DNA of 64,000 nucleotides from Neckera pumila (Eukaryota; Streptophyta; Bryopsida; Hypnales; Neckeraceae). A model generated the notes under the pieces. The model saw only the letters and a program-made list of their open reading frames with translations, did no database searches and was not told where the DNA came from. Position numbers and translations under genes: made by a program. How positions within the stretch are numbered: the stretch's first letter is position 1; every line of letters starts with the position of its first letter. This document shows, in pieces, positions 1-64,000 of this stretch. Where the stretch lies: positions 29,461,445-29,525,444 of the forward strand of contig OZ018411.1 of NCBI GenBank assembly GCA_963969595.1. Reading direction: 5' to 3'.

Positions 1-238
1 GATCCTGGGAGGTCCCATACCGAGACCGGGAAAGTGAAGGTCTCTATACCGATTGCATTGGAGCACAATTTTAAATCAAAACTCTTGTCCACCTGCACAC
101 TGCCAATATTGTGCAAGGTGCCGGTTGCATTGCAGATGGTCTTAGGCCCCTTGGCGCCCTGCCCTGGGGTCGCTCTTATTACAAAATTAAATGAAAGTGG
201 ACAATAAGAGTATACATGCCAACAAGCCAACAACCTGA
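1..238 (-). CDS. Possible partial exon at window edge, product unknown
   Basis: Read on the minus strand, one frame is open from a stop near 240 to the window edge. The part below about 176 is clearly richer in G+C than the DNA around it. It translates to a plausible soluble segment beginning around ATPGQGAKGPKTICNATG. The extra 20 codons upstream are AT-rich and could be intron, with an AG acceptor next to the GC-rich part, so the true exon may start near 176. There is no start codon and I do not recognise the family. The gene would continue off the left edge. A chance open frame in non-genic DNA cannot be excluded. Confidence 0.3.
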
Positions 239-532
239 TCTACATAATCATTGGTAAAGCCTTCGTCAATGAAGTTCCTTCTGACTTGTTACTAAAAAAG
301 GTAAATCATTGATAAAAACAAATCCTCCTTACTTAGATTGTTGTACACCCCTATCATTTTACTGTAGTCATTTAAGGCCATCTATCCCACGGATTGAGCA
401 TTATCCTCACTTAGAAAAGTCTGCATGACCATAATGAGGGACTTTGCAATACTATTCATTGAAAATGTACTCAAGTATCCTCCAAATAAATTAATTGGAT
501 GAAAAAACATCATTTTCCATCCTATAGTGCCA

Positions 533-584
533 AGTGAAGTCATCCATCGGACATTTAGTGTCTGTAGCAACATTGCAAGGTTAA
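533..584. repeat. Right end of a family-2 TTAA MITE (fragment)
   Basis: The stretch GTCATCCATCGGACA..., ending in GCAAGG-TTAA, matches the right ends at 3117-3169 and 5888-5941. Its terminal TTAA is the same TTAA that begins the next repeat at 585, so the two elements abut. The left part of this copy is not recognisable. Confidence 0.5.
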
Positions 585-1504
585 CTCCTAAAGGTCAGAG
601 ACTATGTTTTCACCAAAAATGCTCTAAAACTGCCATTTCAAATACAAGTAACAAATTTTAGAACAAAAACATTTTTGGACATGTGTAATAGTAGGAACTT
701 GTAGTAAGCTTGTTTTAGAATATGTAGAAAAAATTTCAGAATTTTCCACCATGCAAATTGCAAGATATTAGCATTTGAATTGACAAAACCCCTTTTTTTG
801 GCCATGTGAAAAACTGGGCAGTTGCACTTCACAAGATCACATTTAAATGAAAAATGTCCAAAATGGTGATTACTCCTTGGATTCATTCTTGAAAGAGAGT
901 TGTCTACATGCTTGAAAATTTTTAGATCATTTGAAATTGTACAACATATAGGAAAAAAATAGGTTGTAGAAAAAAATAGAGAATGATTCAAAACACTAAA
1001 CTATTAAGAATTTAATTATGGAATTGAAAAATGTCAATCCCAATGGTTGTGATTTTTTATTAAACAATAAACATCATATGCTTTTGTTTTTTCAAAAATA
1101 TTAAAAATTGAGTTAAATAAAGGACTTCAAAACTTATTTTAGAGTAAGGTATCCATAACTACTAGCAAACTAGAATACCTCATAATTTTCATATCATAAA
1201 TTAAAATGGAATAATTCAAAGCATTTCACATATATAAAAACCCAAAAACTAATTTCAAATTTTTATTTTTTAAAAAGTGGTTTTTCATAATTTTTTTGAG
1301 CTGCCCGCCAACCGTTGAAAATGACATATCATCCAATAATTTTTTACCCATGTAGTCAAAAGTTTTGAAAATTGTTGGGCCTTAAAGGTACTCCTTGAAC
1401 AATTGTTATGTGAAATTTCCAAAGAAAAAGAATTAAAATTTCCGTTCATAGTGAGCTGCCTAAAATCACTATGTTGCCAAAAATCGCCGTTTGGTCCTTT
1501 ATAG
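585..1504 (+). mobile_element. ~920-bp TTAA-flanked MITE, family 1, copy 1
   Basis: A non-coding element of 920 bp flanked by TTAA at 581-584 and 1505-1508. Its ends are imperfect inverted repeats (CTCCTAAAGGTC at left, GGTCCTTTATAG at right). It aligns along its length with the copies at 3536-4457 and 28260-29180: all share CCAAAAATGCT near the left end, TTTTTGGCC near 790, GGGCAG-TTGCACTTCACAAG, and the right-end TTGGTCCTTTA. The size, TTAA duplication and C-rich termini are typical of non-autonomous piggyBac-type elements. That assignment is inference, because no transposase of this type is present. Confidence 0.75.
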
Positions 1505-1508
1505 TTAA

Positions 1509-2085
1509 GAAAATAGCCAAATCGGGGTCAAGTGTGCAAGTTCGACCTAAATGTGTGACCGACAATTGTATCCACATTTGTGACATGTCAAATGCATAGA
1601 ATAGCCTTGCCAATCACCAAATAGGGCAAAATTCAAATACTTTTCCACAATAAAATAGAGATTTGAATGCTTAGAAATTTGGCATGATAATTAAATGTCA
1701 TGTTAAGATTCACCTTCAAAGAATAGAATGCAAAAAGGTTTCTTCCTACAAATTTTACTGCAATTTATACGCAATGAGGTTGAAATCTAATTATAAATTC
1801 CTTACATCTTTGTACTACACAGTCCTGTAAGGACTAAGAGCATTTCTAATAAAGAAACAAGAACATGCACAATATCCAAATTGTGAAGAGGAAGTAGGCA
1901 TACCTCATTCCATTCCATGGACTTTTAAAAAAACCCTGCTCCAATGCAAAGCCGACAATCCAAACCTCAAATAGACTTTTTTGCATTAAAAAGAAGAAGG
2001 AGAGGAAATATTCTACATTACACTTATAAAGACGGGCTCGTCTCCGCAAAAAAAATCCTTTTTGACACAGTGTGCATCATCTACT
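1509..2085. other. AT-rich spacer, no gene seen
   Basis: AT-rich sequence without a supportable reading frame. The last ~50 bases (…CATCATCTACTTT) match the family-2 MITE at 5766-5780 and are the left part of the family-2 copy interrupted at 2090. Confidence 0.5.
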
Positions 2086-2089
2086 TTAA

Positions 2090-3008
2090 CCCCTAAGGAC
2101 CAAGGTGATTTTTCTATAAAAAACTACTCAAAACTATCATTTCTATTGCAAAGAGAAAAGAATTTTAAAAATTGTTGTTTTTTGCATATCCAACCATAAG
2201 ATCTTATATTTGACTAGTAAATAAATACGTGGAAGAAATTTTAGAAACTTTGACCGTGTAGATTATATGATATATGCATTTAAAGTGAAGAAAACAAGTC
2301 TTTTTGCACCTTGCTTGACTAGATCTTTTGGCTTTGAATCTTTTTTGTTCAATTTTTTTGCACTATTGATTTTGATTTTTGAATTACATATGTTAAGTAG
2401 TTGAATTGAAAATCTACAAAAAAACCTTGGAAAAAAAGCACTTAATTTTCAATCAATGAATAATTGTTAAAAAGAGGTGGATTGAAGATTAAAGAAAAAA
2501 TGAAATTGTTGATAGCTTTTAGAGGAAATTGAATCATAAGAATTCCAACAGTAAAATTTTTTTAGCAAGAAAATCTAACCATGTCTAATAATTTTTTTTG
2601 AAAAATTCTAAAAATTGCATTCAAAAATGAATTCTATAAGTTATTTTTTCAAGAAGATGCTTACATTGCCTGAAAAACTAAGATTGTCCATAACTTTCTC
2701 ATTATTAGTCCAAATTGAATGAAACAAAGCTTCACATGTAGACAAAAATATAATATTTGAGTAAATAAAGAAAGAAAAATTAAGTTGACTTTTTGTGATT
2801 TTTTTTGCTGCCCACCGAACTCCATTTTTGCTTATTGTGCCATAACTTTTGCTCTTGGGCATCAATTAAAATAAAAACTATATATTCACAAAGCTCTCGC
2901 AAAAATATACAACCTCATAAAATTCCAAAAAGTATCACTCAAAATGAAACAGTAGGAACCTGCCCAAACCCAAATTGTTCCCCAAGGGGACAAATGGTCA
3001 TTTAGGGG
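2090..3008 (+). mobile_element. ~920-bp TTAA MITE, family 1, copy 2 (nested)
   Basis: A 919-bp element between TTAA at 2086-2089 and 3009-3012, with termini CCCCTAAGGACC and GGTCATTTAGGGG. It belongs to a subgroup that also has the minus-oriented copy at 40351-41276. The two share the sequence around CCCCAAGGGGACAAATGG near the right end. It sits inside a family-2 MITE: the flanks joined across it (CATCATCTACTTT / AAAAAAACC) match the uninterrupted stretch at 5769-5790. Confidence 0.75.
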
Positions 3009-3012
3009 TTAA

Positions 3013-3169
3013 AAAAACCAAAAGTACTCATTTGAGGTCAAACTACTGTGCAAGGCCTCCCCTTTCTGCAAAAAAGCCTAAGGATGAACAATTGCACTTC
3101 TATCCTATATGCAATGATTTTTTGTCATTCATCGGACACTTAGTATCCGCAGTAGCGTTACAAGGTTAA
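3013..3169 (+). repeat. Right part of the interrupted family-2 MITE
   Basis: This segment aligns with 5781-5941. Shared blocks are GTTGCACTTCT-like sequence, TTTGTCATTCA, GGACACTTAGTATCC-like sequence and the terminal CAAGGTTAA. It is the right half of the family-2 copy split by the element at 2090-3008. Confidence 0.6.
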
Positions 3170-3531
3170 ACAAAGACCTTCTTGCAAAAAGTGGAATTCC
3201 AATTTATCAACATACATAACGAGGATGAAAAGATATAACAATGATGACTTTTGCTATTGTATGCCACCTCGCAGGCTCTTCAAATTGTCTTCAATTGCCA
3301 TGTAGTGGATTGAAAATGTCAAGTCTGATAATAAAGAGAGACCCACGCCATGTACATTGGGACCTTTTTTTTATAGTGGCTCTCGTAAGTATTTGTACAA
3401 TTCAAAAATTGCCATAATTAATTGAAAAATTAGATTTTTCCAACAAATTTTGGACATATTGAAGTATGAGTACTATACCCATAGAAAATGATTTTAAATT
3501 TTTTAAATTTTTTTTTGATGATTTTGATAAT
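3170..3531. other. AT-rich spacer, no gene seen
   Basis: Low-complexity AT-rich DNA with T and A runs. I see no coding frame, RNA gene or clear repeat boundary. Confidence 0.4.
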
Positions 3532-3535
3532 TTAA

Positions 3536-4457
3536 CCCCTAAAGTTCCATGACTACGTTCTCACCAAAAACGCTCAAAAACTGCCATTTTTAGTACAAAT
3601 ATCCAATTTTTGAAAAAAAACTTTTCTTGACATATGTAACCGTAGGATCTTGTAGTATGGTGACTTGAAAACATATGGTAAAAATTTCAGGATTTTCCAC
3701 CATGTGGATTGCAAGATATAAGCATTCAAATTCACTAACATAATTTTCTTGGCCCTGCATTTTTCAGGTCAGCAGCACTTCACAAGCTCAATTTTCAATG
3801 AAAAAATGTCCAAAACAATGGTGCTTCTTTGCAATCTTTTTCCTAGAAAAGTTGGCTACATGCTTGAAAATTTTCACTTCAATTGGAATTGTACAACATA
3901 TAGGAAAAAATAGTAAGTAGATAGTAGTAGAGAATGATTCGAAATACAAAATTGTCAAGAATTTAATTATGGAACTGAAAAATGTTAATTCCAATGGTGG
4001 TCATGTTTTAATAAATATTCTACATTCTAGGATTTTATTTTTCTCCAAAAATATTGAAAATTGAGTAAGGTGAAGGACTTCAAAGTTTATTTTAGAGTAG
4101 AGAATCTAAAATTGTCCGCAAACTTAAAATCTCCATAACTTTTGACTCATTGATCAAAATGGGATGATTCAAAGGTTTTTACCTATATACAACTCTAGAA
4201 AACTAATTTCAAATTTTTGTTTTCGAAAAAAGTAATTTTTTTATCTGCCCGCACTGCCCAGCTACGAATAAAAAAAACATATTGGGCCATAACTTTTTAC
4301 TTGTATTTCCAAATGTTATGAAATTTGGTGCATATGAAAGATATTCCTCGCCCCCACCTTCCACTAAAATTTCAGCCAAAAATATGGAAATCTCTAGTCG
4401 TACGTACCTGCCCAAAAATTCTATACGGCCAAAAAACACATGTTGGTCCTTTAGAGG
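3536..4457 (+). mobile_element. ~920-bp TTAA MITE, family 1, copy 3
   Basis: A 922-bp element flanked by TTAA at 3532-3535 and 4458-4461. Left terminus is CCCCTAAAGTTCC; right terminus is TTGGTCCTTTAGAGG. It is closest to the copy at 28260-29180, which shares CTTGTAGTA, GGCCCTGCA, GAAAGATATTCCT and CCAAAAAATGCA-like blocks near the right end. Short open frames inside it are not conserved between copies. Confidence 0.8.
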
Positions 4458-4461
4458 TTAA

Positions 4462-5010
4462 TCAAATTTATTAGTGAACAAAAAAGTTTTCATATTAGTA
4501 AATTGTTTTCAAGATTCTTTAGTAAGTGAAATGAGATTTCTCTCAGAATTTTTTGGTAAGAGTCCTTCACACTTTAAAATTTTGTTGAATGAAATAATAC
4601 TGCCTAAAGTATCACTTCAAATTTTTACATTTCTTACAATTCACTCCAAAAATCTCCAAAATCCGAAATTTGTTGGAAAAATATCCAAAATATCCAAACA
4701 TGTCCAAAATTTATTGGAAAAATCTAATTTTCAATTAGTTATGACAATTTTTGAAGTGTAGGAATGTTTATGAGAGCCACCATAGTTGCCCCTTCATTGT
4801 GCAGTTCCCGTGCTTTTTCCATTACCACACTAGATCTGCTCTAAAATTGTGAATGGGAAGCTGTGCGCCCTAGTGGTGGATTTTGTGGATTGGGGCACAT
4901 AAAAGACCTGCTTGGCTGTGGAGAATGCACTTGTAGAGGCGAGGACTCCGAGGAGGGCATGGGTTTATACATAACATTGTTAATCGAGTGCTTTTCTTCC
5001 CTATGACATG
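4462..5010. other. AT-rich spacer grading into GC-richer block
   Basis: The first ~300 bases are AT-rich with repeats of TCCAAAAT. The following stretch is more balanced in composition. No gene is supportable. Confidence 0.35.
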
Positions 5011-5016
5011 AGGGAT

Positions 5017-5044
5017 AATCCCCCCTTGGATACTTGGGGGGATT
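5017..5044. repeat. Small perfect hairpin in GC-richer block
   Basis: AATCCCCCC (5017-5025) is the exact reverse complement of GGGGGGATT (5036-5044), with a 10-nt loop. It marks the start of a hairpin-rich region. Confidence 0.6.
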
Positions 5045-5295
5045 TTAGTTATAATTGAGGAGATTTTGTTGGTTACATCATTAATGTAATCTGACAGGAC
5101 AAATATCAGTGGCTGGGGAGGTCCTGAAACTGTGGGAGCAAAAGGGACCCCCCCCACTGAACGTTAATAATGTTATGATAAGGAGGCGGTTAAATCCGAT
5201 TTTCTGATGTCTAGAGGAAAGGCGGTGACGGAGAGCGTCTTTACGTAAACCACTCGCGGGACTTTTCCCATTCATTATGTGGAGAAGTTTTTGCG

Positions 5296-5533
5296 CCGTA
5301 ATGCCCGATTATGCAGGGCAAACCTGCGTAATTGGGGATTACGGATTTTTCATCCGGCTCCAATTTATCATCCGGGTTTTTATTGAATTTTGCTTGTGCT
5401 TTACGTCGGGCAATACCCTCCTCTGCGGGCATTGCCCTATACAAAAATCATCCCAGTCGCTGTACTGCACGATTACTGTACGGTTATTGGGACTTTCATT
5501 GGCCGTTTTTAAGTCTGCCAGGTAAATGGCAGA
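5296..5533. repeat. Cluster of hairpins
   Basis: Four inverted repeats lie in 240 bp. Arms 5296-5317 and 5323-5344 are 22 nt each, 19 of 22 complementary, with a 5-nt loop. GGGCAAT at 5408-5414 pairs with ATTGCCC at 5431-5437. CCCA...GTAC pairs with GTAC...TGGG around 5452-5490. TCTGCCA at 5514-5520 pairs with TGGCAGA at 5527-5533. Overlapping short frames on both strands are explained by the inverted repeats. Function unknown; it may be a foldback-type repeat. Confidence 0.5.
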
Positions 5534-5715
5534 TTTACTCTAGTCACTTTAGGATTTTACTAAGAAGACTGGATTCCGCACTTAACCCTGGAACGACGCA
5601 GGGAGAGGCGCGGCTTTAAAGGCCCGCACGAACCCGCCAGGGAGGACTGACCCCTCTAAGGTAGAACCCCCCATTACCAACCACCACCCCATCGTCATTC
5701 AATAGGGTTTCTTAA

Positions 5716-5937
5716 CCCTTGAAGGACGAACTGGTAGCCGTGGAAATCATGTATTGTGATTCCATGTGACATCATCTACTTTGAAAAAGCCTAATTTATT
5801 CATTGAAAGTCAAAGAACTATTGAAGATCTTACCTTTTCACTCCTAATACCAAGGATGGAAAGTTGCACTTCTGTCCTGTAGGGAAAGATTCTTTGTCAT
5901 TCAAAGGACACACAATGTCCTCGTCGGCGTTCAAGGA
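5716..5937 (+). mobile_element. 222-bp TTAA MITE, family 2, complete copy
   Basis: Flanked by TTAA at 5712-5715 and 5938-5941. Termini are CCTTGAAGG... and ...TTCAAGGA, short inverted repeats. It is the uninterrupted version of the copy split around 2090-3008 and shares its right end with 533-580. Non-coding. Confidence 0.6.
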
Positions 5938-5941
5938 TTAA

Positions 5942-6590
5942 TGTGAGTCCGGTCTTGTCGCCAGGCCTCTTGTGGCTGGTTATTTGTATTTTTATTCTTT
6001 GCAATGAATTACCATTTCATTTGTATCAAAAAATAAATAAAAAAATAGTGTTTCTTAAATGCAATAGAGGCTAGCACTCATTTCCAACTATTAAGTGTTG
6101 GTTTGCAATCATCAGTTCCACCATTCTTGTCTCGACACATGTGCTTGGATTGGAGTGCCAAAGTGAACAATTAGTAGTCTCTTAAATGATTGGAATTGAA
6201 AGACTCTATACATTGGACATAGGTGAAGGCCAACTTTTGGCTTAAAAATTCATAGTAATTTCAATTCAAGCGATAAAATTACCAATTTTTTTGCAATCCT
6301 TGTCTTTTCTATAGATGCACCTCTGAAAATATTTATCTTGCCTTGTACTACTTCAAATCATGTCAGAATTGCTTATTCGGTCGGTTATGGGTGGTTATGG
6401 GTGGTTATGGGTGGTTCTAATTGCCCCATCAAAAGGTAAATGTAAAAACTGCCCTCTATTTTGTGCCGCTTAAATTTTGTATTTCTCCGCACCTCGTAAC
6501 TAATTTGGGGCCTCTGATTGCAAATATGAATACAGAAATTGCAAATTTTATCAAATGTGACAAATAAAAAATTTCAGCGTTTTCTGCAAG
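5942..6590. other. Spacer with short tandem repeat
   Basis: Mostly AT-rich, no gene seen. At 6382-6415 the 10-bp unit GGTTATGGGT is repeated three times with a partial fourth copy. Confidence 0.5.
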
Positions 6591-6599
6591 GGTAAAACT

Positions 6600-7365
6600 C
6601 GGGGCAATACAAGGGTCAGTTCTCCCTGGCCGTCCTAAGGTAGGGTTAGGATTATGGACTTCAGAACCCACCAAAGTTTGCACTTTGTACCGCCTGGATC
6701 TCTTCCTCAGCTGCGTGCGAGCGAGCAGTCTCCGTGCCATTCCCCGCAGCTAAGCTTAGTTTCAGACTTGGACTGCTGGAGCGCGTTGCCGCAGGGCCTT
6801 GATCGAGCCAGGTTCGTCGACTCTCGATGCAGCTTCTCCTTCTCTTGATCGATCTAGCTCGAAACCTCTCTTCTTTTGACTCCTTCAGCAAGCGGACAGT
6901 CTCCTAGGTGAAATTCTCTGCACATTGTTATGCTAGCTAGTCTTGTGTTATGCTAGTCTTGTTATGCTAGTCTTGTGATCTAGCTTGAAATCTCTTTTCT
7001 TTTTACTCCTGCAGCAAGAGGACAATCTACCAGGTGCTTATAATGTTTTTTCCTCCTTGCAATAGAAATGGCAGTTTTGAGTGGTTTTGATGAAAAAAAG
7101 GTCTTGGGAGTTTAGGGGTTAAGAATATACTTTGAAGTGCTGAAGCTGAGTTTTAGACTTTATTTGATACTCCAAAGTGCTATCCAAGTACGGCAATATC
7201 TGTGGCAATTAGAGTATTTTCATAGAGCACCTAGGCATAAGATGTGGTAATCATTGGATCCATTTGATGTCATCCTTAGCTCAGCTCCTATGGGGAGAAG
7301 GCTGAATTTTGATGACCATACCTGGCTTTGTTTTCAGGTGAGAAAGCAGTGGAAACGCATCCTAT
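6600..7365 (+). promoter_or_regulatory. Putative promoter and spliced 5' leader of the 7369 gene
   Basis: GC-richer upstream DNA (6600-6900) is followed by two imperfect copies of a ~60-bp segment (6851-6910 and 6976-7035). Each has the form GATCTAGCT..., then CAG|CAAG.GGACA.TCT.C.AG|GTG, which reads as a tiny exon between a 3' and a 5' splice site. Between them the motif GTTATGCTAGTCTTGT is repeated. A 66-bp end of a family-1 MITE (7053-7118, minus, followed by TTAA) has landed in the putative intron. A further acceptor, TTTGTTTTCAG, ends at about 7338 just before the start codon. Transcription itself is inference. Confidence 0.35.
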
Positions 7366-7368
7366 ACG

Positions 7369-7953
7369 ATGATTAAAACAAAAATAATCAACTCATCTGG
7401 ACACAAGCTTGATTTAAGATGGGGAAGTGGAGGTGTATACTGGCTTGTGAAAACATTATCGGAGGGACAAAATTTTGTGCTAGAGATTGATCTTGAAGCA
7501 ACATATCGAGATTATTCTGCTAGGGTTCTAGATGATTCTGACCCACCAACGTCGGTGTTCATGTCATCTGATGCGTGCATCGAGAACAGAGTTCTGACCG
7601 TGGTTAAAAAAGCCGACCTTATTGACAAGGGGGTTATACAGGAGGGGTCAATGTATGGATATAATCGAGAAGAACGCCCTTCAGGATCTGTTCCTTGGTG
7701 GACACAGCTTTGGAAACGCTTGAGAGACCTAACGAGGTGAGAGATTCAGTTCAGAACGTTTACTTATGACCAAGTTCAAGCTAAGCGGGGTCCTTCTCTG
7801 GAACAGGACATGGTTTCTCCCTCTGGCATGGAAGCCTTGGCTTCGAAGTGGCAAGCATGGATTGATCACAAGCAGCATGACCTTCCCTGTTTTCACTCCT
7901 TGAAACAACAGTACCGTTATATCTCAGTTATATTTCACATAGTTGTAATATGA
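7369..7953 (+). pseudogene. Small hypothetical protein gene with one in-frame TGA
   Basis: The frame opens at ATG 7369 and runs 123 codons to TGA 7738-7740. The same frame then stays open for 70 more codons to TGA 7951-7953. The first part is a compact, probably beta-rich domain with a lysine/arginine-rich end (WKRLRDLTR). The second has good coding character, for example SPSGMEALASKWQAWIDHK. From memory the N-terminal part resembles a small, plant-specific uncharacterised family (DUF7748-like) common in mosses. I cannot confirm this. Either the true product is the 123-aa form, or an older ~194-aa frame was cut by a nonsense change. The AG|GTGAGA at 7736-7743 also looks like a splice donor, so splicing around the stop is a third option. 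Confidence 0.5.
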
Positions 7954-8544
7954 AGGTCATTATCTAGGGAAACTGTCGGCCTAGAGTGTCCGTCGATTTT
8001 AAAACTCCTTATGAGGACTCACGGTTGGAGGCGTCGTTTTGGAAGCCTTGTACAGACGTTACTCTATAGGTGTCTCATTGGTTGAGTCTTTGGATTAGAG
8101 CTGAGTGTGTAACATTTGAGATTCCTTTTGTATGTGGATCTGTTTTACACATATTATATATTTACATGTAGTAGTTGTATTTCTTATATACGTTTTCCTT
8201 ATTGTTTTGTCACTTTCAAGTTGTGTGGCTATTACACAGTAGAAACTGTCTAAGCAAATATTGTGGTTACTCGAAAGATTTGATGCTCATCTACGAGTTA
8301 TGTCTGACGCAACTGGGTGACTGGACATGTTAGGAGGTGTTAGGTGGTTATGTGCTATAAAATATATGTTTCACAACTTTTTTCATTTTCCATAAAATCG
8401 AAGGGAAGATCTGTGTAGTCAGCTTTAAGTCTTTGTCAAAGTAATATTGAAACAAGTGGCTGAAGAAACTACTAATTTCATTTTTGGTGTACATTGGATA
8501 TGAATTTGTCAATGATCAGCTAAAATTTCATCTTATGAGAAAGG
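7954..8544. other. 3' flank, no gene seen
   Basis: AT-rich DNA downstream of the small gene. It may contain its 3' untranslated region. No other feature was recognised. Confidence 0.35.
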
Positions 8545-8718
8545 TACACTAAATTTGGTAAATAGTGTTGGCAACATTAATTGTCCCACCTAACACTAAT
8601 TGTGATTTGCAAGGTTAGTGTTAAATCATTATTTACCCATTCCAACACTATTTTAGCTCTATAGTAAAATTTGGTCATTTCAACTTTTTTTACGAGAGTG
8701 CATTTAGTGTTAGATAGG

Positions 8719-8939
8719 AAATAATCCCTGAAATGTTGAAATAATCCTTGAAATGTTGAAGTAATCCCTAAAATGTTGGAAAAGACCATAAAATGCTGAA
8801 ATAACCCCTAAAATGCTGAAATAGACCATGAAATGCTAGAAAAGACCATAAAATGCTGGAAAGACCATAAAATGCTGGAAAAGACCATAAAATACTAGAA
8901 AGACCATAAAATGATGGAAAAGACCATGAAATGTTGAAA
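8719..8939. repeat. 20-bp minisatellite, about 11 copies
   Basis: Tandem units of 19-21 bp of the form GACCATAAAATGCTGGAAAA, with variants such as AATCCCTGAAATGTTGAAAT. It lies just inside the left terminus of the Tc1/pogo-type element. Subterminal repeats can be transposase binding sites in DNA transposons, but that role here is a guess. Confidence 0.85.
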
Positions 8940-9291
8940 TTGGTCATAGTGTATGTATAAGTTGCTAAATATAGCAAAAATCATAAACACAACATAATAA
9001 TCCTAGTTGTAGGCCAGAAATTGGAAGAGACATATAGTAAAATATCCAATTGAAATTGAAATTCGGCAGCTCTTGCCCTTGGGAATATTGCAAATGTTTT
9101 GCAATAATCTCTTAGAGATATGGAAACAATTGCCCTGCACTCCAAGATTCATCAAGTCCTAATGCTAAGCTACAACGAATCATTGCTTTCCTAGCATAGG
9201 AGATGTTGTCAACATCTACCTCTTGGTTGACATCTTCTACACTATTCGCAGCCAATTGTAGAAAAAAACGTTTGCCCGGATTTGTCAACTT

Positions 9292-10260
9292 TCATGACCA
9301 TTGTCCATCTGCCTGAGGTGCGTTTTGCCAAGCATTGAGTTGTATTAACTCAATTTTCTTGGCTTTCCACCTTTTTGTCCATGTATCCTTGATTTTAGCA
9401 ATGAGGAATGTATCTACTGGTTGACAAAGGTAAGTAGAATATGGAGGCAGAAATTTGAAAACCATACTTTTGGCAGCTAGGACAGCAGCCAATAAAGGGG
9501 TCACAGTATGGCAGCTACAATTATCAAGCCATATGATCTTCATCCGTTGATGAAGATCGGCCTGATATGCACAAGGTTCTAAAAAATACTCGGGTAAGAT
9601 GGTTTGGTTCATCCAACCTTTTGGGCCCAATCTATAAGAAACCCCGGGACTGTTATCCATCAAACCTCGGATAGGGTAGCTCCTATTCTCATTTGGAAAA
9701 AGGAGCATAGGAACTTCTATTGTGGCACGCCACCCCCCTGAAATCCGAATCACCATGATCATGGATTCCCCACCCAAGACAATTTCGGCATATTTCACAG
9801 TAGTATCTTCCCTAAACCCTAAAGTTCGGCCATTGTCAAGATTGACAACAAAATGCATTTCATTCAGGTTTTCTATGAGGTTTTCATTGAATTCCCTGGA
9901 TGAAAAGCCCCTTTGCAAGACCTTAAAATGATAGGCGATCTGCATTTCAATTTGAAGCTCCTTTTCAGGGCTACAAGTCAAATGACCACGTTGGAAGAAC
10001 AAGACAATGTTATGATTGTCCATGAATTGATTGATCCAATTTGCGGTGATTTTGTTGACCAATAAAACACCGTCTTTGGAGTCAACAAAGTGGTCAGTGA
10101 AAATGGATCCAAGAGCTACAAGAATGGATAGGGTCAATTCACGAAGGAAGGATGCTGAGAATTTAATACCTGATTTGCAGAGGCGATTGAATTCTTCAAG
10201 CAAAAATGGATACAAATATTGCACCCACTCGCTCTTCTTCTTGCCTCAACCCGGCCTGGC
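9292..10260 (-). pseudogene. Decayed DDE-type transposase (DDE_1 superfamily)
   Basis: A 310-codon open segment (9292-10224, no convincing ATG) encodes the C-terminal catalytic part of a DDE_1-type transposase. The second acidic residue is in IIWLDNCSCH (D234), the third in FLPPYSTYLCQPVDTF (D271), 37 positions on. The conserved GPKGWM and YPIRGL blocks are present. At the first position, family members I remember carry DETHF; here it reads NEMHF (residues 121-125), so a catalytic Asp appears to be lost. Upstream of 10224 homology continues in a different frame (10225-10348), and a possible N-terminal piece is on the minus strand near 10423-10600. Such transposases are common in stramenopiles and also found in mosses. 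It is surely non-functional. Confidence 0.75.
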
Positions 10261-11266
10261 CTTTGGAGAATGGCGCCTCCTTTTGCCCAAGCAACTTTGG
10301 CTACACAAAAAAGGCATCACGGGGCCTTCAATATTTTCTTCAAATTAGTCCCACTGTTGCCACTAGCGTCCGGCTTTGATTAGGTTGGCCGGGCGTTGCC
10401 CACGGAAATGCTCTGGAAATGCTTAGATGACTCGAGCATTGAGGCCGGGCAAGCTATGAATGCCGACGTATTCAACCATCCAATTTGTGATAGATCGTTG
10501 AGTGGCCAGACTTGAAACTTGTTGAAGTCGCTGGGCAAGGGCGTTGTGAGGAATTTCAACGAGCAGGGGTCTATCCATGGTGAAAATGCTGGAAAAAGTA
10601 AAAATGTAGTTGTAAGAAAAATGGCGACCAAAAAAATAAAATTGTGAGGAAACAGAGGACAAGAAGACAAATCCAACTGTGTCATCGAAAGTGCAATCAG
10701 GTACCTCAATCACAAGTTATGCACGTCGGAAGTTTGAATGCGGGTGGGAAGTTTGAATCGCGCAGGATTGGCGGGAAACGATGGACTATCCCCCTTTGAA
10801 AAACCAACCAATTCAATTTTGGATAAGAGCAAATTAGGCAACAAGAATGAATGGGAGTGGGCAAGAGTGAATAGAAGTGCTGGGCGGAAGGTGGGCAACA
10901 GTGAATTGGCCAGCAAGGAAAAATTCAAAGTGGGGAGCAAGGGTGGTCCTTGACAAGCTCACGAAGCACCAGCCCAGCAAGATCCCGTCGCGCCCGACAA
11001 GTAGCAACACCCTGCTTTGACAAGGAAGCCTCGACCCCACTCCGATCAGCAAGCTCTCCAAATTTTGGCTTTCGCAGGGAAAGGGTGAAAGGCCAGTTCG
11101 TGACAGCGGGAGGCGAAAATTCCAGTTTCCCAGGGAAGGGTCAGTATTGGACGATGCAATTTCAATGCCCAACACTATTTACATATGACTTAGAAATTAA
11201 TGTTGGGGGTAAAATATAGGGAGGAACACTAATTATCACCCAACACTATTTACCAATTTTAGTGTA

Positions 11267-13044
11267 GTTACTGCCTTTTTTGAGCTCATTGCTCATTGTC
11301 ATTGTAACAAACTATCACAATGAGCAATGAGTTTAAAAAAAATTTAATCGAATTGATTTCATCCTGCCAGTAAGCTAAAAAACAATTTGAATTAAATTAG
11401 ATTAATTTTTTTTGTAACCCCTCCCCTATTCCACTCCTTTGCAAGTTTTAGGTGGGGATGACATTTGATATGAGATATATCCCGTATCCCATATTTGTAT
11501 CCGTATCTTGGATCCATATTATGTCTACATCCATATTTGTATATATATTTGGATCGTATTCGTATCCAAAATTGTTTTTCAAGATCAATGGCATCGGGGG
11601 GTGGAGGACTTTAAAAAAAAATCAAGAGCTTTCAATTTTTCAGGCAGGGAGGGAGGAAATGGAGGGTTCACCTCTTTTCAATTCATTGTGTAGAAAGTCT
11701 AAATATTTGATGATAAAACATCATTAGTTTGTTCTATTAGGAGACCCTAATCATGTGGAACACAATACTAAATATTTTGCATTGATTTCATTTCTTAATA
11801 AAAGTTACAAGTACAACTCCTAATTTATGAAATATATATACAAAGGTAATTTGTGTAACAAATTAGGTTTATCAATAGTCAAGTGCATTCAAATATTCTT
11901 TTGAAGAAAATTGATCAAGCATTCTTGAAAATATGTACTGAAAAGGATTTTATTTGTTTGTTTTTACTACAAATAAATGTAAGAAATCCTAAGATCAAAG
12001 GCAAAATTCACTTTGGAGATGAATTAATCCCCAATGACCATGCAATCATTCAATCGAGTAATACTTATTGGGCTCAAAATTTTGTTTCCTCAACTTTTAT
12101 TTTTATTTATGCTATTTTGGGGGGTGCAGTAAGTGGTAGGAGTAGCTATATACGTGTGAACAAATGATAGGGTGCCATTTAAACATTTGGACAAAAAATT
12201 ATAAATTGATTTTTTATACCATAGCATATTAAAAATGTCATTAGATGTCTTCAAAACACTATAGGGTGTGGAATAATAGGTCCCATTAGAAAAATAGTAG
12301 ACCTAATATACCCCCCTTTATATTCTTTTTTGGGGACAAAAGTCTTAAATAGTGTTGCCTTATGAGTGGCATATTGGTCAGGTATGGTAGTGTGCTCTAA
12401 AACCAACCTTCTTCTTCAAACCGTCCATTAGGTGGCTCATAAATGGATACATGATGGACTATTGATTATGTAAGAGAAGAGGAAGAGTTCGTTCATCTTC
12501 TCCAATGGATGGTACATACTTCATTAAAAGTTGGTTTAGGAGCCACGGTAAGTCCATTTCTAATTAAGTGGATAGGTGTTCATGAATATTTTTCAAAATG
12601 AGAATTGGTGGCTCAACTACCTTCCTACGTATGCTAAAAAATCTGAAATAATAATTAACTCAAGCTTCCATTCATGTTTTGATAAAGGTCACACTTAGAA
12701 ACCTATCTATTATTTTTTGCATGCCTCAATGCTTGTTTTTGGTAAAGCCATATCTTTTTTCAGACCATTTAAGAGTGGACTTTGCAAAGGCTAGAAGTCA
12801 AAAATAGGTTCCTATGGCAAAATTCTTTGAAAACTCATAACTAATTCATAAAAGTTCCAAAAAATATGAAACCACTTGGGTTAGATTTTGCATCATTTTT
12901 TTTTCAAGTGAAAAATAAGAAAAATATTATTATGCATTTGAATCCATCAAAAAGGCCCCAAAATCCTTAAAGTGTCGCTTTTAGAGCCACCTACTTTAAT
13001 CAATTTTCAAATGTTGGATAGTTTGTTTCCGGGCGATTGCTTAT
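11267..13044. other. AT-rich spacer between two transposons
   Basis: No gene seen. At 11460-11580 there is a degenerate tandem array of ATATCCGTATCC-like units. The rest is AT-rich, with one possible small MITE listed separately. Confidence 0.4.
12385..12546. repeat. Possible ~160-bp MITE with inverted ends
   Basis: GTGTGCTCTAAAACCAACC near 12388 is roughly the reverse complement of GTTGGTTTAGGAGCCAC ending near 12545. A related left end (GGTAGTATGTTCCTAAACCGACC) occurs at about 26135. The boundaries are uncertain. Confidence 0.35.
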
Positions 13045-13350
13045 AACACCGAATTAGACATTCTTGCACTTGGGGGGTGCGACATTGCACTTGGCTAGTA
13101 CGGCATCTAAAATGGACAGTCTCAAATGTTGAGGGGGGGAGGGATTATTGAAAACGTCATTTGCTCTTAGTAGGAGAAATTGCTTAGTGAAAAGTTGTCA
13201 AATACTCCATTCTTTATAATTATTTCATGAAAACCTTTCACACTTTTCACTCTGCACTACTTTTAAGACATATTACTCTGCACTTCACACTCAAATACTT
13301 TTAAATGCCTACAACTACAAGGTCAAAGAGCAATACATAATGTGACTTCA

Positions 13351-14850
13351 CTAATATATATTCAAATCATTATGCAGACGTTTGTCATCTAAGTTCTCCA
13401 TCTGCATTGCCATGTATTCCAGAAGATGCGCTTTAGCCTTTGGTGGAATGATTAGTGTCTCCTCTGTTTGCATGCCATACATTGTAATGTTGGGACCTAT
13501 AACATAACCCCTTCTCCCTCGACAAGGAACATCCATCTATGAATAATAGCGGCTTCTTTCACGGTCTAGTCCAACATCTCATCAGACGGTTCCCACATTG
13601 ATTCCATACAGTTCGTGTACCTCACTCGGTTACTACCTACTTCATTATATACTCCAAATCTTATAGTAGGCCAATACCACAGGACCTTCATCTTCGAGGC
13701 CCACGTCCCCTGACCAAATTCTAGCATCTTCCCTAAAAAAAAAGGGTACTCCTTCTCTTACTACCGCTAGTTGTACGATAAGAGCTACGTACTGCCCTAT
13801 AACAACGTCATTCTTTGAATTGAATGGAAGAAACGGATCTTCCGTTGCATCTTGTCATAGCTCTAGTATAACTTCATTCCTTTTGCCTTGAATCCTCCCT
13901 CCAATCACTCTTTGTGATGTTGCTTGTGTGAGTCTATCTCTGCAGGGTCCAAAATACCCCTTCCTCTCAGTATTTGGCATTATTGCCATAATCCTGTCAA
14001 CGGCAGCATTCTCCATTCTATTCCCATCCACCTCAACAACTGCACTTGAAATGTGCTCAAGCTTGCGAGCACTCATAAAAGCCTTTGTGTACAATGTTCC
14101 TTTCTCCACCAACTGCAACATCTCTGTCAAAGTGTCTATGTCTCTCCTATTCAGTACGTTCGAAATCACACTGAATCTTTGATTGATGTCCTCATGTATG
14201 TGGCACTGTGGCTGTGGCTGTGGCCCACTATTAAAAAACAAAGATGCAATTCCTTGAAGAAACCAAGCCCAACTAGTGCAGCACACATGGCAAACATGTA
14301 GGTGTTTTGTTCTCCCCTCCTGGTGTTATCCGCTTGAATCCTCAATGTTGGTGGCAATGAAAATATAACCGTGGTGCTGAAACAGGAGGAAAAGATAAAT
14401 TCTGCCCCTCCCTCGAAATTGTTGCCGTCGTTCTCACCTCGGAGGGACATGCACAATGAACTGAAGCATGACGCCATCGTATAACTTTATCTACACAATC
14501 TCTCATAGTCTTCCCTACCAACTCACCAACCCATTCTGTTTCATGTACAGCATGTGTAACACGAACCGCAATCTCAAAAGGACGTAATTTCACTAGGTGA
14601 AGTTCATCACCGCATGCAAAACTTATATCCACCATGCCAACTTCCACAACTTGACCTTCACTCCGAGAAGTTGAACCATGCCATTGGTAGTCTGGAATTC
14701 TCCATCCACAAGTGCATGACCTTCTTCTCCAAAAAATCTTCCTTGTACCACACGCGCCAATCTTTCACCTACGCTCCTTCACTCTGTAGCAACCATCGTA
14801 CTGCCCACAGTATTGAAAACCACTGGACTTCCAAATGCTTTTGTAGCCAT
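13351..14850 (-). pseudogene. Deletion remnant of DUF7869-type transposase (element A)
   Basis: On the minus strand, segments collinear with the 1046-aa protein of element B appear in order: an N-terminus starting at ATG 14850-14848 (…KAFGSPVV, matching …RGFGSPVA in B), a segment with GELVGKTMRDCVDKVIRW (13.9-14.65 kb), then LRIQADNTRRGEQNTYMF and LCFLIVGHSHSHS, the RFSVISNVLNRRDID block, and the C-terminus HLLEYMAMQMENLDDKRL ending at 13351. About 400 residues between the N-terminal and QADN blocks are gone, including the first candidate catalytic Asp. GHTHED has become GHSHSHS. There are also frameshifts and a stop near codon 24. It cannot encode an active enzyme, but its C-terminus shows where the B copy has shifted frame. 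Confidence 0.8.
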
Positions 14851-17800
14851 TTTCTTCCATCATTGGTGCATTACAGTCACGTTTTTTTCTTAAAAGTTCA
14901 TGATTTCAATATTTTTGCAAACTTGTACCCCTAATGTAAGGCCGTTCAAAAAATAATTTTCTAATAACAGCTTTTCAACCTTGCAAAAACACCAAATGAA
15001 ATAGGAAGAAATTCACAAAGTCAACTTCTACAATCAGAAGCACTAAAAACCACTTGATTTTGCTCTTTTTTTGTTTCCATTCCTTTGTTTTGACATTTCT
15101 GTGCAACTCATTCAATCAACACATAGTTCAAAACCAAACCATATTGCACCTACAACTTCCAATGCACTTTGAAACCCTCTAACTAACTAAATGCAAAATA
15201 CTTTTACTTCAATTTGAAAACAAAAACAATGTAAACACGCACAAGTACACTGATTGCATATTCTATGAATCATTAATGACCTTCGCTGAGTCCACGCTCA
15301 CTATACTCATGTTTTGGAGTTTCCATAGAGGACATCATTCGTAATCTTTTGAAACCTTTTACATTCCAAACTTTGTTGTAAACAAGCAAAGATAACCACT
15401 TTTATCCAATTTCTTATACATACTTTACCAGAACTTTATATAGAAGACAAACTCTCCTTCCTCTTACAAATTATTATGTGAAATTTAAAAACAAGAAGTC
15501 CACACATCTCAATTGGTAATCTCTAAATGCACAATGCTTTTTTCAAGAATCTCAGAACTGTATCACAATAGTTGAAGAAAAATGTTCAAGTTCAGGGTCA
15601 TTTGTTCATAATTATGTATTGTACAAACTATATATTAATGCGTTTAAGAACACGTATTAATATTATTAATATTATTATGAGAAAAATACTTTTCTTTCTT
15701 CAGAATTTGACTTCCTACTAATTATACTGAATTACAACAGATTTGTTAAAGTGAACGTCATATTCCCTATCTCCATACTCTCCTTTCATGTGAATGCAAG
15801 CTTTTACTTCTTTGAAACCACAAGTAATTTAGTTTCCGTACATGCTGAACTTAATTAATTGTACATGCATTTTTAAAACTTGCAAAAATGTATTGTACGA
15901 ATTTTGCATATGCTTTACTAATGAATTTTTTGGAAAATCCACTGAATTTTATATTCATCTTAGTAGTTTCCAAAAACAACAAAATTAAATTTTTTAAATT
16001 TTATAGACACTCATAATTGAACAAGTGTGAAAGAAGCAAAAACACTCTAATACATGCTTGGCAATTGCTTATGCTGAAGTGTCTTTCTATAAAATCAAAA
16101 AAATTCAATCAAGAAAGGAGAAAATAATTGTTTCAAAAACACCTTCTGCTTGCCTACCAAAAAAATCCGTTATCCCTGTTTCATAACACTCAAAATGTAA
16201 CTTTGAAGACTACAAAAAATATTTAAGAAAAAAACTTTGTCATGCTCATCCATTCAATATTCTATATAATTTATTCTTCATACAAGGAATTCACATGAAA
16301 TCCGCTTCTCTACATTCAACAAACAAATTTGTTATTCTAGATGATAATTTAAAATCTTAGTTTCCATACATTTGTTTCATTAGACCTTACAACCACATTT
16401 CTAAATTTATAGTATCATCGCTTTTGCACAGTAGTTCCGTTACAATGAAGTTACATCCAATTTTTGTTTTAAATGACTTTTTCTATATATCCAAAACAAT
16501 TCATAAAACCATGTCTACAATGAAAGTAATACATATCTCACTACACTTGTAATAATGCACTTCAGACATTGATTCACCTTTTTCAATTGGACACTCTACC
16601 TCAATGACATCCTTCAATTGGACACTCTACCTCAATGACATCCTTCAATTGGACACTCTACCTCAATGACATCCTTCTCTATGATCCTATATTCTACCCA
16701 CTGGAAAAAAAATTAAACATATTGTTTAAAAACTTACAAGGACGCAATCACTGTCATCTAAAAATGACAGTTTTGGAATGTCCTTTTCAATGTGTTTATA
16801 ATGTTTGTAGTACTTCATGTCAACCCCAATCCCAATAACATTCTATATACACATTCATTTCACATTGTGGAAAGGGAAGCATTAAAAAAGAAAAATTTAC
16901 TTCTCTGATTATAATTTCAAAACTACTATGCAATTATGCACTCGAATTGGTTGTCAATTGATGTAAGCCAGTGCTTGAAAGATCTACTAGGCTATATTTT
17001 TAACTTTTGAATTACTTCATTGGAAATGATAATAAAACCTTCCCTTTCCCCTAAGTCAAATAATATTGGAAATGCTTAGGCTTTTTGGAGTTCTACATCT
17101 CCGAATTTATAGGTTCCTAAGGTTTCTAAGGTTTCTAACTATACTTCATTATAGATAATTAACTTCTCACAAATTAAATCTTTTATATTTAAGAAGCTAT
17201 GGTAATGAGTCTCCATTGTCCAAAATTTTATTGTTGATCAACTTTCGTATACTAGGCAATGCCATAAACTCTATTGAATTGACACTCACTTACAAATTCA
17301 TGAATTGCTCATCCAACAATACTTGTCTTTCTTGACTCTATCTTTCAAATGCAGACAAAAGCTTCGACTCTAGTTTCAAAGATCTTGATTACAAATCCTA
17401 AATACAACCGCACTTACATATTTATGTCTCAAGTGTAAAGGAATCAGGCCTAACCGCACTTACATCAAAACGGTGCTTCTAGACTATAATACATTATTTT
17501 TTTTTTTTGGCACTTATCAACCGGGTAGTGTTCTGATAAACTCAAAAAAAAGTCCATAGTAAATGCACTTTGAAATTTAAGTACATGCTAATTTTTAAAT
17601 TAGAAGGGTCACAAATGATATTCAACTACCCATCCCTTGAATTTCAATTCAAAATAACTTTCCAAATGGAAAATTTTCACCTATAATTTCATTTGTAATT
17701 GATATATTCACAGTTTACAACTTCATATTACTGGAAGAATTTGGAAAATTTATCATTTCTTGCTTTTCAAGTCCACACCCAATACTAAATTACAGATTTC

Positions 17801-20800
17801 AAAAACCATTTTCATGATTATCAACTTGTTCAATGCACTTTTTTATACAAATTGGGATTATATACTTTTCTTTAATACACTGTTGCAGATTATGATTAAC
17901 CTATGTAAAAAAATGTTGGTTGCACTAGTACGTTCTCTAATGCACACATCTCAATTTAAAAGAATAAGTACAACAAATTAAGCATTTCTATACACTTCAA
18001 TTGCAAAATAGAACTTTGTGTACTACAATATGCTATTTTCATTGATCTTTGGTGAATTTGCAAAATGAACAATCAAATCACTTTGCAATTGAACATCAAG
18101 AATCCTAGAGGAAAAGGCATACGATAAACATAAATTATGAAAAACTTCCATTCATTATGTTTGTGAGAAAAAAAGATTTCCTTCTTACATCAATAATTGT
18201 AATTTAAAGATTCCTTTTGGTTTCTTGATTAATTGGAATAATGCACTTTACATCATAGTACAATTAGATTTTTATATTTCAAAATTTAATATGGATAGTT
18301 GGACATTTGCATAATGTATTAGGTTAATTAGTTATATACCTTTCAAATTTGAAATGAAGAAAAAATGCACAGACGGTACATCATATCTATTCTAAAACCT
18401 TCACTTCATAATCGATAACAATTTACAAACTAAAAATAAATAAGAAGTATTAATTAAACAAATTTGAAGAATTTGAAGTTCCCTGAACACTTTCAAGTAC
18501 AAATGCAAAACATGGCAAACTTTCCCACTTAGTCATAATAGCGAAGTTCAGAGTTTTTCAAATGCAATTTCACTACCAAGCAATGTGAACATGCACAAGC
18601 ATAAATTATACTTTCAAAATAAACTTTCATTTTGTAAATTAAATTGGAAATGTGGTTTTAAAAAATAACATATGCTAAATTCTATAATCATAATGTACGT
18701 GGTACCCTAGAATTTTTTCCAAATTCAAACATCAAAGTCAAATATATTTTTCCAACTTCCAAGTTCCAATTCATTATGTTCAAATGAAATTCTGAGCTCA
18801 AAAGGCTACTTCTTCATCAAAAATATGTTAAACTATCATTTCCATTGCAAATTGTCCTCCATTGCGGTACCATTGTTTGTTTTGTTTACCTAATTGTAGG
18901 ATCTTGTTGTATACTGTTATAAACATATTGAAAAAAAATTTATAACATTCTACGGAAACAAATAGAACTGACTTACATGAAAAAAAATGACATTCATTTA
19001 TTTGGAAAATTGTCTAAATGCTTTCTTTGTCTTCTGTATTAATAGAACTAACATTTCAGCAAAATACTTATTAATTCTTTGATTCTTGATGGTGAAGAAT
19101 TATATGCAGAGTCTTAAAATTTGTTTTCATTACATCAAACTCTATTTGTACTCCTAAGGAAATGATTGAGTGCTACATCTTTGTAGAAAGAATTAATAAC
19201 TGCTTCATTATTTAGTATAAGAAGAAATTCGATATACTGATCCTACCAATGACATTGTCCTAGCAGTACCACAAATTTGTAGAACTTGGCACTTCAAAAA
19301 AATTTGGAGAATTTATTTTAAAAATTCATCCAACTTCAAATGGATCATCAAAGATGCATTAATTCCCCCAAAAAAAAAATTTGCAACATTTGCGTCATAA
19401 ACCCAAATAGAGTGAACCAATTCTTTTTATATAGACTACAACATTTTAAGCTAAAAAAGGATTTGCATGTTTGTTTTTAAAGTCCATTAATAATTTTTTT
19501 GTGTAACTAATTCCATTTATGACTTCCTGTAAAGTACTATTGCATCTAGGCTTTGATAGATTTAAAAATGTAATTCAACGAAACCTATTACAATTTTCTA
19601 CCTTTAGAAACCCCGTTAGAAACATTGACATTGCCAAACCATTACCACAAACCATGAGGTCTAATTACCTAACATTGAGAATTCAAAGATTCTACATGTT
19701 AAATGCTTATACTGACAGTTGACCGGCCCCATCCACTTTGAAAATTAAATGGAACTACAATTATTTCCGAAATTAGAAAATAATATATTCAAATAAAAGA
19801 ACCTATCCTTCTTATTAATTTATCCCATGACCCTTTGAAGCATAAAATTGAAATAGTAAACAAACCTAAACTTCACAACAAATAAAATTCTAGACGGTTT
19901 GGTAGTTGGTACTTGGTATACGACACATTGTCAACATGCTCCATGTAAAGGTTGTAACCTTTAACAATCACTTAGCTCTACAGGTACTCATTACTTTCTA
20001 AAGTATTGAGTTGCGTTTCGTGTAAACATTGCAATTCTAGGGGCCTCACAACAAATGAAATCATTTTATTTCATTGAAACATTCACCAAAGGTAGAAGTT
20101 AGGTTTGGAAAAAAAAATTCTAAGAGCACTGACTCAATGATTAATAAGTTATTAGTATAATATGCACTAATTTCATTTGACCAATATAGCAGTCTAGGCA
20201 AATCATAGACAATCAATTTTTTAAGGAAAAATTGAAGTGCACTTCGGCTTACAAATTCCTACAAGATTGGAAAGCCTTCAATCATTTTGTTTTCATCAAT
20301 GAGATGAAAATAATGAGTTGTTTAAATGTGCACTTCTTTATAGATTTCCTACTATAAAATTCTCTTTGAAGTCCTTTCTTTAACTCTATTTTCAATGTTC
20401 ACGTAAAAAATAGAAATCATGGGATGTAGGTTCTACAGTACACCATTACAACAACTAGAATTGACACTTTTTAATTCCATAATTTCATTCTTCACTATTT
20501 ATTAATTTCAATCATATAAAATTGTATACTTACTATTTTTTTCTATATGTTGTACAATTGTAAGTGCTTTTAATTTTTTTTAAGATGTATTAAATTTTGT
20601 TTCAAAAATGATTACAAAGAAGCATCAACAACATAGACATTTTTTAGGGCAAATGCAGCCTTCTTAAAAGCAGTTGCTGTTTTTCATGTAGGACACAAAG
20701 AAGGATTTGCGGAAATGGAAAGCTCATATTTTACAATCTACATGCTGGTTTTAATTGACCTTCTCAAAATAACGTATTATGAGACCTCATTGTCTAAAAT

Positions 20801-20935
20801 TTTATTTTTTGTTTTTTTGGTACTTATACTAACAATGTCAATTTTTGAGCATTTTGTGTGATAATATACTAAAAGAACATTTGCTATTCCGTGAAGCCAC
20901 GTGTTCTCGCACATTTTCCTTTTTTGAATGTACAA
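14851..20935. other. AT-rich interior of element A, no gene seen
   Basis: About 6 kb of strongly AT-rich DNA without a supportable reading frame. The heptamer TGCACTT, part of the element's terminal core, recurs here (for example near 15171, 16554, 17569, 17837, 18242, 20238 and 20331), more often than base composition would predict. A 31-bp tandem repeat is listed separately. Confidence 0.5.
16582..16674. repeat. 31-bp tandem repeat, three identical copies
   Basis: Three exact head-to-tail copies of a 31-bp unit starting TTCAATTGGACACTC, at 16582-16612, 16613-16643 and 16644-16674. Perfect identity means the expansion is recent. Confidence 0.95.
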
Positions 20936-20939
20936 TTAA

Positions 20940-21866
20940 TCCCTAAAGGACCATATTGCTATTATTACTTCTTAGCAATACAAAAATTTTGGGCAGGTAT
21001 GTATGCATGAGATTTGCGTATTTTAGGTTCCTATTTTGATAGAAAGTGTGGATGAGGAATATCTTTCATATATATTACATTTCATTGCATCTGAAAATAG
21101 AATTTAGAAGTGAAGGGCTAATATGTAGTTTAATCCTCAACTCTAGCAGTCATGGCACATAAAAAAACACATTTAAAAAAAAGAAAAGAACTGACATTGA
21201 TTTATAAGATTTATATATACATGGAAAGCTTTGACTCATTCCAATTCGATCGATGAGTCAAAAGTTATGAGGATTTTTTTCTTCTGGGTAGTTAAAGATT
21301 TCTCTATTGTAAATTAAACTTTGAAGTCCTTTATTCTACTCATATTTCAATATTTTAAAAATAAATAAAATCATAGGATGTAGATTGTTTATAAAAATTG
21401 TGCAGCAATTACAGTTGCTAATTGTTCATTTCCATAATTAAATTCGTAACAACTTTGTATTTTGAAAGATTCTCTATTTATTTCTATTTATTATTTTTTT
21501 CCTTATATATTCTACAATTCCAAGATTTTTAAGCAAGTACTCAACTTGTGTATGTAAATAATCCAAAGCAACACTATCATTTTGGACATTTTTAAATAGA
21601 AAAGCGAGCTTGTGAAGTGCAGGTGCCTTGTTTTTGGCAAGGCCAGAAAATGATTTCAGTGACTTCAAAGGATTCTATCTAGCAATCTACAAGGTGGGAA
21701 TTTCTAAAATTTAACCAAGTGTACTCCAACTACCGCACTACAAAATCCTACGGCTACATGTGTCACATTTTATCTTTAATTTTAAATTTGATACTGGAAA
21801 TAAAAATGGAAGTTCCTCAAAGTTTTTATGACAACGAAGTCATGCAACTTCAATTACTTGACTTAA
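20940..21866 (-). mobile_element. ~920-bp TTAA MITE, family 1, diverged copy
   Basis: Starts after TTAA at 20936-20939 with TCCCTAAAGGACCA, the reverse complement of the usual right end. It contains GGGCAGGTA..., TATCTTTCATAT and ATCTACAAGGTGG-like blocks in reverse order relative to 28260-29180. The other end is worn and placed at about 21866 from GAAGTCATG.AACTT. It lies inside element A. Confidence 0.6.
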
Positions 21867-22940
21867 GACTTGAGTGAGTAATTTGATAACGGAAATACCA
21901 ACCTAACTTACAGAAGTGAGCATGACTGTCGAGAAATTAGTGTGGGGCAACCTAATTTCACTATTTTGTGTACAACGCAAGCACTTGAATCTATCAATTT
22001 TCGTATTGCCCAGCGATCAGACAGTCACAATTTCCACACTTCATGCGCATGAATAAGGTTGCAAATTTCCCCCACGGTCTCTGCAAACATGCCCATCATG
22101 CCTGCAGACACACTTGGTGCGCATGCCTAGCCTAACACTTGATCATTTCAGTTTCGAGATTACACAGGAATCCCGGTCTATGCACAAGGTGGAGGATGAA
22201 TTTCAAGCACGTAAAATGGAATGGGACTAAGATGGATGAAATCCCGTCGAGACAAACCCTAATCTTGCGGAGTTGAGGTCCATTGCCTCCCTCAGACAGG
22301 AAATCGGCTTCGCCCTTGCGGCTTCTGCTTTTTTCTCACAGATTGTAGCACGGATTGCCTCAAAGGAGAGAACGAAGATCGATTCAGAGGCATGGTAGCT
22401 TCGCAAGATTGAAATTCTCCTTCTCAACAAACCTTACAAAATTTCCTTCTATACGTGCGCCCTGTGACACATTCTGGTACTCTTGATACTCCGAGGGACA
22501 ATTTTGTTTTCTGCTGTGCTGACTCTTGTTCTCAGACGACATGTTTGTATGGCTGAATCGTTATTAGCATTCACCATCTTTAATTCGTTCAACGGAACGT
22601 ATAAAAGCCTTGCCACCATTTTTAATGTCTAGTCCGCGAACTTCAATCGAATACTGTGTACTTCAAGTTAGGTCTCGGATTCAAGTTTATTAGAACTGCA
22701 TCTTCATTATTGGCTTTGAAACAGCATAGCTGCTTTGCGATTGATTGAAGCCCGAACCTGCGAATGCGGTACTTAGAGCGTCACCACACTTGCGCTAGAA
22801 CAGAGCAACCCTAGAACGGCACATTCTACTTCAAGAGCGCCACAGTTGACTTCGGCCTTATTGCACTGTGGTTTGACTCCTTGCATGTTACTTTTAATTT
22901 GTGCGCACTAGATCCTCTATCTCCCTCTGCATACAGTTTG

Positions 22941-23017
22941 AAGAGAGTGAACAGTATGTGCTGTCAAACCCCCCTGCACGCGCGGGGGGTTCGACAGCAG
23001 ATACTGTTCACTCTCTT
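22941..23017. repeat. Long near-perfect hairpin, 34-nt arms
   Basis: Arm 22941-22974 and arm 22984-23017 are complementary at 32 of 34 positions, with a 9-nt GC-rich loop (TGCACGCGC). The arm begins AAGAGAGTGAACAGTAT and ends AACCCCCC. Mismatches fall at two single positions. The fold is short for a plant microRNA precursor but the right kind of structure; it could also be a terminal palindrome of an inserted repeat. Confidence 0.9.
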
Positions 23018-23632
23018 TGGGGACAAACACAAAGATTTTTGATCGTTTGCGAGCCCGAGAGGCCATTTGCCACCTCAGAGAAGTCAACTATGTTGATTCC
23101 GCGTCCCCGCGTTTATCTGTAAGTCGCCAAAAGAGGGGGATTTTTGACTTTTACCTTTCTTGCAGGTTGTATCCGCCTTTTGAGGTCGTCGCAGCTGGCG
23201 TGCTCCCGGTCCCCACGCGCTTTGGCCTCCTTGCTTCCCGCTCAGCTCCGCCTCCAGGTAAACACTCCCTCCCGGTCAGATTTGCTTCTGCCGCTCCTCT
23301 CCACCACCGTTGCCTGCGTTCCTTTTCTTTGTATATGCTGCAGATGAAAGCTACATTGCGCACCTGAGTTTTGCAAGGCCAATTTGTGAAAAGTTTCTTC
23401 TTCCTTGCTTTCACAGGTTTAGAAGTGGATAAGGTTACAATTCTTGAACAAAGGAGATCACATGTGTTTTTAGTGCATAAGTTCAAGGTTCTTGAACGAA
23501 GGAGAAGCTTGCTTACCTGGAGCGGAGTTTCCTTGTTTGTATTGAACGTGAGGTACGATTTTTGTACGAGGCTTGATTTTTGAGGTCAAATGATCTCCCT
23601 TGGCTTGCGAGGTCGACTGGATTAGAAAACTG

Positions 23633-23653
23633 GAGAGAGAGAGAGAGAGAGAG
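23633..23653. repeat. (GA)n microsatellite
   Basis: Uninterrupted GA dinucleotides, about ten units, in the island of element A. Confidence 0.95.
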
Positions 23654-26099
23654 GTGTAGTCTCTGGTGGCACCAAATCTGCGTCCATTTCTTGAATTGAT
23701 TAGCCCACGTCAGAACCTCTTTGCAATTGATTAGCATACGTCAGAAGCACTTTGCAGCGTTGCATCTTAGAAATCATGGGATGTAAAATTACTTGCTCAA
23801 GGATTACAACTTAGAAATCCTCTCCTACTCAAGGATTACAGCTTAGACCTGCGTGCCTGCGATGCCTGCGTTGCCTTGGTAAACCTTGCTGAAGCTTTAG
23901 CGCCACTGTTGACAGACCCTTCCCTATCCGTTTTTGGTCCCTGCACAAGGAGGCAGTTGATTCAACAGTAACTTGTAGGCTTCGTACCTAATGAGCCAGT
24001 TAGCATAAATGAAAAGATGGACTTGTTCGTAATGTATCAGGTGGGCTCTGTAGGAAGAGGAAGAGAAGATCGTGAAGGGCATCACAGACAATAACCAAGC
24101 AAAGTTTTGATAGTAAAGAACTCGGTGGCACATGCAAAGTCACTCAGTTAATTAGATCACATCTCCATTAGACAACGCTACCGTAGAATATATTCTTCAA
24201 ACGAGCTTGTGAACCCTAATATTATTTTTAGCTATGTCCAGATTCATCAACTACCGTGGAATTGGTTCTTTGTGTCTCCTTGACTAACCCACATTTAATT
24301 GTTTTGATAAGTTTCAGACTGCCAGATGGATGGCTTCATCTTCAACCCCGTGCTCAATGTTGTCATTCTATTTTTGATTTCTTAGTAGTAGTTTAGACCA
24401 TGTTATTAACACATACTTGGTTGCTCACACCCTAGTCGCAAGAATAATCAACGAGTATTATAATTTGAGATTATTGAACTTGTATTTCATCCTTTTTGCC
24501 ATACTCTACTCAAGTTTAACCTTGTCTTTCCGCTAATGAAACGACTCAAATGACTTCGAATCCCCAGTACAGACTTCAACCAGAGATTGCTTGCCTCTTT
24601 GTTTGTTCCTCCTGAGTATATTACGCGGGTCTCCTAGCACAGGCTGCTAATGGGTCTCGGGCGTAAACTTAATGATCAACTGGTATGCTTTCTAGGTTGA
24701 AATGAGTGAGTGGAGCTTTAAAAAGTTATGATGAGTGCTCTCTGAATGCTACTAGCTTCAGAAGGTGATGCATTATCATGAGCTCATTACCGTACATGTT
24801 TGTTTGTATGAATCAGGTGTTTTGGATTTACAAGCTGGCGGCGGACAAACGTGAGGACCAACAAAAAGTCTACTGCTTAATGTTTGCAGCGGCTTCTAGT
24901 TTCAGTGTTGGTGACCAGCAAAGTTTCACAATTTTTTGCAGTTTTGGTGACTATAGTTGTCAGTTTGTGTCCTCCAATCTCTCCTAAGTATGCAGATTAA
25001 CCTTAGGGTTAGAATCAAAGCACATGTACCACACCGGTGCGCCCACCATCTAAATCTGCACGAATGCATCAAAGAATGGCATTAGTATTTGAACTCATGG
25101 ATGGCTACCCACCAAAGCAAAGCTCAATTAAATTAGTGGAATGTACCTTAACATCATTGAAATTTGGCATTTTTGAAACAGGCATCCTAAGACACTTCTT
25201 TTTGTCGTTGTCTTTGCTCTACTGAAACACCGTTGTGGAAAGAAGGTTGCTACCTGTTTTGCTCAGGTATGTTTGCCTTGGATGGTTTCTTCCAAAGTTA
25301 ATTCTTTTTTGCTTTTGCTGTCTTTTCCTTTTCTATTTTTGGAAGGGGTGGGGGCTGCCTTACGAAACACTGTTGCTCCCTTGGGGGAATTTGTGGTGGG
25401 TGGTGGGTGGTGGATTCAGCAGATTATTAGTTCACAAGTTTGAGCTTCTTATTTGAATTCATTATTCTGATCTTCCTAAGCAAATTTCTAAGAAGGTGAT
25501 GATGAACTTTCTTTACATTAGGAACTGCATTAATTAGTTCGTCACTAGCTCCCCATCATTGTTCGATGTTCATTCTTCCTGGCCAGTACAGGCACAATTA
25601 TTGACCGACTTCAATTGAGGTCATTTGCATAACAGAAATAATTTTCTCTTTTATCACTGGGCTTTGTTCTTCAGCTGCTGTGGATCTTCTGCATTACTGT
25701 TTGCACAACTTGCAACTGTTATGCATATTGTAGGTGTGATAGCAATTGAATTAGGGCATACACTTTTCGTTCATTCATAGACTGTCCATTCTGCAATCAC
25801 AGAGACTCAGAAGTTGTATGTAGGCATTACGTCCTATTTGGCACTCCTGTGTACCATGTTGAATACAAAATACGATGGATTGACTGTATCACAAATGGCA
25901 TGTCGAGGGAAAAAATGGCAAGTTCGGTCAACCATGACTGACGCCAAATGGGCCACGAAGTTCACTGCATTAACTTACTGCATTGATATGCCCAAAACGT
26001 AAATTGTGCCACCACTAAGGTAGCAAGGAAGAGTGGAGGGCATGCAATGTTGGATTGTTTGTTCTTTCAAAACCAAATAGCAATGTTCATGTCACCTTT

Positions 26100-28255
26100 T
26101 TGTAAAGGTTCATTAGTCTAGTAATGACACAGTATGGTAGTATGTTCCTAAACCGACCATTTAAGAGCTAAATTGCCTTTTCAGAGAAGCTGAACTCCTT
26201 GGAACAATTTTTAGTGAATTTTCGTAGGAAGAAACATGGAATCAGCATCTAATCCGAGCTGTTTCTAATTTTTTGGACATTTGTCCAATTAGTTACGAAT
26301 TTTTGAAGTCGAAACACAATGGTCACTAAAACTAACCACCTCCTTTATAGCTATTACATTGAAAAAAATAAAATGTACCTCTAAGTTACAGTCACTATTA
26401 GAGCATGCTTGCTTTCAGAGCAGACTACCTTATATAACAATGTGGACGGTTAACCTTAGAGCGTCGTGGGCACCATTTTGTGGCATTCCAATAACAATAA
26501 TGTATGATGGAAAGAGTTCAAAAGCATTTTTTCATGCAGATTATTCTTGTAGACCTTTCATAGTGGATTAGGAAGAGGTCAATTGAGATTGTAGCCTTGC
26601 CAATTTTTGTCTTCACATAAATGAGAAGTTGTTAAAAAATTCAAATCATAGATATGCTATTTTTTATTATTTTGGGAAGAAGTTGCTCCGTGTTTTACAT
26701 CTGAAATTTTGCCACAAATTTTTTTATTTTTAATTTGAGTCAAATTAACAAATTAAAGGTCACGTACTCTACTCTCTATTCAAATTTGAATTTTGAAAAA
26801 ATTCCTAACATTTAGTATTTTTTTGCAATTTGAACTTTGGATGTATGTTCAATGTCTATATTATATTATTATAGAATGATACGGACATTGAGTATACACC
26901 ATGATGTTAGTCATTGTAATATTCAGACAATGTGAAATTTTCTTATTTTTTGAAATAATTTGTGTTTAATGTCATTTTCTTTGCTTTTTATTCAATAATT
27001 TTGAGTAAAATAAGTTTTTGACTAAAAAATATAAGTTTTTTGTAAGTATAGATGTCATATTATTTAATCTTTGAAAAAAATATATAAAGAATTTCATAAA
27101 TACCTAGTTGCAAAATGGCAATAAACTGAGTGGGATGGGTAGTGAGGTTTGAAATCAATGGTCATGGGTCCATCATTTAGGGGTTAATGATGAAAATGAA
27201 GTTTATAAAGAAAGATACGTAGGTGTGTTCAAGAAACTTACATGATGTCTCTTGTTAGTAGGAGAGTTTTTGTTGCTCACACTCTTTCAACATGGTTTTA
27301 ATTTATATAAACAACATGCTCATAAAAAAAAATATGTATTCATTTTCACTTCTAATGGACTAGTATCAGAATTAAAGTAGACATTTGGAAACAATTTGTA
27401 CACATGTTTTTTTTATTACAATGCCCTATAAGTCAATTTGGGCTGAGTCCTTCAAAATTTGAGCAATACGTTTGTTCTTTATTGAAATTATCCTTTGTTG
27501 ATTAAAAATTAGGAGGGGCGCTCTTCTTGGAAGTTAATTTGGAAATTTGGAAAAATTTGGGAATCCAACAATTTTTGATGACTCATGAGTATGTCATTAG
27601 AAAATTTAAACAAAGTACAAGATGTTGACAAGTCCTCCATAATGAAACCCAATTGAAGATGTTGACATTTCTTCTGGATGTTTTAGGTTTCTTCAGATGA
27701 ATTCACATGCCGTAGCCCAACAACATAAAGAGTGAGCTTTGCTATCAATTCATGCAGTGCGGCTGCTTTTTTGCTTGAAGCAAGAACGACATTTGCATCA
27801 GGTATTTGTCTTTAATTCCTAATCCCTCAAGGCCTAATAATATTATGGCAATGGAGGTTCTCAATTAATCGTCTCACTTTGATATTTTTTGCACATTCAT
27901 TTTCTTGAAACTTGATATTTTCATCGTACGGAAGTATAGATTTGACATGTGAAAAGAGGATTGAAAGACTTCAATTTCCTTTTGTACTTTGAGCATCCTT
28001 GTGATCTAACATTTATAATCTTTCAATATGTAAGTGATATTCCTTTGTTTGCTATTTGTATGTGGTCTCTCATTTACCTAATTTTAGAATTTTTTATATT
28101 TGCATTAAAAAAAAAATTGAAGTGAGTTTATCAAAATTTTGGCTTATTTTTCACTTCAGAGTACATTATTTGAAGCTCAAAGAAGGCTTCAGGCATTTAA
28201 GGGCTGATACAAATGGACAACTATTTTGAGAGTTTTGAAGCTTTGGTGGCCATTG
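26100..28255. other. AT-rich interior of element A with repeat ends
   Basis: No gene seen. At 27107-27186 a repeat end finishing CATTTAGGGG-TTAA matches, in reverse orientation, 50896-50984 in element B (shared TTTGAAATCAATGGTC-like core). This marks another TTAA-type repeat family whose other end I could not place. Confidence 0.45.
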
Positions 28256-28259
28256 TTAA

Positions 28260-29180
28260 ACCTTAAAGTTCCTTGACTATGTTCTCCCCAAAAATGCTTT
28301 AAAACTGCCATTTCTAATACAAGTACCAAATTTTTGAAAAAATATCATTTTTGGACACATGCAACCATAGGACCTTGTAGTACTCTGGTTTGGAAATGTG
28401 AGGAAAAAATTTCAGAAATTTTCATCATGTAGATTGGAAGATATTAGCATTTGAAGTGGCAAAAGTCTTTTTTTTGGCCCTGCAAAAAACCGGGCAGCTG
28501 CACTTCACAAGGTCAGCTTATTATGAAAAGAATTCTAAAAAGGTTGTGCTTCTTTGGATTCATTCTTCCGGGCAAGTCAGCTACATGCTTGAAAAGTTTC
28601 AGATTATTTGGAATTATACAACATATAGCAAAAAAATAGTAAGTAGAAAGAAGTAGAGAATGGTTCAAAACACAAAATTGTTAAGAAGTTAATTATGGAA
28701 TTGAAAAATGCCAATCCCAATGGTTGCAGTGTTGTAATAAATCTACATCCTACAATTTTATTTTTTTTGAAATTATTGAAAATTGAGTGAAATAAACAAC
28801 ATCAAATTTTATTTTAGAATAGACAATCCATAATTGCCTGCAAACTAAAAATCCTTATAACATTTGACTCATTGATCTAAATGGAATGATTCAAAGCTCT
28901 CCACGTATTTATAAATCTAATAAACTAATTTCAAATTTTTATTTTTGAGAAAGTAACTTATTCTGATGTGCCCAGACTACCCAAGTTGAAAAACAAACAA
29001 CATTTTAGGCCATAACTTTTGACTCGTATTTCCAAATGTCAAAAAAATTTGTGCATATGAAAGATATTCCTTGTCCTCACCTTCCATAAAAATTTCAGCC
29101 TAAAGTATGCAAGTCTCTAGCCACACGTACCAGCCCAAAATTTCTATGTTGCCAAAAAATGCATATTGGTCCTTTAGGGG
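28260..29180 (+). mobile_element. ~920-bp TTAA MITE, family 1, copy in element A
   Basis: A 921-bp element between TTAA at 28256-28259 and 29181-29184. The right terminus TTGGTCCTTTAGGGG is close to consensus; the left reads ACCTTAAAGTTCC. It sits directly upstream of the remnant accessory frame of element A and is the copy most like 3536-4457. Confidence 0.8.
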
Positions 29181-29342
29181 TTAACAAACTTTACACAAAA
29201 TGTTTTTTTTTTTGCTCATTTTCAAAGTACAAGTTAAAAAAATCATAAACGTGATTACACATTGCTAAATTTTAAGTGTTCAACAACCTCATTACAGAAA
29301 TTATTGTTACTTTATCCTCTTTAAACTATAAATGTTTTTGTT

Positions 29343-29951
29343 ATGCCTTACATCTTGATTGTACTTTATGTCATTTTTGGAGGAAGAATGACTAAATGGT
29401 GTTCTTGTGACATTGATGCAATAAGTGACGCTTGTGGGGACCAAGTAGATTTGATGGAAGTGGAACAAGACCCGGATTATACTCTTGCAAAAGAAGTTGA
29501 TGATGTGGACAACGTAGAACTGCATCAAGCTGAAGGAGACGTGGGAGAATGTGCAAATACAATAGCACCAACGGAGTCCATGTCAACGTTATCAGCATTT
29601 AGCCAAATGGATCAAATGAGCTTTTTCTCGGATGTTGATGGATATTATCGTAATAGGGACAACGTTCAATTCTCTCGGACAAGTGAAGGACCACATTACA
29701 TTTATCACTGGATAACTTCCATCTTGGAAGGACCTTCTCTGTCGCCAACTTTATTAGAGGGAGTGACAATGCATGTTGCAAGCGCCATGGTGGATATGGC
29801 GTTGCAATATACCTCTTCACCTCCAATGAATCCAAATGGTGGACCAAGTGCACACGAACAAACAGAGGCAACTAGTAAAAGAGAAGGAAAAGACTTGGTG
29901 CAATCATCTGCACAAGTGTTGGAGATACCCGATGAAGCAGGGCCATTATAA
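29343..29951 (+). pseudogene. C-terminal remnant of the accessory protein (element A)
   Basis: A 202-codon frame. Its middle matches the C-terminal part of the 54154-58731 frame in element B. A has SDVDGYYRNRDNVQFSRT..EG and TSILEGPS; B has EGVDGFFYDREGIRYRRT..EG and TSVLEEIS. It sits at the same place, about 0.5 kb inside the right terminus, in the same orientation. The upstream two-thirds of the B gene are missing here. The first residues (MPYILIVLYVIFGG) are probably non-native sequence joined by deletion. The rest is acidic. Function is unknown; the match gives the strongest link between the right halves of A and B. Confidence 0.6.
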
Positions 29952-30450
29952 GAGACATAGAAGTACATGTGATGGTAGTGTAAGGTGTGTGAAAGTGCAG
30001 ACCTTGTATGTTAGATTTGAAAGTGTATGTAGATGTTTGAATGACTATATGGTTTTTGATTGATGTAAATACGTAATTTAAAAATGTGAAGGTAGTTGCT
30101 AAACCTTTAATGTCATTCTGATTTTATAAATACATATTTCAAAAATTGTAGTGAATATTGCTATACACATGGTATAGGCATTTAAATATTATAATATTAA
30201 TGTAATTGCAATGTACAAAGCAGAAAGATTAATATATGAGACCAAAACAAATGATTGATAGGAAGAAATAAAATGTCTTGCACTTGTGTTTCTTTGGAAG
30301 AACTAAAATTGCATCTTCATAGATAGTTTGCATTCAAAGTGATAGTATTGCATGATAAAATTGAAAAATGGATTTCTTAAAAATTGGAGGGTGCTCAAAC
30401 TTTTGATGACACATTTTTTGTGAATAATTTTGCATACGATCATTGCACTT
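29952..30450. other. 3' flank of remnant gene to right terminus of A
   Basis: AT-rich, no gene. It ends with the palindrome GCACTTGGCCAAGTGC at 30445-30460, which overlaps the start of the terminal repeat. Confidence 0.5.
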
Positions 30451-30479
30451 GGCCAAGTGCAAAAATGTCTAATTCTGCA

Positions 30480-32918
30480 TAATATGGCTATTGAATCTTT
30501 GTGGATTTACAAGAAATTGGCAATTTAGGGTTCAGTGCTAGCGATTGATCTTTTGATGTTTTTCTTTATTGTCCATTTTCATTTATGTTCCTATATTTGT
30601 ATTGTAATATAGGTGTTGGAACATGTAGCTAATTGATAGAATTTTAGAAATGCATTTTCCCAACATGTGGGCATCTGCTATTGATTTTTTAAACATTTAG
30701 GTTTTGAAAAAGTTATGGCAGTGCACGTTTGGATTTAGTTTTAGAAGTTGACTTTTCTTCCTATTGCCATAACTTGCACAAAACTACATCACTATATACA
30801 ATCCTAGCTAAATCAAAGATTTTATGCCACATTTATGGATTTTAAAGCTTTGCATCTACAAGAATGTGATTGAGCTTGGGTAATTTTATATGTAAAAGAA
30901 TCTCAAACCCTATTTGTTAATTTAGATCTAAGTAGTCATTAGTGGGAAAAAAGAACTTCATAAAAAACTTAGTGTAAGAAAAAAAAATGTAGTAGAAAAA
31001 AAAAATATAAACTGAAATAGCATATCATATATTCATGGCAATTAAGAATTATAAGTAATAGAAGCCTCCTTTTTAATGGCCCAAAGTAGAAAATTACATA
31101 ATGATAGCATGCCTAAAGAGAATTTACAAAAGGTAATACCCCCCTATAAAATACTTGGTGTTTGCACCTATCTCCTTATTTTTTTCACACACTGCACCCC
31201 CAAGTATGCAATTGTAAAATTAATTATCTTTATATTGGCATCTAGATGATTAATCTGAAATTTTTGTTGCCTAGCTTTTATGAATAATAAATATAAAATA
31301 CATCATTATTGAAATGTAAAAGAATCACTATTAGGAAAAAATAGTGACGTTTTAATGATTAAATATTTGACCATTTCTTGCTAGTTAATGTAAAACAAAA
31401 TTTTGGCCAATTTAATAAATTGTATGCTATATAATATAATTACATTTGCTCTTGGGATGTTTTTGTTTTTGTTTTTGAGTGTTGGCATTGCAAAATGGCT
31501 AAAGACAATTGATAACCAAATATATGTATAGTTCTATAAGAAAAAATGAGAAATTTGTATTTACTTCCAATCATTAGGCGGTGCTCAATGTTCAATTGAA
31601 ATAGGAACAAGCATTATTAAAGGATTAATTCCAAAGGTATGGAATTAGGTATTTCTAAGAAAAATGTTCAATTGCAATTGTTCAATCCATGTTTAGGAAA
31701 GTTATGAAGTAAAGGATTTTGTTTTTAATAGCGATCAATTATATATTCCTTTAGGTGTCTTCTTCATACTGCTATGAAGGGATGTCAAAATTACTACGGA
31801 TCTTTGTTTTAATTTAAAGTTATTTGAAATGTTTGAAAGATTTGAAATGTTCATAATGCATTAGAGAAAATTTGTAGGCAATGGGAGGGCTGCTTTCTTG
31901 CATGAAAATGTGCAATTGTAGGAAATATCATTCCAAATTGTTACTCATGGAACCTTGCTAGTGAAAGTCAGCTGGTACGCTATATTGAATTTTCGATTAG
32001 TTTTTTTTTTTTTAAAATTTTAAATAATAAATTTTATATAATAATTTTGTATTTTATATATTTGCACATCCGCTAAAATTGAAACGACCCTCTATAAGGC
32101 CCAAATGTTTTGTATTGACTCAAGAAGATGCATTAGCAAATATAAAGAGCACAATGTATATGTAGTTTTCATCTACTTGGGTTTGTAGAGAAAAATAAAG
32201 ACATTGTGTGCAAAGATTTAGTTACATATGATTCATTTTTATGTCATAATCATGTTATATTCATTTTAGCCTAAAAACACTTGTTGTCCTTGAAAATGAA
32301 AATCTAATAATACAATTTAAAAAACTAGTCTAAGACTGCATCATTAGGAGGTTTGAAGGCAAAATAAAGTCTGTTTTAGACCTGTTTCCCTATTCTAAAC
32401 CACCAATAATACTATCAAATTTTCTTTTCATTTTTTCATTATATATATATATAATGAAAAGATGAAAAGAAAATTATTATTATTATTATTATTTTCAAAA
32501 ATCTAACTTGGCACAATCTCGATCACATCAAATTGTTGATGTGATACATTTCCACAATCCGGGAATTCAAGATAACTCACATAGTTCTTTAGGCCTCAAC
32601 TTTCTTCTAATGACTTGAACTTTACAATGACTTTAGAAATTATAAAAGTAATTTTTTTAATACTTTTGCAAAGAAGAAAGGTCAAATTAGATAAGTTTTT
32701 GGAATTCATATAACAATTAAAAATTTGTGTCCAAATCCATATCATTGAATTGGATTTTAATGAATGAAAAATTTACAAGCATGTCCAAAATTTCATATTT
32801 GAAATAAAGGCTATTCAACTTATTATAAAATCAACATTTTAGATCTATTTGATTCAACTATTCAAACTTAAATTGCTTCATAATTAAATAACAAGCAAAC
32901 ACTTTTATTGATATTTTA
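30480..32918. other. AT-rich spacer between elements A and B
   Basis: No gene seen. At 32433-32495 there is a palindrome (TTTTCATTATATATATATAT... to ...ATAATGAAAA) followed by a short (ATT)n run. The rest is low-complexity AT-rich DNA. Confidence 0.5.
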
Positions 32919-33003
32919 AACACAAAATTCGTCATTTTTGCACTTGGCCTTCTAAAACTGCACTTACAAACCATACAAGCAAAATTGGGCTATTCACCAA
33001 AAA

Positions 33004-33021
33004 GGGGGGGGGGGGGGGGGG
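33004..33021. repeat. Poly-G run, 18 bases
   Basis: Eighteen consecutive G just inside the left end of element B. It may be prone to length error in sequencing and could form a quadruplex. Confidence 0.95.
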
Positions 33022-33385
33022 TTGCAAATTTTTGTTTTTTTGGAATTATTGAAAATTGTAGAATGAGACATTCAGTCTTCTTTGTGCAATGATTGTATTT
33101 GAGCCATTTTGTTTTCCGTTCATGAAGTAATACACAGGATTTTCCTTTTCAATTTACAAGTTTACAGCTGCAATGATGCTTCTTGATACATATACAAAAT
33201 TTTGTATATCATTATTAAAAATGATTTTTGTAAGTGCAAATACCTTCAACTTTTGCATATACTCAATTACATAAGCTCAAGTCCACTACTACTGACAATA
33301 AATATATGCTTCATTTACAACTTCTATAAATCCCCCTAAATGTAATACTTCACTTCAATATGCATGTAGGTCATTCCGCAAACGT

Positions 33386-36300
33386 TCATTGTCCAACTCC
33401 TCCATCTGCATTGCAATGTATTCTAGCAAATGAGGTTTCGCTAGTATTGGGATACTGAACTTCTTCCTCCATTACTACTTCATGAACTCGTACACTGTCA
33501 TCTTGCACAATCCCACCTTTTGATTTCATAGATATGTTTATCCATGAGAAAATAGCAGATTCTTTCTCTACCCATCCATGTTGTTCACAAGAAGGCTCCC
33601 ACGACGCTTCCATGCAATTTGCATAACGCTTTCTGCTTGAGCTTCCACCTATGCCATTTCCTGCCTTCTGAATTGGCCAATACCATATCACTTTCATCTC
33701 TGCTGCTCGCTTGCGCTGACCAAACTCCAACACCTTCCCGAGAAAAAACGACACGCCTTCTCGTACTTCAGTTGCCTCCACACTGAGGGCCACAAATTGT
33801 CCAACTTGTAGGTCTTTTTCTGGTTCGAACACTGGAAATGGATCCTGTCCTTCCTCTGCGCTCGTTGTTGCAGCTGTATCTGTGCCTTCCTTCATCCTCT
33901 TTCTTCTTAGGGCCCTATTCCCCGACAGTTGTACTGGTTTGTTCCTTCGGGGACCGCAGTAGCCTCGTGCCTCTGGATTCGACATTGTTGCCATGATCGA
34001 GTCTATTGCAGTCAACATCGCGTTCGATTCTTCTCCTCCAACAGGACCTGTGTTCACTTCCGTGTGTTCCCCTTCGTTCCCATCAACTCTTGATGGCCAA
34101 AACGGTAGGTCCCGCTCCACCGTTCTATCTATATTGGGAAATTCTCTCAAATACTTCTTGAACTCTTCTGTATTATTTTTTGCTTCAAGGTTCTTCTCCA
34201 CATGCATTCCTCTCTCCACACATTTGTCTTTATATACAATGGAATCTTCGAGTGCCCTCAGCTCTCTCTCATCTGCCGCAAACACCTCTGCTAGATTGGG
34301 CTTCTCTGTTGGACTCGGTACGGATTGTAAACACATGTGCCCTTCTGTCGGTCCCCACGCGTCCTTGCTGAAGTGCTTGTGCTGAACTCTAGGCATTCCA
34401 TTCTCCATGTAGAACTTCATGTGATGTGGAAATGTTATCCCTGTCAGTTGGTCTCCTCCCCTTAGAAGGTGTGGTGTGATGAATGATTTCCAATCACGAA
34501 CATTCTCAAGTTTCCGTGCACTGACGAAGGACTCTGTGTATGATGTCCCTTTCTCAACCAAAAACAACAACTCATCCAGAGAATCAATATTGGTCCTCTT
34601 AAGCGTGTTTGAAATGATACTAAACCGTTGGTCTATGTCTTCGTGTGTATGTCCTACAATTAGAAAACATAATTGCACCTCCTGGAAGTAACCCATGCCC
34701 ACTAATGCTGCATACAAGGCAAACATGTATATGTTCTTGTTTTCGCGAGTTGTATTGTCCGCTTGAATTCGCAAAGTTGGCGGCAGCTTCCCCTTCCGTC
34801 TCCGTACATCAGATATCACGTGCATTATTGTAGTTATCACCTGATTGCTGTCATGTTTATGGTGTGCGTCAATCCACACATCTGCATACAATCCAATCCC
34901 ATGCACTAGTACTCCACAAAGATGAGTTTTCACGAATCGAGATTCTATGTTCTTCACCGTTTGCCTCATTTTTGGAACCATGGTCGTGTTCTGGTCCATG
35001 CCGTCCACTATCAAGCACATGTACAAATCCGGTGTTATCATTGCTGACCTTTTGAACAGCCAATAATCGCGCCTCTCTTCCATTTGATGTTGGATGTGTA
35101 TAATGTACCACTTCTTTATCTCCGCACGCGCTGCTACATTAGTTGTACCTTCCATTCCACATTTATATTCCCAACAATGATAACATTTTGAAAATCGGGA
35201 ATATGGGGGAATCTGTACCTGTGGAAATTCTTTGCGCCACAACCGATGGAAAGAAGCGAGGGACAGTGGCTCTCCATCTACCATCTTTTTCACTTCTTCA
35301 TTGATGTAGTTGAATACATCCACTTTTGTTGTGTTCATGGGTAACAATATCAATGGTACTATGATGTTGTCTACCTTCCTTCGTACTTGTCTGTGAGGTT
35401 GAATGCATCCAGCTTCCTTTACAAACTCTGCAAAACTCTCACGTGCAGCAGACAGTTTTGCTCCTTCTCTCAAGTGACATGTGTTTCCATGTACCGCAGC
35501 CACTCTTCCATATACATGTTGGGATTGCTTCAATTGCTTGAACCGCCGTTGCGAGTAACCAAGTGTTGTAGCGTAACAAGCATTGCAAACATGAAAACCA
35601 TCCAATTTAGTCTCATACTTGTCTATCTTCTCCTTTTCTGTTCTTCTGTAGAAAGCGCTCAACATCTGTAGCATCCACGTTGATCGGAGCTCGTACTTCT
35701 GTCCCCATGCCATGTACCTCTGGTTCAATATGTACTTCTCATCTATTTTTGTTAAGCAATTTTGCTTGCATCCACCTCTATTTTTGGCTGCCAATATACT
35801 CTGCAAGGTCACTTTTTGACTCAATGCTTTTCCTCTTACACGTGGTCCTTGCTCTTGTCTCCTTCGGGTAGCCATAGAATAACTTTGGATACTACTACAA
35901 TCCGGTAACCCATCCTTGACTTCTACATTGTTTCCAAAGCTATTCAACTGTTCCATTCTCAAAGAGCTATGATGAGGGGTGCTACTAGTACCAGGGGTGC
36001 TCTGAGATACTTCCGATGGACCAGGACTACTATTGCTCTCGTGGAACTCAAACTCCGATGTTCCTATAGGAGAGAAGGTAAAATTCTGTCCTCCACCAGA
36101 TTCCGCAATACTTGCCCTTCCTTGTCCAGTGGAACGGACTCTTGATTTCTTCCACCGAATCACCAACCCCACACATTGACCAAGACGCTCCCCTACTAGT
36201 TCTCCCGTCCAAATTGTTGTATCTACAACATGCAACACTTTCACAACAACCTCATGAGGGCATAGCTTAACATAGTGCAGCTCCATTCCACATAGAATAC

Positions 36301-36526
36301 TTTCATCAATGGCCCCAGTTCCAACTACTCTTCCAGCTTCTGAGAGTAGTTCCACGGTGTCTATCCTTCTCTCTGTCCTAACGTCATGCCTTTCAATACT
36401 ACTGCTTCCAAATAGAATTGCACAACGGGCTCGAACTATCCTTTGTCCAACGCTCCTTCCAGTGGGCCCTCCCGTTGTTACTATTGTCGGAAGTGCCACA
36501 GGACTTCCAAATCCTCTGACATCCAT
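33386..36526 (-). CDS. DUF7869-type transposase-like protein (element B)
   Basis: 1046 aa from ATG 36526. Residues about 60-130 look like the DUF8039-type segment of plant transposases (GELVGERLGQCVGLVIRW). Residues 311-333 hold CNACYATTLGYSQRRF, the usual start of the core in this family, and 447-456 a Cys cluster (KCYHCWEYKC). The DUF7869 core follows: LIVDGMDQ (D508), LRIQADNTTRENKN (D590) and FLIVGHTHEDIDQRF (E629, D630). I infer that D508, D590 and E629/D630 are DDE-like catalytic residues. The core has no stop over 1,000 codons. Residues 905-955 resemble an SH3/BAH-like fold (VGQFVAL...FFLGKVLEF...VIWYWP). The last ~24 residues are out of the ancestral frame: a +1 frame gives HLLEYIAMQMEELDNERL, as in element A. 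Transcribed outward toward the left end. Confidence 0.8.
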   Translation of the reverse strand: MDVRGFGSPVALPTIVTTGGPTGRSVGQRIVRARCAILFGSSSIERHDVRTERRIDTVELLSEAGRVVGTGAIDESILCGMELHYVKLCPHEVVVKVLHVVDTTIWTGELVGERLGQCVGLVIRWKKSRVRSTGQGRASIAESGGGQNFTFSPIGTSEFEFHESNSSPGPSEVSQSTPGTSSTPHHSSLRMEQLNSFGNNVEVKDGLPDCSSIQSYSMATRRRQEQGPRVRGKALSQKVTLQSILAAKNRGGCKQNCLTKIDEKYILNQRYMAWGQKYELRSTWMLQMLSAFYRRTEKEKIDKYETKLDGFHVCNACYATTLGYSQRRFKQLKQSQHVYGRVAAVHGNTCHLREGAKLSAARESFAEFVKEAGCIQPHRQVRRKVDNIIVPLILLPMNTTKVDVFNYINEEVKKMVDGEPLSLASFHRLWRKEFPQVQIPPYSRFSKCYHCWEYKCGMEGTTNVAARAEIKKWYIIHIQHQMEERRDYWLFKRSAMITPDLYMCLIVDGMDQNTTMVPKMRQTVKNIESRFVKTHLCGVLVHGIGLYADVWIDAHHKHDSNQVITTIMHVISDVRRRKGKLPPTLRIQADNTTRENKNIYMFALYAALVGMGYFQEVQLCFLIVGHTHEDIDQRFSIISNTLKRTNIDSLDELLFLVEKGTSYTESFVSARKLENVRDWKSFITPHLLRGGDQLTGITFPHHMKFYMENGMPRVQHKHFSKDAWGPTEGHMCLQSVPSPTEKPNLAEVFAADERELRALEDSIVYKDKCVERGMHVEKNLEAKNNTEEFKKYLREFPNIDRTVERDLPFWPSRVDGNEGEHTEVNTGPVGGEESNAMLTAIDSIMATMSNPEARGYCGPRRNKPVQLSGNRALRRKRMKEGTDTAATTSAEEGQDPFPVFEPEKDLQVGQFVALSVEATEVREGVSFFLGKVLEFGQRKRAAEMKVIWYWPIQKAGNGIGGSSSRKRYANCMEASWEPSCEQHGWVEKESAIFSWINISMKSKGGIVQDDSVRVHEVVMEEEVQYPNTSETSFARIHCNADGGVGQ

Positions 36527-39500
36527 AGTTGTTGTTTGCTTCTATTCCGATACCATTCACATGTGTTTGGCTTTGTTAAGCCAAGAAATGAAGACATAAG
36601 TTTTGTTGCTATAAAAGAAAAAACTCAACTCATCAATTCCCTTCAATTCATACTAAATTCTTGGTCATATTGACCTAGTATTCTTTTCTTGATAAAAAAA
36701 AAAAATGTAATGTATTAACCAATTCTTATAACATGGGTTAGACCTTCATATCTTTTCATTAATATCATGAAATCATTACAAATTTGAAATATATATACAT
36801 GTATTTCAGACATATTTTAGTTCCTATTCAAAAATTAGTACTCATACTTCAGATACTATAAATACAAAGTCAAATATCAAATTTTAAATACCATGTCTAC
36901 AGAAGCTTACTTCTTTCATTTACTGTACTTTATTCACTCCTCAATATTTGTTAGTATTATGAAGTGTAGAACTTTGAAATTACTTAAAAAAGTTTCTTCT
37001 GAATTGCAATCTCACATTTTTTCAAATGGAACATTTGCTAGTACAATTGTTATGCACCTTCCTACCTTATAGGAATTCATAACGGCATTTAGAACTCTCT
37101 ATATCTATTCTTCAATAATCACATATTGTGAAACATGAATTAATTAAAAAATTGGGCATTCATGAGATTATGGTCGTATGATTTCATTACAATCACTATG
37201 AATTCTACTTAATAATAGAGGACAAGACGTTGAACTCCGAGTTTGGCATTGTAACCATAGGGCCATTTACATTTTTATCACTTAGAAGATACGGTATTAC
37301 AAAAACGCCCATCACATCCTAAACAAATTGTAACAATATAGTATAAAACAATCCACAAATCATATCTACATTCTACCATTTGATGCTACATTAACTAATA
37401 ATATCCAATATTATTTAAATGCAACATTCAAACTTCTTTAAAATTTTTTTTAAATTGTACTCAATACCTCTAATTTTAACAAAAGTAATAACTCGTTCCG
37501 TTTCAAACAATTATGTTCTAAATTGTTGATTTCTACAATCGTTGTCTCCACTACCTCTTGTACTGATCTTTGTCTAGTTTGCTTTTAATTTTCCAAATAT
37601 AACATCAACAAAGCAGAAACTTCTAAGAACAACGTTTATAATGTTCATTTCACACAAATAATACGAATAAGAACATCTCGAATGCACTAATTGGGATTGA
37701 CGTGCATGACAAAGCTCGTGACAAAGCACGCACTTTTTCTTCTTTGCAAATGTCTCTTTGATCTCATATATCAACATTTCAACATTTATTTTTGCTACAG
37801 ATCCATACTATTGCAACACTTGCATTGGCATATTTGACACGTACATCTTACAATTTCAAACTCTCAATAATCTAATAATCTATAACCACTCTCTATTGTT
37901 TGCATTTTATATCCACATTGTTCCAGTCCATAGATTTTTCTTTACAGAGGTTATATAAAGTTGGAATGTATTACATTGACTTTTAAAAGCGTTGCATTCA
38001 GTGCCACAGAAAAAAAAAAGACAAAATCCATAAGACTATTTAACTGCCATAATATGTTCTAAACTATGAAGCAAGTACTAATATGTAAGAGTGATAATAT
38101 CATGTTGTAATTTGATGTGAATTACCTTCTTCATATGTTCTAAAGCCCTCACTCACTTCATTTAAAACAAAAACAAATTCAAGGGATAATATTGAAATAC
38201 ATTTTAGAAAAATCAATTCAAGTCCAAGACTCTTCAATTCCCTTTCTTGAATACGTCCTTCAAAAATAATGAAGTGAAAATCATCACCTATTGCAAGGTG
38301 AATGTTCTAAAATTTCAAAAATCGTTCACTGAACCTTCACAAAAGTGTTGTCTGCTGTATGAAGTTTGGAAAAACAGAAGACTTTTTTTCAAATTTTATA
38401 GGATAATGACATTTAGCTCTGCAATGCAATTGAGATTTGACAAATTGGATTTTGATTGCATGAAACTATCTCCCAAAGGAGTGTACTTTGTATGTTTCTT
38501 CTAGTTATTTCCAAAAATTCTATTCAAATTATGAATTCATATATTTGTACTACATTTATTGCCCACAAAATAAAATCAACATAAGGCATGATTCACTCCT
38601 TCCATTCTAAATTCATTTGTTCAATATTTTTTTCAACACACAAATCTCTAAAACAAACCAAACTTATCAAAAAATATTTTTGATAAGTCTAATTCACATC
38701 AAATTACAACATGATATTATCACTCTTGCTACATTTATGTGCACGAAGTGAGAGAAAGGTTTGTAATTACGCTGCTCAAATTACCTACAACAACTCCATC
38801 TTATTTTTATTCTTTAAAAACCAGAACTGAATTCTTAAGCAAAGCAAAGACTCAAAATTCTAATAGAGGCATATACACCGCAATTCTTCTTGATACTATA
38901 AATTAAAGCACATATGTAATCACTAAATACTTCAATATTAGTAAGAAAAAAAATTGCAATACTAACAACAAAATTAATATATTCAATCAATTTCTATTCA
39001 ATTGTGTTCACATGCTCTCTTAAAATCTTCAAATTTTATCTAGTATTAAAAATATTTTTTAATATTTCACATTGAATACTAATATATCTATGCTTAAATA
39101 ATTGCTCCAAATAAAAAATCCACTGCAATGATGGAGGTTGACTACTACCTCTTTCTAATTCTATGGCTTAAAAGAAAGCACAACATCTATACATCAAGCT
39201 GAATACTAAGCCATGATTGTAGATACAATAGTAGATTATTCACTTCTAGAGTTCTATCTCACTAAAAATGAATTATCTTGAACTATAGTGCAATATACAT
39301 AAAAAATTCCGTGACACAGAGGGCAAAAATTTGATAAAACACTTAATCTAATAAGTACTTTAGAATGTGTGCAAACTTCATCAGCTTCCCTTACATGTGA
39401 AAACCACACTCTAACCACATAATGACACATAAATTACAATATTCACATGTCCACAACTATTGTTTGTACTTGAACATTTTATAGACCATTACTTTGAATT

Positions 39501-40147
39501 ATATTACTCTTGCAAGAAACATATTAATTCAAACTCCACAACTTCTTCATATGTTCAAATAATATGTATCGAACTGTATTCGAATCTTTTTTCCATTGCC
39601 AATATACTGTAATCACAAAATAGTAGATAAGTGCTGGAAATCTTCATCTTGACCCTACAAAATTGTGGTCATAAAGATATACTTCATGAATATCAAATTT
39701 TTGCTACATTTCTCCTTCCAAATTGTGTACAAGCATTTTGTCTTAATCTTTTGTTTTCATAACAGAAAACTGTAAACTATCAAATGAATCATTACAAAAA
39801 AAATTATCTTTGTTTCATAAAAAATTGTTACATTTATAAATTCTGTGAAGAAAAGTGAGCATGATATTGTCAATATTGCTGATGTAGTTCAATGAATTTG
39901 AAATATATTCAAAATGTATAAGTATCAATGTACACTAGTAAGGTAATTTACGTTTTTGATGTCTTATTATTTACATTGGACACAACTAGTAATGATCTTC
40001 ATGTCAAATTTTTGGTAAACCTTAATTAATCCTACAATGCTTTACATTAAGGTTTATGGTTTGGGTGAATTGGCCCACATCCTAGGATTTTTCAAGTCAT
40101 TCCAAATGTTCATTTAAGATACATAAATAAAATAATTTTTTGATTCA
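36527..40147. other. AT-rich interior of element B, no gene seen
   Basis: Just upstream of the transposase start, so its promoter should lie in the first few hundred bases. I see no distinct promoter motif. The rest is AT-rich with no supportable gene. Confidence 0.45.
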
Positions 40148-40151
40148 ATAA

Positions 40152-41760
40152 CCCCTAAAGACTCAAGGCCTTCTTTTTTGGCAAAAAAACATCCAAAATT
40201 GCCATTTTCATAGCAAAGATAAATAAAAAAATTGAAAAATATTTTTTCCTCCAAATGTAATTGTAGGATCCTACACCTAGTTCGTATGAGAATGTGTTGG
40301 AAAAATTACATAATTCTTGACCGCACAAATTGCAAGATGTTTGCTTTTAACCCCTAAAATCCCACTGTCCCCTCGAGGGACAAAATGGATTTCGGGCAGG
40401 CTACTACAGCTTCAATATTCATTATTATTTTCTGAAATTTTTTTTCAACATAAAAAAACACATTCGCTTCATGAGATTATAATTTTTATTCCAATTAGTG
40501 CCAAGAGCAAAAGTTATGGCACAAAACGTGTTTTCTTTGGGTGTGGCGGGCAGAAATCTTCTCACACAATTTTTTTTTTATAATTTCTTAAAACTTATTT
40601 TCTCATAGATTGTATTTTGATCTATACAGAAAGTTTTGATTCATTCCATTTGAATTTGTTATGTACAAGTTATAGACTATTTTATTTTTTGGGCAAATTA
40701 TAGCATCTTCTTGAGAAAAGAACTTGTAGGACTCATTTTAGAAAGCCATTTTTACAATTTTCCAAAAAAAAAAGTTGGACACGTCTAGGTTTGCTTGCTA
40801 AAACTATCTGAACATTGGAATTATAGTGCTTTAATCCCATCTTAGATATATTGACTATTTAGTTTTTCTTTCAATCTTAGACCTACTTCTACTTAACAAT
40901 TTTCTAAAGAATGAAAATCATGTGTAATTTTCTGGGATTTTTTTCCCTAGTTAATTAACTCAATTAATCAACATAAAAAAAAATTAAATTTATAGTCTAT
41001 AGTACAAAATATTTTTACAAATTGAGATCAAAGTAATCTGAAATTGCAAATCAGTTTTCAAAAAATCAATTTTTTCCAACTTTGAATTCTAATTTCTTCT
41101 AATCTATACGGTCAAACTTTATCAAATTTTTACCATTTTATCTAGGATAAGTTTAGTACAAGACCATACGCGGTTAGATTCTAAAAAAAAACTATTTTTT
41201 CTTTTCTTAGATGAACGTATCAAAACTGACAATTCTGAGTCTTTTTGGACAGAAAAATGCCTTAGGACTTCAGGGATTAAAGTGAAAAAAAAAAATCTTC
41301 TACACATTGCGGGACTAGAATTAATGACTTTGAGTAGTTTTACTCCAGACTTTTTGCACTCCAGAGTTTTAAGCTTCAAATCTTTAGAGTGGACAATTGA
41401 GTTAAGAGACTACATAAACAGAACCCAAAAACTCTTCATTGATATTATTAAAAAAGTCTTAAGTAGATGTAGATATGAGATAGAAGGATAATCTATAATA
41501 TTAATATCTTTTATATGGAATTAAAAACAATTAATCCCAATGGTCAAATAATTTTAGGAAAAAAACGAAACCTTTTGTAATTTTTTTTTTCGGAACCCCC
41601 CATCCCTCATTCTGAGCTTAACTGGGCATACCTTTTTTTTAAAAACAGCGGCTGAAAAAAACATATTTTGTCACATAGCTTAGCAAATTTTCAGTCTTCA
41701 AAAAAAGTTTCAGAAAAGCACAAGTGTGGATGAAAAAAGAGAGACGTACAAAAAGGGAAC
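40152..41760 (+). mobile_element. Family-1 TTAA MITE split by another copy
   Basis: The first ~195 bp (CCCCTAAAGACTC... through AATTGCAAGATG) match the left part of family 1. The homology resumes after 41281, for example AATCCCAATGGTCAAAT at about 41533 and GTTTCAGAAAAGCACA near 41707. The insertion at 40351-41276 lies in between. The right end is unclear. Confidence 0.55.
40351..41276 (-). mobile_element. ~920-bp TTAA MITE, family 1, nested minus copy
   Basis: A 926-bp element between TTAA 40347-40350 and 41277-41280, with termini CCCCTAAAATCCC and ...GGACTTCAGGGA. Reverse-complemented it aligns with 2090-3008, including the block CCCCTCGAGGGACAAA versus CCCCAAGGGGACAAA. It is inserted in an older copy of the same family, inside element B. 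Confidence 0.7.
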
Positions 41761-41802
41761 TAATTCCAATTCATCAACCACTTTGTACATTCGACGACTT
41801 CA

Positions 41803-41826
41803 GACCCCGCGTAGCTACGCGGGGTC
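41803..41826. repeat. Perfect 24-bp GC-rich palindrome
   Basis: GACCCCGCGTAG joined directly to its exact reverse complement. It marks the start of the GC-richer island of element B, much as the 34-nt hairpin lies near the start of the island of element A. Confidence 0.95.
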
Positions 41827-41829
41827 GAC

Positions 41830-43218
41830 AATAACTTCAAGGTGCACGTCTTACCTCGCTCAGTGCTCGACGAAGTTCCTCGTCACAGTTTCTTCTTTGG
41901 TACGCGTCCTCTTTCCCACTCCTCCTCCTCACCGTTGCTCCTCTCCTCTGATGCTACTCGGCCTCCTCCACGGTGAATTTTACATTTGAATTTTGCAGAG
42001 GTCTTCTTCTTCTATATAGTGGCTGGCTTCTGTTAGTTTAGGGTTTTCGTTTTTGTGTTGCTTCAATGTCTCCCTTCTTCCAAGCCCCACTGACTGGTAT
42101 CTTGTCTACGACGTTGGGGTAAGGTATCGGTAGTGCATCGGTGTTGGAGGTGTGAACTAGCTTCCTGTTGCATAGATTTCGCGGAAGCCTCAGATCCGTA
42201 GCTTCCCCACGGAGGGATTCCTCATTACAGGTTATAATTGTCCCATTCTAAATTCGTAGGGTTTTGCTGCAAACAATTTCGTTGCTTCTGGATTCAACTT
42301 AGGGATTGGAAAAGTAGATATGTGGAAACGAAGTTCTAGATTGTGAGAACTTAGGGTATGCCTTGTTTTCGGTGGAGTCCGTGGATTTCTCTGTGAATTA
42401 CTCCAACGCATGAATCGAGGTTAATTTAGGTCTCCAGCGAAAGCCGTGAATCAGATTGCCTCGGATTGCCGCTTTCGTTACACCTTCCTTATCAAATTTT
42501 TCGGTGCCCCTTTCTGTCCGTCCAATTCCTTTGAGCGGCGAAAGTCTTCCTGTCGGAACATGAAAATCTAGTTTTACTATATTAAAATATAAATGAAGGA
42601 ATAATATTCTTCTTAGTAGTAAATTTTTTCAATTTTTAGATAGTTATAGACTGTCTAATGTTTAGAACCGGAAACCGGAAATGGACTGATCAGGAATTAA
42701 AGTAAAGCCTAACTGAATTACCGGAAAAGAGGAACCGGAATTAGACTTTGCTTAGACCAGATCAAGAAAGGGATAACAGGACGCCGCCATCCAACGGTGA
42801 CCTACTTAACCCTAGGGAACAACGGGAACGTCCTAATCATTAGTTAGACGGGAAGCCTAAACGGGCAGGATTAACGGGCACAGCCTTAATTAGGGTAATT
42901 ACTAAGAGCTGCTAAGATTGGCTCTTTTAGATCCTATCTATCCAGAGGTTGGTCACTTGTGATTTCCTGTCCTGACGGTGAATTGTACAGCGTACGCGAT
43001 TACTGATTTCCGGTCTGAGCGGTAGTATTAGGGTTTTGAGCTAACAGACTACAGACGAGAATGCTGGAAGATTATTGAGCGCGCAAGAGAGAGGGTTGGT
43101 AGCATCTGAGCTTAGAGCTAATACTGTCCAGCTGAAAGGTGAGAGAGATTGAGCCGTGAGGATCACTAGTCTTACCAATACCTGACAGTAGACCGGTTCC
43201 CTCCAATCGACGGGAGAT
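41830..43218. other. GC-richer island of element B, left part
   Basis: This looks like a plant promoter and 5' leader: pyrimidine-rich CTCCTCCTCC tracts, TTTTGCAG, TTTAGGGTTTTCG, and several possible splice sites, but no sustained reading frame. From about 42650 the sequence changes character and is rich in the motif ACCGGAA. This is probably the left part of the degraded gag-like element. I could not find matching long terminal repeats around it. Confidence 0.35.
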
Positions 43219-45337
43219 ATGGCCGCAAGTCACGGCGGAGGAGCGACCATCTCACTGCGTTACGTGACGCCGCGATTGCCCAAGGATGACAAGGAGCTGA
43301 AGGAGGACTTGGAGCAGATGGGATGCGCCGGTTTCCTGATCAGACTGTGGGATTTCCGGACTGAAGCAATTGTGGCGGAGTTGAGTTTGGGAGTACCGAC
43401 TCAGGCCGCGACCACGATCCGCGTGAAGCCCAAGAGGTGGACGGCAGAGATGTGGAGGAAGGTGTACATGTTCAACCGGGAGGGTGAAGGCAGCGCATCC
43501 CGGAAAGACCAATTCACGGTGGGTAAGTTTCATACTCCCATTAGCAAGAAGGACGGGTTCGCGGTTACGGATTGCGTCAGTCAGAGAGAGAGAGACGTCT
43601 GTTACAATACGTCTTGGCCATTTTGAACCCGGAAAGGCCAAGCCGGGTCTCCCTGACACTAGCCAACACAACCTTTGGCGCGCTGTTAGGAGATCGGAAA
43701 GTAGATTGGGGTTTGGTCATTCAAGACCAAGTGGTGAAAATGGGCAACAACGTCGGGAAGGCTAAGCCTTCCGCCATTTGTCCATTCCTCTATCACCTGT
43801 ATCATTCGGAGAGAGTAATGACAAAACAGGAAGAGGAAGAATATGAGGTTGCCGCAGCACTGGTAGAGTTTGAGGTTCCTGACTTAGGTCAGGAGATCGG
43901 AAATGAGGAAGAATCCTTAGATGAGGGTGAGGATGAGGATGAGAGTGAGGAAGATGAGGGTAAGGCTGAAGACAAGGGTGAGGAAACGAGAGGAAAGGAT
44001 CCTATAGAGAGGGAACAGGTTAAGGATACTGATCCGGTCTGAGGGGAAGAGCTGTTGGACAGGATCACCCGAGATCTGAATGATTTCAGGAAACAATACG
44101 CTGTGGTACAAGGTGCAATGCAGACCATCTGCCAAGCGGTGGGCGTTGACCACCCAGCACAAGCCTTAACTCGGGTAATCCGACTTAACCGGGAGAAGGA
44201 AAAGAGTGAAAGTAAGGAGGAATTGGTAAAGCTGTCCGGCCAAGTAGCCGCTCTTAAACAAGAGTTGAGACAGAAAACGGAAGAGATGGAGAGGGAGAGG
44301 ACGTTCTCCAAGCAGACGAAGGACATCCTTTCCTGAATCCGGGAGTTCATCACCCATCCGGGTGAAGTGGTCAACAAGGCTAACTTGTTTGACCAGCAAG
44401 TGATGACGGAGGGAAGACAACTGCACCAGAAGCTCCTACTGGCGATGATTACTTACCATAAGAAGATGAAGTCGACGCTGGAGCAGCTGCGAGAAGTGAT
44501 GCGTGAGGTGAATTCTCACAGTGTTCCTGCGCCGAAACCGGAACCAGATCAAGAGCCAGTTCAGCAGTCAGCAGCAGAAGATATGGATAAAGGTGAGACT
44601 TCTCACGAAAAACCAACTTTGCCTGTACCTGAGGAGCACCAGGAAACCAAGACGAGTCAGGAGCAGCAAACAGAGGTGGAGGACACCAAAGTACCTGACC
44701 GATTCCGGAGGATGACAATGTGGAGATTACGAAGGTGACGGAGCCTGATCCAGCCAAGGCACAAGGACCGGCACTGGCAACCGGACCAGGAGGGTCTACT
44801 CCAGAGGAGAGAACCAAGACGAAGAATATCAGCAATCTCTCACCATCCAAGTCTTCTCCCAAGACTCCGGGGAAAAAGGTGCAGTTCAGTGAAGCGGAGA
44901 AGATGACGGCCCTGATGCAGTTCGTGGTGAAGACGGAGGCTGGAGCCGGTCGCGGGACTTCATCCGGTTCACCCAGTAGTGGTCTGGACAGGAAACCGGT
45001 TGGAGGAGAGGCAACCCCTCAGAGCAAGGTGGCAAGACCTGCTCCAGCTCCGCAGAAGAGAAAGGTTCCTGAGCCACCGTCAGCTAACAAGAAATTCCCG
45101 AAGGCTCAGGAAGAGGAAGAAGACGAAGAGGAATTTGATTCTGATAAGGATTCTTAACCATATTCAGATCCCGATCAGGCCCTGGCGGAGACCCGAGCAA
45201 CGAAGGCGAAGGTGGCCAGAGCAAAGGCCAAAACCCAGTCTAAACAGGTAGCGAAGCAGCAGACCGAAAAGAAACCCTTGACCCGGAAGGGACCAGCAAA
45301 GGCGGGGTTCTCTCCAGTTAAGAAGACTAGAAAGTAG
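43219..45337 (+). pseudogene. Degraded gag-like gene of unknown type
   Basis: One ancestral frame of about 705 codons can be followed. It begins at ATG 43219 (MAASHGGGATISLRY), shifts frame in the (GA)n tract near 43585, runs to 44038, continues past TGA 44040 and TGA 44334, shifts again near 44698, and passes TAA 45155 to end at TAG 45335-45337. The product has a globular N-terminal half with CPFLYHLYHSERVMT, a very acidic stretch (Glu/Asp, about 43900-44030), a long coiled-coil-like segment (44055-44510), a Pro/Glu-rich region, and a Lys/Arg-rich tail ending KKTRK. It has no protease, reverse transcriptase or integrase. It resembles gag-like proteins of non-autonomous plant retroelements, but I do not recognise the family. 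TGGTAGCATCTGAGC at 43098 could be a worn primer binding site. Confidence 0.5.
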
Positions 45338-48300
45338 GTGAAGATTCTGACAGTGGTTGTAGGTCTGCATGCCTAGATTTTGACAAGTAGTTGTATAAGA
45401 ATATTTTTAGTGTAAAAGGAGTTAGGACTCAAGTTGAGTCCGGATTTTTAGTATCTAAGATCCACAATTAGTGGAAGCTTTTTGGTTGTAGCTTAGGTTG
45501 CTTAAAATTGACAGGAAGTTAGGAATGAAACGTGTCATTCCTTTTGCTGTCTTTGGCCTTAGACGCTTTTGAGTTTGAAGTGTAGTTTAGTATTTAAAGC
45601 CGGATTTTAGGTTTAATCCGGGTAGCATTTTCATACTTTGTATTCCCAGTTTTTTCTACAAACGCCATTGAAGTTCTTTTCAATTCACAAAAACTGTGAG
45701 CTGTACCTTTTAGCACTTGTCCGTGTTATTGTAAGAGCAGTGAGATTGTGCAGAGTTGGGTAAGGAGAAAGTGATGCCCGGATACAGGAAGTATCCGGTC
45801 CCTGGAGAGATTGTGTGTTAGACAGGATACCGCAGGATTTTCTTGTGAGGATTAGAACTTGCTTTTGTCAAAAAGTATCATAGCTCTCCTGCGTTTTCCT
45901 GACGCCCCTTCTCTACCTAGGCCGTGGATTGTCTTGTGGTCTGTCGTTGTAGTAATTGTTAGGAGAATTCAGATTTTCTTGCGTGACCTGCTAGACTGCA
46001 TAGTCCATCCGGTCTAGTTGTGAGGAAGATCTCTTTCTCGTTGTTCTTGTCAAAGTTTTCTTTTGAAGTTTATATCGTGGATCTTCTGACACGTTAAAAC
46101 TCGGAGGGTAGGAGTTAAGCTTCCTTCCTAAATTCCAAAGTTGCAGATCCCTCTTGGTCCAGAGGTTAAACTCGAATTCATTATATATCATTAAATACTC
46201 CAGACCGGATAGATACATATATAATTGGGAAAGAAGTTTCCGGTTCCGGATTATTGGAATTGGACCCGGTCTAGACTAGTACTTGGGGTTTGTTTTGGGA
46301 TATCAACTCACTTTATTTCCGGTCATTTAGGAGAATTACACCGAGATCTCTGCGAAACGATACACGAGTCACTTTAGGATCCATTAAGGCCTTAGAGAAG
46401 AAATTTGTGCTTTCTGTGCTACGACACTTCCGTGCAAGAAGCTTTCTGCTGCTGGATTGTGCACTTTGTTTGCTTCAGAGACGACCGACCGACCAGGCAA
46501 ACGTTCAGGAGGGGAGAGAGAGAGAGGCATGAGGGCGTCAATATGCTGGATGTGGAGGATTTGGAGATGAGCAGTTGTTGCTGGTGATAGTGTTCGACTT
46601 GGTGTTGTTGGATGCATGAAGCGAAAGGGCACAGACAGGTAGGGAGGGATGGACGAGCATCAAGCGACCTCGGGGAGTGGTTCCGCGGGGGCCAGCACCG
46701 CCACGGGCGGAACGTCCAGCAACAGTGTTACTTCGTCGTCTGTAGTGGCAATCTCTAGCGATGCCGGCATTTTGCAAGTTTAAGCAGCCGTCGATGTAGC
46801 GCCGTGACCAGGAAAACAAGAACCACTGATCTGCACAGACAATCTTAAGAATTAGGGTTTGCCGCTCTTCGATTTGGGGTTTCTCTTGTGAGTCTATTCG
46901 AGCATTGGAGAGTCCGTCGCCACACCGCCCGTTTGCTTCGTGTGCCGAATTTCCATCCGAATTTCTTTCCTAATCCTGGGCAATGCCCTCACTCCACTCA
47001 AAAGTACTTTGCTCTTTGTTCTGTAGATAGCTATATTGCAACGCCGAACAGGTTCGCCGTCTTTCTGCTGCTTCTGTTGATATGCATTCTTGATCAAGTG
47101 CGCTCCTTGAGGAAATGCAAGAGCTTGTTTCCATGCTTAGAGGTTCTCTCAGTTATCAGCAGATTGCAAGCACTTTTTTCCATTCTAGAGGTTCTCTCTG
47201 TCATCAGCAGATTTTTGTAGTCAGAAGGTGTATGAAATCTTGTGCAAACAACTGGAAACCTTTGGCTCGACAGTTGAAAGAGCTTGATAATGAAGATTCT
47301 AGACCTCGTGATACTAGAGAATTGGAAAGAGGATTCAAGTCGTCAAGCAATGGACATGTCAGAGGCACTGAGAGGCACGCTGAAGTCCAGGTAGCTGGGA
47401 AAAAGACATGAATGGTCTCTTTTCGGGGCCAAGAAATAAAGGAAGGCCTCCTAAGCCTGGGCATCAGCTCTTAGATGCGTAGTCTAACGCTGAAAATGGC
47501 CCAAATGGTTCGCATTGCCCTGGCCTGCAAAATTAGGGGATTGTTGTAAAACAGCACCGAGAGACTAATGCACCTTGGAAAATCCCTCCTTGCATCAAAC
47601 ACAAGCTCCAAAATCATTGAAGAGACTGCTGGCCTTGCAAATTACTTTGTTGTGCAATCTGCTCAATCCCTTGAAAATCAGACTTTCGACGACTTTGCCC
47701 TTGTTGCCCACACTCTTCATAGGATTGGTGCAGTCCTTTCCAGTTGGCTAACTTGAACCAAGAAACTCATTAATATACTGAACTCAAAGTGTAGAGGTCC
47801 ACTTCTGACTTAGAGAAGCAAATTCTAGTGGCCTGTATTCTTAAAAAAGCTTGTCATTCAATTAATACCCTTATTGGCAGGTAGTTGTCTCCCTGGAAAA
47901 AAGATATTCTAAAAGCTGCTATTTATAAATTTTTGGTGGAATAAATTCTGGCAGTCTTAGGAATTTCACTGTTCTTCTGACATATTTGCATCTTTGTGCA
48001 ACGTTCTCTTAAACTTTGTCAAAGCAAAGGGAGAGTAGACAAAGGCTTGAGAGAAACTATTTTTTTGCAAAAGAGAAGAAAGAAGCTGGATCTGCTAAAA
48101 GGTACAACTTTCAACTATTACGGCATTTCTAAGTATTCAGTTAGAAAGGAAGAAGGAGTAAGATCATGCAATCAGTGAAGGTTCTTTTGAATTCTCATGT
48201 CAGCAATTTTGAATCGCTCGTTCAATTCGCAACCTGAAAACACGCTGAAAGGTGCATTTTTGGCCTTCCATTTCCGTGAAGTCGTCGTGGTCCACCTGTA
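45338..48300. other. GC-richer island of element B, right part
   Basis: 45338-46290 is the 3' tail of the gag-like unit, again with ACCGGA motifs at its end (CCGGTTCCGG near 46240). From about 46300 it looks like parts of a host-type gene: a 44-codon Ser/Thr/Gly-rich frame from ATG 46650 (SGSGSAGASTATGG...), followed by short frames at 47115-47411 and 47568-47756 (…LENQTFDDFALVAHTLHRIG...). No continuous gene can be assembled by eye. Possible captured gene fragment; low confidence. Confidence 0.3.
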
Positions 48301-50895
48301 GTTTTCGTCGCTTGACATCCTTTATGGTTTAATGAGTTTCTCGTTCATTGACCTCATTTTATCAGTTGAATGACTCATCGAAAAATTAGTACTCCACATT
48401 CATACTTGTGTAGAATGGCTGCAATAAACTGGAATGCTTGAATCTTTAGTATGAAGATATGAAAATAAATGGTAGAGCTGAGGAGCAGCTACGTCCATTT
48501 TTAGGGTTATCGATCATTTGTTGTTGGATTGTAGTTCGTGGGAACTCCTGAAGGTTTAATGTTGACCCTTAAAACAAGCAGCAGCATGAGGAAAGTAAAC
48601 TGTTACTAGGTCATATTTTTTTTTAATGAAGTTGATCAAAGCACTTGAGATATCGGTTATTGGAAATAATGTGGTTTAAGGTGTACCTAAATATTATTTG
48701 GATGCCTGTAGGGCACTTATCGTGGATCCAAACCATTCGCAAAATCTGACTCAAAATTCTTCAATTGCTGGGGACGGTGAGCGAGTGTGTAATCTTTTCT
48801 AACTTGTGCCTAGAAGGAAATGTATGTCTTGCTATTCCGTGTTCTTCCATTTGAATGATTCTTGGAAGATGCATCTGGTATCGTCAAAAGCAGGATGAAT
48901 CTAGCTTTCCTTGGGTATCAAAAATGACTACGACAAATGTTTTTTGAAATTTCTAATAATCAAGATTTTATGAGAGGAGTGTAGTACAAATTTTCTTAGT
49001 AGATTTGATATTTGCAATTGATCGTCAAGGTAACTTGGGTATTGATATTATTGGAACAGTAATATTCATTATTTGCAGAAGAGTGTTTGAGCATTGAAGT
49101 CTCTCACTAGGAACAAGCCCTATGCAATGTACTCTCTAACGCAAACAGTATTAGGGTCCATAATTTTAATTTGCTCCCTATTTTGCACGGAGTAATAGAG
49201 AGACTAACAAGCTCAGTTGGTTTCTACCAAAATCGATTCAAAGAGCCGGTGTTAATGAGAATCCAATGTACTTTTTTGTATGCACTATTTTCCATGGACG
49301 GATAATTAGCACGTTTTCTTCATTTTGACCTCACCCAATGTTCTACAGTGTACTAGGTTAGGTACAGGCACAGTTTAAGTTATTCTCTATAACTATAAAT
49401 CTAGAATTTAGAGAAACACCGATATGTTAACGTAATTCAAAAAAATCTTGAAGATAAATGTTAGTAGCCTATGCAATTAGATTCCTGTGAAGGGCGGCGG
49501 ATGAGGTTCTGTGAGAGTACAATTGTTGCAGTACTCCCCTTTAAGTGGTCCTATTCGTATGCTATAAAGCAAAGGTAAATAGACAACCTATCGACGTGGA
49601 ATCGTTAATATCAAGGATCACCCCCAACAAATTGTATAATGAAAATTTGGCACCAAAATCATGACCTCTAGGTCATTGCATATCTGCCCATGCTCTTAAT
49701 TGCACCAAGATTGGAATAAACCAAAACAAGAAAGATTTTGTTTATTTTGTTTGCATCAATGAGCATGTTATAATTGTATTTTAATTAATGTACCAAAAAA
49801 GAGTAAGCTAGACTATGTTAATACACAATAGTAATTATGGGCTATGCAACTTCTACATGGTAGCAGCTACTCTTTGTTGTTGCAAGATTAGGAAGGATCA
49901 TTAAATGGTATCTAAGCTACTAGCTTTCTAGTCGTCAATGAAATGGGCTACAAGATGAAGGATTTGACTATTATAAATGGACATTTGAATGAAATGTTAG
50001 AATATTACTATAGGATATTACTTTAAAAATATACTAAAACAAAATTGCTAGGAAGATGATAAATTTTCAATCTGGCGCTTTGATTTAACAATCTTATTTA
50101 GATGGAGAAGATTGGTTTCTGGTGGTGGAAATAGAAAACACGGAAATAGTCATATTGGTGCATTTAAAATTGGATTTAAAAGTTATTTAAACTTTAAATT
50201 ACGTGGCATCTGGTGACTGAGGAAGTCAACTGAATGCTTTGGTTAGTGTAGAAATTGGTGAAATTTTTGTTTCTACAGTGAAGAGTCAATGCTTTGATTA
50301 TAGGACTAGTAGGTGCATATTTAGTTTCTATAGGGAAGAATTCAGTCATCCGTTGACGATTTCTCAGCCTCAATGTTGTTTAATGGTTCACATGCAAGTG
50401 TGCCTTTATTAATCTTACTAGAAAATAATCGTATTTTTTTGGGAAGCCTAAATGATAAATACCCTTATTAATATGCCCGCATATTGACTCAGAATCATTA
50501 GAAGAGTGCTACTTTATGGAATAGAGACGCTCTTCCACGATTGTTTTGGAAATACACTTTGTGGAGGTATTTTTTTCTCTTCATTTCCCTACCAGTTTAT
50601 TTTTTGCAAGATAATCTTAAAGTTTAGTATTATTGTGAATTTATACAAAGACAGACTATAAGCTTTTTTGATTGAAATTGATATGTAGAAAAATAGAATT
50701 GCCAAATAAAAGTTTTTTTAAAAAGAGCTTTTGTTTACATTTTTTTGCAAGCTCTGTACAATTGTACACTTGTCTCCTTAGTTTTTGAGTTTCCAATGGA
50801 AGATACCATTGCACCAGTTTAGTTAACTTTAGGGTTTATCTTATTGCCATATCTTTATTTAGAAGCAATATTATGAAGTAGAAAGGCCTTCACAT

Positions 50896-50984
50896 TGTTA
50901 GCTCTTAAAGGATAGTCATCCTTGGACCATTGATTTCAAGCCTCTCTATCCATCACTCTATTTGCAACTATTATGCAACCAGAT
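50896..50984 (-). repeat. Repeat end shared with element A
   Basis: The reverse complement of this segment aligns with 27107-27186 (GAGTGATGGATAGAGAGGCT and GAAATCAATGGTC). It ends in CTAA rather than TTAA. Family unnamed; the other end was not located. Confidence 0.5.
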
Positions 50985-52067
50985 ATGTTTGAAATCTTAA
51001 ATTTTTTTTTAGAGTAAAAATAGCGTGTCTTCTGTACTTTACAGAGAATTTAGAGGTTTTGGTCGAAAATTGGGTTCTTCAAGAATGTAAGAAAAAAACA
51101 TGAAGATGAATCAAATTAAATACAAAATAATTTCAAAAATCTAAAAATTTCTCCATGTGTGTATTACAATGGAAAACATCATAGTGTAAATTAAATTTTT
51201 ATGTCACTATATAATTACAATTCTAAAGACATTTTAAATACATTTTAAGTTAATTCGCAATATAATATTGAGTATTTCACATTTTTAAGAAAATAAAAAG
51301 TGTATAAAAATTGGATGGAATGACTTTCATTCCATTTGTTCTGGATTTGGGGTCAAACTCAAGAAATATCAGAATTTGTGGATAAATTTCAGTTTAGAGC
51401 ATGGACAAATTTTCCGGAATACACTAAAAAGGCATATTCTGTGATCCTTTTTTTTTTCAAACTTCTCATTCACTTTAAGACAAATACTTTCAAGACTACA
51501 AATTGATTTGCATACTCTTTAATCCATCATGAAAGATTTAGAAGAGAAATCTTGATGGAAAAATACTTTCAAACTCTTTCCAATTCATGAGATTATCATC
51601 CAAATGCTTGAAAATGGGGATGGTGTCGTTTCGAGATTCGAGGTATAAAATAAGGCTTCTTAAGGTTTAGTCTGATAATAGCTGATTTGTTTTTTAATTC
51701 TTTTGTCTTGAATTTATACTAGAGTTGTCATCCTCATTTGTGCACGTCATAGTTGGAGATGGCCTAAACCTAGGAAGAGATTGCTAGGCCGACAAAAAAT
51801 ACAGGAATTCAAATTTTTTTTAATGGTAACCATATTGTATTAAAGCCTTGATGATTCTTTCATTGTTGATCATTAGTCTCTTTTAAAAAAGTGAGTATGA
51901 AGAAATTCTCCCTTACAAATGACTTTTGTAATTTGTGAATTTATCGTAAATCATTCATTCATTTTACTTTAAAAAAAATTCATATGATATGAATAGAAGT
52001 ATGTACTATTTATAGAAAAATTGAAATAGAAAAATATCTTATAAATGTCAATGTATGAAGTTTTCAT

Positions 52068-52201
<134 letters not shown>

Positions 52202-54153
52202 ATTTCATTTTCCATTGGTTTTAACAATCATAGTGCTATATGATAATTTTGTACTATAAATCCTATAGACAAAAAATGGAATTATGTAGTAGTACAAGCT
52301 ACAAACATCATGTAATATTTATTTTTAGTAATTATTATTGGTATTTTATTCATTGCTTTTGCATAAATGAAAAAAGTACAAGTACACTATATTTTCCAGA
52401 AGGTCGTCACACCTTATTTACTAGTCAGAGTTTATTGAAGGTTGTTCATATTATGTAAGGTAAGGGAGACTATTGTGGGCAACATTGTCATGCTTGTTGC
52501 ACATGGAAGTTTTAAAATACATACTACAAATATTGATTTACCTATAATAGATTGAATTCCCATATATGATGTGCTTAGTTGTACAGAGTGCTCATGTTGT
52601 TGCTTTTTGCTAGGCATTATTTCTATGAAACAAACAAGTAATATGTTATGCTTTAAAAGGAAGGATGATGAAAAAAATGTGGAATGAGTTCCACCAGACT
52701 TTTTAATATGTCTAGTCATACTGGAATAAGAGTACAAACCAATGTGTATTTGAACAAATGTGAACTAATAATATGGAATAGGGAGGATTCACCATATTCT
52801 ATTGTTGCTTTTGTTAAAGAGGAGTTGCTATTGCTCCAAAACTATTAGGTTTGTTAATTGCTTGAATATGAAACAATGTCTGAATAGGAACAATTAGAGT
52901 TGTTTAGGTGTTCATGAAGTGCCGGTGATTGATAAGTTTTATTTAAGGAATAACTGCTACATACTTTGTTAAGGCTTTGTAGTTCATCTCTTATATGAAA
53001 GTTATTTTGCAATATTTCTTGACTTGTGCTTCATAATAATAGATTAACGTTGAAAAGGACATCTTTAGAAGATAAGTGACTTGTAGATGTATGTAATATA
53101 TGTATATTTGTAAATGTATTTCATTTGGAGGAACAGATTCTTTTCATATTACAAATATTTCAATTACAATGAATAATAACATTTATACTTTAACTAAGTG
53201 AGTTAAAAAACATACAACTTGAATTCAAGAACAAGTACTAGGAATTCTATATAGTCTTTTAATTTCTAGATAATGATGTTTTAGTAATGTCCATACAATC
53301 TTTTTATAATGTAATTTTTCTTCCATTCGGTGTTTGCATGAAATACAGAGTCATCCTTGTTATAAAGAAAAGCTCACTTGGAGAAGACTAGAGCCACATG
53401 AACTTTCAAAGTTTAAGCAAAAAATTGATATGTATAAATCATGCTTCGTTGTACAATGTGAAGTTTGATCTATTACCTTTGGATAGTGATGTGGAAGTTA
53501 TAGAACTTTGGTTGTTTAGACTATTGGAGCATTTTTTGCATGAAGTAATATAGCATATACGTTTTTCAGTTGCATACAACAATAGAATTCTGAAATACTT
53601 AATTTCTATTAAAACAACTTCAATGTAATGAAAGAATGTGTAGTACTTGGTGTGAGGCATAGAAATAACTGAATTGTCTCTAAAAAGTTTTACTTAAATT
53701 TTTTTAATTATATTTTGAAAATGATAAAACAAGATTGTTTGATCTGCCTACTAACTTTCAGAATCAAAATGAAATCATTATATATAAAAGTAGTGACTGC
53801 CAAGAATTTTAAGCCCTGAAACTTAAGCAAAAAATATTTGAAGTCTTTTGTTCTAATTACATAAACTACAATACAATGTAACTTATTATTTTCAAAACAA
53901 AATATCTTACAATGTAGTTGGTTTGAATTCACGAAGTTACTTGGAGACTTTTGTATAATAAGATAGGGCATGATGGTACAATTATGTATATCAAGATTAA
54001 AATGTGTATTGCTTATTAATGTTCTCAAGGATAATGGCGCTTGTATATTTTTAGATTTTATTTATGAGTACAATCAATAATGTATTAAAAACAACATGGA
54101 AAGTTTTAATGTTTAGGGTTTTGAGTGGTTTGATGTTTGTTTGCAGGGAAGCC

Positions 54154-57100
54154 ATGGTCATCAAAACATACAATGATTGGATTGAACACGGATGGTGGCT
54201 TCTGGCAACAGACGCACATTCGCCGATGCTGTGGATTACAGATCGGGCATTACAAGGAGGGCAACGTTGGTCAGCCTTGGGCATCGAGCATGGGAAGCTG
54301 ACATCCATCAGTACTGCCGCTCAAGATGTGATTTTCATAAATGTCACTTTGGAAGAAGGTGATCTAGCAAAGTTTAAGTTGCAAAGGAATTTCATGATGG
54401 CTGCAGTTCCTTCTATTTGTTTGGATATGGCCAAGCTTATGAGGGTAATGCCCAAACTTCAAGAGCATTGGATTTCAATGCCAGAATCAGTACAGAGCGA
54501 ACGTAGTGCAGCAATGCAGAGATTCTTGGGATTGAATCCACAAGATCTTCTGAGAGCAAAGCAGTACGTGGCGGAAACGTTGGCTTACGAAGAGATGGAG
54601 AGAACTGATCCCTCCAGTGTTCGAGACAAAACCCCCCCATGATAACCTGAAGAAACGGATTCGTTGTATCGAATATTGGCAGCTCCAGTGAACGTGGATT
54701 GGGTGCCTGTTCAAGATCGTGCCAGAAGGCATTCACCACCACGATTAGTCGAAGACAATGAATCTATTTCCACTGCTGTTGGACAACAAAGAGTAAGAAC
54801 AAAGCGCGGGATGAGCTCACGCGGGGCACTACTGGAACGTTCATCACCTAGTGGAGGCACATCTAGGGGTGGTGTTCATCACAGCGGTTCTATATCACCA
54901 CGTGTAGGACCTAGCACAGTGTTGTCTATAGGTGTTGGTGTCAACACCTTTCCAGTGTCAGTATCCACACGAGCGGAGGCATCTAGGGAAGTTGCCCAAA
55001 AAAGAACACGACCTCGAGGTATTGGAGCACCCAGAACTGTTAATCCACGTGGAAGAGGAAGAGGAAGAGGGACTACACGACAAATACGTCATGAAATAGT
55101 GGCAGATACTGGAGGTGCTACAAGAGAAGTGGATGCAAGCGTAGTGCAAGAGGAGGTTGAACAGAGCGAAGAGTTCGAAATTATAGAATAAGCCTCTGAG
55201 GAAGAAGAGACTCATGGAGCTCACAAATTGGCAACTATAGGTCCACTTGTACAATTTCCATCGAATGACGATTTTCTAGCTGGATACTTGTGGGGTATGG
55301 ACTTAGTTTTCAATGCAAAAATTGCAAATGTCTGAGCAGTTGAACATGTAGAGACAAACCATCGAGCATTGACCGATAAGCATGTTTCAACAATGTACAA
55401 GAGACTTTATAGGAGAAAGGAGCCTAATATGTCACCATTAACTTTGCGACCGGTTGCTTATATTCTTGAAGGAGTCAATGAAGAAGGTGCTCCAGCACGA
55501 AGGGAGATTCCTTTCTCAGAAGTTGGTGCAGCGAAAGAGTTTGACTCAATGTACCTACAGAATGGTAGAGCATTTCCTGGAGATCCGAACATGTCAAAGA
55601 TTAATTGGTTGGAGAACAATATCATCTGGGAGCCCGTAGATGGTCAACATGTGGTTGCAGCATGCAAACAAGGTGAAAGACAGCATGACACGGGACTGAT
55701 TGACGATGAAGAGTACCAGAAGATATTTGCAGAGAGGAAAGCACGATTTGTTGTGTACAATGATTCCAAAGTGTACATTGAAGCTTCAGTGCGAATAAAT
55801 GCGAAGGAGTTTGAGAGAGAGTTCTACACAACAATGGAAGAGGACCTGGTGAAGTTACGAGCCATTTGGGAGGCATGTGGGAGACCAAATCCGCAATCAC
55901 GTGCAGATGATGCACAACGAGCACGAGCTGTAACAATGGCTGCAAGTGCGCTGCACTGGACAAGACCATATGCAAGAAGTGTATCGCTAGGAGGGATTTA
56001 TAAAAGGTTGGCAGACTATACTCGTTATGCATGGCAAGAAGATGAAGTAGCGTATGAAGCTGTTCTTCAAGTGTGCCGTGATTACGAGGATGGATTTCTT
56101 TGGTATAGCAAAGAAGATCAGAGGAAGTGGAAGAAGTATGCAGATAAATTATCATTGAATCCAAATATTGATGTGAGGGACAACAGGAAAAGGATGGAGA
56201 GGCTTTGGCTAAGACCACTAGTGAGGGTTCCGAAGGCGCATTACCTACGATTGGCGAAGGAATTGTCTGAGAAAGAAATTGTTGATGGTGAACGTCCGAA
56301 GCAGAGATTATTTTTCAACCAAGCTAGCAGCATAACTCCTACGAAGGGTACTTTAGCTTGGACAATGGAACGGATTCAACAAAGAAAAGCAGTACGAAAT
56401 GCACTACGATGGTTGATGGTTGAATCCAAGGTTGCACATCCAAGTACAATACATAGTTTTTTCCTCATAAATGTGCGAAGGTTTGAAGGACAAGACCATG
56501 GACAGATGAATGTACTAGCTGAAGTAGTGGATGTGAAAATGAAGAAAGCGTGGTCGTCTCCTGTAGTGAAGACAGTGGAAGCTCTCCGTAGATTTGAAGC
56601 TCTCATACCTCCAATGATAAAAGATCATTACGCAAGTATTCAGCGTGGAGAATCAGGATACCACAGATATAGCATGGACGTGAGAAGTTTGGATGAGGCG
56701 TGTTGGGATTGGCAAGTGATTATATCATCTGGTTCACCTGACACCAACAATGCAGTCGTTCCTATTTGATGTAGAAGGGATTTCTTTACACAAGGGGTTG
56801 TGAAATTGAGAACGCCTTGTTTGTGGATATTTGATTGTAGGCGGTGCGGTACAAGAGGGAAGAATGCAGCTTGGACAAACGTTGAGTACAGTACCGCCAT
56901 GCATAAAGTACAACAATGGATGGCAAGCATACACAGGTGGACCGCAATATTTTTGTTTCCAGCTGGAACCTATTTCAAGGAGGAAATGAAGAAGAAGATG
57001 GTATTGCCATCAGAGTGTACATGGCGAAAAAGTTACTAGGTGTTTTCACCACAAACAGTGTCCACATATGTACATGACTTGCAACACAATGGTCAAACAA

Positions 57101-58731
57101 ATCGTAGTGTACAAGCGGTGGGAGAAGTTGCAGTTATAATGGTACATCCTACTGGATCACGGGTGGCAGATAGTGTACGAAGTGATTGTGAACAAGTTCC
57201 TGTAGTGTTTACAGATTCGTGGATTGAGGGGAGGATGCCTTCTGTGGTGGATCAAAAAGAGAGAATTCCTACGGAGTTGCAGCAGTTTGTTGCTACATAT
57301 CTACCGGAGAAATGGGGGTTAGTTACGGTTGGCATTACAACAGCCGTACCAACTATATTGCAAGCTTCTTTTGTAGGTAATCAAATGATTGTGTTGGATG
57401 GTTCGATAGATCGTACTCGCTTTCTGTACAATACATTGCAGGAAGTGAACCGTACAAGAATCCAAGTGCAAGGAGCTGCAGTGCCAGTTACTGGAAACGT
57501 TGAGGCATCAACGCATCAAAACAATAGTACACCTCGTGTGGAACCTTCAGTAGTTCATGTGGAATACTTTAGGACAGAAGAAGATGACAAAGACCTTTTT
57601 GATGATGAAGAAGAGGACGATGAAGACGGCGAAGATTTGCACTCAGAAGATACACCAGTACGAGAAGGATATGAAATAAGAGAAGGAAGTGCGAATGACA
57701 AAGAATATGTTCAAGGGGAGGAAGATGAAACTGAAGAAGACGAGATAGAAGAGGACACAGAGAATGGCTCATTAGATTCGGAAGAGGACACATCCGATTC
57801 AGAGGACGGTTCATCAGAGGGCTCTTCTGATTCATTAGAAGGAGAGGATGATTCATCAAAAAGAAAGAAAGCTGTTCAGAAAAAGAAAGGGAAAGGCATT
57901 AAGAAGACAACAGAGATTCAGAAGCCAATAAGGAAGTCGAAGACTGCAATGTCAAAGCCACGTACTGTTCATCAAAGTAGTGTCTCTGAAACGCATGAAC
58001 TTCAAGTGGTGGGTGAAACCGATTATCACGTAACATCTGAGGCAGAGGCGGTTTTACAAGAAGATGTTACAGAAGATATGGATGTGGAGGAGGTAGCTGA
58101 AGTTCGTTCGGTTACAGAGAATCAAGGAAGGGAAGACAATGAAGGGGGAATGCAAGACACAACATATAAAGTTGCAGTATTAGCAAGCGTGATCCTTTCA
58201 ACTGAAGAGGCAGTGATAGGAACAGAAGGGATCATACCTGTGGAGGGAATGGTTATTTCTGCAGTGGAAGAGGTGGATACGGAGATGGAAGATAAGATGC
58301 AAGAATTAGTGGGAGTGGTTTTGCCTCCAACATCAGGAACAACAACCTTGCAAGAGACAACATCAACAAGTTTGGCAGATGAAACACATTTCGATATTAT
58401 AGCTTTGGCATGGACCAGATCGATGACAGAAGGAGTAGATGGATTTTTTTATGACCGAGAGGGTATTAGGTATCGTCGTACCATAGTTGAGGGCCAGTAT
58501 AGATTTGAACAGGTAACATCAGTCTTGGAAGAAATTTCGCACGTGGATGAAGAACCTTCTGCAGGAGTAGGAGATGTGGTTGATAGGCCCTTGTTTTATG
58601 GTGAATTGCGAATTCCACATGATGTTGCTGCAATATGCACTGAAGAAGCTTTGCATAGTGCAGAGGGAGAAGGCATAAGAAGCCAAACTTCAAGGGTAAT
58701 TGCGGAGACACCTGAGTCACTTGAGGAATAG
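54154..58731 (+). pseudogene. Long accessory gene of element B, six in-frame stops
   Basis: One phase reads through 1,526 codons from ATG 54154 (Kozak-like GCCATGG, after a TTTGCAG acceptor) to TAG 58729-58731. It is interrupted only by TGA 54640, TAA 54643, TAA 55189, TGA 55333, TGA 56767 and TAG 57037, with no frameshift. Segments in order: an N-terminal globular part with YNDWIEHGWWLLATD; an RG-rich stretch (RGRGRGRG near 55050); a large domain with VDGQHVVAACKQ (about 55636-55671), like the DGQHR/ParB-type motif, followed by INAKEFEREFYTTMEEDL; a Cys-containing FDCRRCGTRG (56845) and a Rossmann-like GLVTVGITTAVPTIL/MIVLDGS (57316-57405); an acidic run; a basic KRKKAVQKKKGKG (nuclear-signal-like); and the C-terminal VDGFFYDREG block shared with element A. 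Function unknown; ParB- or methyltransferase-like roles are weak inference. Confidence 0.6.
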
Positions 58732-59190
58732 AGTGATAGATTTTATATGGAGAGTGACCTTAGCGGATAGTAATATTTTGATTGTAACAGCAACAGAGTT
58801 TGGTCTTAGTGTGTGATGAGTACTTTATTCTACTCTTGCAATGGACTAATAATATTTGGTGATGTGTTATTTTGAAATCAAGTTCAAGTTTTTTATAATA
58901 CTATGTAGATAAATGGAAGTAAATGAAATGAATAAGGAACAATAATTGCATTGTTTGTAGTAGGAAGTGGGCTTTTGAAGAATAATGTATTCGGAAACTA
59001 ATAAATTTATACAATTATCAAGTGCATCTCTAGTCACACCATACATAAGTACACTATATGCAATAGAAATGAAAGGTTCATGTTGTACAATTGGAAGAGA
59101 GAAAAGTTCATGAATTGCTTGTGAAATTGGTATACCACATTTGTGAAAATCAAAAAAATGCACTTATTTGGTTGCCTAATTAATGCACTT
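58732..59190. other. 3' flank of accessory gene to right terminus of B
   Basis: AT-rich, no gene. It contains AAGTGCA/TGCACTT motifs (59025, 59158) and ends in the palindrome TGCACTTGGCCAAGTGCA at 59184-59201, which overlaps the right terminal repeat and is also found at the right end of A. Confidence 0.5.
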
Positions 59191-59221
59191 GGCCAAGTGC
59201 AAAAATAACAAATTCGGTGTT

Positions 59222-60700
59222 TTTAATGCTTTCCTCCTTCTATTGTGATGGTTGTGACTATTGTTTGAGGTAGTTATTGCATCTATTGTTTGAGGCAGTT
59301 ATTGCCTCTTTTCAGAGGATAGTGAGAAATTATCATGAAGAACGATAAGGGTACACATGTCATTTTCTTATTGGTTGTAAAACTTTTATGCAAATTTTGA
59401 AAGGGGTATACTAGTCATTTTTGCATTGTTTGTAAAATTGTTACATCCAAAAACTCTCAAGGGGTTACAGTAGTCATTTTTTTTCTTAAACTTTCAATGA
59501 AAAATTTATTTAATGAAAAATGCCATAAGTATTCCAAAGCTTAATTTCTGCACCAATACCAATATTACAAACCCAAACCCTAATTCATAGTGCTTGCAAT
59601 CTGCACAGCACTTGCTCCTCCTCCTTCCAAGTTTCCAGAATGTGCAACCAAAAAATTCTCTGAAAAAGCGTTTTTATGTTGCACTCATCTAACCGTAGTT
59701 CTTTCTCTCCTCCCCTAAAAACCTTTAGAAGTCCAAAACAGCAACACATTAGCCTGGATGAATAAATAAGGGCTCTTGCCCAACCTGCAGTTCAAATAAT
59801 AAGAAATTTGCCTCCTAGATATCACCACAGGCAATCAACAAAATCAATAAGCAGTTTGTCTATTGCATTTTCTTTATACATTTGTAAGCACATTTCTCTT
59901 CAATTTCTAAAACCATGAAGCTCAGAACAATACAGTTGAATTTCTTGCTACTGTCATTTTCAGATTAATCTTGAGATTAGAATCCACTAATGCCTATTTG
60001 TACATACAACCGGGCAATGATTCAATGGGAGGAAGCCAGTTAGGATTTCGCGTGATCACCAATTAGGGTTTTCATTCTTTCTACTTGGAGAAGGTGATTG
60101 TGGAGAAGATGGAGGATGCTTGGAAGATGCAGGATACAAGTATATATTGGAATTCCCTAAAACCATGTTCCTGACAACGAATTGGGAGAAATGGAATCTA
60201 CGAGAGAGGAGAAAACCTAACGGAATTGTAGTGGCTGCCCGCTCCGTCCACAATCTTCATTTGCACACTCTCCACATACCTTGAAATGAGGATCGTGCCA
60301 AAGTTTCCGCAGCAAGTGTCTCTGCAACGATACACTTCTCAACATCAATGTCTCTATGAGATACAGTCCAACTAGTTTCCTTTTTTTTGTGATTTGTTGT
60401 CAAATTGCACCAAAATAATGGGTCCAGCACCAAGCCAATAGAACATTGTACTAGAAGGGTGGAAAATCGCTAGATAACTTCAAATAAATAGAAAATCTTG
60501 AGTTAAATCGCCACATTGTAGATGAAAACTGAATTATGGATATGTGATATGTGCTAATGTGATATTTTCTATCCAATATGTGGATGAGTTGAAATTTGGA
60601 GCATTCAGTATCGCCACTTTGGCACTTCATTAAGAATGACAAAAAACAAACTGAGTTCAATGAGGCATTCGAATGTTCGAATACAAGGGAGCGTGAGGGG
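59222..60700. other. Flank between element B and RPS23
   Basis: AT-rich, no supported gene. A minus-strand frame at 60056-60253 (MWTERAATTIPLG..., Ser/Pro-rich end) is short and unsupported. An AAACCCTAA motif at 59573-59581 could belong to a promoter facing either way. Confidence 0.35.
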
Positions 60701-60836
60701 AACCACTTGAACAAATTGGAGAAACCCTAAAGAGGGAGCAGGGCGAAACTCCAATTCTTTCTCTTCTTCGTTTCGACGCCGGAGCTTCAGCCGCACCCCA
60801 TAGCCCCGGAGGGTCTGTCAATCTCCGCACCTCACC
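60701..60836 (+). promoter_or_regulatory. RPS23 promoter with telo-box and 5' leader
   Basis: AAACCCTAA at 60722-60730 is a telo-box, an element known in promoters of plant ribosomal protein and other translation genes. It is followed by a pyrimidine- and GC-rich leader reaching ACCATGG at the start codon. A second TTAGGGTTTT lies in the first intron near 60936. No TATA box is evident. Confidence 0.55.
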
Positions 60837-62925
<2,089 letters not shown>

Positions 62926-64000
62926 GTTCCCTGACATGATTTGACAAACCCTGTTGTTTCTGATTATGAGATACATTTATTGAAATGTCTTGTTCACCAT
63001 CAATCTCGTATCCTTGTTTTATGGCTCTTTTGTTGGAAGGGCCCTTTTATTGAATGTTTGACTAATCCATTCCTAACTCTACCATTGTATTTGGTTGTAT
63101 TTGCGGAGTAATAGTAAGATCGGGTATTGTTGTTCGGTTAGTTGCAAAAGTTGATATGCCGTCTTTGGGGGAAGTAACGGGCAATTTTATAGAAGCTCAA
63201 TGTTTCCCACCAAACCCATATATTTTGAAGACACATCCTACCCATACACTTGTAACTAAAGTTTCTTGTCTTTGTTCTCTGTGAGAATGTTTTTTTTCAG
63301 AAAACATTCGTTATACTTCCAATGGTTTCGATAATCATAAGTATAGAAATGCGCTCTTTTTCAGAGCGCTTGGTAATCGGTTCTCTAGAAAGTGAATTTT
63401 TGTCGGGAAAGGACCCTCAATGAGAATCATCTGTTTGTTTGTTTTTGTTTTTTTGGGGGGGGAGTTCTAAAATTTGGGATCCTGCAGCTGGACTTGGAGC
63501 CTGAAGTCGTCTACAAGGAATACACAAGCAAAGAATGCTTTATAAACACTACATGCAAAAGGGATTCTTCATGTTCTACACGAGTCCAAATTGAGCTTTG
63601 TTATCATGTAGTAGGCAAAGTTGAAAAATGAAATTTGCAGGTTGTTTGGTCATTCAAAAGATCTCTGATGGAGTTCTGCTAAGATGCCCTTGGAGCTGAC
63701 TGGCCTTGTGTCGGTTTGAGGTCTCTCCTTGAGTTGTATTTTTTAACTGTGAATTGGATCTGTCTTTTATCTCAAAAAATTAAATTAAATTAAATTAGAG
63801 AAATGAAATATTTTTCTAGGAAATTGGGACAGCAACCAGTCTACAGGTAGCAATTTTTTCTCAAATTTTTAAATAGTGAAAATGTGGATGTAATCTGTTC
63901 TTGGGGAAATTGGATACTAAGAGCATCCCCACTAGTCTGATCTTTATCCCTAAACTTGAAGTCTCAAAGCAGTCAACATTGACTTTATACAAATGAGACC
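62926..64000. other. RPS23 3' flank and spacer
   Basis: The first ~200 bases should hold the 3' untranslated region; no canonical AATAAA is seen close to the stop. Further on are T and G runs (63447-63463) and a TTAAA repeat at 63777-63797. At 63922, GAGCATCCCCACTAGTCTG is like the end of widespread plant hAT-type MITEs, and that element would continue past the window edge. No other gene supported. Confidence 0.4.

Follow-up and report, generated by a model that had tools for sequence, protein, structure and literature searches.

Two neighbouring large transposon insertions in Neckera pumila share a plan with a DUF7869 gene at one end and an accessory gene at the other

Results

Two Transposon Units in the Window

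Two genuine transposon units, A0 and W1, lie next to each other in the window (the whole 64,000-bp stretch of DNA that was analysed), and they are very likely large DNA transposons of the cut-and-paste type that inserted into the genome of a land plant. In the plan that they share, a DUF7869 gene stands beside one end and an accessory gene of 1,500 codons beside the other, and both are read outward. The features of the two elements are as follows.

32919..59221: A0, a 26,303-bp element of subfamily A, defined by its ends, a TTTA/TTTA duplication and a sister site
32915..32918: A0 target duplication TTTA, left copy
59222..59225: A0 target duplication TTTA, right copy
32919..32947, plus strand: A0 left terminal inverted repeat, transposase side
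59193..59221, minus strand: A0 right terminal inverted repeat on the accessory side, which leads inward to the palindrome CACTTGGCCAAGTG
33386..36526, minus strand: A0 DUF7869 protein, putative transposase, 1046 aa, 170.8 bits
36527..54153: A0 spacer between the genes, with a variable centre flanked by parts that run collinear with two other copies of subfamily A; no coding content was found to be conserved
42550..46427, plus strand: nested high-copy repeat in A0, about 3.88 kb, not cargo
54154..58731, plus strand: frame of the A0 accessory gene, about 1,526 codons
13045..30481: W1, a 17,437-bp derivative of subfamily B type with internal deletions, defined by its ends, a B-type left end and sister sites
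13041..13044: W1 target duplication, left copy, now TTAT (CTAT in the empty sites)
30482..30485: W1 target duplication, right copy, now ATAT (CTAT in the empty sites)
13045..13073, plus strand: W1 left terminal inverted repeat
30453..30481, minus strand: W1 right terminal inverted repeat, outermost bases decayed
13354..14880, minus strand: W1 DUF7869 gene remnant with two internal deletions
29379..29939, plus strand: W1 accessory gene remnant, last ~205 residues only

An earlier, sequence-only reading proved exact for three ends, the left ones at 13045 and 32919 and one right end at 59221; the other right end, given as 30479, lies at 30481, and the lengths of 17.4 and 26.3 kb stood. Members of the family are about 20,000 letters long; a likely transposase gene lies at one of their ends, and the opposite end carries a partner gene that is unexplained.

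Ends, Target Duplications, and Empty Sites

The termini AACAC...GTGTT lie inside an inverted repeat of about 29 bp that contains TTGCACTTGG, the common core which had been noticed at the ends. This core occurred seven times in the window against an expectation of 0.14, and none of 100 shuffles gave at least seven copies. One of the seven copies (57462) falls within the A0 accessory gene. The motif TGCACTT was also concentrated toward the ends, with two and four copies in the terminal 300 bp of A0 compared to 0.035 per 300 bp inside, and three and three copies in those of W1 compared to 0.25. No Rfam family reached its gathering score in the window.

Exact 4-bp target duplications were found at 19 of the 24 end pairs examined (15/19 for subfamily A, 4/4 for B, and 0/1 for W1), where the B-type ends came from 4 of the 22 scored B loci. 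Of the five pairs without an exact duplication, four include a decayed end (W1, A3, A5, and A10), while A6 has clean ends and a mismatch. The empty sister site of A0 (C4:29408420-29408760) was 98% identical and carried TTTA once; the joined flanks of A0 matched three places, each only 19-27 bp beyond the junction. For W1, the joined flanks matched 35 loci over almost their entire length, and CTAT was present once at all five aligned empty sites. For A19, the matches of the joined flanks that crossed the junction came from four distinct repeats, with 73-82% identity. Two junction-spanning matches of B2 were dropped as empty sites, both lying within the palindromic flanks of B2 itself. Comparison with the empty sites assigned the outer AA/TT of the ends to the element and not to the target. 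The duplications and empty sites indicated that 13045/30481 and 32919/59221 had each moved as a unit, as had been proposed.

The Genes of A0 and W1

A minus-strand DUF7869 gene had been noted after each left end. The domain was recovered in both elements, with 170.8 bits in A0 and 31.2 bits in W1 (13855-14325, minus strand), but the W1 gene is only a remnant, whose pieces align to a 1076-aa frame of subfamily B at residues 1-175, 592-688, and 845-1076. In A0, the final residues of the DUF7869 frame are unlike those of the family; the tail that is conserved elsewhere is found in a different frame, at 33358-33453. The A0 accessory frame contains in-frame stops at 54640, 54643, 55189, 55333, 56767, and 57037. 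The homology noted for the two right-hand plus-strand frames at their C-termini was borne out, since both match one 1,507-aa accessory frame at its C-terminus, W1 over residues 1302-1506 and A0 over residues 1403-1463 (E 2e-4). Judged from its sequence, W1 is a deletion derivative which retained its ends and lost most of both genes. The idea of two copies of one family holds for the plan, but A0 and W1 belong to different subfamilies, A and B, with a transposase identity of 58-60%, and W1 is gutted.

The DUF7869 Protein as a Putative Transposase

The A0 protein scored 170.8 bits to DUF7869 (PF25273) against a curated cut-off of 26, and no other Pfam family matched it at E ≤ 1. The Pfam entry states no function. 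Residues D508, D590, and D630 were invariant in 13 sequences, and D632 was conserved in 12 of the 13, with N in the remaining one. We infer that the protein is a transposase, because the conserved D508, D590, and E629-D630-x-D632 follow the order expected of an RNase H-like DDD/E enzyme. The gene appeared to be under selection, with a mean dN/dS of 0.31 over 28 pairs among eight copies. The AlphaFold prediction had a mean pLDDT of 44.

Searches of Pfam and of solved structures found no relative of known activity; the BAH-domain matches in the structure search were at chance level (E 1.9 and 2) and were rejected. Homologue searches returned 12 proteins with a single sequence and 18 with a profile, none with an informative name, and of 87 and 80 pattern matches in viral or prokaryotic contigs, none was confirmed as a relative. 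A literature search for DUF7869 found no paper.

Pairing of the Two Genes Across the Genome

The order of end, gene, gap, gene, and end recurred throughout the genome. Of 44 transposase loci that were scored, out of 751 candidates, 42 had an accessory gene in divergent order at a distance of about 14-34 kb. The pairing was complete in subfamily A (22/22) and nearly so in B (20/22), and at the scored loci an A-type transposase was always accompanied by an A-type accessory gene and a B-type by a B-type. In a wider list, 73 of 88 DUF7869 loci were paired, compared with a null mean of 0.46 and a maximum of 4 in 1000 trials; 13 loci lacked an accessory match within 40 kb, and at two it lay in another orientation. 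Conversely, 11 of 84 accessory loci were without a partner. The A-type terminal sequences were mostly linked to the genes genome-wide (left 25/31, right 23/25), in line with the sequence-only reading. From the bad decay of W1 and its inexact duplication it could be argued that, in the window pair, ends and genes without any relation had met by chance, but the empty sites of both elements and this genome-wide pattern contradict this, and we give it practically no weight.

A further ~60 DUF7869 loci mostly belong to a second group, in which the transposase-side end differs (GGCCATATTCG..., 26 matches). Across these further loci, 0 of 62 had an accessory match of this kind within 40 kb.

The Accessory Protein and the Question of Cargo

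The Pfam search assigned the accessory protein no domain of known function, the homologue search returned three proteins, and the AlphaFold prediction had a mean pLDDT of 39. With stop codons skipped, the dN/dS was 0.46, 0.44, 0.33, and 0.29 in four comparisons. The co-occurrence and the selection suggest that the accessory protein has a role in transposition. Alternatively, the accessory gene may be captured cargo outside the transposition machinery, with the DUF7869 protein acting alone. The lack of a domain of known function would fit this, as would the unpaired loci rich in the second group, which indicate that a DUF7869 element can apparently do without the accessory gene. However, a true cargo gene is expected to differ among copies, whereas this one occupies a constant place and orientation at 42 of 44 A and B loci, keeps to its own subfamily and is under purifying selection; we therefore consider cargo unlikely.

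The elements had also been described as cargo-bearing, which the spacers do not support. Apart from the two genes, no conserved coding content and no conserved third gene were found between the ends in the spacers of A0, A7, A8, B2, and B3. The A0 frames at 43.2-45.2 kb were ruled out as cargo, being inside the 3.88-kb high-copy repeat that is nested in the centre. Among 30 scored of 420 candidates, 22 other places carried this repeat in full (88-92% identity), and about eight more carried a part of it (81-92%). Outside the repeat, the A0 centre is common to one other A copy, A9, at 82-95%. The gaps of A0, A7, and A8 share their outer parts and differ in their centres, while those of B2 and B3 have almost nothing in common; between A and B, the matches were confined to the start of the accessory gene, one dispersed repeat and a small number of short frames. 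Spacers of 10-14 kb are similar in length and base composition and show opposite strand skew, while their sequence is unpreserved between subfamilies. The size and layout raise the question of why 10-14 kb of apparently non-coding, unconserved DNA is kept between two genes.

Discussion

A Proposed Mechanism and a Possible Two-Component System

Returning to the accessory protein as a transposition partner, a possible but tentative interpretation is an undescribed two-component system, in which a DUF7869 transposase would depend on a dedicated partner of ~1,500 aa from an unknown family across a 10-14 kb spacer. In the favoured explanation of the elements, the DUF7869 protein or the accessory protein would bind the TGCACTT copies clustered at both ends, and the pair would excise the element and insert it with a 4-bp stagger. 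Both genes may be transcribed outward from the GC-rich centre, probably over long 5' introns, since a splice-acceptor-like sequence directly precedes the accessory start codon in the few copies inspected by eye.

Through these elements DUF7869, for which Pfam states no function, is placed in an element context and is likely to act as a transposase, and a large protein family that lacks annotation can be named as its probable partner in transposition. With many copies, clean duplications, and empty sites, the family can be dated and tested.

Comparison With Known Systems

A search of mostly open literature on moss, giant transposons, Chapaev, and Sola showed no paper on the two-gene design among those listed. 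Subterminal repeats and two proteins, as in these elements, are known from CACTA/En-Spm, which also resembles them in being large and having short inverted repeats. PIF/Harbinger elements are smaller than A0 and W1. The Nuwa lineage of PIF/Harbinger likewise combines a transposase with a second protein, but it has 3-bp duplications and belongs to different families, according to the accessible part of its description (PMC12730594).

Membership in the CACTA/Mirage/Chapaev group would be suggested by CAC at end positions 3-5, the 4-bp duplications and the size (PMC4079192; PMC10741241, as far as their accessible text goes). In the same portions of these sources, CACTA elements have CACTA/G ends and 3-bp duplications (PMC10741241), and Chapaev has CAC termini and duplications of 3-4 bp (PMC4079192), a range that includes the 4 bp found here. 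However, the present ends open with AACAC, with CAC near the end but not at the 5' terminus as the AA is element sequence; the duplication is not 3 bp, and the transposase matched neither CACTA in Pfam nor a Chapaev transposase, DUF7869 being its only Pfam match. Membership in this group is thus improbable.

The superfamily is most likely Sola, an assignment set by described features. It rests on the fit of the 4-bp duplications, size, and host and on acidic residues that may be catalytic, and the terminal inverted repeats of ~29 bp agree with it. The DUF7869 motif presumably resembles that of Sola transposases. In the accessible part of PMC10741241, Sola is reported from moss with 4-bp target duplications, a DDD-type transposase, terminal inverted repeats of 11 to 1124 bp, and some members >15 kb; Sola2 has 4-bp AT-rich duplications in the portion seen of PMC3627910, and a Physcomitrella Sola1 appears in the list of PMC9033089. 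The view that plant transposons are rarely this large needs qualifying: the elements are large, but there are precedents in these Sola members and in CACTA elements >20 kb (PMC10741241, accessible part). Unlike A0 and W1, most Sola elements are 2-9 kb, and the accessible text on Sola mentions no fixed, outward-read second gene for ~1,500 aa at the other end. The elements probably represent a large form of a type that mosses are known to carry, with a new partner gene; what appears new is the divergent layout together with the co-inherited partner protein of ~1,500 aa.

Genes and ends of the two window elements

The sequence-only reading had placed in the window two copies of one transposon plan, here named A0 (32919-59221, 26.3 kb, now assigned to subfamily A) and W1 (17.4 kb, now recognized as B type and internally deleted), each with a DUF7869-type gene, a putative transposase, after its left end and homologous accessory frames before the right ends. 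Both left genes carried the DUF7869 domain above the cut-off, and both right frames matched one protein family at its C-terminus, which confirmed these assignments. The DUF7869 frame of A0 comprised 1046 open codons, but its last residues did not follow the family, whose conserved tail lay in a different frame (33358-33453). The accessory frame of A0 held six in-frame stops ahead of the final one, and both genes of W1 were reduced to pieces. Neither A0 nor W1 looks able to move alone.

The proposed terminal core was recovered at the ends of both elements, and TTGCACTTGG occurred seven times in the window as a whole, compared with 0.14 expected. The left ends read AACACCGAATTAGACATTCTTGCACTTGG at 13045 (W1) and AACACAAAATTCGTCATTTTTGCACTTGG at 32919 (A0), and the right end of A0 at 59221 read AACACCGAATTTGTTATTTTTGCACTTGG on the minus strand. 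These three positions stood, while the right end of W1, first put at 30479, was moved to 30481, where the outermost bases were decayed. Two frames lie outside the elements:

9292-10245, minus strand: open reading frame that matched a DDE_1 transposase at E 8e-9
61927-62652, plus strand: frame near A0

The second presumably resembles parts of ribosomal protein S23/uS12, and we take it to be a host gene close to A0.

Pairing of the two genes in the genome

The 339.5-Mb genome gave five LFY-family matches, each exceeding the family's cut-off, which is consistent with a land plant. It was searched with the A0 DUF7869 protein, and 44 of 751 candidates were scored (44 loci in 46 rows, two being split). 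Half of them (22) showed at least 79% identity (subfamily A) and the other 22 showed 58-60% (subfamily B). A search with one accessory exon gave 91 rows. An accessory copy of the same subfamily lay about 14-34 kb off in divergent, outward order at 22/22 A and 20/22 B loci; the two B loci lacking one were both on contig C5.

Of the 792 candidates found by the DUF7869 domain, 150 were scored and, by the start of the profile match, divided into 88 A/B-like and 62 other loci. They were compared with 84 accessory loci, seven second-piece rows having been merged by hand. A divergent partner was found for 73 of the 88 at 12.9-32.6 kb (median 17.5), while two had a partner in another orientation and 13 had none. 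Over 1000 trials, random placement gave 0.46 pairings on average and never more than 4 (lengths of C5 and C11 estimated). The order end-gene-gap-gene-end thus recurs well beyond the window. No accessory partner was found for any of the 62 other loci, mostly a second DUF7869 group; at least one of them (C8:17042876) sits next to an A-type end and probably represents an incomplete A copy.

The ends were also mostly linked to the genes in subfamily A. The left-end pattern matched 62 times, split evenly between A type and CATATAAAATT type (31 each). A transposase in the expected orientation lay within 8 kb of 25/31 A-type ends; among the remaining six, C3:24334979 had one about 18 kb off, and C2:39968969 faced both an accessory gene and a right end, about 43 kb off, with no transposase scored. 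For the right-end pattern, linkage to an accessory gene held in 23 of 25 matches. The CATATAAAATT-type ends, 0/31 of which were linked to a transposase in the same test, look like a third subfamily. An 8.2-kb derivative of it (L068) kept both ends and small transposase-like pieces and lacked a matching duplication.

The second DUF7869 group had a different transposase-side end, GGCCATATTCG..., with 26 matches, and the A/B accessory gene was absent within 40 kb of its loci (about 60 scored). Two members, L071 (G000:C4:29345000-29353500) and L072 (C3:35611700-35620200), were 98% identical with an intact 953-codon frame. This group looks younger than A and B.

Target duplications and empty sites

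End pairs were examined at 19/22 A loci (including A0), 4/22 B loci and W1 (n = 24); copies A1, A4 and A20 were left out since one end was not found. The 4-bp flanks were identical in 19/24 pairs. The exceptions were W1, A3, A5 and A10, each with at least one decayed end, and A6, with clean ends and differing flanks. The 19 copies with exact duplications measured 18.2-37.9 kb (median 21.8 kb), and the four B copies 20.3-20.9 kb. The duplications, 20 in number with the CTAT inferred for W1, were 77.5% A/T and differed at every position; the target therefore has no fixed word.

The joined flanks of W1 gave 40 rows: 35 near-full-query loci (88-95% identity), the two flanks in the window itself and three loci that matched in part. 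CTAT occurred once at the insertion point in 5/5 aligned sister sites, and the duplication copies of W1, TTAT and ATAT, are each one base off it. The joined flanks of A0 had three further matches on the same contig, extending only 19-27 bp beyond the junction. The 98% match carried a single TTTA, and a different but related element had inserted 19 bp beyond it; of the other two (81-82%), the first read TTTA and the second GTTA. The joined flanks of copy A19 matched four distinct uninterrupted repeats. From these empty sites, the terminal AA/TT therefore belongs to the element. Together with the duplications and the genome-wide pairing, they bear out A0 and W1 as units of a general plan, and it is well supported that the family consists of real transposons.

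At L073 (G000:C4:29408420-29408760), a sister of the A0 target, a third-subfamily element lies 19 bp from the A0 insertion point, possibly through target preference. At L030/L052 (C9:7.02-7.04 Mb) and L055/L056 (C7:19.97-19.99 Mb), both elements apparently sit near the middle of a target inverted repeat (the flanks read alike from either side); chance or a hairpin preference could account for this.

Spacer between the genes

A0 36406-41706 and 49554-55400 aligned collinearly with the gap of copy A7 (74-88% identity), and A8 was similar; the centre of the gap differed between A0 and these copies. Part of the A0 centre (42550-46427) is a repeat that also occurs in full at 22 further places, and the remainder of this centre was common to one other copy, A9 (82-95%). 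The gaps of two B copies had almost nothing in common. Comparison of A with B gaps picked up the accessory gene start, a dispersed repeat and a few short matches between frames. On present evidence, the suggested cargo-bearing design is not upheld.

A GC-rich centre with opposite strand skew to either side was found in A0, W1, A7, A8, B2 and B3. By eye, a splice-acceptor-like sequence directly preceded the accessory start codon in A0, A8 and B3, less clearly in L067 and B2 (the inspected stretch of A7 ended before this point), and the transposase start of A0, A7, L069 and L070 had a similar sequence some tens of bases upstream. From this we infer that a central promoter would fire both genes outward, through long 5' introns.

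Other repeats were noted. A dispersed repeat occurs at 581-1277, 3532-4470, 28256-29193 and, inverted, 20527-21650 (60-82% identity), one copy lying inside W1 and adjoining the accessory remnant. The A0 spacer holds a perfect (TA)n of 63.5 copies (52071-52197) and a repeat (40347-41275) related to the A19 target, the A3 flanks and a stretch of the B3 gap.

Proteins and relation to known superfamilies

The mean dN/dS of the transposase was 0.31 (28 pairs of eight copies), and four accessory comparisons gave 0.46, 0.44, 0.33 and 0.29 (stop codons skipped). The DUF7869 protein had 12 homologues (50-66% identity); D508, D590, E629 and D630 were invariant across the 13 sequences, and D632 was present in 12/13. 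A second-group protein matched it with an hhalign profile probability of 99.7 and kept G-H-T-H-E-D-I-D. The motifs DN..ENKN and GHT....D presumably resemble those of Sola transposases. The accessory protein, a single 1,507-codon frame in L067, had three homologues and no Pfam match below E 0.05; it was conserved in its middle part and in a short motif at the C-terminus. Predicted structure models of both proteins were too low in quality for use.

Among known superfamilies, CACTA, for which red alga elements of 16-20 kb are called significantly enlarged in one study (PMC6431247), is disfavoured by the ends, the duplications and the absent Pfam match, and Chapaev by the ends and the absent Pfam match, as set against the descriptions in PMC4079192 and PMC10741241. 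Sola, as described, has 4-bp duplications, a DDD transposase, moss hosts and a size sometimes above 15 kb (PMC10741241), with AT-rich 4-bp duplications in Sola2 (PMC3627910) and a Physcomitrella Sola1 listed (PMC9033089); a study on bivalves put the mean length of its eight curated Sola1 elements at 5.4 kb (PMC10294476). Compared by description only, 4-bp duplications and large size are common to Sola (PMC10741241) and the present family, which probably represents a Sola-type element in a large, two-gene form.
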